From: Fuscovulum sp.
GTDB lineage: Bacteria; Pseudomonadota; Alphaproteobacteria; Rhodobacterales; Rhodobacteraceae
Length of the DNA: 64,000 nucleotides
Reading direction: 5' to 3'
Assembly (NCBI GenBank): GCA_035192965.1
Contig: CP136571.1
Span: 1,446,501-1,510,500, forward strand
This document shows, piece by piece, positions 1 through 64,000 of this stretch. Both the position numbers and the translations under genes were made by a program. Below the pieces are notes generated by a model. The model was not told where the DNA came from. It worked only from the letters and a program-made list of their open reading frames with translations, and made no database searches. Positions within the stretch are counted from its first letter, which is position 1; the number at the start of each line of letters is the position of its first letter.

Positions 1-1113
<1,113 letters not shown>

Positions 1114-1149
1114 GGCGGGGTTTCCCCCGCCAACGCGATAAAGTCAAAA

Positions 1150-1173
1150 GGTGCCCTCCGGGCGCCTTTTTTT
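1150..1173 (+). terminator. Intrinsic terminator of rpoD
   Basis: A 7-bp GC-rich stem (GGTGCCC / GGGCGCC with one T-G pair, loop TCC) is followed directly by seven T residues, 37 bases after the rpoD stop codon. This is a textbook rho-independent terminator. Confidence 0.9.
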
Positions 1174-1186
1174 GTTCTGCCCTTTC

Positions 1187-1540
1187 CTAGAGCACAGCTG
1201 AAACAAACTGTGCTCCGCCAAAAATCAACGCGAGAACAGCAATCTGTCTGTCCCAACTCAGGACCGCCCAACCTGCTTCGGTTAACCTATAGATGGGCTC
1301 TTTTCGTTGAAAGGCAGTTCTATTGCCGCTGAGGAACGTTTCGACGTCTCCAATTGCCACATCGTCGTGAAGAACTTCGACCCAGCCTCGCAAAAGGCAG
1401 GTCAACACATCCGCGTCGATTTTCTCGTTTCGGGGCATCGCGCGTTCGATTACCCAAACTTTTCCGGGGTTTAGGACGAGCGCTACTCGGGCCTTTGACA
1501 GTCGACGCAGCGTTCGCCGTATTCTAAACTCTCTGAACAT
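1187..1540 (-). CDS. Hypothetical small protein with C-terminal hydrophobic segment
   Basis: A 117-residue protein of unknown function. Support for a real gene is the Shine-Dalgarno-like GAGGTAGG just upstream of its ATG and its placement between the rpoD terminator and the toxin-antitoxin operon with no better ORF on the other strand. The N-terminus is basic (RIRRTLRRLSKAR). The middle reads like a small winged-helix fold (LLRGWVEVLHDD, then YRLTEAGWAVL). The last 20 residues are hydrophobic and could be a tail anchor. Base composition is less GC-rich than the housekeeping neighbours, so it may belong with the adjacent mobile toxin-antitoxin pair. I do not recognise the family. Confidence 0.55.
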   Translation of the reverse strand: MFREFRIRRTLRRLSKARVALVLNPGKVWVIERAMPRNEKIDADVLTCLLRGWVEVLHDDVAIGDVETFLSGNRTAFQRKEPIYRLTEAGWAVLSWDRQIAVLALIFGGAQFVSAVL

Positions 1541-1611
1541 CGCACCTACCTCAGAATTAAGATCACGTCATTCTAGTGTACCTCCTAGCTAAGCGCCAAA
1601 GCTTGCAATTC

Positions 1612-1629
1612 TGTACGCAATCACGTACA
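1612..1629. promoter_or_regulatory. Putative YefM-YoeB autoregulatory operator
   Basis: A perfect inverted repeat TGTACG-N6-CGTACA lies 10 bases before the antitoxin ATG, and a further TGTAC half-site sits at 1577-1581. YefM/YoeB complexes are known to repress their own promoter through palindromes with a TGTAC(A) core, so position and sequence both fit. The repeat is seen directly; its function is inferred from the family. Confidence 0.7.
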
Positions 1630-1638
1630 TTGCTCGCC

Positions 1639-1893
1639 ATGAAAACCCTCACCTCCACAGACCTCCGCGCAAACCTCTCCGCCGTCATGGACCGCGTGAA
1701 TGATGACCATGAACCCGTCATCGTCACCCGTGCCAAAGGCAAGCCCGTGGTGATGGTCAGCCTTGAAGACTGGGCCAGCATGGATGAAACAACCTATCTG
1801 CTCGCCAGCCCCGCCAATGCCCGGCTGTTGCGCGAAGGGATCGCTGCGCTGAACGCGGGGCAGGGGCAGCCGCGTGATCTGATCGACGAATGA
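1639..1893 (+). CDS. yefM: Antitoxin of the YefM/Phd family
   Basis: An 84-residue antitoxin that neutralises the downstream YoeB ribonuclease and binds the operon promoter. The N-terminal DNA-binding part shows the Phd/YefM signature: LTSTDLRANLSAVMDRVNDD, then PVIVTRAKGKPVVMVSLEDW. The C-terminal tail (RLLREGIAAL..) is the flexible toxin-wrapping segment. I chose the ATG at 1639 because the fold begins there and the palindromic operator lies directly upstream; an in-frame TTG-type start at 1576 would run through the operator. It overlaps the toxin gene by four bases (ATGA), the usual coupling for this pair. Confidence 0.93.
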   Translation: MKTLTSTDLRANLSAVMDRVNDDHEPVIVTRAKGKPVVMVSLEDWASMDETTYLLASPANARLLREGIAALNAGQGQPRDLIDE

Positions 1894-2144
1894 ACCTGCT
1901 GTTCTGGGACAAGGCCTGGGAACAATACCTGTACTGGCAGGAAACCGACAAGGCGACGTCCCGAAAACTGAACGCCCTGATCCGCGAATGTCAGCGCCAT
2001 CCCTTCGAAGGCACAGGCAAACCCGAGCCACTGAAGGGTGATCTGTCGGGCTTCTGGTCGCGCCGGATCACACGTGAACATCGCCTTGTCTATCGCGTGA
2101 CGGCATCGGCAATCGAGGTCGTGCAATGCCGCTATCATTACTGA
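1890..2144 (+). CDS. yoeB: mRNA interferase toxin YoeB
   Basis: An 84-residue RelE-superfamily toxin that cleaves mRNA at the ribosome. Residues known to matter in E. coli YoeB fall at identical positions here: Glu46, Arg65, His83 and the C-terminal Tyr84 (..CRYHY). The motif LKGDLSGFWSRRITREHRLV is diagnostic. The toxin therefore looks intact and active. Its start overlaps the antitoxin stop (ATGA). The operon is compact and chromosomal, and no other mobile gene is adjacent. Confidence 0.95.
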   Translation: MNLLFWDKAWEQYLYWQETDKATSRKLNALIRECQRHPFEGTGKPEPLKGDLSGFWSRRITREHRLVYRVTASAIEVVQCRYHY

Positions 2145-2301
2145 CCTGAGTCCCCGCCGCCACACCCCGCCACCCCCGGATATGGGGCCGCGCAGTTCCC
2201 TCTAGGCGAAACCTCGCTTCCCCCCCTATAGTTTGGGCCGAACCGGGGGAAACACCCCGGCATGAGGCAGGCGTAACCAACAACAAGCAAGGAGGGGGCC
2301 C

Positions 2302-2769
2302 ATGCGCTGCCCATTCTGCGGCAATATCGACACCCAGGTAAAGGACAGCCGTCCCGCCGAGGACCACGTCGCCATTCGGCGGCGGCGTTTCTGCCCGGCC
2401 TGTGGCGGCCGCTTTACCACCTATGAACGTGTGCAGCTGCGCGATCTGGTCGTCATCAAATCCAGCGGCAAACGCGAAGATTTCGACCGGACCAAGCTGG
2501 AACGCTCCATCCGCATCGCCATGCAGAAGCGCCCGATTGATCCCGAACGCATCGACCAGATGATTTCCGGCATCGTGCGGCGTCTGGAATCCCTTGGCGA
2601 AACCGACATCTCGTCGAAGGTTATCGGTGAGATCGTGATGGAATCCCTCGCCCGGATCGACACCGTGGCCTATGTCCGCTTTGCCAGCGTCTACAAGAAC
2701 TTCCAGGCAGCGGATGATTTCGACAAATTTGTCAGCGAACTGCGCCCCGGCGGCGGCCCCGAAGAGTGA
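2302..2769 (+). CDS. nrdR: Transcriptional repressor NrdR
   Basis: A 155-residue regulator of ribonucleotide reductase genes. The N-terminal zinc ribbon has Cys pairs at C3/C6 (MRCPFCG) and C31/C34 (CPACGGRF). An ATP-cone follows from about residue 49 ([20 protein letters not shown]) and senses dATP/ATP. Length and domain order match the family exactly. A strong ribosome-binding site (AAGGAGGGGG) precedes the ATG. It lies directly upstream of ribD, and nrdR-rib clustering is common in bacteria. Its own targets (nrd genes with NrdR boxes) are not in the window. Confidence 0.97.
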
Positions 2770-2779
2770 CGGGCCGCAT

Positions 2780-3859
2780 GTGACCGAGGATGAGGTCCAT
2801 ATGTCCCACGCCCTCGCGCTTGCCGCGCGGGGGCTTGGCCGCACATGGCCCAACCCGGCTGTAGGCTGCGTGATCGTCAAGGCAGGTCGCATCATCGGGC
2901 GCGGCTGGACACAGCCGGGTGGCAGGCCCCATGCCGAACGCATGGCGCTGGCGCAGGCGGGCGCGCAGGCCGAAGGTGCCACCGCCTATGTCACGCTGGA
3001 ACCCTGCGCCCATCACGGCCGCACCTCCCCCTGTGCCGAGGCACTGGTCGCGGCCAAGGTCGCCCGCGTGGTGACCGCGCAAACCGACCCCGATCCCCGC
3101 GTTTCGGGCCGCGGCCACGCCATCCTGCGCGACGCAGGTCTTGCGGTGACGGAAGCTGTGCTGGAACCCCGCGCGCGCGCGCTGCAGGCGGGTTTCCTCA
3201 AGCGCATCACGGAAGGCCTGCCCTTCGTCACGCTGAAACTGGCAACCACACTCGATGGCCGCATCGCCACAGCCTCGGGCGAAAGCCGCTGGATCACCGG
3301 CCCGGCTGCCCGCCGCGCCGTCCACCAGATGCGCCTCGCCCATGACGCCGTGCTGACGACCTCTGCCACCGCGCTGGCCGATGACCCCGACCTTACGGCC
3401 CGCGATATCGGCGCCAGCCATCAGCCGCTTCGCATCCTTGCTGATACTCGCCTGCGCGTGCCCGCCGCATCCCGCCTCGGCCAGACAGCCGCCCTGCACC
3501 CCGTCTGGGTGCTGCACGGGCCTGACGCCGCACCCAACGGCTGGGATCAAACCCATGCCCGCCTGATCACAGCCCCGACGGATGGCGACCATCTCGACCT
3601 GCCGGCCACCTTTCGCTTGCTGGCGGCAGAGGGCCTCACCCGCATCCTGATCGAAGCCGGCGGCCAATTCGCCGCCGCGCTGATACGCGCGAACCTTGTC
3701 GATGAACTTGCCTTGTTTCAGGCTGGCTGCTTGATCGGAGGCGACGGGATCCCGGTCCTAGGCCCCCTCGGCCTGACGGCGCTCGCTGATGCCCCGCGAC
3801 CAAGGTTGATCGACGCCACAACCCTCGGCCCCGACACACTTACCCGCTGGTCCTTCTGA
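2780..3859 (+). CDS. ribD: Bifunctional riboflavin biosynthesis protein RibD
   Basis: Catalyses two successive steps of riboflavin synthesis: deamination of the GTP-cyclohydrolase II product, then NADPH-dependent reduction of the ribosyl side chain. The N-terminal deaminase domain carries the zinc motif HAE (about residues 51-53) and PCAHHGRTSPC (Cys76, Cys85). The C-terminal reductase domain begins near FVTLKLATTLDGRIA. I chose GTG at 2780, giving the usual 359 residues and the family N-terminus TEDEVHM..ALALA; ATG at 2801 is the alternative. The longer upstream frame overlaps nrdR and is not family-like. It follows nrdR by 10 bases, so the two are probably co-transcribed. Confidence 0.95.
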   Translation: MTEDEVHMSHALALAARGLGRTWPNPAVGCVIVKAGRIIGRGWTQPGGRPHAERMALAQAGAQAEGATAYVTLEPCAHHGRTSPCAEALVAAKVARVVTAQTDPDPRVSGRGHAILRDAGLAVTEAVLEPRARALQAGFLKRITEGLPFVTLKLATTLDGRIATASGESRWITGPAARRAVHQMRLAHDAVLTTSATALADDPDLTARDIGASHQPLRILADTRLRVPAASRLGQTAALHPVWVLHGPDAAPNGWDQTHARLITAPTDGDHLDLPATFRLLAAEGLTRILIEAGGQFAAALIRANLVDELALFQAGCLIGGDGIPVLGPLGLTALADAPRPRLIDATTLGPDTLTRWSF

Positions 3860-3940
3860 CCTGCCGTTTCACCTTGGCCCAAATACCCAATTCCCCGCCC
3901 TCCGCTGCGCCGCCGGTCTGACTGCGCGCAAAGGGGGGGC

Positions 3941-3960
3941 GGGGGGACCACGGTCCCCCC
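3941..3960. terminator. GC-rich hairpin between convergent ribD and gloA
   Basis: GGGGGGACC and GGTCCCCCC form a perfect inverted repeat separated by two bases, between the ribD stop and the end of gloA on the opposite strand. There is no clear T-tract on either side. Its place at a convergent junction suggests a bidirectional transcription end, but that is inference. Confidence 0.5.
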
Positions 3961-3968
3961 GCCTGCAC

Positions 3969-4397
3969 TCACCAATGCCCGGTGCTGGCCATGCTCTTCC
4001 ACGGCTCGACCGGCTCCAAAGCGCCACCCTTTTGCAGCAACTCGATCGAGATATTGTCGGGGCTGCGCACAAAAGCCATCCGCCCATCGCGCGGCGGGCG
4101 GTTGATCACCACGCCGTTCGCCTGCAAATGCGCGCAGGTGGCGTGGATGTCATCCACCTCATAGGCCAGATGCCCGAAATGGCGGCTGTCGCTTGGCAAG
4201 CCGTCATCGCCATCCCAGTTATAGGTCAACTCCACCGGGCATTCCGGCTGACCGGGGGGCGCGAGGAAGACCAGCGTGAACCGCCCGCCTTCATTGTCGT
4301 AGCGCCGCGTCTCCTCCAGCCCCAAAAGCTTGTAGAAGGCGATCGACGCCTCCAGATCCTTCACCCTTACCATCGTATGCAGATACCGAATGCCCAT
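3969..4397 (-). CDS. gloA: Glyoxalase I (lactoylglutathione lyase)
   Basis: A 142-residue VOC-fold metalloenzyme that isomerises the methylglyoxal-glutathione hemithioacetal to lactoylglutathione in the cytoplasm. Family landmarks are the metal-ligand His in [17 protein letters not shown] with its Glu, [11 protein letters not shown] (His) and ISIELLQKG (Glu), which together give the usual His/Glu metal set. The start MGIRYLHTM at 4397 is preceded by a near-perfect AAGGAGG; an upstream in-frame ATG at 4421 would put that site inside the gene. It is convergent with ribD. Confidence 0.93.
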
Positions 4398-4498
4398 TGC
4401 GGCCTCCTTTTTCCATCCCACCGTACATAGCCCGTCGCACCCAAGCCCACCACAAGATAGAGTGGAACCCGACTCATCCCATACCCATCGGCAGGCCC

Positions 4499-5278
4499 AT
4501 GCAGCAATATCACGACGCGCTCCGCACCGTCCTTGCCCAAGGCACCCCCTCCACCGACCGCACAGGTACCGGCACCATCAGCCATTTCGGCCTGCAATGC
4601 CGCTACCCCCTCGTCGATGGCTTCCCGCTGGTTACCACCAAGAAGCTGCATATCAAGTCGATCATCCACGAACTTCTTTGGTTCCTGCAGGGCGATACCA
4701 ACATCCGCTACCTGAACGACAATGGCGTGACGATCTGGGATGAATGGGCCGACGCGAATGGCGACCTTGGCCCCGTCTATGGCCGCCAGTGGCGCGATTT
4801 CGGGGGCGTGGATCAGATCCAGACGCTGAGCGACATGATCCGCAAGTCGCCGGATTCCCGCCGCCTGATCGTGTCCGCATGGAACCCGCCCGACGTGCCG
4901 CAGATGGCGCTGCCGCCCTGCCATACGATGTGGCAGGTCCGCATCCTTGGCGGGAAACTCCACCTGCAACTCTACCAGCGCAGCGCCGACATGTTCCTCG
5001 GCGTTCCGTTCAACATCGCCTCCTATGCGCTGCTTCTGGTGATGCTCGCCCATGTCACGGGCTATGAACCCGGCGATTTCGTCCATTCCATCGGCGACGC
5101 GCATATCTATTCCAACCACATGGATCAGGTCGCCACCCAGCTTGCCCGCGAGCCCCGCCCGCTGCCAAAGCTGCGGATCACGCGGCCTGTCCAGTCCATC
5201 TTTGACTTCAAGTTCGAGGATTTTGAGATCACAGGCTATGACCCCCATCCCGCCATCAAGGCCCCGGTGGCGGTCTGA
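4499..5278 (+). CDS. thyA: Thymidylate synthase
   Basis: Makes dTMP from dUMP using methylene-tetrahydrofolate. At 259 residues it matches the E. coli-type enzyme. It has the N-terminal [10 protein letters not shown], and the catalytic cysteine lies in LPPCHTMWQ. The C-terminus ends in APVAV, like the conserved closing tail of the family. I took ATG at 4499 because MQQYHDALR matches the family N-terminus and the longer frame has no homology. It overlaps folA by one base (TGATG). The pair is a folate-dependent operon: ThyA produces the dihydrofolate that FolA recycles. Confidence 0.97.
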
Positions 5279-5751
5279 TGCTGACGCTTATCGTCGCCCG
5301 CGCCCGCAACGGGGCCATCGGCAAGGGAAACACGATCCCTTGGCACGCGCCCGAAGACCTTGCCGCGTTTCAGCGGGAAACCACCGGCGGCGCGCTGATC
5401 ATGGGGCGGCGCACATGGGAAAGCCTGCCCTTCCGCCCGCTCAAGAACCGCCTCAACATCGTGGTCACCTCTGACCCGACAGTCTGGGAAACCACCGCCC
5501 CCACGCCCGAGGCCGCCATCGCCCTGGCGCTCGACGCCGGCCACACCCGCCTCTACGGCATCGGCGGCAGCGCCATCTACCGCGCCCTGCTGCCACGGGC
5601 CCACCGGCTGCTGGTTACAGAAGTGGACCTCACCATCCCCGACGCCGATGCGTTCTTCCCGGCCTTTGATGAGGGGGAATGGCGGGTGATCCATGAGCGG
5701 CGGTTGCGGGTGGACGGGCCGGGCTGTGTGTTGCGGGAGTGGGTCAGATAA
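5278..5751 (+). CDS. folA: Dihydrofolate reductase
   Basis: A 157-residue NADPH-dependent reductase that regenerates tetrahydrofolate. Landmarks are IVARARNGAIGKGNTIPWH (Met20-loop region and the active-site Trp), then DLAAFQ, the cofactor-binding MGRRTWESLP, and YGIGGSAIY. It is translationally coupled to thyA. Transcription of the imported-looking ATPase begins only a few bases after its stop, so folA is the last core gene before an abrupt change in base composition. Confidence 0.96.
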   Translation: MLTLIVARARNGAIGKGNTIPWHAPEDLAAFQRETTGGALIMGRRTWESLPFRPLKNRLNIVVTSDPTVWETTAPTPEAAIALALDAGHTRLYGIGGSAIYRALLPRAHRLLVTEVDLTIPDADAFFPAFDEGEWRVIHERRLRVDGPGCVLREWVR

Positions 5752-5755
5752 AGTG

Positions 5756-5787
5756 TTGACACAAACCTACACAAGGTTGGATAAAAT
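5756..5787 (+). promoter_or_regulatory. Candidate promoter with internal palindrome, in front of the AAA ATPase
   Basis: A perfect -35 hexamer TTGACA (5756-5761) is followed by AT-rich TAAAAT (5782-5787). That spacing is 20 bases, longer than ideal, so the exact -10 is uncertain. Between them is the inverted repeat AACCT-N5-AGGTT (5764-5778), a possible operator. The ATPase start follows at 5814 behind AAAGAGGTG. This indicates a dedicated promoter rather than read-through from folA. Confidence 0.45.
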
Positions 5788-5813
5788 CAACGGTACATTA
5801 AAGAGGTGACGAT

Positions 5814-7109
5814 ATGTCTTTTTATAGAGAATGGGGATTTGAAAGAAATCCTTTTGAGACAAGTCCGCTTCCGTCAAGTGAGGAGGGAAGCCAATTGCTT
5901 GTTGGGCGTGACAAGGAAATAAAAAAGCTGCGTCGAAGGCTCGACAATTCCTCAAAGATTCCAACGATCGAGGGCCTTAATGGAGTTGGAAAGACTAGTT
6001 TAGCAAATGTTATGATATATCGTGCAATGTCGGAGTCGGTTAACAATCGTGTCGGGCCGATATACATTCCCTGTCGCCAGATTTTCCAATTAAATCCGTC
6101 TACCACTGTTGAGGACTTTCAATTAAAAGTCCTAATGGAGATTGCTCAAACTCTATTGGATCAGCATAAAATACTTCGAACTCCAGCTGGGCGAACGCGC
6201 GCTTCAAAGAATAAGAATCTTGAACGTTTTCTGAATTCCGCTCAAGTCAAGTCCTTTACCGCTGGGGCTTGGGTCGTCAATGGTGGCGTTACCTTGGAAA
6301 CAAATACAGGCAAAGGCTTCGAGCGGAGTGGTTTTGAGAAGGCTGTGGCTGATTGGTTAAACGAAGTCTTTCCAGATGAGAAATCCGGCGGTGTAGTCTG
6401 TGTGATTGACAATCTCGAACTTTTACAAACCTCTTTGAAGGCGAGAGCGGCAATTGAGGCATTCCGAGATACACTTTTCCAAATCAAAGGTCTTCGGTGG
6501 ATTCTATGTGGTGCACTCGGAATAGTCCATGGTATTGCGTCATCTCCGAGACTTGAAGGGCGACTAAACAAACCAGTTGTTTTGGACGATCTTGAGGAAA
6601 GATACGCACCAGAAATATTTCGGAATAGAATCAAAGCATTTCGTAGTGGACCTCGATCAAAACTACCGATGTCGGAGTCAAATTTTGTGGAACTTTTTGA
6701 CATAATGAGAGGAAACATTCGAAGTGTTTTGAACGAATGTGACGAGTTTTGCTCTTGGGTTGCTGATAGAGTCGAAGATCCAGAGGATTTTGAAGAAGAT
6801 TTTTTTGAGGAGTGGCTTCAAGAAGAACTAGAGAGCAATTTTCATGCCATTCGAGCTGAATTGCGTCCTGCGGCTCTTCGAGTTTTTGAAACAGCATGCC
6901 AGTTCGAAGCATTTTCTCCAAGTGATTGCATGGCTTTTGGTTATGAAACGCCTGCTGCAATGCGCCCTCAAATTAAGACACTAGAGACTGCTGGCCTGTT
7001 GGTTAGTTCAGTTGATGACGAGGACAAGCGACGAAAGACAATTCAAGTTACCTCAAAGGGTTGGAAGGTGCGTGCTTACTTGGATTACAGTGCAGATGGC
7101 CTTTCATGA
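5814..7109 (+). CDS. AT-rich orphan AAA/ORC-like P-loop ATPase with C-terminal winged helix
   Basis: A 431-residue protein of unknown role. It opens with WGFERNPFE, a motif style seen at the start of ExeA-like and STAND/ORC-like ATPases. Walker A is GLNGVGKTS (about residues 54-62). Walker B is VVCVIDNLE (about 193-201, Asp199). The segment RLEGRLNKPVVLDDLEE suits a sensor-1/lid region. The last 80 residues (RVFETACQFEAFSPSDC.., then KTIQVTSKGWKVRAYL) look like a winged helix. The gene is visibly AT-richer and uses A/T-ending codons unlike both flanks, so horizontal transfer is likely. It has its own promoter and stands alone. Anti-phage defence, regulation or a remnant of a transposition module are all possible; I cannot choose. 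Confidence 0.8.
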   Translation: MSFYREWGFERNPFETSPLPSSEEGSQLLVGRDKEIKKLRRRLDNSSKIPTIEGLNGVGKTSLANVMIYRAMSESVNNRVGPIYIPCRQIFQLNPSTTVEDFQLKVLMEIAQTLLDQHKILRTPAGRTRASKNKNLERFLNSAQVKSFTAGAWVVNGGVTLETNTGKGFERSGFEKAVADWLNEVFPDEKSGGVVCVIDNLELLQTSLKARAAIEAFRDTLFQIKGLRWILCGALGIVHGIASSPRLEGRLNKPVVLDDLEERYAPEIFRNRIKAFRSGPRSKLPMSESNFVELFDIMRGNIRSVLNECDEFCSWVADRVEDPEDFEEDFFEEWLQEELESNFHAIRAELRPAALRVFETACQFEAFSPSDCMAFGYETPAAMRPQIKTLETAGLLVSSVDDEDKRRKTIQVTSKGWKVRAYLDYSADGLS

Positions 7110-7288
7110 AATGGCACTGTTGAAACTTTTTCAGGTTTCCGCATTTGGAGCAAGCTTTCTGATCGAACCAAGGTGGCGGATTTGAGCTAGCGAGGGCGCG
7201 TGCGGGACGGACACCTTCCCTCAACTGGTTAACAACCCCTTTCCCCCACCCCCCCTTGTGCTACCTGTGTCGCCACAAGGAGCGCCCC

Positions 7289-7684
7289 ATGCAGATCGCC
7301 ACCCTCTACCTGTCGACCGCCGCTGTCTTCCTGATCCTCGATGCGATCATGTTGACCTTCGTGATGAAGCCGCTGTTCAGCCGTCATATCGGGGCGCTGA
7401 TGCTGGAGAACATCCGCGTTGTTCCGGCGGCGTTGTTCTACCTCGCCTATGTGGCGGGGCTGATCTACCTGATCTCATGGCCCGCGTTGAAGACTGGCGC
7501 GCCGGTGCTGATCCCGGCGATGATCATCGGGGCGATGGCCTATGGCACCTATGAGTTCACTTCCTATGCCATCATGAAGGATTGGCATTGGCAGATGGTG
7601 ATGACCGATACGATCTGGGGCACGGTGCTGACGGGCCTGTCGGCCTGGGCCGGGGTGGCCATCACGCGGGCAATCACCGGTTAA
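7289..7684 (+). CDS. DUF2177 family membrane protein
   Basis: A 131-residue integral membrane protein with about four hydrophobic segments (LYLSTAAVFLILDAIML, VVPAALFYLAYVAGLIYLI, VLIPAMIIGAMAYGTYEFTS, then WGTVLTGLSAWAGVAI). The TYEFTSYAIMKDWHWQMVMTD stretch is typical of DUF2177. Function unknown. ATG at 7289 follows the ribosome-binding site CAAGGAGCG. It marks the return to high-GC codon use after the ATPase. Confidence 0.85.
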   Translation: MQIATLYLSTAAVFLILDAIMLTFVMKPLFSRHIGALMLENIRVVPAALFYLAYVAGLIYLISWPALKTGAPVLIPAMIIGAMAYGTYEFTSYAIMKDWHWQMVMTDTIWGTVLTGLSAWAGVAITRAITG

Positions 7685-7720
7685 CCTCTGGTCAAAACAC
7701 AGCCCGCTGCGTATGCACAA

Positions 7721-7756
7721 TGTGCTGCACAGCGTGCTGCACCATCGGCTGCACAG
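7721..7756 (+). repeat. Three tandem 12-bp units before the ArsC-like gene
   Basis: Three imperfect copies of a 12-base unit share GCTGCAC at exactly 12-base spacing (7724, 7736, 7748). Read from the ATG at 7720 they encode a cysteine-rich peptide start (MCCTACCTIGCTG) that runs out of frame into the downstream gene and ends at 7839. No clear ribosome-binding site precedes that ATG. It could be a leader peptide, an RNA element or a simple repeat. Confidence 0.5.
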
Positions 7757-7765
7757 GGGAAAAAC

Positions 7766-8089
7766 ATGATCCTTTACGGTATCCCGACCTGCGACACCTG
7801 CAAGAAAGCGCTCAGGGCATTGCAGGCGGCAGGCCATGACGTCACCTTCCGCGACGTGCGGGCCAACCCGCTGACCTCGGCAGAAATCAATGAAATCGTT
7901 GTGGAATTCGGCGACCGGGTGATCAACAAGACGTCGACCACCTATCGTGCGTTCAGCGATTTCCTAAAGGCGTCGGACCCCGAGGCCCAGATCGCCGCCC
8001 AACCCACAGTGATGAAACGCCCGGTCATCCGCAATGGTGCCGAATGGCACCTTGGCTGGGACGATGCGGTGCAGGCGAAACTGCTGTAA
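7766..8089 (+). CDS. ArsC/Spx-family thioredoxin-fold protein (YffB-like)
   Basis: A 107-residue protein of the arsenate-reductase-like family. Its N-terminal redox loop is YGIPTCDTCKKAL with Cys9 and Cys12, a CxxC arrangement that classical ArsC lacks. The C-terminal part has MKRPVIRNG, the conserved cis-Pro/anion-loop region. Classical ArsC arginines are not evident and no ars genes are near, so it is better described as a YffB-like thiol reductase of unknown substrate than as an arsenate reductase. The ribosome-binding site is GGGGAA. The gene is followed by a long perfect hairpin. Confidence 0.88.
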   Translation: MILYGIPTCDTCKKALRALQAAGHDVTFRDVRANPLTSAEINEIVVEFGDRVINKTSTTYRAFSDFLKASDPEAQIAAQPTVMKRPVIRNGAEWHLGWDDAVQAKLL

Positions 8090-8091
8090 CG

Positions 8092-8120
8092 CACAAGGCC
8101 CGCCAGTGGCGGGCCTTGTG
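8092..8120. terminator. Perfect 13-bp hairpin between convergent arsC-like and csp genes
   Basis: CACAAGGCCCGCC and its exact complement flank the loop AGT immediately after the ArsC-like stop codon, with a T-rich stretch (attgttgtgcctttt) beyond. It probably terminates both the plus-strand gene and the minus-strand cold-shock gene. Confidence 0.8.
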
Positions 8121-8151
8121 ATTGTTGTGCCTTTTCATCGGTTTGCTGCGA

Positions 8152-8358
8152 TCAGAGCAGCCGAAGATCGCTGGCCGAGGCCCGCCCGTCGCGGCCCGAC
8201 TGCAATTCATAGGCGATTTTCTGGTTGTCGTTCAGACCTTGCAAACCCGCCCGTTCGACTGCCGAAATATGCACGAACACATCCTTGCCGCCATCATCGG
8301 GGGCGATGAACCCAAAGCCCTTTGTCGTGTTGAACCACTTCACGGTGCCCGTTGGCAT
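8152..8358 (-). CDS. Cold-shock domain protein (CspA family)
   Basis: A 68-residue single-stranded nucleic-acid-binding protein. RNP1 is KGFGFI and RNP2 is VFVHIS, both intact; the protein starts MPTGTVKWFN as usual for alphaproteobacterial Csp. The ATG at 8358 is preceded by AAAGGAGAA; an in-frame ATG 18 bases upstream lies within that site. About 250 bases of non-coding sequence lie upstream before the thrS terminator, room for the long structured leader typical of csp mRNAs, though I see no recognisable cold-box there. Confidence 0.95.
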   Translation of the reverse strand: MPTGTVKWFNTTKGFGFIAPDDGGKDVFVHISAVERAGLQGLNDNQKIAYELQSGRDGRASASDLRLL

Positions 8359-8611
8359 TCCGCATTCTCCTTTCACTACCTCCCCGCGGCGATATTGCCG
8401 TCAGGCCGTGCAGCCAGGTCTTCCTAGGTCCGGCTGCCTGAGCAACACAGGAGGCGGTCGAAAGTCTGTCGTCACTGTGCAAAATCATGCCAAAGCCCGG
8501 ATGAAAATCAAGCCCCAATCCGCGGCGTGAAATCGGCGGGCAAGCCAATGAAACAAGGGGAAAATTGGCGAAATGACCGCTTCATGCGGGCTGGCGGCGC
8601 GCGGCGGTGTC

Positions 8612-8643
8612 GGCGGAAAGGTGCGCTGAGGCACCTTTCCGCC
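8612..8643 (-). terminator. Hairpin downstream of thrS
   Basis: GGCGGAAAGGTGC and its exact reverse complement form a 13-bp stem with a 6-base loop, seven bases beyond the thrS stop on the minus strand. No T-tract follows, so it may work with Rho or as a 3'-end stabiliser. Confidence 0.65.
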
Positions 8644-8650
8644 CGGGATT

Positions 8651-10597
8651 TCAACGCATGTCTGGCGGCAGGGAGGCTGCGGTCAGTTCGGCAACGATGG
8701 CATCCAGCGTCATGGTTTGCGTCTGCGTCTCGCCCAGGCGACGGACGGAAACCGTGCGCTCCTCGACCTCTTTCATCCCGATGGCGAGGATGACCGGAAC
8801 CTTGCCCACGGAATGTTCGCGCACCTTGTAGTTGATCTTTTCGTTGCGCATATCCGCCTCGGCCCGCACCCCGGCAAGGGTCAGGGCTGTCACCACCTCT
8901 TCCACGAAGGGATCGGCGTCTGACACGATCGAGGCCACCACCACCTGACGCGGGGCGAGCCAGAAGGGCAGTTTGCCCGCGTGGTTCTCGATCAGGATGC
9001 CGATGAAGCGTTCGAAGGACCCAAGGCAGGCGCGGTGCAGCATGAAGGGACGATGTTTTGCGCCATCTTCGCCGATATAGCTGGCATCCAGACGTTCCGG
9101 CAGGTTCGGGTCAAGTTGCAGCGTCCCGCATTGCCAGTCGCGGCCGATGGCATCGGTCAGCACGAATTCCAGTTTCGGCGCGTAAAATGCCCCTTCGCCG
9201 GGGAACAGCTCGTAAGCGTAGCCGGCGGCCGTGCAGGCATTGGCAAGCGCGGCTTCCATCTTGTCCCAGATTTCATCCGACCCCACACGCTTTTCCGGAC
9301 GGGTGGAGAGTTTCACCCGCCACTTATCGAAGCCGAGGTCGGAATAGATCTTTGCCAGAAACTGGATGAATTTCTTCGATTCCGCTTCCACCTGATCGAG
9401 CGTGCAGAAGATATGCGCGTCATCTTGCGTGAAGCCGCGAACGCGCATGATGCCATGCAGCGCGCCGGACGGTTCATAGCGCGCGCAAGAGCCGAATTCC
9501 GCCATGCGGATCGGCAGGTCGCGATAGGATTTCAAGCCCACGTTGAAGATCTGCACATGGCAGGGGCAGTTCATGGGTTTGAGCGCGTTGACGACCTTTT
9601 CGCGTGCGCCCTCTTCGTCGACCTCCACGATGAACATGTTTTCGCGGTAGTTTTCCCAGTGACCCGACGCTTCCCACAGCTTGCGGTTCACGACCTGCGG
9701 AGTGTTCACTTCTACATATCCATCCCGGCGCTGCTGGCGGCGCATGTAATCTTGCAGCGTGGTGTAGATCGTCCAGCCATTCGGGTGCCAGAAGATCTGA
9801 CCCGGGGCTTCTTCCTGCATATGGAACAGGCCCATCTCGCGGCCCAGCTTGCGGTGGTCGCGCTTGGCGGCCTCTTCCAGCATCGTCATGTGGGATTTCA
9901 GGTCATCGCGGTTCTTGAAGGCCACACCGTAGATGCGTTGCAGCATTGGGCGTGTGCTGTCGCCCAGCCAGTAGGCGCCTGCGACATGTGTCAGTTTGAA
10001 CCCGTCAGCCGGAACCTGCCCCGTATGTTGAAAATGCGGGCCACGGCACAGGTCTTGCCAGTTGCCGTGCCAATACATCCGCAGGTCCTGATCGTCGGGG
10101 ATCTTGTTGACCAGTTCCACCTTATAGGGTTCGCCGCGCTGTTCGTAATAGGCCAGTGCATCCGCGCGGGACCAGATTTCCGTCCGCACGGGATCGCGGG
10201 CATTGATGATCTGCTTCATCTTGGCTTCGATCTGGCCAAGGTCATCGGGGGTAAAGGGCTCGGCCCGGTCGAAATCGTAGAACCATCCGTAATCGCGCAC
10301 CGGGCCGATGGTGACCTTCACATCGGGCCAAATCTCCTGCACGGCGCGGGCCATGATATGGGCAAGGTCATGCCGGATCAGTTCCAGCGCCGGACCGTCA
10401 TCCTTCATCGTGTTGATGGACAGGCGTGCATCGCTTTGGATCGGCCATTGCAGATCCCAATGCACGCCGTCCACCTGCGCGGAAATCGCCGCCTTGGCGA
10501 GCGATGGCGCAATAGAGGCGGCCACCTCGGCAGGCGTTACGCCCGCGTCATAGATGCGCGTGTTACCATCGGGAAATATCAGGGAAATCTGGGCCAT
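8651..10597 (-). CDS. thrS: Threonyl-tRNA synthetase
   Basis: A 648-residue class II synthetase that charges tRNA-Thr and edits mischarged serine. It has the TGS domain ([20 protein letters not shown]..), the editing domain with the HxxxH-like [11 protein letters not shown], and the zinc Cys in [10 protein letters not shown]. The class II motif 2 region is [15 protein letters not shown], and the anticodon-binding domain begins near [12 protein letters not shown] chose ATG at 10597, preceded by GAGGAGAG, rather than the 41-residue extension that has no family counterpart. No T-box is expected or seen in this clade. Confidence 0.97.
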
Positions 10598-10805
10598 CTT
10601 TGGCTCTCCTCGTCGGTTTGGCGCCCACGGAACGCCCGATTGCGGGTTATGTGCCGCTTTCCTGCGCGGGCGGGGCGGGATTGTCAACCGCCGCCACGGC
10701 GGGCGCCTTGCGCGGGTCACGCGCTGTTGCGCAGCGACCGTGCAGAGCGGGCTTCTGATGCCCCGGTGCGCCTGTTATGACGATGGCGCAAGACGGAGGC
10801 ATACG

Positions 10806-11552
10806 ATGACCGACACGTTCACCACCCCGCAAGGCCGCAGCATCGCCTATGTCCGCACGCCGGGGCAGGGGCCGGGGGTGGTGTTTCTGGGCGGGTTCAT
10901 GTCGGATATGACGGGCACCAAGGCGCAGTTCCTGCAAGACTGGGCGCGGATGCAGGGGCGGGCCTTCTTACGGTTCGATTATTCCGGGCATGGGCAATCT
11001 TCCGGCGCTTTTGAAGACGGGTGCATCGGCGATTGGGCCGAGGATGCGTTGGCCGTAATCAATACCCTGACCGAGGGGCCGCAGGTTTTGGTGGGCTCGT
11101 CCATGGGGGGCTGGATTTCGCTGCTGGTGGCGAAGGCAATCCCCGAACGCATTGCCGGCATGGTCGGTATCGCCCCGGCACCTGACTTTACCGAAGACAG
11201 CATGTGGAGCGGTTTTGACGAGGGGCAGCGTGCCGCCCTGATGCGGGACGGGCAGATTACCGTTCCATCGGATTATTCGCCCGACGGCTATCCGATCACG
11301 CGCAGGCTGATCGAGGATGGCCGCCGCCACCTTGTGCTGCGCGCGCCCTTGTCGCTGCCTTTTCCGCTTCGCATCCTGCAAGGCACGGCAGATACCGATG
11401 TGCCCCCTTCGGTGGCGCTGCGGCTGATGGACCACGCCGATTGCCCCGATTTGCGGCTGACATTGGTGAAGGGGGCGGATCACCGCTTTTCAACACCCGA
11501 TTGCCTTGCCATGATTGCTGCCAGTGTGGAAAACGTCAGCGGTGCAATGTGA
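10806..11552 (+). CDS. Alpha/beta hydrolase, ABHD10-like
   Basis: A 248-residue cytoplasmic serine hydrolase. The nucleophile elbow is GSSMGG (Ser99), preceded by the DYSGHGQSSG loop. The Asp is in GTADTDVPP and the His in GADHRFS, so the triad looks complete. The sequence resembles the bacterial relatives of mammalian ABHD10 (acyl-protein or glucuronide thioesterase); the natural substrate is unknown. ATG at 10806 gives the family N-terminus. It is the first of three hydrolase genes with overlapping ends (TGATG to the next), so they are probably one transcript. Confidence 0.88.
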   Translation: MTDTFTTPQGRSIAYVRTPGQGPGVVFLGGFMSDMTGTKAQFLQDWARMQGRAFLRFDYSGHGQSSGAFEDGCIGDWAEDALAVINTLTEGPQVLVGSSMGGWISLLVAKAIPERIAGMVGIAPAPDFTEDSMWSGFDEGQRAALMRDGQITVPSDYSPDGYPITRRLIEDGRRHLVLRAPLSLPFPLRILQGTADTDVPPSVALRLMDHADCPDLRLTLVKGADHRFSTPDCLAMIAASVENVSGAM

Positions 11553-12532
11553 TGCAGGCATTCGGAAAATGGCTTGGCCGGGGCTTGCTGGCACTGTTGG
11601 TCGGAATGGCGGTTCTGTGGTTTGCGGTGCCGCGCAGCGGGGTTGATCGGACCATCGCCTTTTCAGAAGCCGACATTCCCGCCGATCCCGAGGGCTGGAT
11701 CACCGCAAGGGAACAGCAATTTACCGACATCCGCCCCGGCGACGGCAAGCGCATCATCTGGGCTGGGGCGAAGGGGGAAAAGACCCCGCTGGCCATCGTC
11801 TATGTTCATGGATTTTCCGCAGGTCCCGCCGAAATCCGCCCCGTCCCGGATGAGGTGGCGCGGAACCTGGGCGCGAACCTGTTCTTCACGCGGTTGGCGG
11901 GGCATGGGCGCGACGGCAAGGCCATGGCCACGGCCAGTGCTGAGGATTGGCTGTTCGATGTGGCCGAGGCGATGGCGATTGGCCGCCGTTTGGGGGATCG
12001 GGTGGTCGTGATCGGCACCTCGACCGGGGGCACGTTGGCCGCGCTGGCGGCGACTGATCCGGCGCTGAATGGGGGGCTGGCGGGAACGGTGCTGATCTCG
12101 CCGAACTTCGGCGTGCAGGCGCCGGCGCAATGGGTGCTGGATGCGCCGTTCATCGAAAGCTGGGGCGATAGCGTGGCCGGGGAAACGCGCCGCTTTACCC
12201 CGCTGAACGTCGAACAAGGGCGGCACTGGACGACGGAATATCCGACAGCGTCGCTTTACCCGATGGCGCGGCTGGTCCGCGCCGGCCGCGCTGTCGATTA
12301 CGGGCAGGCTACGACGCCTGCACTGTTCCTCTATGCCCCGGCGGATCAGGTGATTGATCCCGACTATATCCCCCCTGTGATCGACGCCTGGGGTGGGCCG
12401 ACACAGGTGGAACTGCGCGAGATGCAGGGTGATGATGACCCGCTGTCGCACGTGATTGCGGGCGATATCATGAGCCCCGGCCAGACCGAAGCCGTAATCG
12501 CCATCATCACCGATTGGGCGCGGAGGCTGTGA
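11552..12532 (+). CDS. Membrane-anchored alpha/beta hydrolase (lysophospholipase-like)
   Basis: A 326-residue hydrolase with an N-terminal membrane anchor or uncleaved signal (WLGRGLLALLVGMAVLWFAV), which places the enzyme on the periplasmic face. The oxyanion-side motif is YVHGFSAGPAE, the nucleophile elbow GTSTGG (Ser157), the acid in APADQVIDP, and the final His probably in DPLSHVI. This is the pattern of monoacylglycerol lipase/lysophospholipase relatives. It overlaps the genes on both sides by one and four bases. Substrate unknown; membrane lipid turnover is a guess. Confidence 0.87.
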   Translation: MQAFGKWLGRGLLALLVGMAVLWFAVPRSGVDRTIAFSEADIPADPEGWITAREQQFTDIRPGDGKRIIWAGAKGEKTPLAIVYVHGFSAGPAEIRPVPDEVARNLGANLFFTRLAGHGRDGKAMATASAEDWLFDVAEAMAIGRRLGDRVVVIGTSTGGTLAALAATDPALNGGLAGTVLISPNFGVQAPAQWVLDAPFIESWGDSVAGETRRFTPLNVEQGRHWTTEYPTASLYPMARLVRAGRAVDYGQATTPALFLYAPADQVIDPDYIPPVIDAWGGPTQVELREMQGDDDPLSHVIAGDIMSPGQTEAVIAIITDWARRL

Positions 12533-13272
12533 CCGAACCGATCCTCTTTCTGCCCGGTCTGCTGTGCGATGCGCGGGTCTTCCTGCCGCAGATCGTGCAT
12601 CTGGGGGCAAGGCATCCGCTGCATATTGCCGTGCCTGCGCGGGGCGAAACGGTTGAGCAGATGTCAGAGGCGATCCTTGCCACTGCGCCGCCAAAGTTCA
12701 TTCTGATCGGGCACGGGCTGGGCGGTGACATCGCGCTGGATATCCTGCGGCGCGATCTGGGCCGGGATCAGGGCCGCGCCAGCCGCGCGGTGCTGATCAG
12801 CACCGATCCGCTGGCCGAACCCCCGGCGACTGCGGCAGCGCGCGAAGCGCGGATCGTTGCGGCCAAGGCCGGACGGTTGAAAGAGGTGGTGGCACAGGAA
12901 TATCCCGAAACTGCCTTCGCCCCCAGCGATTGGCGGGATGAGATCATGGCGCTGCTGCGCGACATGGCGCTGACGTTGGGCGAGGGGGTGTTTCTGCGCC
13001 AGAGCCGCGCCCTGCAACGCCGCCCGGACCAGCAAAAGACGCTGCGCCGCGCGAACCTGCCTTTGCTGATCATCGCGGGGGCTGAGGATCGGCTTGTCCC
13101 GGTGCGTCGTCAGGATTTCGCTGCGCAGCTTGCGCCTTATGGCAAGCTGACGGTGATCGAAGGCGCGGGACATTTGCCGATGCTGGAACAGCCCGAAACC
13201 GTCACGGCGGCCATCGAGGCATTCCTCAATGGCCCCATGATGCTGCGCTCTATTGCGAAGAAGCCAGGCTGA
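12529..13272 (+). CDS. Alpha/beta hydrolase-fold protein lacking the catalytic serine
   Basis: A 247-residue alpha/beta hydrolase. The GTG start at 12529 overlaps the previous stop (GTGA). The fold is clear: ILFLPGLLCDARVF at the N-terminus, acid in AGAEDRLVP, His in GAGHLPMLEQPE. The nucleophile elbow, however, reads LIGHGLGGDIALD, with glycine (about residue 63, codon GGG) where the family has serine (GHSxGG). Unless an unconventional nucleophile is used, the protein should not be a serine hydrolase; a binding or scaffolding role, or recent decay, are alternatives. Its 3' end runs 23 bases into the convergent phaZ gene. Confidence 0.85.
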   Translation: MTEPILFLPGLLCDARVFLPQIVHLGARHPLHIAVPARGETVEQMSEAILATAPPKFILIGHGLGGDIALDILRRDLGRDQGRASRAVLISTDPLAEPPATAAAREARIVAAKAGRLKEVVAQEYPETAFAPSDWRDEIMALLRDMALTLGEGVFLRQSRALQRRPDQQKTLRRANLPLLIIAGAEDRLVPVRRQDFAAQLAPYGKLTVIEGAGHLPMLEQPETVTAAIEAFLNGPMMLRSIAKKPG

Positions 13273-14527
13273 CCTTCGGTTTGCGCACTTTTGGCGGTTC
13301 TGCGTTCGCGTCGATGAAGTTCAGAACCAGCGGGCGGATGTTCAAACGCCAGCTCTTGCCTGCGAAGATGCCGTAGTGGCCAGCGCCGGGTTCCAGATGG
13401 CTGGCCTTTTTCGAATCGGGCAAACCCGTCAGCAGATCCAGCGCCGCCACGCATTGCCCCGGCGCGCTGATATCATCATTCGCGCCTTCGACGGTTTTCA
13501 CCGCCACCTGCGTGATTGCGCCGATATCCACCTTCTTGCCGTTCACGGTGAATTCGTTGCGCGCAATTTCGCGGTTCTTGAAGATACGCTCGACGGTCGA
13601 CAGGTAGAATTCCGCTGTCATATCCATCACGGCGAGGTATTCGTCATAGAAGCGGTTATGGGCATCGTGATCCGACGACTCCCCCCGCGCCGCGCGCATG
13701 ATCTGTTCTGCGAAGGCCTTGGAATGGCGTTCGGCGTTCATCGAGATGAAGCTTTGCAGCTGCAGAAGGCCCGGATAAACCAGCCGCCCGGCACCCTTGT
13801 ATTTGAACCCCACGCGCTGGATCGCGGTCTGTTCCAGCTGCCCCATCGTCACGCGGCGGCCGAAATCGGTGACCTCGGTCGCGGCGGCATCTGGGTCGAT
13901 CGGCCCGCCGATCAGCGTCAGGCTGCGGGGCTGTGCCGTCGGGTCTTCGGCGGCCAGATAGGCCGTGGCAGCCAGCGTCAGCGGCGCAGGCTGGCAAACG
14001 GCGATCACGTTCACCTCGGGCCCCAAGGCCCGCATGAAATCAACAAGATAGAGGGTGTAATCCTCGACGTCGAACTTGCCCGCAGAGACCGGAATGTCGC
14101 GCGCATTGTGCCAGTCGGTGACATAGACATCGGCATCGGGCAGCAGGGACGCGACGGTGGACCGCAACAGGGTTGCGTAATGGCCCGACATGGGCGCAAC
14201 CAGCATGATCTTGCGGGCCATCGGTGCGCGGCGGCGGACAAAGAACTGCACCAGATTGCCGAAGGGTTTTTCCACCACGGTCTTCACATCGACCAGATGG
14301 TCGGTGCCATCGGGGCCCACGATCGACCGGATACCCCAGTCGGGCTTGGCCACCATCCGGCGGAATGTCCGTTCCGTCACCTCGCCCCAGGCGGCCATCA
14401 GCGGCAGCACGGGGTTCATCGACATGGCAAAGGCGGGGTAGGACGCCATGGCACGCGCGGTGGCACCCAGCCACTCATTCGTGTTCCGGGTCGTCTCCAT
14501 AAGGTCATACGTGTACATGTACCGCAA
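13250..14527 (-). CDS. phaZ: Intracellular polyhydroxybutyrate depolymerase
   Basis: Mobilises stored PHB granules. The protein is about 425 residues and matches the PHB_depo_C-type intracellular depolymerases: it begins LRYMYTYDLMETTR, contains VTDWHNARDIP, and has the Cys elbow VIAVCQPAP that serves as nucleophile in this group. The start I favour is TTG at 14527, spaced properly after AGGAG; the alternative ATG is at 14518, and the longer frame overlaps the start of phaC. It is divergent from phaC, the standard alphaproteobacterial layout. Confidence 0.93.
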   Translation of the reverse strand: MRYMYTYDLMETTRNTNEWLGATARAMASYPAFAMSMNPVLPLMAAWGEVTERTFRRMVAKPDWGIRSIVGPDGTDHLVDVKTVVEKPFGNLVQFFVRRRAPMARKIMLVAPMSGHYATLLRSTVASLLPDADVYVTDWHNARDIPVSAGKFDVEDYTLYLVDFMRALGPEVNVIAVCQPAPLTLAATAYLAAEDPTAQPRSLTLIGGPIDPDAAATEVTDFGRRVTMGQLEQTAIQRVGFKYKGAGRLVYPGLLQLQSFISMNAERHSKAFAEQIMRAARGESSDHDAHNRFYDEYLAVMDMTAEFYLSTVERIFKNREIARNEFTVNGKKVDIGAITQVAVKTVEGANDDISAPGQCVAALDLLTGLPDSKKASHLEPGAGHYGIFAGKSWRLNIRPLVLNFIDANAEPPKVRKPKVSLASSQ

Positions 14528-14634
14528 GGCGAGTCTCCTGGTCCGGAAGGGGTGGTCGAACATATTCGCAGCTTCCCCCCCCGGACAGGCGGCGGTATGC
14601 TGCGTAGCGGCGAGGATAGGGGGGAATTTTTCGC

Positions 14635-16431
14635 ATGACAACGGAAGAGAACGACGCAGGCGAGCGACTCGTCAGATTGAACGAGAATCTTGCCAAGGTC
14701 GAAGAGTTGTCAGCCCGGCTCGTTTCCGCGATGGCCAAGCGCAAGCAGGTCGATACGGCGCTGAACGGCCCCTCGAACGACGTCTACATGAAGGCCGCCG
14801 CTGCCTATATGGCGGAAATGATGCAAAACCCCGCCAAGATCCTTGAGCATCAGATCAGCTACTGGGGCAAAAGCCTGAAGCATTATGTCGAGGCGCAGCA
14901 GGTGCTGGCCAAGGGCGAGCTGAAGGCACCGCCGGACCCGACCCCCGCAGACCGCCGCTTTTCCAACCCGCTGTGGCAGAGCCATCCGTTCTTCAACTAT
15001 CTCAAGCAGCAATACCTGATGAATGCCGCCGCGATCACCGAGGCGGTGGGTGACATGGAAACGCTGGATCCTGCTGATCGGCGCCGGGTGGAATATTTCA
15101 CGCGCCAGATCGTCGACATGTTCGCGCCGACCAACTTTCTGGGTACGAACCCGGATGCGCTGGAAAAGGCCGTGGAAACCGATGGCGAAAGCCTGGTGAA
15201 GGGGCTGGAAAATCTGGTCCACGATATCGAGAACAATTCCGGCGATTTGGTGGTGACACTGGCCGACCCTGAAGCGTTTCAGGTGGGTCAGAACATCGCC
15301 ACCACCCCCGGCGCGGTGGTCTATCGCAACCGAATGTTCGAGCTGATCCAGTACACGCCCACCACGGAAAAGGTCTATCAGACCCCGCTGTTGTTCTTTC
15401 CGCCCTGGATCAACAAATTCTATATCCTCGACATGAAGCCCGCCAGCAGCCTGATAAAATGGATGGTGGAACAAGGCTTTACCGTCTTCGTCGTGTCTTG
15501 GGTAAATCCAGATGCCAGCTATGCCGATGTTGGTTTGGATGATTACATCCGCGACGGATACCTGCGCGCCATGGCCGAGGTGCGCCGCATTACCGGCGAG
15601 GCGCAGATCAACTGCGTCGGCTATTGCATCGCGGGGACCACGCTGTCGCTGACGCTGGGCCATCTGGAAAAGGCGGGCGATACTTCGGTGAAATCGGCCA
15701 CGCTGTTCACCACCCTGACCGATTTCTCTGATCCCGGCGAAGTGGGGGTCTTCCTGAACGATGATTTCGTCGACGGTATCGAGCGCCAGTCAGCACAGGA
15801 CGGCATCCTGTCGCGGTTTTTCATGTCGCGAACCTTCAGCTTTCTGCGGTCGAATGACTTGATCTATCAGCCGGCCATCAAAAGCTACATGATGGGCGAG
15901 GCGCCGCCCGCCTTTGACCTGCTTTACTGGAACGGCGATGGCACCAACCTGCCTGCCAAAATGGCGGTGGAGTACCTGCGCGGGCTGTGCCAGAGCGACC
16001 GATTTGCCACCATCGGCTTTCCCGTATTCGGCCGCCCGATCCATCTGTCGGATGTCAAGCTGCCGCTCTGCGCCATCGCCTGTGAGACCGACCACATTGC
16101 CCATTGGCGCGGCAGCTTTAATGGCGTGAAGCAGATGGGATCGAAGGACAAGACCTTTATCCTTGCCGAAAGCGGCCATATCGCGGGGATCATCAACCCG
16201 CCGTCCAAGGGCAAGTATGGCCATTACACCAGTGATGCCCCGCTTGCAGGCGCACCGGAGGACTGGAAGGCTACGGCAACCTATACCAAGGGCAGCTGGT
16301 GGCCGCGCTGGGCAGAGTGGCTGGCAAAGCAATCGGGCAAAAAGATCAAGGCGCGCGCTCCGGGCGATTCGGGGGCCGAAATCCTTGCTCCGGCACCGGG
16401 CACCTACGTAACCTCTGTACCAAGCGGTTGA
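14635..16431 (+). CDS. phaC: Class I poly(3-hydroxyalkanoate) polymerase
   Basis: Polymerises 3-hydroxybutyryl-CoA into PHB at the granule surface. At 598 residues it is class I. The lipase-like box is GYCIAG with Cys331 as nucleophile, the catalytic Asp lies in CETDHIAHWRGS, and the general-base His in AESGHIAGIINPP. LLFFPPWINKFYILDM is the usual family block. The N-terminus is a variable helical region with heptad-like charge (NENLAKVEELSARLV). The ribosome-binding site is GGGGGG. Phasin and PhaR follow on the same strand, but with their own promoters. Confidence 0.97.
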   Translation: MTTEENDAGERLVRLNENLAKVEELSARLVSAMAKRKQVDTALNGPSNDVYMKAAAAYMAEMMQNPAKILEHQISYWGKSLKHYVEAQQVLAKGELKAPPDPTPADRRFSNPLWQSHPFFNYLKQQYLMNAAAITEAVGDMETLDPADRRRVEYFTRQIVDMFAPTNFLGTNPDALEKAVETDGESLVKGLENLVHDIENNSGDLVVTLADPEAFQVGQNIATTPGAVVYRNRMFELIQYTPTTEKVYQTPLLFFPPWINKFYILDMKPASSLIKWMVEQGFTVFVVSWVNPDASYADVGLDDYIRDGYLRAMAEVRRITGEAQINCVGYCIAGTTLSLTLGHLEKAGDTSVKSATLFTTLTDFSDPGEVGVFLNDDFVDGIERQSAQDGILSRFFMSRTFSFLRSNDLIYQPAIKSYMMGEAPPAFDLLYWNGDGTNLPAKMAVEYLRGLCQSDRFATIGFPVFGRPIHLSDVKLPLCAIACETDHIAHWRGSFNGVKQMGSKDKTFILAESGHIAGIINPPSKGKYGHYTSDAPLAGAPEDWKATATYTKGSWWPRWAEWLAKQSGKKIKARAPGDSGAEILAPAPGTYVTSVPSG

Positions 16432-16478
16432 TCTGCCGCGCAATTTCCGGTTGCACGACATATTCCGCCCGCGCAATG

Positions 16479-16526
16479 CTGCACTGCAGAAAAAGACTTG
16501 AATTGCTGCGGTGCAGCATGTATATC
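16479..16526 (+). promoter_or_regulatory. phaP promoter with two PhaR-type operators
   Basis: Two copies of CTGC-N3-GCAG occur at 16479-16489 and 16506-16516, the second extended to TGCTGC-GGT-GCAGCA (16504-16518). A good promoter is superimposed: TTGAAT (16498-16503), a 17-base spacer, TATATC (16521-16526). The second palindrome fills most of the spacer, so a bound repressor would block RNA polymerase. PhaR proteins of Paracoccus-type bacteria are known to bind TGC-rich sites before phaP and phaR. Confidence 0.8.
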
Positions 16527-16575
16527 TAGCGTCATCAGGAAGCGGGTTGCGACCCGGAACGCTAGGAGCGATGAA

Positions 16576-17025
16576 ATGACCAAGACCCCCGACCTCACCA
16601 AAGTCATGCAGGACATGATGGCTTCGTTCCCGGTCGACTCGTCGGCGATGCAGAACGCATTCAAGACCCAGGCCGCCATGGCCGAGAAACTGTCGAAAGT
16701 GGCTCTGGAAGCCGCCGAAAAATCGACCGAGATCACCGCAAAGTGGACCAAGGACACCTTGGCCAAGCTGAGCGACGTGTCCAAGGCCAAGACCGAGCCG
16801 ACCGACTACACCAAATCGGTGACGGACTTCGCTTCGGCCGCTGCGGAAATGGCTGCTGAAAACATGGCCGCCTTTGCCGAAGTGGCGAAGAAGGTTCAGA
16901 TGGAGACCGTCGAACTGATGCTGGCCGCTGGCAAAGACATCTCGGAAGACGCGACCGCCGCCGTGAAGAAAGCCACGTCGGAAGTGACCACTGCCGCGAA
17001 GAAAGCCGCTGCAGCAGCGAAGTAA
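16576..17025 (+). CDS. phaP: Phasin, PHB granule-associated protein
   Basis: A 149-residue amphipathic helical protein that coats PHB granules. It shows the phasin_2 style: no signal peptide, long Ala/Glu/Lys helices (AAAEMAAENMAAFAEVAKKVQ, METVELMLAAGKDI) and a lysine/alanine-rich tail (VKKATSEVTTAAKKAAAAAK) like other Rhodobacteraceae phasins. ATG at 16576 follows CTAGGAGCG. It has its own PhaR-controlled promoter and ends before a duplicated terminator, so high and separately regulated expression is expected. Confidence 0.93.
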   Translation: MTKTPDLTKVMQDMMASFPVDSSAMQNAFKTQAAMAEKLSKVALEAAEKSTEITAKWTKDTLAKLSDVSKAKTEPTDYTKSVTDFASAAAEMAAENMAAFAEVAKKVQMETVELMLAAGKDISEDATAAVKKATSEVTTAAKKAAAAAK

Positions 17026-17077
17026 TCCGCAAGGATTGTGCGCCGTTCGTACTCCTCCCTGTCGGACCGGCGCCATT

Positions 17078-17159
17078 GGGCGGGCCTTGCGCCCGCCCTT
17101 TCTTTTTGAATTTCCCCTAACGGGCGGGCCTTGCGCCCGCCCTTTCTTTTTGAATTTCC
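17078..17159 (+). terminator. Tandemly duplicated intrinsic terminator after phaP
   Basis: A 38-base sequence occurs twice without change, at 17078-17115 and 17122-17159. Each copy holds the hairpin GGGCGGGC-CTTGC-GCCCGCCC with a T-rich tail (TTTCTTTTT). The period is 44 bases. The exact identity implies a recent local duplication; the effect would be very efficient termination between the strongly expressed phasin gene and phaR. Confidence 0.9.
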
Positions 17160-17174
17160 ATGTCCTAAGCTTCT

Positions 17175-17199
17175 CTGCACTGCAGCCACTGCGGCTGCA
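17175..17199. promoter_or_regulatory. PhaR-type operator in front of phaR
   Basis: CTGC-ACT-GCAG (17175-17185), the same element as before phaP, overlaps a second palindrome TGCAGCC-N5-GGCTGCA (17181-17199), 21 bases before the phaR start codon. Autoregulation of PhaR is known in relatives and fits this position. Confidence 0.75.
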
Positions 17200-17220
17200 A
17201 AACGTAAGGGGAGGTGGCCC

Positions 17221-17784
17221 ATGGCCGATACCGACAAGCCGCTGTTGATCAAGCGCTATGCCAGCCGCCGTCTCTACAACACCGAGACGTCCGATTACGT
17301 GACGCTGGAGGACATCGCCGGTTTCATCCGGGCCGGGCGCGAGGTGCAGATCGTCGATCTGAAATCCGGCGATGATCTGACCCGCCAGTATCTGCTTCAG
17401 ATTGTGGCCGAACATGAATCCAAGGGCGAAAATGTGCTGCCCATCGGGGTGCTGACCGATCTTGTCCGGTCCTACACAACCGAGATTCAATCCGTGGTGC
17501 CTCAGTTCCTCGCCGCCTCGTTCGAGATGCTGCGTGATGGGCAATCCAAGATGATGGAAAATATCTCGTCCATCCCCAACCCCATGGCCGCGATGCCGGG
17601 GTTCGAGGCGATGCGCAAGCAGCAAGAGGTATTCATGCAGGCGTTCATGGGTGGCCTGCCCGGCTGGACCGGCGCGCCGCATGGCAAGGAAGAACCGGCA
17701 GCAGAGGCTGGTTCCAAGGATGAAGAACTGGCCCAAATCAAACGCCAGCTGGCCGAGCTTCAAAAGAAGCTGTCGAAACTCTGA
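17221..17784 (+). CDS. phaR: PHB synthesis repressor PhaR
   Basis: A 187-residue DNA-binding protein that represses phaP and itself and is released by binding nascent PHB. It has the conserved N-terminal PHB/PHA accumulation regulator domain (LLIKRYASRRLYNTETSDYV, then LEDIAGFIRAGREVQIVD), a middle domain with LAASFEMLRDGQSKMMEN, and a short C-terminal coiled coil (ELAQIKRQLAELQKKL). The ATG at 17221 follows AAGGGGAGG. The operators before phaP and phaR complete the circuit. Confidence 0.95.
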   Translation: MADTDKPLLIKRYASRRLYNTETSDYVTLEDIAGFIRAGREVQIVDLKSGDDLTRQYLLQIVAEHESKGENVLPIGVLTDLVRSYTTEIQSVVPQFLAASFEMLRDGQSKMMENISSIPNPMAAMPGFEAMRKQQEVFMQAFMGGLPGWTGAPHGKEEPAAEAGSKDEELAQIKRQLAELQKKLSKL

Positions 17785-17805
17785 CCGGGAAAGGGGGCGC
17801 GACCC

Positions 17806-18753
17806 ATGTCCGAAGGCCAGGGTCGCGTCACGCTCTGGGGGATCGAGGTCTTTCTCGCCACCGCCGAGGAAGGCGCTATCTCGGCTGCGGCGCGTCGGCT
17901 GGGCGTAAGCCCGTCAGCGGTAAGCCAACAGCTTTCCTCGCTTGAAGCCGCGCTTGGCACCACGCTACTGGACCGCAGCGCCCGCCCCATGACCATGACT
18001 CCGGCCGGAACCATGTTCCGCCGCCACGCGCAGGTGATCCTGAATGCCGAGGCTGAGGCGCGGGCGGAACTGGCCCAATCCGATCTTTCAGCGCTGACGA
18101 CACTGCGACTGGGAATGATCGAGGATCTGGATGCCGAGGTCACCCCGCGATTGCTGGCCGAACTGGCGGGTGAGTTGAAGGGGTGCCGCTTCCTGCTGGA
18201 AACCGGGGCGAGCCATCATTTGCTGGAGCGCCTATCCACCCGCGCGCTGGATATCGTCGTGGCCGCCGATGCGACGCTGGACATGTCCGAAGGCTGGCGC
18301 GAGGTGCATCCCCTGCTGGCGGAACCGTTTCTGGCCATCGCGCCGAAAGGGGTGGGGGATTTCGCTGATCTTCCGCTGATCCACTACACCAGCCGCCATC
18401 TGATGGGGCGCCAGATCGCCGCCCATTTGGCCCGCCAGAACATCCGTATCGGGACCAAGTTTGAACTGGACAGCTATACCCCCATTCTTGCGATGGTGGC
18501 TGCAGGTGCGGGTTGGACGATCCTGACGCCGCTTGCGCTGCATCAGGCAGCCCGCTTCCGTGGCGCGGTGGACCTGCGCCCGTTGCCGTTTGAACCGCTG
18601 GGACGGACCCTGTCCTTGCACGCCCGCGCGGGTGTTCTGCGCGATATGCCGGGTGAAGTGGCCGCCCGTTTGCGCCGACTTTTGCAGGCGCAGGTGGTTG
18701 ATCCCGCACAGGCGACCTGGCCCTGGCTTGGCTCTGCGCTCAAGGTTCTGTAA
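17806..18753 (+). CDS. LysR-family transcriptional regulator
   Basis: A 315-residue regulator with an N-terminal winged helix (VFLATAEEGAISAAARRLGVSPSAVSQQLSSLE) and a periplasmic-binding-protein-like effector domain from about residue 95. It follows phaR by 21 bases and might be co-transcribed, but nothing shows a role in PHB metabolism. LysR proteins usually control a divergent neighbour, and none is divergent here; the convergent amine gene cluster ends just beyond its stop. Target and effector unknown. Confidence 0.9.
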   Translation: MSEGQGRVTLWGIEVFLATAEEGAISAAARRLGVSPSAVSQQLSSLEAALGTTLLDRSARPMTMTPAGTMFRRHAQVILNAEAEARAELAQSDLSALTTLRLGMIEDLDAEVTPRLLAELAGELKGCRFLLETGASHHLLERLSTRALDIVVAADATLDMSEGWREVHPLLAEPFLAIAPKGVGDFADLPLIHYTSRHLMGRQIAAHLARQNIRIGTKFELDSYTPILAMVAAGAGWTILTPLALHQAARFRGAVDLRPLPFEPLGRTLSLHARAGVLRDMPGEVAARLRRLLQAQVVDPAQATWPWLGSALKVL

Positions 18754-18763
18754 GGCTGCAATT

Positions 18764-18865
18764 TTTTCCATGGAAAAGATTGCCTTAGCGAAAATCCTTT
18801 GAAAAAGGATCTTCCGATCTTTCGCAGAAAGATCGCATCAAAGAATTTTCGCTGAAAATTCTTTG
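18764..18865. repeat. Palindrome cluster A between convergent genes
   Basis: Several short palindromes follow each other: TTTTCCATGGAAAA (18764-18777), ATCCTTT-gaa-AAAGGAT (18794-18810), CGATCTTTC-gca-GAAAGATCG (18815-18835), and a 12-bp stem starting CAAAGAATTTTC with loop gct (18839-18865). They fill the 114-base gap between the LysR stop and the aminotransferase stop. Bidirectional termination is plausible. The same style recurs at 23.6, 57.2 and 60.8 kb. Confidence 0.85.
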
Positions 18866-18867
18866 TC

Positions 18868-20055
18868 TCAGCCCTTTACGTCGTGGGCAGCCTCCAGAAT
18901 GGCGGTTGCGATGTAATCCAGCTCTGCCTCGGTCAGCCGGGCCGGCAGGCGTACGTCGCAGGCGCGCATCAGCATTGCACGTGTCTGCGGCAACTCGGGC
19001 AGATCGGTCAGGAATTGCCAGTTCCAGAAGGCACGGGCGTTCCCTTCGGACAGGCCGAAAATCTGCACCGAAACCCCGCGCCGCTTGGCGGCTTTTTGGA
19101 AGGCGCGCGCCTCATCATCCGTCCAGTCGCCCGTCAGGTTGAACTGGATCGAGTCCGGCGCGCGCAACTCCTGCGGCAGGGCAGGGGGCACTTGCATCCA
19201 GTCGCTGCTGTTCAACTGTGCCGCGACCCAATCGTGGTTAGAACGCCCTTGCGTCACGCGCCGGGCCACTTCGGGCAATTGCGGGCGGATCACGGCCGCC
19301 GACAGGTTCTGCATGCGCAGATTGTACAGGGGCAGCTTGTTCTGCCAATGCGCACAGCTGTTCGACAGGCCCGGATGTTTCTTCCAGTTTTCCTCATAGG
19401 CGCCCGACATGATGATCGCCCGCGCAGCCAGTTCCGGATCATTCGTCACCATGATCCCGCCTTCGCCCGCATTCACCAGTTTGTAGGACTGAAAGCTGAA
19501 ACAGCCCACCTTGCCGATGGTGCCGATATTGCGTCCGTTCCATGTGGTGCCCAGCGAATGGGCCGCATCTTCGATCACCGGAATGCCGCGCGCATCGCAC
19601 AGCGCCATGATCGCATCCATATCGGACGTATGGCCGCGCATGTGGCTGATCATCACGGCCGAGGCATTGGCCAGCTTCGTTTCGAAATCGGCCATATCGA
19701 CGCGGTAATTCGCACCCACCTCAACCAGAACCGGCACGCAATCAGCATGCACGATCGAGGAGGGCACGGCGGCGAAGGTGAAGGCCGGGATCAGAACCTT
19801 TGCACCACGCGGCAGGTCCAGCGCCTTGAGCGACAGGAACAGAGCGGCAGAGCAGGAGGAAACGGCCAGCGCATAGCGTGCACCCAGAAGTGCGGCGAAC
19901 TCGGCCTCCAGCAGCGCAACGGGGGCGCCTTCCGGGGCGGTGTAGCGGAACAGGTCACCGGTCGCGAGCAGTCGGTCGATCTCGGCCCGCGCCGCATCGG
20001 GGATCGCCTCAGAGTCATAGACATTGGGGGCGAGCGTCTGTCCGTCAGGAGCCAT
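18868..20055 (-). CDS. DegT/DnrJ/EryC1/StrS-family PLP aminotransferase
   Basis: A PLP-dependent aminotransferase of about 395 residues. The Schiff-base lysine lies in SFQSYKLVNAGEGG, preceded by VIEDAAHSLGTTWNGRNIG; both are diagnostic of the DegT/StrS sugar-aminotransferase family. I took the start at 20055 because AAAAGGTG precedes it; an ATG at 20124 would add 23 residues without family likeness. It is the last gene of the minus-strand amine cluster (59 bases after the PuuB-like gene ends, or 127 to this start), which suggests it acts on an amine or aldehyde from that pathway rather than on a nucleotide sugar; no sugar genes are near. Confidence 0.85.
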   Translation of the reverse strand: MAPDGQTLAPNVYDSEAIPDAARAEIDRLLATGDLFRYTAPEGAPVALLEAEFAALLGARYALAVSSCSAALFLSLKALDLPRGAKVLIPAFTFAAVPSSIVHADCVPVLVEVGANYRVDMADFETKLANASAVMISHMRGHTSDMDAIMALCDARGIPVIEDAAHSLGTTWNGRNIGTIGKVGCFSFQSYKLVNAGEGGIMVTNDPELAARAIIMSGAYEENWKKHPGLSNSCAHWQNKLPLYNLRMQNLSAAVIRPQLPEVARRVTQGRSNHDWVAAQLNSSDWMQVPPALPQELRAPDSIQFNLTGDWTDDEARAFQKAAKRRGVSVQIFGLSEGNARAFWNWQFLTDLPELPQTRAMLMRACDVRLPARLTEAELDYIATAILEAAHDVKG

Positions 20056-20182
20056 CCTGCACCTTTTCTGAAACTCTTCTTCTGTTTTTGTGTAAAGGGA
20101 CAGATGCCACATTTCCAGTGACATCTTTACGACAGCAGGTTTTTCCCCCCGTTCAATGGCGGGAAATCGCCCAAGCGGACAG

Positions 20183-21490
20183 TCAGAACCCCAACCTGTC
20201 GCGGAGGGAGAACCAAGTCATCGCTAGAACCAGTATTGGCCAGCGCAACATAGCCCCGCCCGGAAAGCGCGGAGTGGGCAGGGTTGCCATCAGGTCGAAC
20301 CGTTCCGCCTGTCCGGCAACCGTTTCCGCCAGCAACCGCCCGGCCAAAGTGGCCAGCGCCACGCCATGTCCGGAATAGCCGGAGGCCGACAGGATATTGG
20401 GCGCGACGCGCAGGAAGCACGGATTGCGCGTCATGGTGATGGCCAGCGTTCCGCCCCATGCGTGGTCGATCCGCACATCGCGCAATGCAGGATAAATCTC
20501 CAGCATCGGCTTGCGCACGGTCTGGATGATGTCGGGGAACTGATAGCCATAGCTTTCGCCGCCGCCGAACAGCAGGCGGTTATCCTCGGACAGCCGCCAG
20601 TAGTTCACCACGAATTTCGTATCCGCCACGGCGACGGGTTCGGCCAGCACCTCGCGCGCCCGGTCGCCCAGCGGTTCGGTTGCGACGATGAAATTGTTGA
20701 TAGGCATCACCCGGGCGGCCACCTGCGGCACCAGCCCGCCAAGATAGCCGTTGCAGGCAAGGATCAGGTGATCGCAGGTCACCCGGCCCTCGGACGTATG
20801 CACCACCGGTTTCGCGCCCTGATCGACCCGCGTCACCTCGGATCGTTCATGGATCACGGCACCCGCCGCCAGCGCCGCCCGCGCCAAGCCGATGGCATAG
20901 TTCAGCGGGTGCACATGCCCCGCGCCCCAGTCCACCTCGCCCCCGGCAAACACGCCGGATGGGATCAGCCGCGCCATCTGATCGCACGACAGCGTTTCGA
21001 CCTGATCATAGTCATAATCGCGGCGCAGTTTTTCGGCATAGGCCTGCGCATCGCGCGCCTCTGCCGCTGTCCAGCAGGCATGGGCGATGCCAGAGTGGAA
21101 CCGCACCGGCATGTCATGCTCGGCAATCAGGCCGCGCACCATGCCTTTGGCCTCTTCCGCCAGATCCCACAGGCGGCGCGCGTCGGCGCGGCCTACCGTT
21201 GCCTCCAGCGCCTCTTGATCCAGCCGTTGCCCGCTGCCCACCTGCCCACCATTGCGGCCCGACGCGCCAAAGCCCACGCGATGCGCCTCTAGCACCACAA
21301 CGCGATAGCCGCGCTGTGCCAGATTCAGCGCAGCGGACAGGCCGGTATAGCCCGCGCCAATAACACAGACATCAGCACGCACCTCGCCCGCCAGCGGGGT
21401 CAGGGGCGCAAACTCGGCGCGCGTGGCGGCGTAGAAGGACGGGGGATATTCCCCCGCCCGGTCATTTGCGTGCAACAGGTTCAGGCGCAT
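20183..21490 (-). CDS. FAD-dependent amine oxidoreductase, PuuB-like
   Basis: A 435-residue DAO-type flavoprotein. The Rossmann motif is DVCVIGAGYTGLSAALNLA, and GFGASGRNGGQVGSGQ is the classical signature of gamma-glutamylputrescine oxidase (PuuB/OrdL). The C-terminal FAD motif is YSGHGVALATLAGRLLAE. In the Puu pathway this enzyme oxidises gamma-glutamyl-amines to aldehydes. Its start overlaps the stop of the upstream glutamine synthetase-like gene by one base, so the two are coupled. Confidence 0.9.
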   Translation of the reverse strand: MRLNLLHANDRAGEYPPSFYAATRAEFAPLTPLAGEVRADVCVIGAGYTGLSAALNLAQRGYRVVVLEAHRVGFGASGRNGGQVGSGQRLDQEALEATVGRADARRLWDLAEEAKGMVRGLIAEHDMPVRFHSGIAHACWTAAEARDAQAYAEKLRRDYDYDQVETLSCDQMARLIPSGVFAGGEVDWGAGHVHPLNYAIGLARAALAAGAVIHERSEVTRVDQGAKPVVHTSEGRVTCDHLILACNGYLGGLVPQVAARVMPINNFIVATEPLGDRAREVLAEPVAVADTKFVVNYWRLSEDNRLLFGGGESYGYQFPDIIQTVRKPMLEIYPALRDVRIDHAWGGTLAITMTRNPCFLRVAPNILSASGYSGHGVALATLAGRLLAETVAGQAERFDLMATLPTPRFPGGAMLRWPILVLAMTWFSLRDRLGF

Positions 21491-22845
21491 CAGACGTTCA
21501 AGAGCAGATGCTCACGTTCCCACGGGCTGATGACCTGCAGGAATTCCTTGTATTCATTGCGCTTCACGCTGTCGTAGACATTGCAGAATTCCACCCCCAG
21601 CACTTCGCGCAGGGCAGCATCTTCTTCCAGCAGATCCAGCGCATCGCCCAGATTGTAGGGCAGGTCTGTTTCCATGTTATAGGCGTCTTGCGTGCATTCC
21701 GGACGCGGCATCTTGCCAGCCTTGAGCCCCAGATAGCCACAGGCCAGGCTGGCGGCGAGGCCGAGATAGGGGTTGCAATCCATCCCTGCGAGGCGGTTTT
21801 CCAGACGCCGCGCCTCGGGCCCCGAAATTGGCACGCGCAGGCCGGTGGTGCGGTTGTCGCGCCCCCATTCCAGATTGATGGGTGCTGCGAAATCGGGGAC
21901 GTAGCGGCGATAGCTGTTCACGTAAGGGGCCAGAAGGGCAACAGCGGCGGGAAGGTGGGTTTGCATCCCGGCGATGAAATGCAGGAACTCCGGCGTTTCG
22001 CCGCCCTTCTTGTCGGAAAAGATGTTCTTGCCGGTTTTCATATCCACCACCGAATGGTGGATATGCATGGCCGATCCGGGTTCGCCCTCGATCGGTTTGG
22101 CCATGAAGGTGGCGAAACAGTCATGCCGCAGCGCCGCCTCACGGATCAGGCGTTTGAAGAAAAAGATCTCATCGGCCAGCGCGACCGGATCGCCATGGGC
22201 GAGGTTGATTTCCACCTGCCCGGCGCCGCCTTCCTGGAGGATGCCGTCAATCTCGAACCCCTGCGCTTCGGCAAAGTCGTAGATGTCGTCAATCACCTTG
22301 CCATACTCATCGACCGCGCTCATGGAATAGGCCTGTTTGCCCGCCGCGCGGCGGCCGGACCGGCCCATCGGCGGCATCACCGGCATGTTCGGATCAAGGT
22401 TGCGGGCGGTCAGGAAAAACTCCATCTCGGGCGCAACGATCGGCTGCCAGCCTTCGGCATTGTAAAGCGCGACGATCTTTTTCAGCACGTTGCGCGGGGC
22501 AGTGGGAACGGGATTGCCCTGCTGATCCTGCGCGTCATGGATCACTTGCAGCGTCACATCCGCCGTCCAGGGCGCGGCAGTGGCCGTGCTGAAATCCGGC
22601 ACAAGGATCATGTCCGGTTCGGTAAAGGCACCTGACGGATTGTCAGCCCATTCCCCGGTGATTGTTTGCAGGAAGATCGAGTTGGGCAGGAAATAGCTGG
22701 CCTGCTTGGCGAATTTCGAAGCGGGCATCGCCTTGCCCCGCGCCACGCCGGCGATATCGGCGATGATGCATTCCACTTCATCAACCCGGCGGCCTGCGAT
22801 GAAATCACGCGCAGCTTCGGGCAGTTTCTCGGTCCACTTGGACAT
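21490..22845 (-). CDS. Glutamine synthetase-like gamma-glutamyl-amine ligase (PuuA-like), copy 1
   Basis: A 451-residue glutamine synthetase-fold ligase. The catalytic core shows APEMEFFLTARN, GGAGQVEINLAHGD, GSAMHIHHSV and NRTTGLRVPISGPEARRLENR, all GS motifs. The N-terminal domain (VDEVECIIADIAGVARGKAMP) is of the PuuA/GlnT type rather than GlnA. It probably couples glutamate to an amine using ATP. It sits between an amidotransferase and a PuuB-like oxidase, matching ligase, oxidase and hydrolase steps. A second paralogue lies at 23710-25050. Confidence 0.9.
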   Translation of the reverse strand: MSKWTEKLPEAARDFIAGRRVDEVECIIADIAGVARGKAMPASKFAKQASYFLPNSIFLQTITGEWADNPSGAFTEPDMILVPDFSTATAAPWTADVTLQVIHDAQDQQGNPVPTAPRNVLKKIVALYNAEGWQPIVAPEMEFFLTARNLDPNMPVMPPMGRSGRRAAGKQAYSMSAVDEYGKVIDDIYDFAEAQGFEIDGILQEGGAGQVEINLAHGDPVALADEIFFFKRLIREAALRHDCFATFMAKPIEGEPGSAMHIHHSVVDMKTGKNIFSDKKGGETPEFLHFIAGMQTHLPAAVALLAPYVNSYRRYVPDFAAPINLEWGRDNRTTGLRVPISGPEARRLENRLAGMDCNPYLGLAASLACGYLGLKAGKMPRPECTQDAYNMETDLPYNLGDALDLLEEDAALREVLGVEFCNVYDSVKRNEYKEFLQVISPWEREHLLLNV

Positions 22846-22885
22846 GTGTAATCTCTTGTTTTGCGGTTGCCCGCGCGCCCATCCG

Positions 22886-23566
22886 TCAGGCGCGCGGTTC
22901 CTTGAAGAAGGCGGCGATACGCCCCGCCATGGTCTTGTCTTGGATCGGCAGGTCCATCCGGGCCGTGGCTTCTGCCATGACCTCGTCCGGAACCAGCCCC
23001 TTGCCCCTTGTCCGTATCAGGCCGTCGATGAAATCGGGGCGAAACTCCGGATGGGCCTGCACCGTCAGCGCGCGGTCGTCATAAAGAAGCGCGGCATTGG
23101 CGCAGAATTCGTTGGTGGCAATCACCTGCGCGCCCTCTGGCACGCGGATCACCTGATCGCGGTGCCAGGCGTTCAGGCGCAGTGTTTCGCCGCCGAAATC
23201 ATATTCGGTCGCGCCCACCGCCCAGCCACCATTGTAGCGTTCCACCTTGCCGCCCATGGCCTGCGCCACGATCTGATGACCAAAGCAGATGCCCACAACC
23301 GGCACCCGCGCGGCAAAGGCCGCCCGGATGAAATCCTCCAGTGGTGGAATCCAGGGATGGTCTTCATAAACCCCGTGCCGCGACCCCGTGATCAGCCAGC
23401 CATCGGCATCCTGGACAGAGGCGGGAAACTCCCCTTCCACAACTTTCCAAGTCTGGAAGGTGAAGCCATGACCGTCCAACAGGCGGGCGAACATGTCGGG
23501 GTAATCCCCCATCTTGGGAGCGAGGGCCTCGGGGGCAAGTCCGGTCTGAAGAATGCCGATCCGCAT
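22886..23566 (-). CDS. Class I glutamine amidotransferase-like hydrolase
   Basis: A 226-residue stand-alone type 1 GATase domain. The nucleophile elbow is VVGICFGHQIVAQAMGG (Cys), and VQAHPEFRPDF gives the His/Glu dyad. Proteins of this sort resemble the GuaA glutaminase half. In this operon the likely job is hydrolysing a gamma-glutamyl-amino acid at the end of the pathway, as PuuD does, although PuuD itself is of another subfamily. The start at MRIGILQTG (23566) is family-like; a TTG nine codons upstream is the alternative. Confidence 0.88.
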   Translation of the reverse strand: MRIGILQTGLAPEALAPKMGDYPDMFARLLDGHGFTFQTWKVVEGEFPASVQDADGWLITGSRHGVYEDHPWIPPLEDFIRAAFAARVPVVGICFGHQIVAQAMGGKVERYNGGWAVGATEYDFGGETLRLNAWHRDQVIRVPEGAQVIATNEFCANAALLYDDRALTVQAHPEFRPDFIDGLIRTRGKGLVPDEVMAEATARMDLPIQDKTMAGRIAAFFKEPRA

Positions 23567-23622
23567 GCTGTTCGCCTGTTCTGCCGTGATCAAAGGTAGT
23601 GCCTGACAATCGCATTCGGCAA

Positions 23623-23705
23623 GGGGGCTGATCTTTCGCAGAAAGATCGTTGCCCCCTATGCCGGACGAGGCCAACGAATTTTCTGCGAAAATTCAGGCC
23701 TCGTC
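23623..23705. repeat. Palindrome cluster B inside the amine operon
   Basis: Two nested stem-loops. GATCTTTC-gca-GAAAGATC (23630-23648) is flanked by GGGGGC/GCCCCC (23623-23628, 23652-23657). GAATTTTC-tgc-GAAAATTC (23677-23695) is flanked by GACGAGGCC/GGCCTCGTC (23665-23673, 23697-23705). They lie between two same-strand genes, four bases from the end of the upstream one, so they may be a partial terminator. The first core is identical to one in cluster A. Confidence 0.85.
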
Positions 23706-23709
23706 ACAC

Positions 23710-25050
23710 TCAGACAGTGTCGAGATAGAGTTCGACCCTTTCACTTTCGCTCAGTTCGCCGATGTAGTGCAGTTCCTGCCGCTTCGTCTGGATCAGGTTC
23801 TTGATCAGTTCCGGATGAATGAAGCGCGGGACGATGCTGCTGTGCTCCAGCGCCTCGATCGCGGCTTCCCAGGTGGCCGGGATCTGCGGCAAGTCTTCGA
23901 CGGCATAGGCGTTGCCGGTGATCGGCGCGGGCGGTTCCATCGCCTGTGTGATCCCGTCCAGTGCCGCGCCAAGGATGGCCGCCAGCATCAGATAGGGGTT
24001 CACATCCCCGCCCGCGACGCGGTGTTCCACCCGCCGTGCACTGGGATTGCCCGCCGGGATGCGGATCGCGCTGGTCCGGTTTTCATACCCCCAACAGATC
24101 GCGGTGGGCGCATGCTTGCCCGGCACCAGCCGTTCATAGCTGTTCTGGTGCGGCGCAAAGATCAGCGTGGAATCGTGCATTGCGTTCAGGCAGCCCGCCA
24201 CGGCCGAGCGCAGCGTCGCGGTGCCCTTGGGACCGCCCGAGTCAAACACGTTGCGGCCATCTTCGTCGATCAGGCTGAAATGCGTGTGCAGGCCGGATCC
24301 GGAATATTCCGGATAGGGTTTGGCCATGAAACTGGCGGCAAAGCCGTGCCGCCGTGCCAGACCCTTGACCAGCATCTTGAACAGCCAGGCATCATCGGCG
24401 GCCCGCAAGGGATCGTCGCAATGCATCAGGTTCACTTCGAACTGGCCAAGCCCGGTTTCCGACGTGGTCGTATCGGCGGGAATGTCCATCGCCTCGCAGG
24501 CGTCATACAGATCGGTGAAGAAGGTATCAAAGGCATCCAGCGCCCGGATCGACAGCGTTTCCGCTGCTTTCCGCCGCTTGCCAGATCGGGGTGACGCGGG
24601 CACTTGCATCGTCTTGCCGCTGTCGTCGATCAGGAAGAACTCCAGCTCCATGGCCACGACAGGCGTCAGGCCGCGTTCCTTGAACTTTTCCACCACCGAC
24701 CGCAGCGCATGGCGGGGGTCACCCTCATAGGGCGTGCCGTTTTCACGGAACATCCAGATCGGCAGCAGCGCGGTGGGCGCCTCAAGCCATGGCATCGGCA
24801 TGAAGCCGCGTTCGGTGGGTTTCAACACCCCGTCCTGATCACCCTGTTCAAACACCAGCGGGCTGTCGTCGATATCTTCGCCCCAGATATCCAGGTTCAG
24901 AACCGAAAAGGGGAACCGCGTCCCGTTCTTGGTCACATTTTCCGCAAAGCGGGCCGGAACGCGTTTGCCGCGCGCCTGCCCGTTTAGATCCACGGCCGCG
25001 ACGCGAATGGTGCGGACATCGGGATGCTTTCTCAGCCAATCCTTCATCAT
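23710..25050 (-). CDS. Glutamine synthetase-like gamma-glutamyl-amine ligase, copy 2
   Basis: A 446-residue paralogue of the 21490-22845 gene, with AMELEFFLIDDSGK, GLGQFEVNLMHCDD, GSGLHTHFSLIDEDG and ENRTSAIRIPAGNPSARRVEHR. The N-terminal part (VRTIRVAAVDLNGQARGKRVP) again resembles PuuA-type ligases. I chose the adjacent ATGs at 25050/25047; ATG at 25074 is possible and no strong ribosome-binding site decides. Two divergent ligases in one operon suggest two amine substrates or a polyamine modified twice. Confidence 0.88.
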   Translation of the reverse strand: MMKDWLRKHPDVRTIRVAAVDLNGQARGKRVPARFAENVTKNGTRFPFSVLNLDIWGEDIDDSPLVFEQGDQDGVLKPTERGFMPMPWLEAPTALLPIWMFRENGTPYEGDPRHALRSVVEKFKERGLTPVVAMELEFFLIDDSGKTMQVPASPRSGKRRKAAETLSIRALDAFDTFFTDLYDACEAMDIPADTTTSETGLGQFEVNLMHCDDPLRAADDAWLFKMLVKGLARRHGFAASFMAKPYPEYSGSGLHTHFSLIDEDGRNVFDSGGPKGTATLRSAVAGCLNAMHDSTLIFAPHQNSYERLVPGKHAPTAICWGYENRTSAIRIPAGNPSARRVEHRVAGGDVNPYLMLAAILGAALDGITQAMEPPAPITGNAYAVEDLPQIPATWEAAIEALEHSSIVPRFIHPELIKNLIQTKRQELHYIGELSESERVELYLDTV

Positions 25051-25152
25051 CGTTTTTTTCAGGCGGGGGAGCATATGCCCGGCCCCGATCCTTCCCCTGT
25101 GTTCGATCCCATGTCCGCCGGGCCCCATGCCCTGCGCCGCAGCTTGTGCAGA

Positions 25153-25169
25153 CCCGGCCGGCGGCCGGG
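25153..25169. terminator. GC hairpin between ABC importer and ligase genes
   Basis: CCCGGCCG and CGGCCGGG are separated by one base (effective stem about 7 bp), next to TTTGATCAAA (25173-25182). It lies in the gap between the permease stop and the ligase start on the minus strand and may attenuate read-through. Weak evidence. Confidence 0.35.
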
Positions 25170-25191
25170 GAATTTGATCAAATCAAGGTTA

Positions 25192-26028
25192 CTATCGGAT
25201 CACCTGCGCACGCAAGCGGATTCTGCCCGTCATATTTGAAGGCAAATGCCGGTTCAGATAGCGGTTGATGCGGTTGAACACCCAGATCAGCAGCAGCGTG
25301 AGGATGATGAAATAGAACCCCACGATGGGATAGGGGATGAAAGGGTTGAAGGTCTTGTCGGCAAAAAAGTTGGCGTAATAAAGCGCGTCGCCCTTCTGCT
25401 GAAACGCCGGAAAGCCCGAAAAGTAGACCAGCGTCGTTGCGTGAAACAGAAAGATCGCCTCATTCGTGTAGGCAGGCCATCCCAGCCGCAGCATCGTGGG
25501 CCACAGGATGCGCCGGAACCGCGACCACCCCGTCAGGCCATAGGCATCCGCCGCCTCGACATCGCCCTTGGGCACGGATTTCAGCGCGCCATAGAAGATT
25601 TCGGCCGAATAGGCCGCCGTGTTCAGGAACAGCACGAACAGCGCCCCGGCCCAGGCGCGGGTTGTCCAGGCGGTTTCGATCGTGATGCCCATGACATTGA
25701 TCCCGGCCTTGGGCAGCAGGACCAGCATTTCATAGGCCAGAAAGAACTGGATGAAGAGCGGCGATCCCCGGAAGACGAAGATGAACCATTCCGCGGGTTT
25801 GCGCGTCCAAGGGCTGCGGCTCGCCTTGGCCAGCGCAAGCGCATTGGCCAAAAAGAAGCCGAACAGTAGGGCCAGCACGCCGAAATAGATGTTCCAGATC
25901 ATCCCTGACCCGATCAGCGTGAAATGCTGACACAGGGTGAAATCCGACCGGGGCAGCAGCCGCTCACCGATCCCGAGCGAGCGCAGGCCGTAGGCCTGAA
26001 TGGTCTCGAAGCAGGTCATCGGCTCCAT
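25192..26028 (-). CDS. Polar amino acid/amine ABC transporter permease (HisM-type)
   Basis: A 278-residue inner-membrane permease with about five transmembrane segments and the HisMQ signature near EWFIFVFRGSPLFIQFFLAYE. The EAA loop reads VEAADAYGLTGWSRFRRILWP and contacts the ATPase. It starts two bases after the stop of the second permease gene. With that permease, the binding protein and the ATPase upstream it forms a complete importer placed in front of the amine-catabolism genes, so the cargo is probably an amine or basic amino acid. Confidence 0.9.
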   Translation of the reverse strand: MEPMTCFETIQAYGLRSLGIGERLLPRSDFTLCQHFTLIGSGMIWNIYFGVLALLFGFFLANALALAKASRSPWTRKPAEWFIFVFRGSPLFIQFFLAYEMLVLLPKAGINVMGITIETAWTTRAWAGALFVLFLNTAAYSAEIFYGALKSVPKGDVEAADAYGLTGWSRFRRILWPTMLRLGWPAYTNEAIFLFHATTLVYFSGFPAFQQKGDALYYANFFADKTFNPFIPYPIVGFYFIILTLLLIWVFNRINRYLNRHLPSNMTGRIRLRAQVIR

Positions 26029-26029
26029 C

Positions 26030-26914
26030 TCAGGCCCCCGCCTTGCGCAACTGTTCGCCGCCCAGCGTGGCCTGTCCGCTGGACAGGCGCTGCGTCAGGC
26101 GACCCAGCACAATTTCCGACACCCGCGTGAAGGCAAGGTAGAACACCAGCAGGGCCAGGAAATAGAACACCCGCCAGTCGCCATGCGGATAGGGGTTGTT
26201 CCCGCTTGTCTTGGCGCTGCCCAATTCGCGCGCCCAATAGACGATGTCCTGAATCCCAAGCAGGAACAGCAAAGGCGTCGCCTTGATCAGGATAAGCCAC
26301 AGGTTCGACAGGCCGGGCAGGGCAAAAACCCACATCTGCGGCACAAGGATCCGGCGGAACACCTGCCGCTGGGTCATGCCGTAGGCTTCGCCGGTTTCCA
26401 GTTGCGCCCGTGGCACCGCCTGCATCGCGCCGTACAGGACGTTCGCGGCAAAGGCCCCGAAGACCAGCGCAAAGGTAAAGACCGCAATCGCAAAGGCATA
26501 GGCCGAATGCCAGATCGCCGCGGATGTTGCCAAGGGCACCTTGGCCGCAGCACAGACCCGGAACTCGGTGCCCTGCCAGACCGGCTGGCTCAGATCATCG
26601 CAGACGAACAGGTGTTTGGCCCATTCCAGCCCTTGGTCCAACGCGATGACGAAAAACAGGAAATAGACGATGTCCGGTACGCCACGCACCGCGGCAATAT
26701 AGCCGCGCCCGATCAGCGACACCGGCAAAACGGGTGAACGCGCCATCATCGCGCCGCCGAAGCCGAAGGCCAGCGCTGTGGGCGCGGTCACGGCCAGCAG
26801 CATCAGCACCGTCAGGAAAGACCAATAGAAATTGAAATGCGTCCCTGTGGTCAGGTAGCAGCTCAGCCAGGTCAAGCCGGACAGTTGCGAAGGATCGGCG
26901 CAATATTCGAACAT
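26030..26914 (-). CDS. Polar amino acid/amine ABC transporter permease (HisQ-type)
   Basis: A 294-residue permease, partner of the neighbouring one. It has RGYIAAVRGVPDIVYFLFFVI (family signature) and the EAA loop LETGEAYGMTQRQVFRRILVP. There is an unusually long loop of about 40 residues with three Cys (HLFVCDDLSQPVWQ..FRVCAAAK) between membrane segments, typical of a subset of Rhodobacteraceae histidine/arginine-type permeases. Hydrophobic segments cover most of the remainder. Confidence 0.9.
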   Translation of the reverse strand: MFEYCADPSQLSGLTWLSCYLTTGTHFNFYWSFLTVLMLLAVTAPTALAFGFGGAMMARSPVLPVSLIGRGYIAAVRGVPDIVYFLFFVIALDQGLEWAKHLFVCDDLSQPVWQGTEFRVCAAAKVPLATSAAIWHSAYAFAIAVFTFALVFGAFAANVLYGAMQAVPRAQLETGEAYGMTQRQVFRRILVPQMWVFALPGLSNLWLILIKATPLLFLLGIQDIVYWARELGSAKTSGNNPYPHGDWRVFYFLALLVFYLAFTRVSEIVLGRLTQRLSSGQATLGGEQLRKAGA

Positions 26915-26923
26915 CGGGGAAAG

Positions 26924-26947
26924 GGGGGCGGCGTGATCGCCGCCCCC
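26924..26947. promoter_or_regulatory. Intercistronic hairpin between binding-protein and permease genes
   Basis: GGGGGCGGCG and its exact complement form a 10-bp stem with a 4-base loop in the 39-base gap after the binding-protein gene. Such stems commonly stabilise the upstream binding-protein mRNA so that it is made in excess over the permeases. Function inferred from position. Confidence 0.65.
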
Positions 26948-26953
26948 GCCTGA

Positions 26954-27685
26954 TCAGAAGGTCGCGGCTTCGGGGCCGAACCATTTGGTGATCATGGTGT
27001 TCAGCGTGCCGTCATCCTTCATCGACTGGATGGCTGCGTTCATCTTTTCCTTCAGCTCGGTGTCGGTTTCGCGCATGCCGATACCGACGCCGCCGCCAAG
27101 CTGCACTTCATTGGCCAGCAGAACGACTTCGCCGTTCGAATCTGCCGCGATCGGGGCGAGGTAATCCTTGTCCGCAAATACGGCATCCGCTTCGCCATTG
27201 CGCACAGCGGCCACGGTTTCATCCGGGGTCGCGAATTCCAGCAGGGTCGCGCCGGATTCGGCCACATAACCCGCCTGAATCGTGCCGGTTTGCGCGGCCA
27301 CCACGGCGCCTTCGCCGACATTGGCATCCGCCGTCAGGGCCAGATAGGCCGAGGAGGCCGGGGGAATGTAGTTCTGGCTGAAGTCGATGACTTCTTCCCG
27401 CTCATCGGTGATCGACATGCCGGCCATGATCATGTCGTAGTTGCCCGACTGCAGGTTCGGGATGATCGAATCCCAGGCGTTCTGCACGAATTCACAGTTC
27501 AGCGATGCGCGCTTGCACAGCTCGTTACCCAGTTCGATTTCATACCCGGTCAGTTCGCCGGTGGCCTGATCGATATAGTTGTAGGGCTCATAGGCGCCTT
27601 CGGTGCCGATCCGGACAACGTCCTGCGCAAGCGATCCGCCGGCAGTCAGCGCCAGAAGCGCGGTGGCAAGCATCATTTTCTTCAT
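26954..27685 (-). CDS. Periplasmic amino acid/amine-binding protein of the ABC importer
   Basis: A 243-residue family 3 solute-binding protein with a clear signal peptide (MKKMMLATALLALTAGGSLAQ, cleavage after Ala-Gln or nearby). Family motifs are RIGTEGAYEPYNYID, LTGYEIELGNELCKR, QNAWDSIIPNLQSGNYDMI and MSITDEREEVIDFSQNY. Two cysteines (in ELCKRASLNCEF) could form the disulfide seen in lysine/arginine/histidine-binding relatives. It lies between the ATPase and the permeases. Confidence 0.93.
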   Translation of the reverse strand: MKKMMLATALLALTAGGSLAQDVVRIGTEGAYEPYNYIDQATGELTGYEIELGNELCKRASLNCEFVQNAWDSIIPNLQSGNYDMIMAGMSITDEREEVIDFSQNYIPPASSAYLALTADANVGEGAVVAAQTGTIQAGYVAESGATLLEFATPDETVAAVRNGEADAVFADKDYLAPIAADSNGEVVLLANEVQLGGGVGIGMRETDTELKEKMNAAIQSMKDDGTLNTMITKWFGPEAATF

Positions 27686-27727
27686 TGGGTAGCTCCCTTG
27701 GGTTGATAGGCTATTGTTTTGGCCGCC

Positions 27728-28507
27728 TCAGGCGGTGGCAGACAGAAACCCGCGCAGCCTTTCGGTCTGCGGATTGCCGAACAGCCTGTCGGGCGGGCCT
27801 TCTTCTTCGATCTTTCCTTTGTGCAGAAAGATCACATGGTCCGATACATCGGCGGCAAGCTTCATGTCATGGGTGACAAGGATCATCGTGCGCCCCTCTT
27901 CGGCAAGCGCCTTGATGACCTTGACCACTTCCTGTTCCAGTTCAGGGTCCAGGGCCGAGGTCGGTTCATCGAACAGCAGCGCGCGCGGCTCCATGCAAAG
28001 CGCGCGGGCAATGGCCGCCCGCTGTTGCTGGCCGCCTGAAAGTTGGGCAGGCCAAGCGTCGCATTTCTCGACGATGCCCACCTTTGCCAGATAGGCGCGG
28101 GCCTTTTCCTCTACCTCTTTCGGATCGCGCTTCAGCACCGTGACCGGGGCCTCCATCACATTCTGAAGAATGGTCAGGTGGGACCACAGATTGAACTGCT
28201 GGAACACCATGGAAAGGTTCGTGCGCATCCGCATGACCTGCGCCTTGTCGGCGGGATGGCGGCTCGACCCGTGACCTTTCCAGCGGACGGCCTCGCCTTC
28301 GAACTCGATCTCGCCGTCCTGGCTTTCCTCCAGCATGTTGCAGCAGCGCAGCAGGGTTGATTTGCCTGAACCCGAAGATCCGATCAGCGAAATCACATGC
28401 CCACGCGGCGCGACAAGATCCACACCCTTGAGCACTTCAAGCTGACCATAGCTCTTGTGCAGGTTGCGAATGCGGATGACGGGCGTATCGGGGCTGTGAT
28501 CTGTCAC
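27728..28507 (-). CDS. Polar amino acid/amine ABC transporter ATP-binding protein (HisP-type)
   Basis: A 259-residue ABC ATPase: Walker A GSSGSGKST, Q-loop VFQQFNLWSH, signature LSGGQQQR, Walker B ALLFDEPTSAL, H-loop ILVTHDM. I chose the GTG at 28507 because it gives the length of HisP-type proteins; the longer frame adds 51 residues with no family likeness. It is the first gene of the importer in transcription order. Confidence 0.92.
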   Translation of the reverse strand: MTDHSPDTPVIRIRNLHKSYGQLEVLKGVDLVAPRGHVISLIGSSGSGKSTLLRCCNMLEESQDGEIEFEGEAVRWKGHGSSRHPADKAQVMRMRTNLSMVFQQFNLWSHLTILQNVMEAPVTVLKRDPKEVEEKARAYLAKVGIVEKCDAWPAQLSGGQQQRAAIARALCMEPRALLFDEPTSALDPELEQEVVKVIKALAEEGRTMILVTHDMKLAADVSDHVIFLHKGKIEEEGPPDRLFGNPQTERLRGFLSATA

Positions 28508-28610
28508 TTTGCTCGGTGCGCTGGTGAATGTGGTGGTGGAGTAAGGCGCATCATTCGGGGCAATGCAACGGCCATTCGGCACAACTTCCGCCGGGTCGCT
28601 GCCGATTTGA

Positions 28611-29402
28611 TCAGTTTTCCTGCGCGATCTGTTCAGGCGATGGCGGGATGGGCACCGCAAGATAGGCCGATGCCGGAATCTGCACGATCCCGCGCAGACG
28701 CAGCCTTGCCCGATCTGCCGGGGTCAGCGCGGCAATCGCCTCGGCCACCGCCGCGCGGATGGCCTCGGCGTCGCGCCCCTTCGCGGTGATGTAGGGCAGG
28801 GCGGGGGTGGGATCTGTTGCCCCGATCACCTTGACGCGCGACATGTCTTCAAACTCGCACATGAGCGACCAGGTCAGCGCATCAATCGCCGCCAGTTCTG
28901 CCCGCCCCTCTGCTACGGCATGGGCCGAGGCGCGATGCGATCCGGTCTCCACCCCTGGACGCAGCCGGATGCCGGTTGCTGTGGCATGGTTGATCGGTGC
29001 CGCCCATCCCGATTGCGACAACCCGTCATTATAGGCCAGCGCCGCGCCTGCAAACTCAGCAAAGCGGCCGCGCGGATCGTCCGCCCGTGCGATCAGGATG
29101 GACCGGTAGTATCCGGGCGCGCAGCCGTCATTGCCGAAATCCGGCGTACCGACCAGCTCCACCCGGCCATGCAGCCGCGCCCGATAGGGAAAGCCGCAAG
29201 TCTGCGACAGGATCAGATCGGCGCTCTCCCATTGCGGCATCAGCACGGCATCCCCCCGGCGCAATGCCTCGGGCGCGGCGATCCCGCGCGCCGCCAGACC
29301 GTCGCGGATCAGCGCCCAATAGCGATCCGTCTCTGTTTGAAGTTCGGGGCGGTCATACATCGGCAGCGAGGCGAAGGGTCCGCTGATTGGGTGCAAAGTC
29401 AT
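28611..29402 (-). CDS. PhnD-like substrate-binding-fold protein without signal peptide
   Basis: A 263-residue protein resembling the PhnD/phosphonate-type solute-binding family (GCAPGYYRSILIARAD, LAYNDGLSQSGWAAPINH, GRAELAAIDALTW). It lacks an N-terminal signal sequence: the start MTLHPISGPFASLPMYD (ATG 29402 behind AGGAAG) enters the domain at once. It may therefore be cytoplasmic and bind a ligand for sensing or scavenging rather than for import. It stands between the TetR gene and the ABC importer on the same strand. No cognate permease is adjacent. Confidence 0.8.
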   Translation of the reverse strand: MTLHPISGPFASLPMYDRPELQTETDRYWALIRDGLAARGIAAPEALRRGDAVLMPQWESADLILSQTCGFPYRARLHGRVELVGTPDFGNDGCAPGYYRSILIARADDPRGRFAEFAGAALAYNDGLSQSGWAAPINHATATGIRLRPGVETGSHRASAHAVAEGRAELAAIDALTWSLMCEFEDMSRVKVIGATDPTPALPYITAKGRDAEAIRAAVAEAIAALTPADRARLRLRGIVQIPASAYLAVPIPPSPEQIAQEN

Positions 29403-29462
29403 CGTCTTCCTGTTCTGGTTCATAGCCATGCAGCGTGCATGGTCAAAGGGCCTGTGGTCAGT

Positions 29463-30122
29463 TCACCCCAAGTGATCCTGCGCCGCGCCCAGATAGGTTT
29501 TAATGGCCAGCGTGATCGTCTGGTCGATGCTGACCGAACGGTCGCCGTAAATCTGCTGGCGGATGCCGTGGTAGAATATCGCGCCGTGCATCTGCCAGAC
29601 CAGATCATGTGTCCCCGTCTGCTGCGCCGCAGGTGCGGGCTGACCAAAGGCGATGCAGGTTTCGGCCCAGATCGGGCCAAGCAGCGCGCTTTCCACCCGC
29701 TGGAGGTAGCGCGCGTTCAGATCAAGGCCCTTCAGCCCGGCAAAGAAGAATATCCGCAGCCAGTTCCGGTCAAACACCACCGAGGTGTAGCTCTGATAAA
29801 AACGGTGCAGCCGCGTCTCGATCGGAAGCTGCCGGTCACGGATCGTGTCCTCCCAGCCGCTTTGCCAGCGGTCAAGGTAGACGGCGCGATACACCTCATT
29901 CACCAGATCGTCTTTGGACGGGAAATAGCGATAGAGCAGCGGTTGCGTGATCCCCATCCGCTTTGCCAGCCCGCGCGTGCCGCCATCAAAGCCTTCATCG
30001 GCGAAATACAGGATGGCCTCGGCCAGCACTTCCTGCTTGCGCGCGGCGGGCGATAGGCGGGTGCGGCGGGCAAGCGGGGGTAGGGCGGTCGGGCTGTCTG
30101 GCTGCGTTTCGGGCTCTGTCAC
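29463..30122 (-). CDS. TetR-family transcriptional regulator
   Basis: A 219-residue repressor with a GTG start. The N-terminal helix-turn-helix is ILYFADEGFDGGTRGLAKRMGITQPLLYRYFPSKDDL. The C-terminal ligand domain is aromatic-rich (WLRIFFFAGLKG, HDLVWQMHGAIFYHG). A near-perfect palindrome lies 61 bases upstream in the divergent promoter (30183-30201). Two more copies stand before other genes of the region, so this protein is the best candidate to control them. Ligand unknown. Confidence 0.9.
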   Translation of the reverse strand: MTEPETQPDSPTALPPLARRTRLSPAARKQEVLAEAILYFADEGFDGGTRGLAKRMGITQPLLYRYFPSKDDLVNEVYRAVYLDRWQSGWEDTIRDRQLPIETRLHRFYQSYTSVVFDRNWLRIFFFAGLKGLDLNARYLQRVESALLGPIWAETCIAFGQPAPAAQQTGTHDLVWQMHGAIFYHGIRQQIYGDRSVSIDQTITLAIKTYLGAAQDHLG

Positions 30123-30182
30123 GTTCCATCACCTGTCCGCCCGGGGGCGTTGTCTCTTGCGTTGCGTGCTGACGGCGTTTTC

Positions 30183-30201
30183 TTTATCGTGCGATAAATA
30201 A
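30183..30201. promoter_or_regulatory. Putative TetR operator, site 1
   Basis: TTTATCGTGCGATAAATAA holds the perfect palindrome TTTATCG-tg-CGATAAA. It lies between the divergent TetR gene and cyclase gene, 39 bases before the cyclase start. The pattern TTTATC-N5-ATAAATAA recurs with identical spacing at 32434-32452 and, in near-identical form, at 53889-53907. Confidence 0.8.
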
Positions 30202-30240
30202 CAACGCGGCAGCGCCGCAAGAATAGCGGGAGGAGTGAGG

Positions 30241-31200
30241 ATGGCAATGAAGGTCAATCGCGCCAAGATCTATGAGGCGGCGCAGGAACTGTCGAACTGG
30301 GGTCGCTGGGGGCCGGAGGATCAGATCGGAACCCTGAACCTAGTCACGCCCGAAGATGTGGCCGCCGCGGCAAAGCTGATCAAGCGCGGCAAGACATTCG
30401 CGCTGGGTCTGCCGTTGGATGAAAAGATCCAGTCGGGGTTGTTCGGGGGGCGCTGGAACCCGCTGCACCAGATGCTGGCGACCGGCACGGATGCGGTGGC
30501 GGGCGTGCAAGATGGGGATGGCAAGGCCTATCTGCGCTATGCCGATGATGCCATCAATCTGCCGATGCAGTGTTCAACGCAGTGGGACGCGCTGGCGCAT
30601 ATCTTTCTCGATGACAAGATGTGGAACGGCTACCCGGCCACGCTGGTCGACGTGCAGGGGGCCAAGAAGAACGGCATCGAACACACCCGCGACAAGATGG
30701 TGGGGCGCGGCGTCCTGCTGGATGTGGCGCGGTGGAAGGGGGTCGATTCCCTGCCCGACGGCTATCCGATCACCAACGCCGATCTTGATGCCACGGCGGC
30801 GGCACAGGGGGTGGACATCCGGCGCGGCGATTTCGTGATCGTGCGCACCGGCCATCAGGAGCGTTGCCTCGCCAAAGGTGACTGGACCGGCTATGCGGGC
30901 GGCGATGCGCCGGGCCTTGCCTTCGAGACGGCCTACTGGATCCGCCAGCACGACATCGCGGCGATCTGCGCCGATACCTGGGGTTGCGAAGTGCGTCCGA
31001 ATGAAACGGATGAGGCGAACCAGCCTTGGCATTGGGTGGTGATCCCGGCCATCGGGATCACCATGGGCGAAATCTTTTTCGTCAAGGAACTGGCCGAGGA
31101 TTGCGCGGCGGATGGGGTTTACGAATTCTTCTTCTGCGCGCCGCCGATGAACGTGCCGGGGGGATGCGGGTCGCCCATCAACCCGCAGGCCATCAAGTAA
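30241..31200 (+). CDS. Cyclase-family metal-dependent amide hydrolase (kynurenine formamidase-like fold)
   Basis: A 319-residue protein of the PF04199 cyclase/amidohydrolase family. These use metal-bound His/Asp residues to hydrolyse amides, often ring-opened or cyclic amides. It shows STQWDALAHIFLDDKMWNG (the HxxxD-like metal region, here with D and H), RGVLLDVARWKG and GDFVIVRTGHQE. ATG at 30241 follows GGAGGAGTGAGG. It is the first gene downstream of the site-1 operator and converges on the flavin monooxygenase gene with an 8-base overlap of ends. The exact substrate is not deducible. Confidence 0.87.
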   Translation: MAMKVNRAKIYEAAQELSNWGRWGPEDQIGTLNLVTPEDVAAAAKLIKRGKTFALGLPLDEKIQSGLFGGRWNPLHQMLATGTDAVAGVQDGDGKAYLRYADDAINLPMQCSTQWDALAHIFLDDKMWNGYPATLVDVQGAKKNGIEHTRDKMVGRGVLLDVARWKGVDSLPDGYPITNADLDATAAAQGVDIRRGDFVIVRTGHQERCLAKGDWTGYAGGDAPGLAFETAYWIRQHDIAAICADTWGCEVRPNETDEANQPWHWVVIPAIGITMGEIFFVKELAEDCAADGVYEFFFCAPPMNVPGGCGSPINPQAIK

Positions 31201-32407
31201 CGGGATAATCCGGGGCGGCGGGAACAACCGCCGTCTCGGCCATAATGCGGGCAAGGTTGGGGTTGTTGCGGCCGTCTTGGTTGCTGCCCTCATCCGGCCC
31301 TGCAAAGATATAGCGGCCCAGACGTTGCGCCGTCGCATGGGCCAGTGCGGCGGCGGCGTGGCGTTCGGTGCTATAGGCTGCCAGCGCCTGCGTCACCGTT
31401 CCTGCCGTCAGGTGCCGCGCCAACGCCTCGGCATCAGCGGCGGCCTTGGTCACCCCCATGCCGACATGGGGCCGCGCGACACAGGCGGCATCCCCGGCAA
31501 GGGCCACGCGTCCGGCGGCAAAGACGGGCGAGAGATGGTCGTAGATCGGGGTGAAGAAGGGCCGCTCGGACCGAGCGAGAACCTCAAGGAACGGTTTGGC
31601 AAGATGGTTGCGGGCAAAACCCTGCATCCGGTCCAGCACATCATCACGCACCAGTGGCGGCGGGATGGTGACAGGGTGATGAATGCCCTTGGCATCGGTC
31701 AGCATGTCGGCCAGTTCGCCCGCCTCAACCGGGGCATACCAGACAAAGTTGTATCGCCGGTGTCCCGGCCGCAGGTCATTGCCGGGCCCTGCAATCGGAT
31801 ACCCAAGGATCTGCGTGCCCTGCGGCAGGAAAAACCCGAAACTGTCGAACACCTGATCGCGAAGGTCGGGATGCAGGTCCGCTTCACGGGCCAGACAGCG
31901 CCAGACGACATAGCCGGAATAGACGGGCTGCACCTCTGGCTGCATCTGTCCGCGCAGGGCAGAGCGGAAGCCATCCGCCCCGATCAGCACGTCAGCCTCG
32001 AACTGGCTGCCATCTTCGCAGGTCAGCTTGACGCTGTCGCCATGGTCATCATAGCGCGCCACCGCCTTGTCGAGGCGATAGCCACCATCCGGCACCAATG
32101 CGCGCAACAGGGAATGAACGCGGTCCCATGAGGTGACGATCTGCGGCAAGGGCAGGGTGGCGACGCGATCACCTGCCAAATCAAAGGCCGCCCGATCCTG
32201 CACCTGCACGCCCAACTCGGTGATTGGCGCCCCGGCGCGGGCAATCAGATCCAGCAGCAGGTCATGGGTGACGATCCCCGCGCCGCGCCCCGACAATTCG
32301 CTGCGCGACCGTTCCAGAACAACCGTGTCCCACCCGGCCTTGCGCAGAAAGGCGGCGCAGAACAGCCCGCCGATGGAACCGCCACAGATGACCGCACGCC
32401 GAGACAT
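31193..32407 (-). CDS. FAD-dependent aromatic monooxygenase, 2,6-dihydroxypyridine 3-hydroxylase-like
   Basis: A 404-residue class A flavin monooxygenase. The dinucleotide fold is AVICGGSIGGLFCAAFLRKAG and the second FAD motif LAGDAACVARPHVGMGVTKAA. The DG-type motif is VLIGADGFRSALR. The blocks SGRGAGIVTHDLLLDLI and YSGYVVWRC are those I associate with the dihydroxypyridine hydroxylase branch rather than salicylate hydroxylases. It would hydroxylate an electron-rich (hetero)aromatic ring using NAD(P)H and O2. It is divergent from the cupin gene over a TetR-type site, so both are probably induced together. Confidence 0.87.
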   Translation of the reverse strand: MSRRAVICGGSIGGLFCAAFLRKAGWDTVVLERSRSELSGRGAGIVTHDLLLDLIARAGAPITELGVQVQDRAAFDLAGDRVATLPLPQIVTSWDRVHSLLRALVPDGGYRLDKAVARYDDHGDSVKLTCEDGSQFEADVLIGADGFRSALRGQMQPEVQPVYSGYVVWRCLAREADLHPDLRDQVFDSFGFFLPQGTQILGYPIAGPGNDLRPGHRRYNFVWYAPVEAGELADMLTDAKGIHHPVTIPPPLVRDDVLDRMQGFARNHLAKPFLEVLARSERPFFTPIYDHLSPVFAAGRVALAGDAACVARPHVGMGVTKAAADAEALARHLTAGTVTQALAAYSTERHAAAALAHATAQRLGRYIFAGPDEGSNQDGRNNPNLARIMAETAVVPAAPDYPVT

Positions 32408-32430
32408 CCAGACTTCCTTGCCAGATTTCG

Positions 32431-32452
32431 TTATTTATCATATTATAAATAA
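32431..32452. promoter_or_regulatory. Putative TetR operator, site 2
   Basis: TTATTTAT-N6-ATAAATAA is a perfect 8-bp inverted repeat in the 73-base divergent gap between the flavin monooxygenase and cupin genes. Within it, TTTATC-N5-ATAAATAA (32434-32452) matches site 1 at every conserved base and with the same spacing. Confidence 0.75.
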
Positions 32453-32480
32453 GAACACCAAAACGCAACGGAGAGCTGCA

Positions 32481-32879
32481 ATGTCCGCCCATGCTGATCC
32501 CCAAGCGCCGCACTGGTCGCCCGCGTTGGTGGCCGAGGCGGCTGGCGCGCGCGACAACGGCCGTGTCGGTTCGCGTCTGGTGGATGAAACATCCGAATAC
32601 CGCATCTGGCTGATCGAGATCGCGCCGGGGGATCGGATGCCGTTTCATACCCATGTGCTGAACTATTTCTGGGTGGCCACCTCCCACGGGCGGGCGCGGT
32701 CGCGCAATCCCGATGGCCGTGTGGTCGAGATGGACTATGCCCCCGGCGATACCAGGCACATGCATTTTGCGGCGGGCCAGTTCATGACGCATGATCTGGA
32801 AAACATCGGCAACACCGTCCTGACCTTTACCACAGTCGAGAACAAGCTGAGCCCGAACCGCCCCCTGCCGCTGGATTAA
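32481..32879 (+). CDS. Small cupin-domain protein
   Basis: A 132-residue single cupin. Motif 1 is present in degenerate form (IAPGDRMPFHTHVLNYFWVAT, with a His pair) and motif 2 as APGDTRHMHFAAGQFMTHDLENIG. It likely binds a metal, but whether it is an isomerase, a dioxygenase or a non-catalytic partner cannot be told. Its promoter shares TetR site 2 with the monooxygenase. Its stop codon overlaps the stop of the convergent flavin reductase gene by four bases. Confidence 0.85.
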   Translation: MSAHADPQAPHWSPALVAEAAGARDNGRVGSRLVDETSEYRIWLIEIAPGDRMPFHTHVLNYFWVATSHGRARSRNPDGRVVEMDYAPGDTRHMHFAAGQFMTHDLENIGNTVLTFTTVENKLSPNRPLPLD

Positions 32880-33403
32880 GCGCGGGTCAGGCCGTGGAAG
32901 GCGCCGCTTTGAAACACCAGCGGCGCACGATCGGCGCGGCGCAGGCTGACAACCTCGCCAAGCATGATCTCATGGTCGCCGCCCGGATAGCGGGCCACTG
33001 TCCGGCATTCGATATGGGCCAGCGCGCCCACGATCAGGGGCAGGCCCAGCGTGCCTTGCGCGGTCGGTATGCCTGCGAACTTGTCCTCCGAGGGCCGTGC
33101 GAATTGCAGGGCGATATCCTTCTGATCGGCGGCAAGCACGTTCACGGCGAAATGGTCATGCCGCCTGAATTCGGCCAGACTGGGCGCCTTGAGCGCCAAG
33201 CTCCACAAGATCAGCGGCGGGTCAAGCGAGACGGTGTTGAAAGAACTCGCCGTCACGCCCAGCCGAAAGCCATCGGCGGTGCCAAGGGTCATCACCGTGA
33301 CGCCCGTGGCAAAGGCCCCCATCACATCGCGATAGCTGGCCGGATCGCAGGGGCGCAGATCGCCGGCCATGCCATCGGCAACAAAGGAATTGGGGATGTT
33401 CAT
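32876..33403 (-). CDS. Flavin reductase of a two-component monooxygenase
   Basis: A 175-residue flavin reductase-like (RutF/HpaC-type) protein: YRDVMGAFATGVTVMTLGT, LGVTASSFNTVSLDPPLILWSL, HFAVNVLAADQKDIALQFA, and GGDHEIMLGEVV near the end. It supplies reduced flavin to a partner oxygenase. The luciferase-like monooxygenase at 34526 is the obvious partner. It is transcribed away from a LysR gene over a palindromic site. The start MNIPNSF at 33403 gives the normal family length. Confidence 0.9.
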   Translation of the reverse strand: MNIPNSFVADGMAGDLRPCDPASYRDVMGAFATGVTVMTLGTADGFRLGVTASSFNTVSLDPPLILWSLALKAPSLAEFRRHDHFAVNVLAADQKDIALQFARPSEDKFAGIPTAQGTLGLPLIVGALAHIECRTVARYPGGDHEIMLGEVVSLRRADRAPLVFQSGAFHGLTRA

Positions 33404-33468
33404 GCGCGACCCGCCCTGATGTTTGACACAGCAAAAATAGGCGTGGCGGGCAATCACAGGAAACAATA

Positions 33469-33486
33469 ATATCTGTCTATAGATAT
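33469..33486. promoter_or_regulatory. Palindrome in the flavin reductase/LysR divergent promoter
   Basis: ATATCT-N6-AGATAT lies in the 100-base gap between the divergent flavin reductase and LysR genes, 17 bases before the LysR start. Spacing and AT-richness suit a LysR-type recognition site. Regulator assignment is inferred from position. Confidence 0.65.
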
Positions 33487-33503
33487 CATTCAGGGTGATA
33501 CCC

Positions 33504-34445
33504 GTGAACTTTCGCCAATTGTCGACCTTTGTGGGCATCTTTGAGGAGGGGTCGTTCAACCGCGCCGCCACGCGCCTGAACGCCACGCAATCTGGCCTGT
33601 CGATGCAGATCAAGCAGTTGGAAGAAACGCTGGGCACCACGCTGTTTGACCGCTCCGCCCGGGGGGTAACCCCCACGCATGCCGGACAGCGCCTGTACGA
33701 CACCGCCGTTGATATCCTGCGCCGTCTGGAAGGGGCCGAGGCAGAATTGCGCAACCTGTCCGGCACGATAAGCGGGCCGGTCCGGATCGGCCTGATGCCC
33801 ACCTTCACGCGCGGCGTGTTGGCCCCGACGCTCAGCCGCTTTCTAGCCGATCATCCAAATGTCGATGTGACGGTGGTCGAGGCTTATTCCGCCGCGCTGA
33901 TGGATCGTCTGGCCGAAGGTGAGGCGGATTTCGTCGTGGTGCCGCAGGATGGTGGGCGCACGGGGATGCGCAGCCGCCGCCTGGGCACGGATCGCGAATT
34001 TCTGGTCTGCCGCCCCGGCGGACCGATCCCGCATCTGACGCCCGTGAGGCTGGCTGATGTCACACCCCTGCGGCTGGTCCTGCCCGCCAAGGGCAATGTG
34101 CGCCGGGACCGGCTGGATGATTTTATTGCCTCAAACGGGTTGACGGTCGGCAAGATCATCGACATGGACGCGATGTTTGCCACGCTGGAACTGGTGGCAA
34201 CGTCCGATTACGCCACAGTGCTGCCCGCCACCATATGCCGCAAGGATATCGACGGACGTGATCGTTGGCTGCATCCCCTGACCGGGCCTGAACTGACGGT
34301 CAGCTATGTGGTGGTTGAACCTGCCCGCAAAGCGATGAGCCCGGCAGCCGCCGCCTTCCTGCGTTATCTGGAAGAGGAATATCGCCGCGCCGACGCGGAA
34401 TGGACGTCCTTGATCGGGCCATCCGAGGCCAATCGAAAAATCTGA
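33504..34445 (+). CDS. LysR-family regulator of the monooxygenase genes
   Basis: A 313-residue LysR protein. The DNA-binding helix region is FRQLSTFVGIFEEGSFNRAATRLNATQSGLSMQIKQLE (given here only as a landmark of the family fold, residues 3-40), and an effector domain starts near VRIGLMPTFTRG. The GTG at 33504 (reading MNFRQL) is preceded by AGGGTGAT; a GTG at 33495 is the alternative. It is divergent from the flavin reductase and directly upstream of the luciferase-like monooxygenase operon, so it probably activates one or both. Confidence 0.9.
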   Translation: MNFRQLSTFVGIFEEGSFNRAATRLNATQSGLSMQIKQLEETLGTTLFDRSARGVTPTHAGQRLYDTAVDILRRLEGAEAELRNLSGTISGPVRIGLMPTFTRGVLAPTLSRFLADHPNVDVTVVEAYSAALMDRLAEGEADFVVVPQDGGRTGMRSRRLGTDREFLVCRPGGPIPHLTPVRLADVTPLRLVLPAKGNVRRDRLDDFIASNGLTVGKIIDMDAMFATLELVATSDYATVLPATICRKDIDGRDRWLHPLTGPELTVSYVVVEPARKAMSPAAAAFLRYLEEEYRRADAEWTSLIGPSEANRKI

Positions 34446-34525
34446 TAGCAGCCATCATATATTATCGTTTCCGCTGAAGTCTGCCGCGGCCTAGCTTGAC
34501 CCCCACACCGCAGTGGAGACCGTCG

Positions 34526-35623
34526 ATGCAGCTTGGCTTTTTCACCATGCCGATCCACCCGCTGACCAAGGATTGGCGTCAGTGTCTGCGTGAGGATCAG
34601 GAAGCCTTCCTTCTGGCCGATGAGTTGGGCTTCACCGAAGGCTATGTCGGCGAGCATGTCACCGATCTGGCGGAAAACATCACCTCCTGCGCCCTGTTCA
34701 TCGCGACGCTGGCGGGGCGGGTGAAGAATATCCGCATGGGTACCGGCACGGTGAACCTGCCCAACAGCCATCCTGCCCATGTGGCAGGGCAGTTGGCGAT
34801 GCTGGATCATCTGCTGGACGGTAAGTTTAACTTCGGGATCAGCCCGGGCGGCCTGCTGTCGGATGCCGAGATTTTCGGCAACCTCGACAATGACCGCAAC
34901 GCCATGTTCCTTGAAGCCATCGACATGGTGCTGGCGCTGTGGACGCAGGAAGCGCCCTATAACCTTAAGGGCAAATACTGGAACATCTCGACCGAGCGGA
35001 CGCTGATGGGCGAGATCGGGCAGGGCAAGATCGGCAAGCCCTTGCAGCGCCCGCATCCGCCCATCGTGGTGACGGCCGTTGCGCCGTTTTCCAAGGGGGT
35101 GACGGCGGCGGCAGCGCGTGGGTGGGACCCGATCTCGGCCAACTTCCTGATGCCGAAATGGGTGGCCACGCATCGCGACAGCTATGCTACGGGCTGCGCC
35201 GAAGGCGGGCGGGCGGTGGATTTTGGCAACTGGCGCGTGGCGAAAAGCATCTTCGTCGCCGATGACCTGAACACCGCGCGGGAATACGCGCTTGGGGCCG
35301 GGTCGCCCTATGTGCATTACTACAAATCGCTGGTGACCAAGCTGAAGAAGAACGGGCGGTCCAACCTGTTCAAAGATGATCCGAACATGTCGGATGACGA
35401 TGTGACGCTGGATTACGTGCTGGACCGTCTGGTGATTTGGGGCACGCCCGACAAAGTAGCCGATGAACTGCTGGCCTTCCGCGATCAGGTCGGCCCCTTC
35501 GGCACGCTGCTTTACGCCGGGCATGACTGGACGGATGTGGCGCTGGCGCGGCGGTCCAAGGTGCTGCTGGCGGAAAAGGTGCTGCCCATGGTGAACTCGG
35601 CTGTGGCAGAGGCTGCGGAATGA
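34526..35623 (+). CDS. Luciferase-like (LLM class) flavin-dependent monooxygenase
   Basis: A 365-residue TIM-barrel monooxygenase using reduced FMN. Family features are MQLGFFTMPIHP at the barrel start, GFTEGYVGEHV, IRMGTGTVNLPNSHPAHVAGQ (active-site/phosphate region) and GKFNFGISPGG. Relatives include RutA (pyrimidine ring opening), SsuD (alkanesulfonate) and LimB-type enzymes; the sequence alone does not settle which reaction. It is the first gene of a tightly overlapping run of eight, and the flavin reductase at 32876 would feed it. Confidence 0.88.
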   Translation: MQLGFFTMPIHPLTKDWRQCLREDQEAFLLADELGFTEGYVGEHVTDLAENITSCALFIATLAGRVKNIRMGTGTVNLPNSHPAHVAGQLAMLDHLLDGKFNFGISPGGLLSDAEIFGNLDNDRNAMFLEAIDMVLALWTQEAPYNLKGKYWNISTERTLMGEIGQGKIGKPLQRPHPPIVVTAVAPFSKGVTAAAARGWDPISANFLMPKWVATHRDSYATGCAEGGRAVDFGNWRVAKSIFVADDLNTAREYALGAGSPYVHYYKSLVTKLKKNGRSNLFKDDPNMSDDDVTLDYVLDRLVIWGTPDKVADELLAFRDQVGPFGTLLYAGHDWTDVALARRSKVLLAEKVLPMVNSAVAEAAE

Positions 35624-36411
35624 CGCGGATCGCGGTTCCGGTGGCCGGGGCCACGCTGTCCGCGCAGGTGGATGGATCGGCGGGCAAGCCTTGGCTTTTG
35701 CTGTCAAACTCGCTGGCGGCCGATCTGACCATGTGGGACGACCAGATGGAGGTGCTGACGCGCAGCCACCGGGTGGTGCGCTATGACACGCGCGGGCATG
35801 GGCAAAGCACGGCGTCGGACGGGGCCTATGACTTTGATCTGCTGGTCGCCGATATGCTGGCGGTGCTGGATCATGTGGGCGCAGAACAGGCAGATGTGAT
35901 CGGGCTGTCTCTGGGCGGGATGACGGCGCTGGGTTTGGGCCTCGCGCATCCGGGCCGGGTGCGGCGGATGGTGGTCTGCGATGCGCGGGCCGACAATCCG
36001 CCCCCTTTCGTGCAAGGCTGGATCGACCGGATTGCCGTGGTGCAGGCGAATGGCACCGCCGCACTGGTGGATGGCACCTTGGCGCGCTGGTTCACGCCCG
36101 CCTGTTCCGAAGAGCCCAAGGCGCGGGCGGCGGCGATGATCCGCGCCACGTCGGCTGCGGGATACATTGGCTGCGCCAAGGCCCTGATGGGGCTGGATTA
36201 CCTGCGCCATCTGGGATCGATGCAGCCGCCGGTGCAGTATCTGGTCGGGGCCGAGGATATGGGCGCGCCGAAAGAGGCGATGGCGGCGATGGCGGCGGCC
36301 ACGCCGGGGGCCGGGCTGATCATTCTGGAAGGCCTCGCACATATTCCCAACATGGAAGACCCCGAGGCGTTTCACGCCGCCCTTGCCGATTGGCTGGAGG
36401 CCAGCGCATGA
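35620..36411 (+). CDS. Alpha/beta hydrolase, 3-oxoadipate enol-lactonase-like
   Basis: A 263-residue hydrolase with a complete catalytic set: nucleophile elbow IGLSLGGMTALGL (Ser), acid near GAEDMGAPK, His in EGLAHIPNMEDPE. The N-terminal half (NSLAADLTMWDDQME, YDTRGHGQS) is that of PcaD and RutD-type enzymes, which open enol-lactones or hydrolyse amides in aromatic and pyrimidine breakdown. Start and stop overlap the neighbours by four bases each. It likely acts on the product of the monooxygenase. Confidence 0.88.
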   Translation: MTRIAVPVAGATLSAQVDGSAGKPWLLLSNSLAADLTMWDDQMEVLTRSHRVVRYDTRGHGQSTASDGAYDFDLLVADMLAVLDHVGAEQADVIGLSLGGMTALGLGLAHPGRVRRMVVCDARADNPPPFVQGWIDRIAVVQANGTAALVDGTLARWFTPACSEEPKARAAAMIRATSAAGYIGCAKALMGLDYLRHLGSMQPPVQYLVGAEDMGAPKEAMAAMAAATPGAGLIILEGLAHIPNMEDPEAFHAALADWLEASA

Positions 36412-37298
36412 CCCTGCCGCGCGTGGGCCTGATCGGGTTGGGCATCATGGGGATGGCCTATGCCACCAACCTGCGCCGCGCCGGGGCCACGGTTCTGGGC
36501 TTTGATCCTGTGCTTGCGGCGCGGGAGGCGCTGGACGGCCTTGGTGGGTGCGGCTGCGCCACGGCGGCCGAGGTGGCGCAGGGGGCGGATGTGATCCTGA
36601 TGGCGCTGCCATCGGTCAAGGCGCTGGAGGCGGTGGTGGCCGAGATGCGGCCCCACCTGCGCGTGGGCATGGTGATTGCCGAGATGGGCACCTTGCCGCT
36701 GGAGGCGAAAGAGGCCGCGCGGGCGTCCTGCGCCGAGGTGGGCGTGGCGCTGCTCGATTGCCCGGTTTCGGGCACAGGGGCGCAGGCGGCGACGGGCGAT
36801 CTGGTGGTGTTTGCCAGTGGCGAGGCGGCGGATGTGGCGGTGCTGCACCCGGTATTCGCGGCGCTGGCGCGGGATATCCGGCATGTCGGACCGTTCGGCG
36901 CCGGCATGAAGCTGAAGCTGGTGGCGAACCTGTTGGTGACGATCCACAACCTTGCCACTGCCGAGGCGCTGCTGCTGGCGGAAAAGTCGGGGCTTGATCT
37001 TGGCATGGTCTATGATGCGATCCGGTCGGGTGCCGGGAATTCGCGCATGTTCGAAGTGCGCGGCCCGCTGATGATCGACGGCCGCTATGAGCCCGCGACG
37101 ATGAAGATGGATGTCTACCAAAAAGACCTCGCGCTGATCATGGATCACGCGCGCGACGTGGCCTGTCCGGTTCCGTTGATGGCGGCAAGTCTGCCCTTCT
37201 ATTCGGCGGCCCTGGCGCAGGGTCGGCACAAAGAAGACACGGCGGCGCTCTTCGCAGTGCTGCAACAAATGGCCCCCGGACCGGAGGAGACGCCATGA
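36408..37298 (+). CDS. NAD(P)-dependent beta-hydroxyacid dehydrogenase (3-hydroxyisobutyrate dehydrogenase family)
   Basis: A 296-residue dehydrogenase with Rossmann motif VGLIGLGIMGMAYATNL, substrate-binding DCPVSGTGAQAATGDLVVF, and the catalytic lysine region GAGMKLKLVANLLV. Family members oxidise 3-hydroxyisobutyrate, reduce tartronate semialdehyde or sulfolactaldehyde, or reduce succinic semialdehyde. It is coupled by ATGA overlaps to the genes on both sides. Confidence 0.9.
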   Translation: MTLPRVGLIGLGIMGMAYATNLRRAGATVLGFDPVLAAREALDGLGGCGCATAAEVAQGADVILMALPSVKALEAVVAEMRPHLRVGMVIAEMGTLPLEAKEAARASCAEVGVALLDCPVSGTGAQAATGDLVVFASGEAADVAVLHPVFAALARDIRHVGPFGAGMKLKLVANLLVTIHNLATAEALLLAEKSGLDLGMVYDAIRSGAGNSRMFEVRGPLMIDGRYEPATMKMDVYQKDLALIMDHARDVACPVPLMAASLPFYSAALAQGRHKEDTAALFAVLQQMAPGPEETP

Positions 37299-37729
37299 GC
37301 GTGACATTGGCTGAGGCGGAAGTGATCGCAGACGGCACACTGAGCGCCGGACAGCGCAGGGGCGCGCAGCCGCTGACCGTGGTCGTGCTGGATGCAGGCG
37401 GCCATGTCGTGGTGATGAAACGGTCCGACAACAGCGGGATTTTGCGCTGTGAGATTGCGCATGGCAAAGCCTATGGCGCGCTTGGCATGGGGTTGCCCAG
37501 CCGGACACTCTTTGCCCGCGCGCAGGACAACCCCAATTTCTTTACCGCGCTGGCGGCGGCGTCGGGTGGGCGGATGGTGCCCAATCCGGGCGGCGTGCTG
37601 CTGCGGGATACGGCGGGGCGTATCATCGGCGCGGTGGGCGTCAGCGGTGATACCGGCGATATGGACGAGCTTTGTGCCATGGAAGGCATCGGTCTGGCTG
37701 GCCTGACCGGCGATTGCGGCAAACCATGA
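37295..37729 (+). CDS. GlcG/HbpS-family protein
   Basis: A 144-residue protein of the GlcG/HbpS (DUF336) family with PLTVVVLDAGGHVVVMKRSDN and GGRMVPNPGGVLLRD..IIGAVGVSGDT. These small proteins often accompany catabolic operons; some bind haem or cobalamin, while most have no known role. There is no signal peptide, so it is cytoplasmic here. Translation is coupled to both neighbours. Confidence 0.88.
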   Translation: MSVTLAEAEVIADGTLSAGQRRGAQPLTVVVLDAGGHVVVMKRSDNSGILRCEIAHGKAYGALGMGLPSRTLFARAQDNPNFFTALAAASGGRMVPNPGGVLLRDTAGRIIGAVGVSGDTGDMDELCAMEGIGLAGLTGDCGKP

Positions 37730-38457
37730 CCGGGATGCTGGCGGGGCGGCATGCGGTGGTGACGGGGGCGGGGCGTGGCCTGGGCCGGGCCATTGCGCTT
37801 GCACTGGTGGCTGCGGGTGCGCGGGTGACGGCCGTGGCGCGCACGCGGGCCGATCTCGACACACTGGCCGCCGAGGCACCGGGGCAGATCACCGCGATGG
37901 TGGGGGACGTGCAGGATGCGGCGCTGCATGATGCCATCGCGGCGATGACGGATCTGGATATTCTGGTGAACAACGCAGGCGGCAACCGGCCGATGCTTAT
38001 GGTCGATGTGGATGATGCAACGCTGGACCACCTGATCGCGCTCAACATACGGTCGGCGTATAAAGTGGCGCAGGCGGGCGCTCGGGCGATGGTGCGCGCG
38101 CGGCGCGGCGTCATCATCAACATGTCATCGCAGATGGGGCATGTGGGTGCGGCCAAGCGCACGGTTTACTGCATGTCCAAACATGCAATCGAAGGCCTGA
38201 CAAAGGCGATGGCCGTGGAATTGGCGCCATCGGGGGTGCGGGTGGTGTCGGTGGCGCCGACCTTTGTGCTGACGCCGATGACCGAACCAATGTTCGCCGA
38301 CGCCGCCTTTCGCGACAGCGTTCTGGACATGATCCCAATGCGCGAGCTGGCCCGGCCCGAAGATGTGGCAGCGGGTGTGGTGTTTCTGGCGTCAGATGGG
38401 GCGCGGATGATCACGGGCGACAGCCTGCGGATCGATGGCGGCTGGACCGCGCGATAA
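37726..38457 (+). CDS. Short-chain dehydrogenase/reductase
   Basis: A 243-residue classical SDR. The cofactor motif is VTGAGRGLGRAIALAL, followed by NNAGGNRP; the catalytic Ser is in NMSSQMGHVG and the Tyr/Lys pair in VYCMSKHAIEG. The C-terminus ends SLRIDGGWTAR like FabG-type enzymes. Substrate unknown; in this operon it could act on a hydroxy- or keto-intermediate. ATG at 37726 overlaps the previous stop. Confidence 0.92.
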   Translation: MTGMLAGRHAVVTGAGRGLGRAIALALVAAGARVTAVARTRADLDTLAAEAPGQITAMVGDVQDAALHDAIAAMTDLDILVNNAGGNRPMLMVDVDDATLDHLIALNIRSAYKVAQAGARAMVRARRGVIINMSSQMGHVGAAKRTVYCMSKHAIEGLTKAMAVELAPSGVRVVSVAPTFVLTPMTEPMFADAAFRDSVLDMIPMRELARPEDVAAGVVFLASDGARMITGDSLRIDGGWTAR

Positions 38458-38472
38458 GAGGGAGACAGGGCC

Positions 38473-39780
38473 ATGCCATGCCATCTGAAAACAGCGATGC
38501 GCGCCGAAGTGCGGGCCGAGGCCGATGCCGCCGTGCGCCGCACGGTCGAAGAGACGCTCGCCCGCATAGGGGCCGAGGGCGATGCTGCCGTGCGCGCCCT
38601 GTCAAAGCAGTTCGATGGCTGGGAGCCTGCGCAGTTCCGCCTGTCAGAGGTGGAGATTGAAAAGGCCATATCGCAAGTGTCGCGCCGTGATCTGGAGGAT
38701 ATCCGTTTCGCGCAGGAACAGGTCGGCAACTTCGCCCGCCATCAGCGCGCCGCCTTGCAGGATATCGAGGTGGAAACCATGCCCGGCGTGGTGCTGGGGC
38801 ATCGCAATATCCCGGTGAATTCGGTGGGCTGCTATGTGCCGGGGGGCAAGTATCCCATGGTCGCCTCGGCCCATATGTCGGTGGTGACGGCCAAGGTTGC
38901 GGGAGTGAAGCGAGTCATCGCCTCGGCCCCGCCGTTCCATGGGGCACCGCATCCGGCGATTGTGGCAGCGATGCATATGGCGGGCGCGGACGAGATCTAC
39001 GTGCTGGGCGGAATGCAGGCGGTGGGGGCCATGGCGCTGGGCACGGAAAGCATTGCGCCCGTCGATATGCTGGTGGGGCCGGGCAATGCCTTTGTGGCCG
39101 AAGCCAAACGGCAGCTGTATGGGCGGGTGGGGATTGATTTGTTCGCTGGGCCCACGGAAACGCTGGTGATCGCGGATGACAGCGTGGATGCAGAACTTTG
39201 CGCCACCGATCTGCTGGGGCAGGCCGAGCATGGGCCGACCAGCCCCGCAGTGCTGCTTACGACATCCGAGGCGCTGGCGCGTGCCACGATGGCCGAGGTG
39301 GAGCGGCTGTTGGCCATCCTGCCGACGGCTGGGATCGCCGCGCAAGCCTGGAAGGATTACGGCGAGGTCATTGTCTGCGACAGTCTTGATGAGATGGTGG
39401 CGGAAGCTGACCGCATCGCTTCGGAACATGTGCAGGTCATGACGCGCGACCCGGATTACTTCCTGAACCACATGACGAATTACGGTGCGCTGTTTCTGGG
39501 CCCGCGTACGAATGTGGCCTATGGCGACAAGGTGATCGGCACGAACCACACGCTGCCGACGCGGGGGGCTGCGCGCTATACCGGCGGGCTGTGGGTGGGC
39601 AAGTTCCTGAAGACCTGCACCTATCAGCGCGTCTTGACGGATGAGGCCAGCGCCAAGGTGGGCGAGGCCTGTTCGCGCCTGTGCATGCTGGAAGGATTTG
39701 TCGGCCATGCCGAACAGGCCAATGTGCGTGTCCGCCGCTATGGCGGGCGCAACGTGGCCTATGGCACGGCGGCGGAATGA
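38473..39780 (+). CDS. Histidinol-dehydrogenase-like enzyme of a catabolic operon (HpsN-like)
   Basis: A 435-residue HisD-family dehydrogenase. It keeps the zinc and base residues of the fold ([58 protein letters not shown], and [12 protein letters not shown]). No other histidine-biosynthesis gene is present and it sits in a degradation operon, so it is more like HpsN (sulfopropanediol 3-dehydrogenase) and other four-electron alcohol-to-acid dehydrogenases than like biosynthetic HisD. The substrate alcohol is unknown. Confidence 0.87.
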
Positions 39781-39793
39781 AGGGGACAGGACC

Positions 39794-40798
39794 ATGTTGA
39801 ACGCAGCAGTCATTGGCCTTGGCTGGTGGGGCAAGACCATCACCGATCGGATGCAGGCATCGACCGAGATGCGCATCACCCGGGCGGTGGATCTGTTCCC
39901 GGAAAAGCAGGGGGAATACACTGCGAAATACGGCGTGCCGGTGACGGGCGACTACGCCGCGGTGCTGGCCGATCCGGATGTGCATGCCGTGATCCTGACC
40001 ACGCCCAACAGCCTGCACACGCAGCAGATCGCGGCGGCGGCTCATGCGGGCAAGCATGTGTTTTGCGAAAAGCCGCTCGCGCTGAACGTGGCCGAGGCGC
40101 GGGCGTCTGTGGAGCTGTGTCAGGAAAAGCAAGTCGTGCTGGGCATGGGGCATGAGCGGCGGTTTGAACTGGCGATGCTGGAAGTGGAACGCATGGTCCG
40201 CGCCGGTGAGTTGGGCGAGATCATGCATGCGGAAGGCAACTTCAGCCATGACAAGCTGATCAACGTGCCGGTCACCGATTGGCGGCGCAGCGCCACCGAA
40301 AGCCCGGCGGCGGGCTATACGGCGATGGGGATTCACCTGTCGGATGCTTTTGTGAACCTGTTTGGCCCGGCTTCGGAAGTGCAGGCGATGACGGCCAAGC
40401 GCGTGCTGCCTGGCGACAATGGCGATGTGGTCTCGGCCTTGATCCGGTTCCATTCTGGCCCGACAGCCTATCTGAACGCGGTGCTCTACACACCGCTTTA
40501 CCTCCGCTTTACCGTGTTTGGCACCAAGGCCTGGGCCGAATACCGCAACGAAACCCATCCGGATACGCCCGGCCCATCGACCCTGACGGTGCAGGTCACC
40601 GGGCAACCGCCGCGCGTGATCACCTATGACTGGACGGATTCCGTGCGCGCCAATCTGGACCTGTTCGCGCAAGCCGCGCAGGGCAAGGCAACCTATAGCT
40701 TCACGCCCGAACAACTGGTCGGGAATATCGCGATCCTTGAGGCGATCGTCGCCTCGGCGGCAGGGGGCGGCACGATCCGTCTGGCAAAAGACAGCTAG
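39794..40798 (+). CDS. Gfo/Idh/MocA-family oxidoreductase, copy 1
   Basis: A 334-residue NAD(P)-dependent oxidoreductase. Rossmann motif AVIGLGWWGKTITDRM, the conserved EKPLALNVAEA (catalytic Lys), and HLSDAFVNLFG in the C-terminal domain. The unusual GLGWWGKT motif is shared with the second copy at 47795-48805, so the two are paralogues. Members act on sugars, inositols, biliverdin or other polyols; the substrate cannot be named. Start 13 bases after the HisD-like stop. Confidence 0.9.
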   Translation: MLNAAVIGLGWWGKTITDRMQASTEMRITRAVDLFPEKQGEYTAKYGVPVTGDYAAVLADPDVHAVILTTPNSLHTQQIAAAAHAGKHVFCEKPLALNVAEARASVELCQEKQVVLGMGHERRFELAMLEVERMVRAGELGEIMHAEGNFSHDKLINVPVTDWRRSATESPAAGYTAMGIHLSDAFVNLFGPASEVQAMTAKRVLPGDNGDVVSALIRFHSGPTAYLNAVLYTPLYLRFTVFGTKAWAEYRNETHPDTPGPSTLTVQVTGQPPRVITYDWTDSVRANLDLFAQAAQGKATYSFTPEQLVGNIAILEAIVASAAGGGTIRLAKDS

Positions 40799-40802
40799 GG
40801 CG

Positions 40803-41516
40803 ATGAAAGCAGCCTTGACGCAGGCATCTGCACAAATCATGCTTCTTGAAATATCAGAGAGGTGTGAATCATTGAGCCTAGTTCGAAACAGGGTCTTTGA
40901 AATGGTTCGGGGTGAAATCCTGTCCTGCCAACTTCGACCGGGCGAGGAATTGCGCGAAAACGAACTGGCGCGGCGCTACGGCGTGTCCAAATCGCCGGTG
41001 CGCGACGCGATGCAGAAACTGGAATTCGAAGGCCTGATCGAGATCGAGCCGCGGCGGGGCCACAGGGTCAAACCGATTTCAGTGGCGGATGCGGATGATA
41101 TCCTGGAACTGCGCGCCATTCTGGAAACGGGCGTGGTGCGGTTGCTGGCGGATAAGGCGACGGATGCGCAACTGGCGAGTCTGGATGCCTTTCGCACCAC
41201 AGATTTGACGTCTATTTCTGCGTTTGCAGCCTATAATCGCTCGTTCCACTATGGTCTGGCAGATATGACCGGCAACCGGCGGCTGGCCGAGGAAACCCGC
41301 CGCCTGATGGAGGTCTATGATCGCCTCTGTCTTGTGTCCCTGTCGACCCTGCGGCGCGAGGATGCCCTTGCGGACCCGTTGGCCGACCATAACGAGATCA
41401 TCGATGCCCTGCAGGCGCGCAATGGCGCTGCGGCGGCGCGGATGGTGACGCGGCATGTCGGAAAATCGCGCGGCTCCATAATGCGTGGGCTCGGTCAGCG
41501 GCCAATTGTGGATTGA
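40803..41516 (+). CDS. GntR-family (FadR-type) transcriptional regulator
   Basis: Up to 237 residues. The winged helix is ILSCQLRPGEELRENELARRYGVSKSPVRDAMQKLE in outline (roughly residues 39-74), followed by an FCD all-helical ligand domain with metal-ligand-type His (NRSFHYGLADMTGNRRL, VTRHVGKSRGSI). The first ATG is at 40803. A TTG at 40872 behind AGAGAGGTG gives a more typical FadR-type N-terminus (SLVRNRVFEMVRG) and would leave the operator-like TTGAAATATCAG at 40846 in the leader, so the true start is open. It is the last gene of the 34526-41516 operon and lies just before the importer it probably controls. Confidence 0.88.
   Translation: MKAALTQASAQIMLLEISERCESLSLVRNRVFEMVRGEILSCQLRPGEELRENELARRYGVSKSPVRDAMQKLEFEGLIEIEPRRGHRVKPISVADADDILELRAILETGVVRLLADKATDAQLASLDAFRTTDLTSISAFAAYNRSFHYGLADMTGNRRLAEETRRLMEVYDRLCLVSLSTLRREDALADPLADHNEIIDALQARNGAAAARMVTRHVGKSRGSIMRGLGQRPIVD
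40846..40857. promoter_or_regulatory. Candidate GntR operator half-match near the gntR start
   Basis: TTGAAATATCAG matches 10 of 12 bases of the perfect palindrome CTGATATATCAG found upstream of the importer genes (41548). It lies 15 bases before the alternative TTG start of the regulator. Autoregulation is possible; weak evidence on its own. Confidence 0.35.
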
Positions 41517-41547
41517 ACGGGGGTTGCGTTTTTTATTGCCTGAATCT

Positions 41548-41559
41548 CTGATATATCAG
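41548..41559. promoter_or_regulatory. Palindromic operator before the NMT1/SsuABC-type importer
   Basis: CTGATATATCAG is a perfect 12-base palindrome 69 bases before the importer ATPase start. It lies within the wider repeat GCCTGA (41538-41543) / TCAGGC (41556-41561). The GntR gene ends 32 bases upstream, making it the likely binding protein. Confidence 0.65.
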
Positions 41560-41627
41560 GCAAGGTCGAAACAAAGCAGCGTGGCATATCGGCTGGCTGT
41601 GTCGGGAGGAACCGGGGAGTGAACACG

Positions 41628-42416
41628 ATGCAGCCTTTGGGAAGAATGGACGCGATGGCGCAAAGCAGAACCGTGATCGAAGGACGGGGTGTCGGAAAGT
41701 CGTTCGGCGGCGGCAGCGTGATCGCGCTGGAAGGGGCCAGCTTCTCGATTCAGGCCGGATCCTTCGTGTCGCTTGTGGGGCCTTCGGGTTGCGGAAAATC
41801 CACTTTGTTGCGTCTGATCGCGGGCCTGATCGACCGCACATCCGGGCAATTGACCGTGCATGGCCGGGATGTGGCCGGCCCGCATACCGATGTCGGCATG
41901 ATGTTTCAACGCGCCACCCTTCTTGAATGGCGCACGGCGATTGAAAACGTGCTGCTTCCTGTCGAAATCCAGCGGTCTGTCACGGCGGCGGACAAGGCCC
42001 GCGCGGCCGAATTGCTTGCCATGGTCGGGCTGAAGGATTTCGCCTTTTCCTTTCCCAGCCAGTTGTCGGGCGGCATGCAACAGCGCGTTGCGCTGGCGCG
42101 GCTGTTACAGACGGGTGTGGATATCCTGTTGCTGGACGAACCCTTTGGCGCGCTGGATGAATTCACGCGCGAACGGTTGAACATCGAATTGATGCGCATC
42201 GTGGGCGAGGTGGGGGCCACGACGCTGTTCGTGACCCACAACATCCTCGAGGCGATCTTTCTGGCGGATGAGGTGATGGTGATGACGCCGCGCCCCGGCC
42301 GTTTGGCGCGCATGGTGCACGTGCCCTTTGCCCGGCCCCGCACGCCCGAACTGACCCTGACACCCGAATTCAATGCGCTGGTGGCCGAAGTGCGCGATAT
42401 TCTGGGAACACATTGA
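41628..42416 (+). CDS. ABC transporter ATP-binding protein (SsuB/TauB-type)
   Basis: A 262-residue ABC ATPase: Walker A VGPSGCGKST, Q-loop MMFQRATLLEWRT, signature LSGGMQQR, Walker B ILLLDEPFGALD, H-loop FVTHNILEA. This is the nitrate/sulfonate/taurine/NMT1 subfamily. ATG at 41628 follows GGGGAG; GTG at 41619 behind GGGAGGA is equally possible. Its stop overlaps the permease start by one base. Confidence 0.92.
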   Translation: MQPLGRMDAMAQSRTVIEGRGVGKSFGGGSVIALEGASFSIQAGSFVSLVGPSGCGKSTLLRLIAGLIDRTSGQLTVHGRDVAGPHTDVGMMFQRATLLEWRTAIENVLLPVEIQRSVTAADKARAAELLAMVGLKDFAFSFPSQLSGGMQQRVALARLLQTGVDILLLDEPFGALDEFTRERLNIELMRIVGEVGATTLFVTHNILEAIFLADEVMVMTPRPGRLARMVHVPFARPRTPELTLTPEFNALVAEVRDILGTH

Positions 42417-43285
42417 TGGCAGAGATGACAGCCATCCCCGCGACAGGCGCAACCAGCCTTCGGCAACGCCGATTGTTCACCCATCTGGGCATCTTCCTGA
42501 CACTGATCCTGTTGTGGGAACTGGGCGCGCAGATGGGTTGGCTGGACCCGCTGTTCTTTCCCGCACCCAGCGCGATCCTCACTTCGGTCTGGCGGATTTA
42601 TGTCAGCCAAGGGAACATCTGGTATCACCTCTACGTCTCGCTCGGTTTGGTGCTGGCAGGTTTTACTGCAGGATCACTTCTTGGCATCGGGCTGGGCGCG
42701 GTGGTGGGCATGAACGCCGTGGTGCGGCGGTTCCTGCAACCTTACGTGATCGTGCTGGAAGCCACCCCCCGCATCGCGGTGGCACCGCTGCTTATTGCGG
42801 CGCTGGGCTTTGGCGTGACGTCAAAAATCGCCATCATCATGCTGGTCTGCTTCTTCGCGCCCTTCATCAACACGCTGTCAGGGGTGATCAACGTCGACCG
42901 CGACCGGATGGAACTGATGCGGTCTCTGGGCGCCTCCAAGATGCAGGTTCTGCGCAAGTTGGTGCTGCCCGAAGCCGTGCCGGTGATCATGGCAGGCGAA
43001 CGGCTGGCGCTGACATCGGCGCTGTCCGGCGTGCTGGTGGCGGAATTCATCCAGCGCGATCAGGGGATCGGCACCCTGATCCTGACCTATACGCGCAACC
43101 TGAACATGGCCTCGGCCTTTGCCTGCATCCTGACCCTGACGCTGATCGGGTTCCTGATCTTCAAGGGCATGGAAATGCTCGATCACCACATCGCCTATTG
43201 GAAGAACGAGGCCGGTCTGCGCCGCGTGGGCGCCAAGCGCGCCCGCGCCTGGGCCATGTCACAGAAAGGGAATGCCCATGCGTGA
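42416..43285 (+). CDS. ABC transporter permease (SsuC-type), first of two
   Basis: A 289-residue inner-membrane permease with about six hydrophobic segments, VIVLEATPRIAVAPLLIAALG, and the EAA loop RMELMRSLGASKMQVLRKLVLPEA. It overlaps the second permease gene by eight bases. Two different permeases in one NMT1-type importer are seen in some family members and imply a heterodimeric channel. Confidence 0.92.
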   Translation: MAEMTAIPATGATSLRQRRLFTHLGIFLTLILLWELGAQMGWLDPLFFPAPSAILTSVWRIYVSQGNIWYHLYVSLGLVLAGFTAGSLLGIGLGAVVGMNAVVRRFLQPYVIVLEATPRIAVAPLLIAALGFGVTSKIAIIMLVCFFAPFINTLSGVINVDRDRMELMRSLGASKMQVLRKLVLPEAVPVIMAGERLALTSALSGVLVAEFIQRDQGIGTLILTYTRNLNMASAFACILTLTLIGFLIFKGMEMLDHHIAYWKNEAGLRRVGAKRARAWAMSQKGNAHA

Positions 43286-44117
43286 ACCAGAGGCATGGCT
43301 TTACTGGCTGTTCCGCATCCTGCCGCATCTGATGCTCTTCGCGGCGCTAATCGTTCTGTGGGAATGGGCCGTCGCATCCGGGACGATCGACACGATCATG
43401 GTGCCGCGCCCCAGCGCCATTCTGGGGGCCATCGTCGAACTGTATGTGACCAAAGGCACGATCTACGAACACTTCTTCATCACCCTGGCCGAGGCCGTCT
43501 TCGGCTTTCTGATCGGGGCGGGTGTGGCGATTGCGCTTGCTGTGTCGTCATCGCTTTCCGAGGGTTTTGAACGCTATGTCTCGCCCTATGCGGTGGTGCT
43601 GAACGTGACACCGGGGATCGCGCTGACACCCATCATCATCGCATGGTTCGGCTATGGCATGGGATCAAAGATCGCCCTTGCTGCCGTGATCTGCTTTTTC
43701 CCGATTTTCGTGAACACGCTGACCGGCCTACGCCAGACCGATGCCGACCGGGAAGAACTGTTCCGCTCTTTCGGCGCGACCCGCCGGCAGGTCTTTCTGC
43801 AATTGCGGGTGCCTGCTGCGCTGCCGCTGATGTTTGCCGGGCTGAAGATCGGGCTGACCACGGCGCTGATCGGCGCGGTCGTGGCCGAATTCGCGCAGGC
43901 CACCGCAGGCGTGGGCGTCCTGATGGCCCGCTTCTCCTTTTCTCTGGATATGGCGTCGTCGCTTGCCACGCTGCTGAGCATGACGCTGATCGGGCTGCTG
44001 CTGTTCTACACGATGGAATTCCTGGACGACCGGATCGTGTTCTGGCGTCGGGAAGCGCGCTTGTCGGCGGTGTCGCGCGCCCGCGCCCGGGCCTGGAAAT
44101 CGGACGCGGAAAAGTAA
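43278..44117 (+). CDS. ABC transporter permease (SsuC-type), second of two
   Basis: A 279-residue paralogue of the preceding permease: VVLNVTPGIALTPIIIAWFGYG and EAA loop REELFRSFGATRRQVFLQLRVPAA. ATG at 43278 is properly spaced from AAAGGG; ATG at 43272 is too close. Together with the ATPase and the binding protein downstream it completes the importer. Confidence 0.92.
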   Translation: MREPEAWLYWLFRILPHLMLFAALIVLWEWAVASGTIDTIMVPRPSAILGAIVELYVTKGTIYEHFFITLAEAVFGFLIGAGVAIALAVSSSLSEGFERYVSPYAVVLNVTPGIALTPIIIAWFGYGMGSKIALAAVICFFPIFVNTLTGLRQTDADREELFRSFGATRRQVFLQLRVPAALPLMFAGLKIGLTTALIGAVVAEFAQATAGVGVLMARFSFSLDMASSLATLLSMTLIGLLLFYTMEFLDDRIVFWRREARLSAVSRARARAWKSDAEK

Positions 44118-44169
44118 GGGGCGAAAACAAGTCACGAAAAATCAACAAAAATTCTGGGAGGAACGACCA

Positions 44170-45204
44170 ATGACGATCTTCAAGACCTTGATGCTGAGCA
44201 CCGCGCTGGCGGTGGTAACGGTGCCCGCAGTCGCGCAAGAGTTGACCCCGGTCAACATGATCAACCCGCTGCCGCGGTCGACCAACTTCTTTCCGCTCGT
44301 CGTGGCCGAGGCGCTTGGCTACTTCGCCGAAGAAGGGGTGGAGGTGAACCTGCTGCCGTCCGACACCTCGATCCCCTATGTCGCCTTCGTGCAAAACGGG
44401 CAGGCCGATCTGGCCATGCTGGACCCGGTCGAAACGATCAACGCGCGGCTGGCCGGTGCCAATATCAACACCGTCTATGAAGTGATGCAGAACGCGCCCG
44501 AAGCCATCGGTGTTCTGGATACCAGCGAATATGACTCGGTTGACGATCTTGCCGGCACCACTGTTGGTCTTGTCTCTGACCGTGACCGCGCCTTCCTTCA
44601 GGCCTCGCTCGATGTGGTGGGCAAGTCGATTGATGATGTGGAAACCGTGGTGCTGGGTGAAAGCGGTCCGACGCTCGCCGCCGCGATCCGCGATGGTCAG
44701 GTCTCGGCCATTTCCGGCGCGGCCCCGGACTGGATCTCGCTCAACGCCAATGGGATCAACGTCCGCCTGATCACGCCGCCCGAAATGCTGGCTAGCCCGG
44801 CGAACACCTTCGCCGTGAATGCCGACACCATCGAAGAGAAGCGTGACGCCATCGAAGGTTTCCTCAAGGCCTGGTCCAAGGGGATGTATGTGGCTTCCGT
44901 GAACCCGGAAATGGTGGCGCAGGCGCTGCGCAAGGGCGTGCCGGCCGAATGGGAAAACGAGGCGGCAGGTCAACTGTTCCTCGATATGTCCATCGGCATG
45001 AACGTATCGACGACCGAGCGTCTGGGTGATCTGCAATCCGACGTCTGGACCGCGCTTCAGCCGCGTCTCGTCTCGTCAGGTGCTGTGCCGGAACCGGTGG
45101 ATGTGACCACCTTCCTCAACGACACCTACATCGCCGCCGCCAATGATTTCGACCGCGCCGAGGTCGAGGCCGAGGCAGCAGCCTGGCTTGAAGCCAACAA
45201 GTAA
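44170..45204 (+). CDS. Periplasmic substrate-binding protein (NMT1/SsuA family)
   Basis: A 344-residue binding protein with signal peptide (MTIFKTLMLSTALAVVTVPAVAQ, cleavage after VAQ or AVA). The NMT1/THI5-like core shows FFPLVVAEALGYFAEEGVEVNL, FVQNGQADLAMLD and GTTVGLVSDRDRAFLQASL. Known cargoes in the family include thiamine precursors, pyrimidines, riboflavin, sulfonates and aromatic acids. It is followed by a hairpin terminator. Confidence 0.93.
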   Translation: MTIFKTLMLSTALAVVTVPAVAQELTPVNMINPLPRSTNFFPLVVAEALGYFAEEGVEVNLLPSDTSIPYVAFVQNGQADLAMLDPVETINARLAGANINTVYEVMQNAPEAIGVLDTSEYDSVDDLAGTTVGLVSDRDRAFLQASLDVVGKSIDDVETVVLGESGPTLAAAIRDGQVSAISGAAPDWISLNANGINVRLITPPEMLASPANTFAVNADTIEEKRDAIEGFLKAWSKGMYVASVNPEMVAQALRKGVPAEWENEAAGQLFLDMSIGMNVSTTERLGDLQSDVWTALQPRLVSSGAVPEPVDVTTFLNDTYIAAANDFDRAEVEAEAAAWLEANK

Positions 45205-45212
45205 CCCTGCGC

Positions 45213-45236
45213 GGGCAGTCCCCATCGGGGCTGCCC
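45213..45236 (+). terminator. Hairpin after the importer operon
   Basis: GGGCAG-t-CCCC-atc-GGGG-c-TGCCC forms a strong interrupted stem nine bases after the binding-protein stop codon. No long T-tract follows, so termination strength is uncertain. Confidence 0.6.
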
Positions 45237-45319
45237 GTCACCCATCCTGATCTTCACCACGGAATTGCGCCTTCAGGCGGTCCGATTGGCATTACTCCGA
45301 CCCTCAAAAGGACTGTTCC

Positions 45320-46414
45320 ATGTCTCATAGCACGATAGATACGGCCGATCGCGGCGATTACGTAAACCGGTACGGGCCGACCGCTGCCCGCCAGCGGCCC
45401 GACGGCGCAAAGCGTTTGAAAACGCCCACGGTGGATATTCACGCACACGTCGCCGTCCCCGAGGCCGCCGCTTATATCGCCCCGCATCTGGTGATGACCG
45501 ATATCGCCATGGTCCGGCATTCCAATGCGGAAACCAAATCGATCAACATGACCCAAGACGCCGACCGCAAGGTTGCCATGGTCGATATGGATGACCGCCT
45601 GGCCGTGCTGGATGCGATGGGGATTGATTTTCAGGTCGTCGCCCCGCCGCCTTTCCAATGCTATTACTCCGTCCCGGTCGAACATGCCGTCAAGGCCAGC
45701 CGCATGGTGAACGAAGGGATTGCAGGCTTTGTCGCCAAGCGCCCGGATCGCTTTGCCGGGCTTGGCACCGTGGCCATGCAGGACGCAGCCGAGGCGGTGA
45801 AAGAACTTGAATACTGCATGAACACGCTGGGGTTCAAAGGCGTGGAGGTGCTGACGAACGTCCATGGCGCCGAACTCGCCGCCCCGCAATTCGCGCCCTT
45901 CTGGAAGCGCGCGGAAGAGTTGGGCGCACTTGTGATGATCCATCCCAACGGGTTCACCCATGGCGACCGCTTCCATGATTACTACTTCTCGAACGTGATC
46001 GGGAACCCGCTGGAAACAACGATTGCCCTGCATCACCTGATCTTCTCCGGCACTTTGGAGCGGATGCCGGATCTGAAGATTCTGGCAGTGCATGGCGGCG
46101 GCTATCTGCCATCCTATTCCGGCCGGATCGACCATGCCTGGGGCGCACGCAAGGACAGCCATGCCGACCTGCCGCATCCGCCGACGCACTACCTGCGCAA
46201 GGTCTATTTCGATAACGTCGTCTTCACCCCGCATCAGTTGGAATATCTGGTCAAGGTCTATGGCGCGGACAAGATCGTGATGGGCACCGACTATCCCTAT
46301 GACATGTGCGATTACGATCCGGTGGAACATGTTATCAGCGCCGGGCTTTCGACCGAGGACACCGCCAAAGTCGCCGGCGGCACCGCTGCACGGCTTTTGG
46401 GCCTGTCGCTCTGA
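45320..46414 (+). CDS. ACMSD-type amidohydrolase/decarboxylase (amidohydrolase family 2)
   Basis: A 364-residue metal-dependent TIM-barrel enzyme: HxH metal motif in TVDIHAHVAVP, a His in VMIHPNGFTHGDRF, ILAVHGGGYLPSYSGR, and the C-terminal metal Asp in VMGTDYPYDM. Relatives are aminocarboxymuconate-semialdehyde decarboxylase, gamma-resorcylate decarboxylase and the PicC-type dihydroxypicolinate decarboxylase. This favours a decarboxylation or C-C hydrolysis step on an aromatic or ring-opened acid. The ribosome-binding site is AAAGGA. Confidence 0.88.
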   Translation: MSHSTIDTADRGDYVNRYGPTAARQRPDGAKRLKTPTVDIHAHVAVPEAAAYIAPHLVMTDIAMVRHSNAETKSINMTQDADRKVAMVDMDDRLAVLDAMGIDFQVVAPPPFQCYYSVPVEHAVKASRMVNEGIAGFVAKRPDRFAGLGTVAMQDAAEAVKELEYCMNTLGFKGVEVLTNVHGAELAAPQFAPFWKRAEELGALVMIHPNGFTHGDRFHDYYFSNVIGNPLETTIALHHLIFSGTLERMPDLKILAVHGGGYLPSYSGRIDHAWGARKDSHADLPHPPTHYLRKVYFDNVVFTPHQLEYLVKVYGADKIVMGTDYPYDMCDYDPVEHVISAGLSTEDTAKVAGGTAARLLGLSL

Positions 46415-46420
46415 TCCTTT

Positions 46421-46447
46421 GGGCCGCTGGCCTTTGGCTTGCGGCCC
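46421..46447 (+). terminator. Hairpin between amidohydrolase and deacetylase genes
   Basis: GGGCCGC and GCGGCCC are separated by 13 bases that can pair further (TGGCC/GGC) and are followed by TTTCCCC. It lies 6 bases after the amidohydrolase stop, so it may be a terminator or attenuator. Confidence 0.5.
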
Positions 46448-46482
46448 TTTCCCCTGAGACCTGACAAGGAAAGACCTGCCCG

Positions 46483-47355
46483 ATGCGCATGAGCGACCGC
46501 GCGCCCTATGAGGCGTTCCCTGACCGCCCAAAGCTCACCCTGCCCGGCGGGGCGCGGGTGGCGGTTTGGTTCATCGTGAACATCGAAGAATGGGCGCTGG
46601 AGCGGCCCATGCCGCGGCAGGTGCTGACCCCGCCCATGGGCAACCCGTTGCAGCCCGATCTGCCCAACTGGGCCTGGCATGAATACGGGATGCGGGTGGG
46701 CTTCTGGCGCATCCTCGATGCGCTGCAATCGCGCGCGTTGCGGGCAACGATGGCGCTGAACGGCAATATCGTGAACAGCTATCCGCGCATCGCCGAAGCC
46801 GCCCGCGACGCCGGGTGGGAGTTCATGGGCCACGGCTTTGTGCAGCGCCCGATGCACCAACTGGATGACCAGCGCGCGGCGATTGATGCCACGGTGGCCG
46901 CGATCAAAGGCTTCACCGGCAAGGCCCCCGTGGGCTGGGAAAGCCCCGGTCTGACGGAAACGGAAGCAACTCTGGATCATCTGCGCGCGGCAGGGATCGA
47001 ATATGTGGCCAACTGGCCCATCGACGATCTGCCCTCGGTTCTGCACACCAAGCACGGGCCGATGTTGCAGGTGCCCTATACAGTGGAAACCAATGACATC
47101 GTGGTGCATGCGGTGCAGCACCTGCCATCGGATGGGTTCATGAACCGCTGCATCGATCAGTTCGACCGCCTTTATCAGGACGGCGAAACCCAGCCGCGCG
47201 TCATGGCGATTAGCCTGCATCCCTATCTGTCGGGCGTGCCGCATCGGATCGGTTATCTGGAGCGTGCGATTGATCACATCCGCAGCCATGACGGCGTGGT
47301 CTGGATGACGGGCGAGGAAATCGCCGGATGGTATCGCGGGGAAATGGGGCTTTAG
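46483..47355 (+). CDS. Polysaccharide deacetylase-family hydrolase (PuuE-like)
   Basis: A 290-residue NodB-fold protein without signal peptide. It carries VAVWFIVNIEEWALERP (metal/acid region), GWEFMGHGFVQRPMHQL (His) and VMAISLHPYLSGVPHR. Cytoplasmic members of this branch are cyclic-amide hydrolases such as the allantoinase PuuE rather than sugar deacetylases. Opening a C-N bond of a ring or amide would suit the neighbouring cyclase and amidohydrolase. The end overlaps the convergent YdcZ-like gene by four bases. Confidence 0.85.
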   Translation: MRMSDRAPYEAFPDRPKLTLPGGARVAVWFIVNIEEWALERPMPRQVLTPPMGNPLQPDLPNWAWHEYGMRVGFWRILDALQSRALRATMALNGNIVNSYPRIAEAARDAGWEFMGHGFVQRPMHQLDDQRAAIDATVAAIKGFTGKAPVGWESPGLTETEATLDHLRAAGIEYVANWPIDDLPSVLHTKHGPMLQVPYTVETNDIVVHAVQHLPSDGFMNRCIDQFDRLYQDGETQPRVMAISLHPYLSGVPHRIGYLERAIDHIRSHDGVVWMTGEEIAGWYRGEMGL

Positions 47356-47798
47356 GCGCGCGACAACAGCACGCCACCCGCCACCATCGCCAGACCGGCG
47401 ATCCGCTGCCATGTGATCGGCTGTACCGGCAGGCCGAAAGCCCCGAAATGATCCAGCAGCATCGCCATGACCAACTGGCCAAGGATCCCTGCCATGGCCG
47501 CCGTCTGCGCCCCGGTGATGGGGATCATCATCACCATCATGGTGATGTAAAATCCCCCCAGCGCCCCCCCGATCCAGGCCCAGGACGGGGCATTGGCGAT
47601 GAAACCGGTCACAGGCCATGCCCCGCGCAGCACAACGACGCAGCCCATCACGAGAAAGCCAACCAAGAAATTGATACAGGCGGCAAAGGTGGCATCGCCC
47701 GCCGCACGCGCCAGCGCCCCATTGATCGGGGCCTGCATGGCCAGAACCGCGCCGGCGGCGATCAGCCCCGCAAGGGCAACGGCAAAACTCGCGCTCAC
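47352..47798 (-). CDS. YdcZ-family (DMT-like) membrane protein
   Basis: A 148-residue membrane protein with four to five hydrophobic segments and the family motif AMQAPINGALARAAG near the N-terminus, then FLVGFLVMG and GAQTAAMAGILGQLVMAML. YdcZ/DUF606 proteins are half-size transporters of unknown cargo. Coupled (ATGA) to the upstream Gfo/Idh/MocA gene, which suggests an efflux or uptake role in the same pathway. Confidence 0.87.
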   Translation of the reverse strand: MSASFAVALAGLIAAGAVLAMQAPINGALARAAGDATFAACINFLVGFLVMGCVVVLRGAWPVTGFIANAPSWAWIGGALGGFYITMMVMMIPITGAQTAAMAGILGQLVMAMLLDHFGAFGLPVQPITWQRIAGLAMVAGGVLLSRA

Positions 47799-48805
47799 CG
47801 CTGGACCTGCACCTTGCTGTTGGCCGCCGCCGATTCGGCGATGGCCTCAAACACCGCCGCGCCATGGATCATTTCGTCAGGGGTGATGGGAAAGGGCGCG
47901 CGCCCCGCAACGGCGGCTGCAAAGGCGGACAGTTCCGCCGCGACGGTATCGAAACCGGGCAGGCTGTGGCGCTCCACCGGCTTCGCCGTGGCATGGCCTG
48001 ACAACGGCGCATCGGGGGCAGGGGCAAAGGTGAACTCGTCCAGATGCTGCCCCCGGATTTCGGCAATCCCGGCTGAGCCATAGACACAGAACCGATAGCT
48101 GGGCGACGTGGCCGTCATGCAGGACACATATCCCGTCATCCCTTCGGCAAAGGCCAGCAGGATCGACGTTGTGTCCTGCGTTCCCGCAGGCGTGGCGCGG
48201 TGCAGGCTTTGGCAGGTGACTTCGGTGATCTGGCCGAACAGATCGATCATCCCGTCAACCATGTGGATGCCAAGGCCCGCCATGCCGCCTGCGGGCGATT
48301 GCCGGGGATCGACGCGCCAGCTGTCGGGTTTCAGGAACAGCCCGTTTGGCGCGGTCATCGTACCTTCGACATGCAGGACAGTGCCCAAAGCACCCGAGCG
48401 CACGCGGCGTCTCAGATCGGCCATATGCGGGTGAAAGCGGCGGTTATGGCCAAGACCCACGGTTACGCCCGCCGCGCGGATAGCCGCCACCGCCGCCTCG
48501 GCCGAGGCTTTGGTCAGCGTAAAGGGCTTTTCGGCAAAGATGTGCTTGCCTGCGCGGGCGGCAGCGATCATCTGCGCCTCATGGTCCAGATGCGGTGTGG
48601 CAAGGATCACGGCATCGACACGCGGATCGGCCAGCACCTGTTCATAGCTGTCCAGCAGGTCAAACCCCTGCTCGGCGGCGAAATCCTCGGCCAAGGCACG
48701 GCGGCCCGTGGCCCCGGCGACAATTGCGATCTCTCCCCCGGAACGCGCTGCACGGGCAAGCGTCTTGCCCCACCAGCCCAGACCGACGATTGCGGCGTTC
48801 AGCAT
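47795..48805 (-). CDS. Gfo/Idh/MocA-family oxidoreductase, copy 2
   Basis: A 336-residue paralogue of the 39794-40798 gene with AIVGLGWWGKTLARAA, EKPFTLTKASAEA (catalytic Lys) and GLGIHMVDGMIDLFG. I chose MLNAA at 48805, which overlaps the upstream stop (ATGA); the longer frame lacks family likeness. Substrate unknown. Confidence 0.9.
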   Translation of the reverse strand: MLNAAIVGLGWWGKTLARAARSGGEIAIVAGATGRRALAEDFAAEQGFDLLDSYEQVLADPRVDAVILATPHLDHEAQMIAAARAGKHIFAEKPFTLTKASAEAAVAAIRAAGVTVGLGHNRRFHPHMADLRRRVRSGALGTVLHVEGTMTAPNGLFLKPDSWRVDPRQSPAGGMAGLGIHMVDGMIDLFGQITEVTCQSLHRATPAGTQDTTSILLAFAEGMTGYVSCMTATSPSYRFCVYGSAGIAEIRGQHLDEFTFAPAPDAPLSGHATAKPVERHSLPGFDTVAAELSAFAAAVAGRAPFPITPDEMIHGAAVFEAIAESAAANSKVQVQR

Positions 48806-49368
48806 CAGACAGACTCCTGCTTCGGGAAAGGATCGGGCGCGCCTGCGGGCAGGGGCACCTCGAAGGCGTTGATGGTCATGGAAATCAAGGTGTAATAGCC
48901 AAGGATGCCCACAAGCTCTACCACGGCCTGTTCGCCAAAGGCTGCGGTGGCGCGGGCATATGTGGCGGGTTGCACCTTGTGACCGCGGTGCAGTTCGCTG
49001 GCAAAGGCGTAGATGATCGCCTCGTCCTCCTGCGCAAATGCCGGGATCCGGCCTTGACGGATCGCCTCGATCACCTCTTCCGACAGGCCCGCGCTGTGGG
49101 CGATGGGGGCATGGACCGCCCATTCAAAACCCGATGCCCAGAAGGCCCCGGTCACGAGGATCGCCAGTTCTGACAGTCGCGGCGGCAGCGACGTGCCATA
49201 GCGGCAAAAGGCCCCTAGCGCCTGCGCAGTATCGGCAAGGCCGGGGCTTGTGAGCCAGACGCGCAGCGGGCCTTCGACCACACCGCGCGGGCCGGACCGG
49301 ATGGCATCGAAGATGCGCTGTTGCGCTGGGCTGAGGCGGGTTTCGTCAAGATCAGTCAGGCGGGGCAT
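48805..49368 (-). CDS. Carboxymuconolactone decarboxylase-family protein
   Basis: A 187-residue all-helical CMD-family protein: PRLSELAILVTGAFWASGFEWAVHAPIAHSAGL (roughly residues 62-95), with the Glu/His pair but no CxxC, so it is not an AhpD peroxidase. Such proteins catalyse decarboxylation or hydrolysis in aromatic degradation, or have unknown roles. First gene of a three-gene minus-strand unit with the Gfo/Idh/MocA and YdcZ genes. Confidence 0.88.
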   Translation of the reverse strand: MPRLTDLDETRLSPAQQRIFDAIRSGPRGVVEGPLRVWLTSPGLADTAQALGAFCRYGTSLPPRLSELAILVTGAFWASGFEWAVHAPIAHSAGLSEEVIEAIRQGRIPAFAQEDEAIIYAFASELHRGHKVQPATYARATAAFGEQAVVELVGILGYYTLISMTINAFEVPLPAGAPDPFPKQESV

Positions 49369-49381
49369 GGGTCAGCCTCTC

Positions 49382-50212
49382 TCAGGTCAACAGCAGATGC
49401 AGAAAGCGCAGGCTTACCGCCAGCAGGAAGATGCCAAAGGCCTTTTCCAGCGTCCGGCGCGACATGGCATGCGCCAGCCGGACGCCAATCGCAGTGGTCA
49501 GCAGCGTGGTTGGCACGATCAGCACAAAGCCAAGGGCCGAGACAAACCCGATGGACCCGAGCGGCAAGCCGGCCTTGCCCAGCCCCGCCAACGCATAGCC
49601 GATGGCGCCGGGGATCGAAATCACCACCCCGATGGCAGCGGAGGTTGCCACCGCCTGATGGATCGGCCGGCCATGCAGCGTCATCGCCAGATTGGTAATC
49701 GCCCCGCCGCCAATGCCCATCAGTGCCGACAGAAGCCCCGCCATGAACCCATAAAACCGCAACAGCCAACCGGTCGGCAGATCATCCGCGATCTTCCAGT
49801 TCGCCTTGCCCAGCAGCAGTTTGGTTGCATTGGTCCCCGCAACCAGAATGAAGACCAACTGGAACACCCAAGGCGCGGAATACCGCGCCAGCACCGCCCC
49901 ACCCATCACACCCGCCAGTATCGGCACCGCCCAGACACGCACCAGCGCCATATCCACCATGCCCTTGGCGAAATGCCCCCGCGCCGAACTGATCGAGGTG
50001 GGCACGATCACAGCCAGCGATGTTCCCACTGCCAGCGGCATAGCAATCGCCTCTTCCACCCCCACCAGCGTGAAAGACAGGAACAGGACTGGCACAAGGA
50101 TCGCCCCGCCGCCAACACCGAACAGGCCGGCCAGAACCCCGGTGGCCAACCCCGCCACCACAAGCATGGCGGCCACGCCAAACAGGGTGCCGCCGTCAGT
50201 GTCCATGATCAT
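49382..50212 (-). CDS. TauE/SafE-family anion exporter
   Basis: A 276-residue membrane protein with about eight hydrophobic segments and the paired family motifs AGLFGVGGGAILVPVL and SALMGIGGGAITNLAMTL. Family members export sulfite, sulfoacetate or organic acids. ATG at 50212 follows AGGAGAG. It lies between the CMD-type gene and the molybdenum hydroxylase genes on the same strand. Its presence is the main hint that a sulfonated substrate should be considered. Confidence 0.9.
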   Translation of the reverse strand: MIMDTDGGTLFGVAAMLVVAGLATGVLAGLFGVGGGAILVPVLFLSFTLVGVEEAIAMPLAVGTSLAVIVPTSISSARGHFAKGMVDMALVRVWAVPILAGVMGGAVLARYSAPWVFQLVFILVAGTNATKLLLGKANWKIADDLPTGWLLRFYGFMAGLLSALMGIGGGAITNLAMTLHGRPIHQAVATSAAIGVVISIPGAIGYALAGLGKAGLPLGSIGFVSALGFVLIVPTTLLTTAIGVRLAHAMSRRTLEKAFGIFLLAVSLRFLHLLLT

Positions 50213-50237
50213 CGGCGTTCTCTCCTGAAAGGGGGCA

Positions 50238-52586
50238 TCATGGCACCAGACCAAGACTGCGCAAAATGCGTTCTGGCGTCATGGGCATCTGGCTGATCTG
50301 CGCGCCCAGCGGACGCAGCGCATCGTTCACGGCATTCATCACAGCGCCCGATGCGCCCGAGGTGCCCGCCTCGCCCGCACCCTTGGCCCCAAGAGCCGAG
50401 GTGCTGGTGGGCGTGACCACATGCGCGATCTCGATATCTGGCATCTCGCCCGCCATCGGAACCAGATAATCGGCCATCGTCGCGGTCAAAAGCTGGCCAT
50501 CGTCAGAGAACAGGCATTCCTCGAACAGGGCCCCACCTATGCCCTGCACCACACCGCCCCGGATCTGTTCATCCACCAGCTTGGGGTTCAGGATGGTGCC
50601 CACATCTTCCACCACCCAATGGTTCAAAAGCGTAACCAGCCCTGTTTCGACATCCACCTCGACATAGGATGCCATCGCCCCGTTGCTGAACACAAATGGC
50701 ATCCCCTCAACCCGGAAATGGCGGCTGGCGATCAACTCAGCCGCCTGTCCGGCGGGAAGCTCATTGCCCCGGAAATACACCATCTGCGCCAACTCGCGCA
50801 GGGTCATGCGCTCCGTCGAGCTTGCGGCATCAATGATCGCACCGCCTGCAAGAGCCAAGGCGCTGGGCGGGCATTGCAGAACAGCTCCGGCCAGTTCCAA
50901 CACTTGCGCGCGCAATGCCACGCTTGCCGCGCGCATCGCCTCGCCCCCGATCCCCGCCCCGCGTGAGGCCCAGGTGCCACCGCCATAGGGCATATGGGCG
51001 GTATCCCCGGTCTGTACCCGGATATCTTCGGCCCTAAGGCCCAGCACATCGGCGGCGATCTGGGCGAGGATCGTTTCCGTTCCCTGTCCCTGTTCAGTGA
51101 CGGAACTGGACAGATGCACCGCACCCGACGCATCCAGCCGCACGACCGCCCCATCCTGTGCCGCAACCGGAGCACCGCCTACGCCATAAAACATCGGCGA
51201 CGGGTTGGTGATCTCTACCATGCTGACGATCCCGATCCCCCGATGCACGCCACGCGCCCGCATCGCGTCGCGTTCCGCGCAAAGCGCGTCATAGCCCATC
51301 AGTTCCTTAAGGCGGGTCAGGCAGGCCTGATGCGACAGATCGGCATACAGCATCCCCTGCGGCGAACGCACCGGATAGGCATCATCCGGGATCAGGTTCA
51401 TCTCCCGCAGCACCACCGGATCGCGGCCCGTTGCAGCGGCCAGATCGTCCATCAGCCCTTCCATCACCGCCATGGCAATCGGATGGCCCACAGCGCGGTA
51501 TTGGCAGGTGGGAACCTTTGTCTGGAACACCACTCGCAACCGGGCGCGATAGGCGGGCAGGGTGTATGGCGCGCCGATCAGGTTGATGACCTGATTGCCC
51601 TCGATCGCCGAAGAGCGGGGGTAGACGGAATAGGGGCCGATCCCCGTGATGTCATCCACATCCACGGCCAGCAGGCGCCCGTCAGGCGCCATCGCCGCGC
51701 GGGCTGTCACCCTGTGATCGCGGGCGTGGATGTCGCTTTGAAAACTTTCATAGCGGTCCGCTGCGAATTGCACCGGGCGGCGCAGCAGGCGGGCTGCGGC
51801 GCAGGCGGCCACCTCGTCGCCGTAAGTGTGGATCTTGATCCCAAAGGAACCGCCCACATCCTGCGCCACGATCCGCACCTGCGATTGCGGCAGGCCCAGA
51901 TGGGTTGCCAACACCTCCTGCATCATATGCGGCACTTGGCCCGAGTAGTTTACCGTCAACTGATCCTGCGCCGCGTCATAATCGGCCGTGATGACGCGCG
52001 GCTCCAGCGTGACGCCCGTATGGCGGCCAAAGACAAAGCGGCGTTCCACCACCGTATTGGCCGGATCGGCAAAGGCCACGTCCACCGCGCCCACATCGAT
52101 ACGCTTCTCCCAGCAGAGGTTCGACCCAAGGTCGGGGTGGATCACCGGGGCGTCGGGGGCAAGCGCAGCTTCCATGTCCGTGACCGGGGGAAGCGGATCA
52201 TAGTCCACCGTAACCAGTTCGGCGGCATCCTCGGCCAGCGCGCGGCTGCTGGCCACTATCATCACCACAGGCTCACCCTGCCAATGCGTGTGCCCGACCG
52301 CCAGCGCAGGCTGCGGCGGTGACCGCATGCCCACCATATGCGTCAGCACGCCCACCCAAGGCGTGATCTGGGTGGCCATGTCGGCCCCGTCATAGACCGC
52401 AACCACCCCCGGCGCGGCGCGCGCGGCGTCCAGATCCATCCCGGTGATCACCGCATGGGCATAGGGCGACCGGACAAAGACCGCGTGCAGCATCCGGGGC
52501 GGGGTAAGGTCGCCCACGAACCGGCCCGCGCCTTCCACCAGTCGGCGCGCATTGGGGCGGGGTAGGGCGCGGCCGATCTGGGTCAT
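50238..52586 (-). CDS. Molybdopterin-binding (large) subunit of a xanthine dehydrogenase-family hydroxylase
   Basis: A 782-residue molybdenum hydroxylase subunit. It has VGGSFGIKIHTYGDEVAA and, near the end, LGAKGAGEAGTSGASGAV with the catalytic Glu. The active-site loop reads QYRAVGHPIAM, not the AYRCSFR of carbon monoxide dehydrogenase, so CO oxidation is excluded. These enzymes hydroxylate N-heteroaromatic carbons next to ring nitrogen with water as oxygen source. Overlaps the iron-sulfur subunit gene by four bases. No XdhC-type maturation gene is present in the window. Confidence 0.92.
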   Translation of the reverse strand: MTQIGRALPRPNARRLVEGAGRFVGDLTPPRMLHAVFVRSPYAHAVITGMDLDAARAAPGVVAVYDGADMATQITPWVGVLTHMVGMRSPPQPALAVGHTHWQGEPVVMIVASSRALAEDAAELVTVDYDPLPPVTDMEAALAPDAPVIHPDLGSNLCWEKRIDVGAVDVAFADPANTVVERRFVFGRHTGVTLEPRVITADYDAAQDQLTVNYSGQVPHMMQEVLATHLGLPQSQVRIVAQDVGGSFGIKIHTYGDEVAACAAARLLRRPVQFAADRYESFQSDIHARDHRVTARAAMAPDGRLLAVDVDDITGIGPYSVYPRSSAIEGNQVINLIGAPYTLPAYRARLRVVFQTKVPTCQYRAVGHPIAMAVMEGLMDDLAAATGRDPVVLREMNLIPDDAYPVRSPQGMLYADLSHQACLTRLKELMGYDALCAERDAMRARGVHRGIGIVSMVEITNPSPMFYGVGGAPVAAQDGAVVRLDASGAVHLSSSVTEQGQGTETILAQIAADVLGLRAEDIRVQTGDTAHMPYGGGTWASRGAGIGGEAMRAASVALRAQVLELAGAVLQCPPSALALAGGAIIDAASSTERMTLRELAQMVYFRGNELPAGQAAELIASRHFRVEGMPFVFSNGAMASYVEVDVETGLVTLLNHWVVEDVGTILNPKLVDEQIRGGVVQGIGGALFEECLFSDDGQLLTATMADYLVPMAGEMPDIEIAHVVTPTSTSALGAKGAGEAGTSGASGAVMNAVNDALRPLGAQISQMPMTPERILRSLGLVP

Positions 52587-53041
52587 GGCTTGGCCCCATG
52601 ACGCGCCTGCGCCACCTCTTCCACTGAATCGACAATCGCCTGATAGCCGGTACAGCGGCAGTAACTGCCCGACAGGTGATCGCGGATTTCAGCGCGGTCC
52701 GGCACATGGCCGGATTCAAGCAATTCCGCTGCGGTCATCAACATCCCCGGCGTGCAGAACCCGCATTGCAGGGCATTGTGGCGGACAAAAGCCGCCTTTA
52801 GATCGGGCGCATCCAACCCCTCGACCGTCACCACTTCGGCCCCCTCTGCCTGCACGGCCAGCATCAGGCATCCCCGCACCGCCACGCCGTCCACGCGCAG
52901 GGTGCAGGCCCCGCAAACCCCATGTTCACAGCCATGATGCGTTCCAGTGAACCCCGCCGCGCGCACCGCATCGGCGAGGCTTTGGCGCGGTTCGGCCTCG
53001 ATCACCGTGGCTTCGCCATTCAGGCGGAAAGTAACCCTCAT
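52583..53041 (-). CDS. [2Fe-2S] (small) subunit of the molybdenum hydroxylase
   Basis: A 152-residue iron-sulfur subunit with both clusters visible: plant-type ferredoxin Cys set in HHGCEHGVCGACTL with the distal Cys in RGCLML, and the second cluster in LQCGFCTPGMLM and GSYCRCTGYQAI. It passes electrons from the Mo site to FAD. Four-base overlaps with both partner genes show a coupled medium-small-large order. Confidence 0.95.
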   Translation of the reverse strand: MRVTFRLNGEATVIEAEPRQSLADAVRAAGFTGTHHGCEHGVCGACTLRVDGVAVRGCLMLAVQAEGAEVVTVEGLDAPDLKAAFVRHNALQCGFCTPGMLMTAAELLESGHVPDRAEIRDHLSGSYCRCTGYQAIVDSVEEVAQARHGAKP

Positions 53042-53853
53042 GTCATGCGCTCCAGCAGGCGGCGGATCATCACCCGTGCCAGATGAACCTTGGTCTCGGC
53101 AGAATTGTGCAGGTCCCCCCAGACCTCCACTCCGTCAAGCGCTGCCGCCGCAGCGGCATGTGGCCCCTGCGCCAGTGCGGCCTCGGCCCCCAGATCGCGC
53201 AGCGGCCTGTCGGCAAGACCGAACCAGACCACCCGCGCCTCTGGCCCCGCCATCAGCGCCAGCCCCGCCATTGCATAATCGCCCCGCCGCCGGGTCAATT
53301 CGGCAAAGCCGTGCCGCGCCGCCGGATCGGGCAGGGGGATATGCACTTCGGTCAGCAATTCGCCGGGCGCAAGCGCGGTGGCATAGCTGCCTTCAAAAAA
53401 CGCATCAGCCGGAATACTGCGCCGCCCCTTTGGCCCCTGTACATGGATCACCGCCCGCAGCGCCAGCGCGCAGGCAGGCATCTCTGCCGCGGGATCAGCC
53501 AGTGCAAGGCTGCCACCAAAAGTGCCCCGGTTGCGGATGGCTGAATGGGCCACATGCTGCACGGCCTCGGCCAGCAGCGGCAGATGAGCGGCGATCAAAG
53601 GGTGACGCTCTACCTCGGCATGGCGGGTCAGGGCGCCGATCACGATGTGATCCCCCTCTCGCCGGATGCCCGAAAGCGCGGTCACCGCATTCAGGTCAAT
53701 CAGCAGGCCGGGACGATCGAGCCGAAAGTTCAACGCAGGGATCAGGCTCTGCCCACCGGCCAGAAACCGCGCCTCGCCGTCCGAATCCGCCATCACCCGG
53801 ACCGCATCCTCGACTGACTGGACGCGGACATAGTCGAAGTGTGAAGCCTTCAT
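53038..53853 (-). CDS. FAD-binding (medium) subunit of the molybdenum hydroxylase
   Basis: A 271-residue FAD subunit of the CoxM/XdhB type: FLAGGQSLIPALNFR (FAD pyrophosphate site) and IRNRGTFGGSLALADPAAE (second FAD motif). First gene of the three-subunit operon. The TetR-type site 3 lies 36 bases before its start codon, where a promoter is expected. Confidence 0.93.
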   Translation of the reverse strand: MKASHFDYVRVQSVEDAVRVMADSDGEARFLAGGQSLIPALNFRLDRPGLLIDLNAVTALSGIRREGDHIVIGALTRHAEVERHPLIAAHLPLLAEAVQHVAHSAIRNRGTFGGSLALADPAAEMPACALALRAVIHVQGPKGRRSIPADAFFEGSYATALAPGELLTEVHIPLPDPAARHGFAELTRRRGDYAMAGLALMAGPEARVVWFGLADRPLRDLGAEAALAQGPHAAAAAALDGVEVWGDLHNSAETKVHLARVMIRRLLERMT

Positions 53854-53888
53854 GCCGCCGCCCCCGATCCCGCTTTCTCGAAAGATTA

Positions 53889-53907
53889 TCTATCGAACGA
53901 TAAATAG
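53889..53907. promoter_or_regulatory. Putative TetR operator, site 3
   Basis: Read on the plus strand TCTATC-GAACG-ATAAATAG, on the minus strand CTATTTATCGTTCGATAGA. It keeps the CG-N2-CG centre and the half-site spacing of sites 1 and 2, with single-base changes in each arm. It lies 36 bases before the molybdenum hydroxylase operon and about 24 kb from the TetR gene. Confidence 0.7.
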
Positions 53908-53986
53908 CAAGACCGAACGCATCGGCAAGGGCGATGCCGCGCATCGCCGTACTCATCCTGAAAACATCAGAGAATGAGGTCAGACC

Positions 53987-54424
53987 TCAGGCTCGTTCGG
54001 CCCGCTGTCGCGCCAGCCCGGATTCCACATCCGTCAGGCCCAGAAGGGAGGCCACCATCCGCAGCAGGCGGTCTTCCTCGGCATCGCGCACCCCATCGGC
54101 CAGTGCGACAGACCACAGCGCCTCCATCAGCGCGGACCGATCCTCCAACGCCGTGGCGGTCTTCAGCGCGCGGGTGAACCGCACCGTATCCGGCGCGATG
54201 TTCTCCAACTCTTCCGCCTCGGCCCGCAGCTTGGCCACTTCGAACGGGCCAATCTGATGATGCGTCATCAGCACGCGGTCAATCCGTTCGGCCTCTTCCG
54301 CCGAATAAAGACCATCGGTTTTCGCCACCCGTACCAAAAGCGCCGCCAAGGCCAGGCGGGCATCGGGTTGGGGCAGGCGGGTGGGTTCGGGGGCGCTCAG
54401 CGCGCGCAGGATCGCTTGCAACAT
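53987..54424 (-). CDS. TerB-like helical protein
   Basis: A protein of about 145 residues with the TerB/DjlA-N style of paired acidic helices: LALAALLVRVAKTDGLYSAEEAERIDRVL in outline (residues 21-49) and ALWSVALADGVRDAEEDRLLRMVASLLGL (about 105-133). Such domains bind metal or act as adaptors; function unknown. The start at 54424 (MLQAILRAL) is family-like, though no clear ribosome-binding site precedes it. No tellurite operon is present. Confidence 0.82.
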   Translation of the reverse strand: MLQAILRALSAPEPTRLPQPDARLALAALLVRVAKTDGLYSAEEAERIDRVLMTHHQIGPFEVAKLRAEAEELENIAPDTVRFTRALKTATALEDRSALMEALWSVALADGVRDAEEDRLLRMVASLLGLTDVESGLARQRAERA

Positions 54425-54472
54425 GAAAGGAAGAATAGGCGGCACAACGGGCGGCGGCAAGCCGCCCTGCTT

Positions 54473-55387
54473 TCACGCCTGCGGCACTGTGATCCTGCCC
54501 TCTGAGACCGGCACCGCCGCCCCCCGGATGCGCACGGCCTGTACCGCACCGCTCACGACATCGACCGACAGGAACAGATCCGAGGCTCGCCCCATTTCCA
54601 CCCCCTGCCGCAGATGGAACCGGTTCGCCCCATCCGCCAGCACTCCGCTCGCACGCAACTGCGCCGCAAGGATCGCGGTGGCCGACCCGGTGGCTGGGTC
54701 TTCCGGAATGCCCGCTGTCGGCGAAAACATCCGCGCGCGGAAATCGCGTTCCGCTCCCGGCGTATACAGATAGGCGCTGTCGACCCCAGCCGCCGCCATC
54801 ACCGCATCCCAATGCGGCTGCATCGCCCGCGCCCGGGCCAACACGGACAGCGAGGCAACCGGCACATACAGAAACCGCGGTCCGCCCTGCCAGATGCCCG
54901 GCCGATGCGCGCCAAAACCTATTTCACCCGGCTCCAACCCCAAAGCGGGCGCAAGCCGGTCCTCGGCCACCAACCCCTCCGTGCCATGCGGCACGACCGG
55001 CGCGGTGAACTCCGCCTCCATCAACCCGCCTTTCCGCCAGACGGTAACAGGAACCAGCCCCGCCTCTTCCTCCAGCACTATATGCCGTTCGAAATCGCTC
55101 AAACCTGCATCCTCCAGTCCGGCATCCATGGAGGCCAGCAAGATGGCGCAACCGATTGTGGGATGACCCGCAAAGGGTATTTCCGCTGTTGGAAAGAAAA
55201 TGCGCACCCGCGCCCGGTGGGCGGGGTCGCGTGGGGCCATCACGAAAATGGTTTCCGACAGGTTAAACTCCCGCGCGATGGTCTGCATCTGCGTCGTCGA
55301 TAGTCCATCCGCGCCCAGCACCACGGCCAGTGGATTGCCCGTGAAGGGCAGGGTGGTGAACACATCCAGCGTGCGAAACTCAAGCAT
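54473..55387 (-). CDS. PhzF-family isomerase/epimerase
   Basis: A 304-residue two-lobed DapF-fold protein: FRTLDVFTTLPFTGNPLAVV with the acid/base region at the N-terminus, EIPFAGHPTIGCA, and DPATGSATAILAAQL near the C-terminus. Most bacterial members are of unknown function; phenazine synthesis is not indicated as no phz genes are near. It overlaps the rlmJ gene by eight bases. Confidence 0.92.
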   Translation of the reverse strand: MLEFRTLDVFTTLPFTGNPLAVVLGADGLSTTQMQTIAREFNLSETIFVMAPRDPAHRARVRIFFPTAEIPFAGHPTIGCAILLASMDAGLEDAGLSDFERHIVLEEEAGLVPVTVWRKGGLMEAEFTAPVVPHGTEGLVAEDRLAPALGLEPGEIGFGAHRPGIWQGGPRFLYVPVASLSVLARARAMQPHWDAVMAAAGVDSAYLYTPGAERDFRARMFSPTAGIPEDPATGSATAILAAQLRASGVLADGANRFHLRQGVEMGRASDLFLSVDVVSGAVQAVRIRGAAVPVSEGRITVPQA

Positions 55388-56165
55388 TGCCCAATCCCCG
55401 GAACATCGCGTCCAGCCGCGCGCATTCCTCTTCGATCCCGAACGGTGGGTTCAGCATCCACATTCCCGTGCCGATCATCCGATGCCCGTCCCGCACCGGG
55501 GGAAAGCGCAACTCATGCCGCAAGCTGCCGAGAAACGCCGTCTCCAGCGCCCGCAGCATCGGCCCATGCGCGCCCTCGGTCAGGATCGGATACCACAGCG
55601 CGATGATCCCCACATTCCATTTGCGGACCACCTGCCCGATCAGCTTGGGGATGGTCTGGTAATCGGCCTTCACCTCATAGGACGGGTCAATCAGCATCAT
55701 CCCGCGCCGCGGGGTAGGGGGCGTCACGGCCATCGCCATTTCGAACCCGTCCCGCTTCTGGATATGCGCACCCCAGGGTAACAGCAGCGCCGACAGCGCC
55801 GAATGTTCCTGCGGATGCAACTCGGCCAGATGCATCACATCGCCTTCGCGCAGCGCCATTGCCGCCAGCAGGGGCGATCCCGGATAGGCCTGCGCGCCGT
55901 GCAGTGCTCGCACCCCCGCCAGCGACCGGCGATAGGGGTGGTCGGCATTGAACGCGCCCTCAACCCGCGCGATCCCCAGCGCGGCCTCGCCTGTCTTGCT
56001 GGCCTCAGGGCTGCCCAGATCATAAAGCCCGCGCCCCGAATGGGTTTCGATATAGGTCAGCGGCTTGTCCTTGCGCGTCAGATAGTCCAGCACCCAGCAC
56101 AGCAGCGCGTGCTTCTGGACATCGGCAAGGTTCCCGGCGTGATAGCTGTGTTGATAGGAAAGCAT
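55380..56165 (-). CDS. rlmJ: 23S rRNA (adenine(2030)-N(6))-methyltransferase RlmJ
   Basis: A 261-residue methyltransferase: MLSYQHSYHAGNLADVQKH at the start, AdoMet-region YIETHSGRGLYDL, and the catalytic motif MLIDPSYEVKADY (DPxY type). The C-terminal IGTGMWMLNPPFG is also conserved. Length and motifs match RlmJ of E. coli. Confidence 0.94.
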   Translation of the reverse strand: MLSYQHSYHAGNLADVQKHALLCWVLDYLTRKDKPLTYIETHSGRGLYDLGSPEASKTGEAALGIARVEGAFNADHPYRRSLAGVRALHGAQAYPGSPLLAAMALREGDVMHLAELHPQEHSALSALLLPWGAHIQKRDGFEMAMAVTPPTPRRGMMLIDPSYEVKADYQTIPKLIGQVVRKWNVGIIALWYPILTEGAHGPMLRALETAFLGSLRHELRFPPVRDGHRMIGTGMWMLNPPFGIEEECARLDAMFRGLGNA

Positions 56166-56321
56166 GCCCTTCGCCTAACCGGGAACGCCGCGCCGTGCAA
56201 CGCCCGCCTGATGCCGGCACGGTGCAGTTCGCATCTTTCTGGCCCCATGCCAAAGCGCGTGATGGACAGCCCGCAGCCGCAGGCGTAGCCAAGGGCAAAA
56301 CCCCATAAGGGACAGAGGGAC

Positions 56322-56987
56322 ATGCTGGAAATCTTCACCACCGAAGGGCTGACCGCGCTCGCCCAGGTCATCGCGATCGACCTTGTGCTTGCGGGCGACA
56401 ATGCCGTCGTCATCGGCCTCGCCGCCGCGGGCCTGCCACGCGAAATGCGGACACGGGCGATCCTTGTCGGCATCCTTGCTGCAACGGTACTACGCATCGC
56501 CTTCGCGCTGATGACCACCCAGCTTATGGCGATCACCGGGCTGATCCTGGCCGGGGGCATCCTCTTGCTGTGGGTCTGCTGGAAGATGTGGCGCGAATTG
56601 CGCGAAGGCGGGCATGGCGACGACGAGGCCGGGGCCGAGGCGCTGGTCGGCGAAGACCTGAACCGCGATGGCACCATCGCGGGCGGCGCGCCGAAAAAGA
56701 CCTTCCGTCAGGCCGCGATCCAGATCGTGGTGGCCGATGTGTCGATGAGCCTCGACAACGTCCTCGCCGTGGCCGGGGCGGCGCATGACCACCCGTCGGT
56801 GATGGTGATCGGCCTTGCCCTGTCCATCGCGCTGATGGGCCTTGCCGCCAGCTTCATCGCCAAGCTGCTGAACAAGCACCGCTGGATCGCCTATGTCGGC
56901 CTTGCGATCATCTTCTACGTCGCGCTGAAGATGATCTGGGAAGGCTGGCACGAGGTCGAGCCCGTGGTGATGGGGATGGTGGGGTGA
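56322..56987 (+). CDS. TerC-family membrane protein (YjbE-like)
   Basis: A 221-residue membrane protein with two repeats each carrying a buried Asp-Asn motif: IAIDLVLAGDNAVVIGLA and VVADVSMSLDNVLAVAGA. A charged central loop (REGGHGDDEAGAEALVGEDLNRDG) separates them. TerC relatives are linked to metal (Mn) export during membrane protein metalation. Monocistronic, divergent from rlmJ, followed by its own terminator. Confidence 0.9.
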   Translation: MLEIFTTEGLTALAQVIAIDLVLAGDNAVVIGLAAAGLPREMRTRAILVGILAATVLRIAFALMTTQLMAITGLILAGGILLLWVCWKMWRELREGGHGDDEAGAEALVGEDLNRDGTIAGGAPKKTFRQAAIQIVVADVSMSLDNVLAVAGAAHDHPSVMVIGLALSIALMGLAASFIAKLLNKHRWIAYVGLAIIFYVALKMIWEGWHEVEPVVMGMVG

Positions 56988-57020
56988 ATGGCGGCCCCGC
57001 GCACCTTGCGCGGGGAAAAC

Positions 57021-57040
57021 AGGGTCCAGTGGACCCTTTT
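57021..57040 (+). terminator. Terminator of the TerC-family gene
   Basis: AGGGTCC-agt-GGACCCT followed by TTT, 34 bases after the stop. A second stem, CCCCGCGC-N5-GCGCGGGG (56995-57015), precedes it. Both suit an intrinsic terminator. Confidence 0.8.
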
Positions 57041-57144
57041 CAGCCACGAACGCCCCGGCAAACCTGCCGCCTAAGCGTGTTCCGGCCAAGTTCCTTGGGC
57101 GTGAAACGCATGTCACGCTCAAGGCGGGCTATTGGAGCCGCAAA

Positions 57145-57259
57145 GCGGTCTTTGACGCAAAGACCGCGTCGGAATTTGACGCAAATTCCGGCGCCCCAAA
57201 TGATGCGCCCCCGTTTTCTGCGCGCAGAAAACGTCGCGAAATCTGCGTCAGATTTCGCG
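57145..57259. repeat. Palindrome cluster C between convergent terC-like and pyrG genes
   Basis: Four successive stems: GCGGTCTTT-gacgc-AAAGACCGC (57145-57167), CGGAATTT-gacgc-AAATTCCG (57170-57190), CGTTTTCTGC-gc-GCAGAAAACG (57212-57233), and CGCGAAATCT-gcgtc-AGATTTCGCG (57235-57259). Loops and arm style repeat while the arms differ in sequence. It ends 5 bases before the pyrG stop. Confidence 0.88.
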
Positions 57260-57264
57260 TTCCC

Positions 57265-58908
57265 TCACACCAACCGGCTCATCTCCACCGCTGCCCGCAC
57301 GAAATCGGCAAACAGCGGATGGGGGGCGAAGGGTTTGGATTTCAGTTCCGGATGGAACTGCACCCCGATAAACCAGGGGTGATCCTTTACCTCCACGATC
57401 TCTGGCAGCCGCCCATCGGGGCTCATGCCCGAAAAGATCAGCCCGCAGCTTTCCAGCTTGTCGCGATACTGGATATCCACTTCATAGCGGTGGCGGTGGC
57501 GTTCCTCGATCGTCGTGGTCCCGTAAACCCCCGCCACGCGCGATCCTTCCGCCAGCGTCGCCGTATAGGCCCCAAGCCGCATCGTGCCGCCCTTGTCATC
57601 GCTCAGCTTGCGCGCCACGACATGGTTGCCCTGCACCCATTCCTTCAGGTGATAGACGACGGGCGTAAACCGTTTCGCCCCTGCCTCGTGGTCAAATTCT
57701 TCCGACCCGGCATTCTTCATCCCCGCCAGATTGCGCGCGCTTTCGATCACCGCCATCTGCATGCCCAAACAGATACCCAGATAGGGGATCTTCTTTTCCC
57801 GCGCGAATTGCGCCGCCTTGATCTTGCCTTCGGTGCCGCGCTCGCCAAAGCCGCCCGGCACCAGAATGGCGTGGAAATTCTCAAGGTACGGCGCGGGGTC
57901 TTCGCGCTCGAATATCTCAGCGTCGATCCACTGCGCGCGAACCCGCGTGCGGTTGGCCATCCCGCCATGGGTCAGCGCCTCGGCAATCGATTTATAGGCA
58001 TCTTCCAACTGGGTGTACTTGCCCACGATGGCGACCCGCACCTCGCCCTCGGCATGCACCAGCCGGTCCATCACATCTTCCCAGCGCGCAAGATTGGGCT
58101 TGGGGGCAGGGGTGATGCCAAAGGCATCCAGCACCGCCTGATCCAGCCCCGCGCGGTGATAGGCGAGCGGCGCTTCATAGATCGTCTTCAGATCATAGGC
58201 CGGGATCACATGCTCTTTGCGCACATTGCAGAACAGCGCGATCTTTTCGCGTTCCTTCTCCGGGATCGGATGCTCCGACCGGCAGACCAGCACATCGGGC
58301 GCAAGGCCGATGCTCTGCAATTCCTTCACGCTGTGCTGCGTGGGCTTTGTCTTCAACTCGCCGCTCGCCGCCAGATAGGGCAGCAGCGTCAGGTGCATCA
58401 GGATGGATTGGCCGCGCGGGCGTTCATGGATGAACTGGCGGATCGCCTCAAAGAACGGCAGCCCTTCGATATCGCCCACCGTGCCACCAATCTCGCACAG
58501 CATGAAATCCACCTCATCGTCACCGATGCGGAGGAAATTCTTGATCTCATTCGTCACATGCGGAATGACCTGAATGGTCTTGCCCAGATAATCCCCGCGC
58601 CGTTCCTTCTCCAGCACGTTGGAATAGATGCGCCCCGATGAAATGCTGTCGCTCTGCCGCGCCGACACGCCGGTGAATCGCTCATAATGGCCAAGGTCCA
58701 GATCGGTTTCCGCGCCATCATCAGTGACGAACACCTCGCCATGTTCAAAGGGCGACATCGTGCCGGGATCAACGTTCAGATAGGGGTCCAGCTTGCGCAA
58801 CCGCACCGTATAGCCGCGCGCCTGCAACAACGCCCCCAACGCGGCGGATGCCAGCCCTTTGCCAAGGGACGAAACCACGCCGCCAGTGATGAAGATGTAG
58901 CGCGCCAT
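57265..58908 (-). CDS. pyrG: CTP synthase
   Basis: A 547-residue enzyme that aminates UTP to CTP. The N-terminal synthetase domain has [19 protein letters not shown]; the C-terminal class I glutaminase has the nucleophile in [12 protein letters not shown] and the dyad in [10 protein letters not shown]. Length is standard. The ATG is preceded by GGGAGG. It follows secG on the same strand. Confidence 0.97.
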
Positions 58909-59013
58909 GGATGGCCTCCCGCGATTTCGTTGTTCAAATCCAACACGATTCGCCCGCAGGGAATCGCATCATCACGGGGGTTAAGCCTTAACGCAGCTTG
59001 CGCCCGCGCGCAA

Positions 59014-59036
59014 CCAGACCGCAAGATGCAGTCTGG
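59014..59036 (-). terminator. Hairpin downstream of secG
   Basis: CCAGAC and GTCTGG flank 11 bases, 30 bases beyond the secG stop on the minus strand. Short stem and no T-tract, so only a candidate. Confidence 0.35.
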
Positions 59037-59065
59037 CCCGTGGTTTATCCGTCAAGAAGTGGTGG

Positions 59066-59449
59066 TTACTCGCTAGCTGCCGGCGGCGTGGCCGGGGCAT
59101 CTGCCGGCGGCGGTGCCAGCGGTGCATCCGTCGGCCCAGGCGGCAGCAGCTCGGACCCGGCCGGAAGGCTGGCGGGCGCATCGGCGGGCTGTTCGGCACC
59201 GATCTGGTCAATCACTGAACCCGAATCCGCGCCACGTGCCGCGAGGATCGTCAAGGTCAGCGATGTTACGATAAAGGCTGCGGCCAACAGCCATGTCAGT
59301 TTCTGCAACGCGGTCGTTGCGCTGCGCCCCGCCGGGTTGTTGCCGCCACCGCCCATGCCCAGACCGCCACCCTCGGACCGCTGCAAAAGCACGATGCCGA
59401 CCAGCAGAAGCGCAAGGATCAGGTGGATGGTGAGGACGACGTTTTCCAT
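59066..59449 (-). CDS. secG: Preprotein translocase subunit SecG
   Basis: A 127-residue inner-membrane component of SecYEG. Two transmembrane helices (VVLTIHLILALLLVGIVLLQ and LTWLLAAAFIVTSLTLTIL) flank the conserved RSEGGGLGMGGGG loop. The C-terminal tail of about 50 residues is rich in Pro and Ala (LPPGPTDAPLAPPPADAP), as is common in alphaproteobacterial SecG. Upstream of pyrG, with its own start region. Confidence 0.94.
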   Translation of the reverse strand: MENVVLTIHLILALLLVGIVLLQRSEGGGLGMGGGGNNPAGRSATTALQKLTWLLAAAFIVTSLTLTILAARGADSGSVIDQIGAEQPADAPASLPAGSELLPPGPTDAPLAPPPADAPATPPAASE

Positions 59450-59764
59450 TCAGGCGCTTCCCTAGACTGACGCGCCTATCTAGGCGCAAGCCGGAAAGGG
59501 CGCAAGTAGGCGCGTCACGCCCCCTACATGCCTTCGCAAACCGCCGACAGCTTGTTGCCATCCGGATCGCGCGCACATCAGGCGTAAATGAACAGGCCAA
59601 AGGGTCGCAACCCCGGCGCGTCCCCGCCATAGACCTGTCAGAGTCGGGTAGCATCGACCAACTTGCAGATTGTGCCTCCGTGCCCGACCCAAGACAGACA
59701 CATCTGCACTGGCGTTGACGCAGCTTTTGGCCGCCGCTACCCTTCGCACAACCACAGGGAGTAT
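59450..59764. other. Intergenic stretch of about 315 bases between secG and a secreted protein gene
   Basis: No intact gene. It holds a decayed 3' fragment of a VOC-family gene (described separately) and, at its right end, the promoter region and GGGAG ribosome-binding site of the next gene. The frames that run through it lack start signals and likeness to any family I know. Confidence 0.6.
59529..59628 (-). pseudogene. Decayed 3' fragment of a VOC-family gene
   Basis: About 100 bases here closely match the 3' end of the intact VOC gene at 60416-60805. The fragment preserves the coding of [14 protein letters not shown] and APGLRPFG in the same order, but small indels and an in-frame stop interrupt it and no upstream part remains. 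It is therefore a relic of a tandem or ectopic duplication, now separated from the intact copy by the secreted protein gene. Confidence 0.75.
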
Positions 59765-60382
59765 GTGACGATTTCTTTGCGTGCTGTGTTCGGTTCTCTG
59801 GTCGGTTGGGCCACTGCTTTGGCAGGTGGCCATGCTACTGCGGATGAGGTCCGCTTCCAGCTCCTCAGCGACCAGCAGACCTATCCGGTTCAGGTGTTCG
59901 GCAAGCCGATCCTGCCCGGAACGCGCCAGATCTACCTTGCCCGTCGGATCAATGCGGTGCCTGCGCTGATGGCACGGCCGGGCATTCTGGAGTGTCTGAA
60001 ACCCGGATATCCGGTGGAGCCATCTTCCTTTGACTGGGAAGGGATGCGCGATGACGCGGAACTCACCGTCTGCCTGCACCATGCCTTCGCTTCCATCGGG
60101 TCTGCCGAGGGGATCGCGGCATGGCTGACTGAGGCGGGTCTGAAAATGGGGATGGATGGTGGCGATGGCTCAGGCGGGGTGCGTTATGGGCGTCAGGGCA
60201 TGCCGGTCTACCTCTACGACTTCACTTGGATGATCGAAGGGAGAGGGCCACTATCGGGACCACTACGGGGTGATCTGACCGCAGGGCGGGGCCTTCTGCA
60301 CAGCACGATCACCTATGCGCTGGATCGGCAGGGCATGCCGATCCACATTATTGTTTATCATCAGGGAACGTTGGTGAAGTAG
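59765..60382 (+). CDS. Secreted hypothetical protein
   Basis: A 205-residue protein with a likely signal peptide (GTG start, then TISLRAVFGSLVGWATALAG, cleavage after HATA). The mature part has no motif I recognise; it contains two Cys (ECLKPG, TVCLHHAF) that could form a disulfide and several Gly-rich turns (MGMDGGDGSGGVRYG). GTG at 59765 follows GGGAGT. The gene lies between a VOC pseudogene fragment and the intact VOC gene, as though inserted there; a role is unknown. Confidence 0.7.
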   Translation: MTISLRAVFGSLVGWATALAGGHATADEVRFQLLSDQQTYPVQVFGKPILPGTRQIYLARRINAVPALMARPGILECLKPGYPVEPSSFDWEGMRDDAELTVCLHHAFASIGSAEGIAAWLTEAGLKMGMDGGDGSGGVRYGRQGMPVYLYDFTWMIEGRGPLSGPLRGDLTAGRGLLHSTITYALDRQGMPIHIIVYHQGTLVK

Positions 60383-60415
60383 CGAAGTCCCTTTGCCACC
60401 TCGTCTGCATCCAGA

Positions 60416-60805
60416 TCAAACCCCCGCCAGCCCTTCGCAAACGGCGGAAAGCTTGTTGCCATCCGGATCGCGCACATAGCAGGCATAGAATGACTGGCCA
60501 AAGGGCCGCAACCCCGGGGCGCCCTCATCACTGCCCCCATTCGCCAGCGCTGCCCGGTAAAACGCATCCACCGCATCCCGGCTTTCAGCCACCAGCGCAG
60601 GCATCGACCCATTGCCCACCGTGGCAGGCCGCCCGTCAAAGGGCTGCGTCACCCATAACCTGCACCGGCTGTCGCCCGGCGCGGCATATCCGATTTCCGT
60701 CTCCAGCGTCCGGGCACGCACCAGGCCCAGCGTGGCCAAGACCGGATCATAGAACCGGATCGCCGCCGCCAGATCATTGGTGCCAAGGGTGATATAGAGA
60801 AACAT
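60416..60805 (-). CDS. VOC-family (glyoxalase/bleomycin resistance-like) protein
   Basis: A 129-residue single VOC protein: [27 protein letters not shown] at the first beta-alpha unit, [18 protein letters not shown] at the last. Function unknown; many such proteins are metal-dependent enzymes or binding proteins. Start at 60805 is family-like, and the longer frame would read through a cluster of perfect palindromes. A truncated duplicate of its 3' end lies 0.8 kb away. Confidence 0.88.
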
Positions 60806-60834
60806 CCCCGCACCCTGCCTTGGTCGCCATTCCC

Positions 60835-60898
60835 GCGCAAGCCCGGGCTTGCGCCAAATTTCTTCGAAGAAATTTGCAAATTCGTTCGAACGAATTTG
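60835..60898. repeat. Palindrome cluster D: three abutting perfect palindromes before purA
   Basis: A 20-base palindrome GCGCAAGCCCGGGCTTGCGC (60835-60854), a 22-base palindrome with arm CAAATTTCTTC (60855-60876) and a 22-base palindrome with arm CAAATTCGTTC (60877-60898) adjoin without spacer. They lie between the divergent VOC and purA genes, 99 bases before the purA start. The last two share CAAATT and a TTCGAA centre. Confidence 0.92.
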
Positions 60899-60997
60899 GC
60901 CCTGACGGGCCGACACAGAACCGTTTCCCCGTTCCCATCCCCCCCGCTCCCCGCTATAGCACAGTCGGTTTCACCAGACCGGGAAAGGACCGCTGTC

Positions 60998-62290
60998 ATG
61001 GCCAATGTGGTTGTCGTGGGCGCCCAATGGGGCGACGAGGGCAAGGGCAAGATCGTCGACTGGCTCTCCGAGCGTGCCGATATCGTCGCCCGCTTTCAGG
61101 GCGGCCACAATGCCGGGCATACGCTGGTCATTGATGGCAATGTCTACAAGCTGTCACTGCTGCCCTCGGGCATCGTGCGCGGCGGCAAGCTGTCGGTCAT
61201 CGGCAATGGCGTGGTGCTGGACCCTTGGGCGCTGCTGTCCGAGATCGAAAAACTGCGCGGGCAGGGGGTGGATGTCACCCCCGACAACCTGATGGTCGCG
61301 GAAAACACGCCCCTTATCCTGCCTGTCCACGGTGAACTGGACCGCGCCCGTGAAGGCCAGACTGCGGTGGCCAAGATCGGCACCACCGGGCGCGGCATCG
61401 GCCCCGCCTATGAAGATAAGGTCGGCCGCCGCAGCATCCGCGTGGCCGACCTAGGGGATGAGGCAACGCTGGATCTTCGCATTGGCCGTCTGCTCACCCA
61501 TCATAACGCCCTGCGTGCGGGCCTTGGTCTGGAACCCGTCGATCCCGTCGCGCTCAAGGCGCAACTGATGGAGGTCGCGCCCAAGATCCTGCCCTATGCC
61601 AAACCGGTCTGGAAAGTGCTGACCGATGCCCGCCGCGCGGGCAAGCGCATCCTGTTCGAAGGCGCACAAGGCGCGCTTCTGGATGTGGATTTCGGCACCT
61701 ACCCCTATGTCACCTCATCGAACACTTTGGCCGGCATGGCCGCCACCGGCACCGGGCTTGGTCCGACTGCGGTGGATTTCGTCCTTGGCATCGTCAAGGC
61801 CTACACCACCCGCGTGGGTGAAGGCCCCTTCCCGACAGAGCTTTTCGATGCCGACGGCGCGCGCCTTGGTGAACGCGGCCATGAGTTTGGCACCGTGACG
61901 GGGCGCAAGCGCCGCTGCGGCTGGTTCGATGCCGTGCTGGTGCGCCAGACCTGCGCCACCTCGGGCGTGTCGGGCATTGCATTGACGAAACTCGATGTTC
62001 TGGACGGGTTTGAGACGCTGAAAATCTGCGTGGGCTATGAACTTGATGGCCAGCGGCTGGATTACTTGCCCACTGCCGCGAACCTTCAGGCCCGCGTCAC
62101 CCCGATCTATGAGGAAATGGAAGGCTGGACCCAATCCACCGCCGGCGCGCGGTCCTGGGCCGATCTGCCGGGTGCGGCGATCAAATATGTCCGCCGGATC
62201 GAAGAGTTGATCCACTGCCCTGTCGCGCTACTTTCCACCTCGCCGGAACGCGACGACACGATCCTCGTGACCGACCCGTTCGAGGATTGA
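60998..62290 (+). CDS. purA: Adenylosuccinate synthetase
   Basis: A 430-residue enzyme linking IMP and aspartate with GTP in AMP synthesis. Motifs: [19 protein letters not shown] (P-loop, catalytic Asp), GGHNAGHT (catalytic His), [16 protein letters not shown], and [19 protein letters not shown]. The C-terminal [14 protein letters not shown] is family-typical. ATG at 60998 gives the standard N-terminus. Confidence 0.97.
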
Positions 62291-62303
62291 TCCAAGGAAA
62301 CCG

Positions 62304-62540
62304 ATGTCGCTGTCCTACAAGACCCGCCGCCGCCTGTCGCTCCTGATCCTTGTAGTCGGGTTGCCGCTCTATATCGCGGCGGCGCTCTTTACCGTCAGCC
62401 TGTTTGACCGCCCGCCGATCTGGCTCGAATTCATCGTTTATGTGGTGCTGGGCATCGTCTGGGCGTTGCCATTCCGGTCCATTTTCCGCGGCGTGGGTCA
62501 GGCCGATCCGAATGATCCGAACGCCAACCGCGGCGATTAA
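62304..62540 (+). CDS. DUF2842 small membrane protein
   Basis: A 78-residue protein with two transmembrane helices (LLILVVGLPLYIAAALFTVSLF and WLEFIVYVVLGIVWALPF), positively charged N-terminus and short polar tail. It matches the alphaproteobacterial DUF2842 family of unknown function, often found beside purA. It starts 13 bases after purA and likely shares its transcript. Confidence 0.88.
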   Translation: MSLSYKTRRRLSLLILVVGLPLYIAAALFTVSLFDRPPIWLEFIVYVVLGIVWALPFRSIFRGVGQADPNDPNANRGD

Positions 62541-62557
62541 CGCGCCGTAGAACGGAA

Positions 62558-62587
62558 AAAAGGCGGACCGTTCCCGGTCCGCCTTTT
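62558..62587. terminator. Bidirectional intrinsic terminator
   Basis: AAAAGGCGGACC-N6-GGTCCGCCTTTT gives a 12-bp stem with A-tract and T-tract on its two sides, lying between the convergent DUF2842 and acidic-protein genes. It should terminate transcription from both directions. Confidence 0.9.
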
Positions 62588-62627
62588 CCCTTGGGGTCTG
62601 AGTGGCAGCTCTCGACCCGCGATCCCG

Positions 62628-64000
62628 TTACTGCGCGAGCTTGCGCGCCTCGGCCAGATAGGTCGATTCTTCCGACAGCATGAACTGCCCGCGCCGCACC
62701 TTGGCGATGCGGCCGTCGCGCAGCAGGGTGCCAAAGCTGCGCAGCCCGTCTTCGCGCTGGAACGTCCCTTGCGGGATGACCTCTGTCAGATGCCGCATCA
62801 ATTGCGGACGGCTGAAATGCGGCCGTCCTTCGACACCGGCCAGATAGGCCGCCGATGCCTCAAGGATCTGTTCAAAGCTCGACGCCCCGATCTTTTCGAC
62901 GAACTCGGCAAATCCTTTGCTGTCGCCGAACATGTTCGACAGGTCGTCGCCCTCTTCTTCATCGTCCGACAGGTCCAGATCCGTCGCCGCCGCCATGCCG
63001 AACCCGGCCGAGGTTACGCGGCGCGGGCGGATCGGCGCAGGCGCTGCGCTGGCATTGGGCGCGCTGATCGGGCGGGGCCGGTCGATGCGCTGCTCAGAAA
63101 CCAGAACCAGCGGGGCAGGGCGTTCGCCCGTCGCCGTGCCGCGCCCGCCCGGCAGGGCGGCCTTCACCGCCATTGCCAGATCGTTGCGATAGCGCGCCAG
63201 CCGCGACACGGTTTCCGTCTCGCCCGCCTTTTCGCCGGTCACCTTGCGGTCGGCCACGGTGGCCGCCACGGCGGCCTTCAGATGCTGGATGGCCGACTGG
63301 CGGCGCTTGGTTTCGCTGCCTTCCATCTCGTTGTCGGTCTGCTTCATCAGACGGCTCAGCGCCTCATCGGCAGAGGGTCCTTCAAAGCCGCGGCGGCTGT
63401 CTTGCTGTTGCGACAGGGCGGCGACGGCATCGGCTTCCTGTTCCGCTTCGCCACGCCGCAGGGCGGCCAGTTCGCGCTGCAATTCGGCCTCATCCTCGGC
63501 CGACAGCAGGGGCGTTGATGCAAGGTTTGCGTCTGCGGCTGTGTCAACTTCGGCAAAGGCTGCCGCAGAGATTGGTGCTTCCTCGACCATCGCTTCCGGC
63601 TCTGCCACCGCTGCGGCAACAGGCGCGACCACGTCATCGCTCTTGCGGATGCGGATGACACGTGCCCGGGCACGCTGCAGCTTTTCTGCTGAACCGGGGC
63701 GAAGTTCCATGCCGCCGGATGTATCCTCGGTCACAGTCGCGGGTTCAACCGCGGCCTGTTCCGCGATCATCGCCGCACGCAGATCGTCAGCTTCAGCTTC
63801 AGCCTCGGCTTCGGCATCAACATCCGTCGCGGGCTCTGCAATCGGCGCGGCCTCGGCTTCCACAACCGCTTCCGCTTGCGCTTCGGTCGTCTCTGCCCAG
63901 GTTTCCGCCCAGATGGATTCGTCCTCTGCTACGGCTTCCTCGACAGCGGTTTCCGCCACAGGCTCGGCCTCAGGTTCCGCATTCATCACGGCGCCCAGCG
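62628..64000 (-). CDS. Acidic Ala/Glu-rich protein of unknown function, possibly cut by window edge
   Basis: At least 453 residues. The N-terminal third is low-complexity and strongly acidic (repeats such as AETAVEEAVAEDES and VDAEAEAEAEADDL), probably disordered. The middle has a basic-acidic stretch (RRQSAIQHLKAAVAATVADR). The last 100 residues form a compact conserved-looking domain (GFAEFVEKIGASSFEQILEASAAYLAG, then LIRHL-type and GRIAKVRRGQFML). GTG 63989 and ATG 63986 are possible starts, but no in-frame stop precedes them before the window end, so the gene may extend further. I do not recognise the family; no signal peptide is seen. Confidence 0.75.
   Translation of the reverse strand, partial: LGAVMNAEPEAEPVAETAVEEAVAEDESIWAETWAETTEAQAEAVVEAEAAPIAEPATDVDAEAEAEAEADDLRAAMIAEQAAVEPATVTEDTSGGMELRPGSAEKLQRARARVIRIRKSDDVVAPVAAAVAEPEAMVEEAPISAAAFAEVDTAADANLASTPLLSAEDEAELQRELAALRRGEAEQEADAVAALSQQQDSRRGFEGPSADEALSRLMKQTDNEMEGSETKRRQSAIQHLKAAVAATVADRKVTGEKAGETETVSRLARYRNDLAMAVKAALPGGRGTATGERPAPLVLVSEQRIDRPRPISAPNASAAPAPIRPRRVTSAGFGMAAATDLDLSDDEEEGDDLSNMFGDSKGFAEFVEKIGASSFEQILEASAAYLAGVEGRPHFSRPQLMRHLTEVIPQGTFQREDGLRSFGTLLRDGRIAKVRRGQFMLSEESTYLAEARKLAQ

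Follow-up and report, generated by a model that had tools for sequence, protein, structure and literature searches.

A 22-bp palindrome at three promoter regions of a Fuscovulum catabolic locus as the predicted operator of a local TetR-family regulator

The window (the whole stretch of 64,000 nucleotides of Fuscovulum sp. DNA that was analysed) encodes a TetR-family regulator (29463..30122, reverse strand; PF00440) divergently from a cyclase-family protein (30241..31200, forward strand; PF04199, 82 bits), whose only solved relative, 5ibz, is uncharacterised. A second divergent pair consists of an FAD monooxygenase of the 2,6-dihydroxypyridine-hydroxylase type (31193..32407, reverse strand; PF22607 and PF01494; best solved chain 2vou, E 8e-47) and a small protein, here termed cupin-like, that was originally labelled a cupin (32481..32879, forward strand), for which no Pfam or NCBIfam match was found at 0.001. 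At the other end of the locus lies an operon of seven reverse-strand genes that starts with the FAD (53038..53853; PF00941), 2Fe-2S (52583..53041; PF01799 and PF00111), and molybdopterin (50238..52586; PF20256 and PF02738) subunits of a molybdenum (Mo) hydroxylase, the last having quinoline 2-oxidoreductase as its best solved chain (1t3q, E 1e-134). By spacing, the same operon includes a TauE/SafE permease (49382..50212; PF01925), a carboxymuconolactone-decarboxylase-like protein (48805..49368; PF02627), a Gfo/Idh/MocA oxidoreductase (47795..48805; PF01408) and, as its last gene, a YdcZ-type exporter (47352..47798; PF04657). The middle block, from a flavin reductase to a polysaccharide-deacetylase-like gene (about 32.9-47.4 kb), contains a LysR gene (33504-34445) and a GntR gene (about 40839-41516).

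Three sites at this locus, S1 to S3, have in common one 22-bp dyad, TTATTTATCGNNCGATAAATAA, made of 8-bp arms flanking 6 bp. The predicted operator S1 (TTCTTTATCGTGCGATAAATAA, 30180..30201; one mismatch to the dyad, 9/11 symmetric pairs) lies between tetR and the cyclase gene, 57 bp from the GTG of the former and 39 bp from the ATG of the latter (30241). S2 (TTATTTATCATATTATAAATAA, 32431..32452; three mismatches, 10/11 pairs) is a candidate operator between the monooxygenase and cupin-like genes, and S3 (TTATCTATCGAACGATAAATAG, 53886..53907; two mismatches, 8/11 pairs) a putative one upstream of the Mo-hydroxylase operon, 32 bp from its start at 53853. The original prediction had reported three copies of a motif here, each where a promoter is expected; all three sequences are indeed present and every site sits just before start codons, at 23-57 bp. 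Its shared palindrome also stands as one operator-like element, although the 19-base frame in which it was described is off-centre with respect to the true 22-bp dyad. A promoter-like sequence, TTGCCA-17-TATTAT (32418-32446), has its -10 within S2. The promoter evidence is thin, however: the surroundings of S1 and S2 gave two promoter-like matches where 0.9 would be expected, one of the two falling outside the sites, and S3 gave none.

Palindromy by itself is ordinary in the window, where eight 22-mers reach 10 or more symmetric pairs out of 11, and the existence of these other palindromes is what could be said for a chance likeness of three AT-rich promoter elements that have no common regulator. 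The specificity of the sites speaks against it. The 22-bp consensus, with up to three mismatches, occurs in the whole 4,225,158-bp genome exactly at S1, S2, and S3 (reversed-pattern control: 0), so that the motif does not show the random genomic frequency that had been proposed as a refutation of the regulon. The pattern as originally described has, up to three mismatches, nine matches in the window versus 1.8 expected (none of 100 shuffles reached nine), six of which are the three dyads read on both strands and three of which are chance-like. In the genome, a looser 19-bp pattern finds only the three dyads with at most one mismatch and 12 other places with two, for a total of 18 matches versus 11 for its control. 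The 16-bp inner core alone was discarded as a motif for its lack of specificity (36 places in the genome versus 49 for its control), which indicates that the outer bases matter. A weight matrix built from 147 sites of other genomes, partly circular since these were picked by their likeness to the window consensus, scored the three sites at 36.1 (S2, the highest), 33.2, and 31.7, compared with 9.1 for the next non-overlapping place in the window and 23.1 for the best in 4.2 Mb of simulated sequence.

Other genomes carry the sites too, and before the same genes. In 80 loci selected by TetR similarity (41-98% identity; 1.40 Mb; related genomes, hence not independent), we found 196 matches with at most five mismatches, a few of them overlapping, versus one for the reversed pattern, and 130 with at most four, versus a mean of 0.285 (maximum 12) over 200 permuted palindromic half-sites. 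In the 230 bp upstream of starts extrapolated from tblastn matches, a site with at most five mismatches was present for 44/47 cyclase genes (37/47 at up to four), 44/49 Mo FAD subunit genes (23/49), 17/22 monooxygenase genes (14/22), and 14/24 cupin-like genes (12/24), with shuffle values of 0-0.002; one ABH row with an impossible distance was ignored as an artefact. Median distances from site to extrapolated start were 27-70 bp for these four main targets. By contrast, the site was absent upstream of all control genes, namely LysR (0/25), flavin reductase (0/48), the deacetylase-like gene (0/34), Gfo1 (0/30), SDR (0/20), Mo large subunit (0/43), and FeS subunit (0/51), several of which (Mo large, FeS, and some flavin reductases) are internal to operons. 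A recount from the farthest in-frame starts gave single sites at flavin reductase (1/48), Gfo1 (1/30), and FeS (1/51), LysR still being at 0/25, and after thinning at 85% TetR identity the targets retained 33/36 (cyclase), 26/31 (Mo FAD), 16/21 (monooxygenase), and 13/19 (cupin-like), with controls remaining at 0. The TetR-proximal site is lacking in 8 of the 80 loci, and five have no site whatever. Given these comparative data, coincidence is very unlikely, to the point of being negligible. At the sequence level, the site precedes orthologous genes and is absent before other genes of the locus, the pattern that a conserved local regulon would leave.

In Hyphomicrobiales loci, the site often precedes a gene outside our query set, followed by the flavin reductase and tetR, so that the flavin reductase serves as a position control, and its zero count does not establish that it is excluded from the targets everywhere.

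The cluster holds LysR and GntR genes of its own, and 25 of the 80 loci have LysR relatives close by, which raises the question of whether the palindrome is the operator of one of these two regulators and its position beside tetR a coincidence. This seems quite improbable, as none of the 25 LysR upstream regions has the site and a different palindrome, ATATCT-N6-AGATAT, lies upstream of LysR in the window (33469-33486) and in three related loci (L021-L023), a fourth (L024) being one base off. Moreover, one relative, genome G229 of Histidinibacterium lentulum, carries the site in a tetR-cyclase island (locus L106) in which nothing matches the window LysR or GntR within the 13 kb fetched. The middle block has no site in the Fuscovulum genome, and a matrix scan of its LysR-to-deacetylase part for hidden TetR sites found none (best score 3.3). 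The 25-kb TetR-controlled regulon of the original prediction is thus too wide, about 32.9-47.4 kb being devoid of the site and equipped with separate regulators. Among luciferase-type genes of the relatives, a site lies within 420 bp in 0/23 cases with LysR nearby versus 9/23 without (p 0.0015), a contrast to which we give no weight because six of the nine site-bearing loci are labelled Bradyrhizobium (two others are Alphaproteobacteria MAGs and one is a Reyranella MAG). In other relatives, tandem sites are visible further upstream of luciferase blocks.

The TetR encoded beside S1, already proposed as the natural candidate, is the best one by its co-occurrence with the motif and the cyclase. 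Among 292 genomes of the same family, seven have a TetR profile score of at least 280 bits, a line chosen afterwards at the gap between 280.8, the lowest of the seven, and the next score, 236.2. The cyclase is found in exactly those seven genomes and the motif in 7/7 of them versus 11/285 others (Fisher p 9.5e-10), as would be expected of a regulator and its operator. When the motif itself was searched, 18 genomes had a match, the Fuscovulum genome included; in six of the other 17, it occurs in a tetR/cyclase/Mo setting, and these six include all genomes that have several sites and account for all sites with at most two mismatches. The remaining 11 have a single three-mismatch site, and the sequence retrieved around it holds neither tetR nor cyclase nor Mo genes; genome G244 has one outlying site of this kind as well (L102). 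In G229, which has only one TetR match, the tetR-cyclase site lies at 118 kb of a contig whose other cluster sites fall at 477-502 kb; adjacency does not explain a site pattern in which 359-384 kb separate the two. It is very likely that this TetR binds the palindromes. Operator and regulator distances correlate over 72 loci (Mantel, 0.30; 0/2000 permutations as high), a value that drops to 0.03 once ligand-domain distance is controlled for (partial Mantel; 496/2000 as high), so that this comparison adds no support and co-evolution of operator and DNA-binding domain beyond common descent is not shown.

The protein has the TetR_N helix-turn-helix domain (PF00440, 43.2 bits versus a cut-off of 24) and, in its AlphaFold model (mean pLDDT 88.6, ten helices), an all-helical two-domain fold whose best PDB matches are TetR-family proteins. 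Classic local TetR/AcrR repressors act on a divergent gene pair through a single shared operator next to the start of the regulator gene. The window tetR and its divergent target likewise share one site at the start of the regulator, but the predicted operator would also serve two more promoter regions, apart from this one and at distances of up to 24 kb, and further ones 359-384 kb away in G229. RutR, also of the TetR family, recognizes a different palindrome, and the window protein falls far below its model (TIGR03613, 22.7 bits versus a cut-off of 368). RutR is reported to govern a regulon for pyrimidine catabolism in Proteobacteria (PMC5343134).

By both sequence and fold, the closest solved relatives are the Vibrio master quorum regulators LuxR/SmcR/HapR/OpaR, at about 22% identity over the fold and outside the group by its NCBIfam model (HapR NF040929, 33.2 bits versus a cut-off of 350); they control a quorum regulon, whereas the window TetR would control a local catabolic cluster. 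The LuxR-type operator is reported to be an AT-rich dyad, TATTGATAAA-TTTATCAATA (PMC3323551), of the same length class as ours. When centred, it equals the consensus at 12/20 bases (S1 11/20, S2 15/20, S3 12/20), a likeness that is only suggestive and, for the consensus, not significant, since 11% of random AT-rich palindromes reach 12/20. LuxR and SmcR are reported to activate as well as repress (PMC2628434), and this kinship is the ground for supposing that TetR binds S1-S3 mainly as an activator, or in both ways. We consider this unlikely: the distances to start codons in the window and in relatives, as well as the overlap of S2 with a promoter-like -10, fit the blocking of RNA polymerase. 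Because the operators lie so close to the start codons, repression by TetR is the predicted mode.

Our preferred reading, with a probability of roughly 0.85, is that S1-S3 are operators through which this TetR represses tetR itself, the cyclase, monooxygenase, and cupin-like genes, and the seven-gene Mo-hydroxylase operon, which are its predicted targets. TetR would bind each palindrome as a dimer and thereby block the likely promoters of these genes, until released by a compound of the pathway, predicted to be a catabolic substrate or intermediate. The combination of a quinoline-oxidoreductase-type Mo hydroxylase with a dihydroxypyridine-hydroxylase-type monooxygenase suggests an N-heterocyclic ring as the target of the pathway; a caffeine- or urate-like route with C8 oxidation was considered as well. 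Literature searches on pyridine, Mo hydroxylases, and TetR turned up work on nicotine, articles with a loose connection to the subject, or no result, and no substrate could be assigned. Local TetR regulons are known in kind; this one is absent from the literature searched, at the level of listings.

More tentatively, with a chance somewhat short of even, a TetR subfamily whose recognition helix hardly varies may run, through one nearly unchanging operator, an undescribed N-heterocycle degradation pathway across Rhodobacterales and Hyphomicrobiales, in which the genes for the Mo hydroxylase, the dihydroxypyridine-type monooxygenase, the PF04199 protein, and a luciferase-type monooxygenase have been shuffled, split over the chromosome, or handed to LysR while the operator was kept. 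The operator flags genes likely acting together in one pathway in dozens of Alphaproteobacteria, which narrows both the set of enzymes and the search for the inducer, and, should the effector be identified, it could become a component of a biosensor. If true, the predicted TetR regulon would switch on a degradation pathway once its substrate appears.

All three copies of the palindrome that the original prediction had placed in the window were found there, but their proper frame is a different one, a 22-bp dyad (TTATTTATCGNNCGATAAATAA) from which S1 (30180-30201), S2 (32431-32452), and S3 (53886-53907) deviate by one, three, and two mismatches, respectively. A genome-wide check showed that these are the only places within three mismatches in the single contig of 4,225,158 bp, where the reversed pattern has none. 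The 16-bp core was discarded as a stand-alone motif, its genome count being at background level. S1 lies between tetR (29463-30122, minus strand) and a divergent gene of the PF04199 cyclase family (ATG at 30241), and S2 between an FAD monooxygenase gene (start at 32407, minus strand) and a small divergent gene (ATG at 32481), previously termed a cupin, for which we found no family match in Pfam or NCBIfam. Directly after S3 comes a molybdenum (Mo) hydroxylase with FAD, FeS, and molybdopterin subunits (start at 53853, minus strand); TauE, CMD-like, Gfo/Idh, and YdcZ genes come next, overlapping or no more than 25 bp apart. Elsewhere, three adjoining near-perfect 22-bp palindromes (at 60834, 60855, and 60877) occupy 60834-60898, the last two being alike (CAAATTTCTTCGAAGAAATTTG and CAAATTCGTTCGAACGAATTTG).

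A search with 27 aligned sequences (the window TetR and 26 relatives) yielded 540 homologue loci, of which we kept the best 80, from species genomes that by their titles are mostly Rhodobacterales and Hyphomicrobiales; among these 80, the nearest named relatives belong to Rhodobacteraceae (98% identity) and Rhodobacter (93%) MAGs. At least one site within five mismatches occurs in 75 of these best 80 loci, whose 1.40 Mb contain 196 such matches versus one for the reversed pattern; up to four mismatches, there are 130, against a mean of 0.285 and a maximum of 12 for 200 permuted palindromes. Within 230 bp upstream, sites precede the cyclase in 44/47 cases, the Mo-hydroxylase FAD subunit in 44/49 (23/49 at up to four mismatches), the monooxygenase in 17/22, and the cupin-like gene in 14/24, and more rarely HIBDH (9/31), luciferase-type (9/46), and HDH (5/21) genes; tetR itself has a site within 200 bp upstream in 11/80 loci. 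None was found in these loci upstream of LysR (0/25), flavin reductase (0/48), SDR (0/20), Gfo1 (0/30), HbpS (0/9), ABC2 (0/7), Amid2 (0/15), the deacetylase-like gene (0/34), or the Mo large (0/43) and FeS (0/51) subunits. LysR is the most telling control because many of the other zero-count genes are operon-internal. Targets and zero genes kept the same pattern after thinning at 85% TetR identity. Using the farthest in-frame start instead gave 44/47, 45/49, 18/22, and 14/24 for the four main targets and one site each for flavin reductase, Gfo1, and FeS.

The motif was also sought in 292 genomes of the host's order, all listed under one family, and matched in 18, including the host's own. In the 20 stretches fetched, which span all 17 others, the site has tetR, cyclase, or Mo genes around it in six genomes (G244, G167, G229, G133, G047, and G210); the remaining 11 have a single three-mismatch site each, and the 13-19.5 kb retrieved from them contain nothing that matches tetR, cyclase, or Mo genes. 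The TetR profile reached at least 280 bits in seven of the 292 genomes (next genome, 236), exactly those that possess the cyclase (E up to 1e-60), and the motif occurs in all seven versus 11 of the remaining 285. Among 14 second-tier genomes (163-236 bits), five carry a four- to five-mismatch variant in the ~3-kb locus around tetR, and nine have no site there within six mismatches. G047 has a second, more distant tetR-cyclase pair (contig C6, ~10437-13349, in stretches L142 and L151; 188 bits, 69% identity), with no site within six mismatches in the 3.6 kb surrounding its tetR. A look-alike palindrome (TTTACCGTTTGATAAAAAA type) lies at the 5' end of an NAD(P)-binding oxidoreductase gene in the host genome (C1:2790702-2790720, L152 2503-2521) and four others (L109, L110, L111, and L120), an element shared by four of the eleven single-site genomes. 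We take this gene to be PreT-like, its best NCBIfam match falling below the cut-off; the look-alike may serve another regulator.

In G229, tetR, site, and cyclase lie at ~118 kb of a 638,439-bp contig, whose 477-502 kb region carries sites at Mo-hydroxylase, luciferase, monooxygenase, and transporter genes. At this separation of 359-384 kb, mere adjacency cannot account for the operators shared in that genome.

A regulon as wide as the 25 kb originally proposed is not supported. In the middle block (~32.9-47.4 kb, flavin reductase to polysaccharide-deacetylase-like gene, with its own LysR and GntR genes), the weight matrix detects no site: the best of 12 further intergenic stretches scored in and beside the cluster reaches 3.3, versus 31.7-36.1 for S1-S3. 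Another palindrome (ATATCTGTCTATAGATAT, 33469-33486) lies between the divergent flavin reductase and LysR genes and is likely a LysR-type site for the middle block; three related loci (L021-L023) keep it, and L024 differs from it by one base. We therefore see two adjacent control units in the window, a predicted TetR unit (tetR, cyclase, monooxygenase, cupin-like gene, and Mo operon) and a probable LysR/GntR unit running from flavin reductase to the deacetylase-like gene. The genes at 34526-47355 (luciferase-type monooxygenase, alpha/beta hydrolase, histidinol-dehydrogenase-like, SDR, and an NMT1-type ABC transporter) recur in L074, L095, and, to the contig's limit, L056 (Aureimonas kin), stretches without a match to cyclase or Mo hydroxylase. 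At 20183-25128, a GATase and a DAO-type oxidase accompany two glutamine-synthetase-like genes, a set resembling a gamma-glutamylation amine pathway.

The TetR has a clean TetR fold in its predicted structure, and its recognition-helix stretch TQPLLYRYF shows almost no variation among relatives, in keeping with an operator that has changed little. Among solved proteins, this TetR is closest to Vibrio HapR/SmcR/LuxR, whose box is described as an AT-rich dyad of similar length (PMC3323551), but base-level likeness to our consensus is not significant. Bound to the predicted operators, TetR would block RNA polymerase until an inducer relieved the block, most likely its mode of action since start codons lie 23-57 bp from the candidate operators and S2 overlies the -10 of the best promoter-like match (two matches found versus 0.9 expected, none at S3).

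No title or abstract opening among the literature matches listed bears on motif or regulator. The 33 Proteobacterial regulons of PMC5343134 include those of TetR-family FabR, FadP, LiuQ, PsrA, and RutR; judged by its named pathway, none covers a comparable set of genes. The predicted TetR regulon has good comparative support. Among solved enzymes, the monooxygenase is nearest to 2,6-dihydroxypyridine hydroxylase and the Mo hydroxylase to quinoline 2-oxidoreductase, so the pathway under TetR control would be one of N-heterocycle catabolism.
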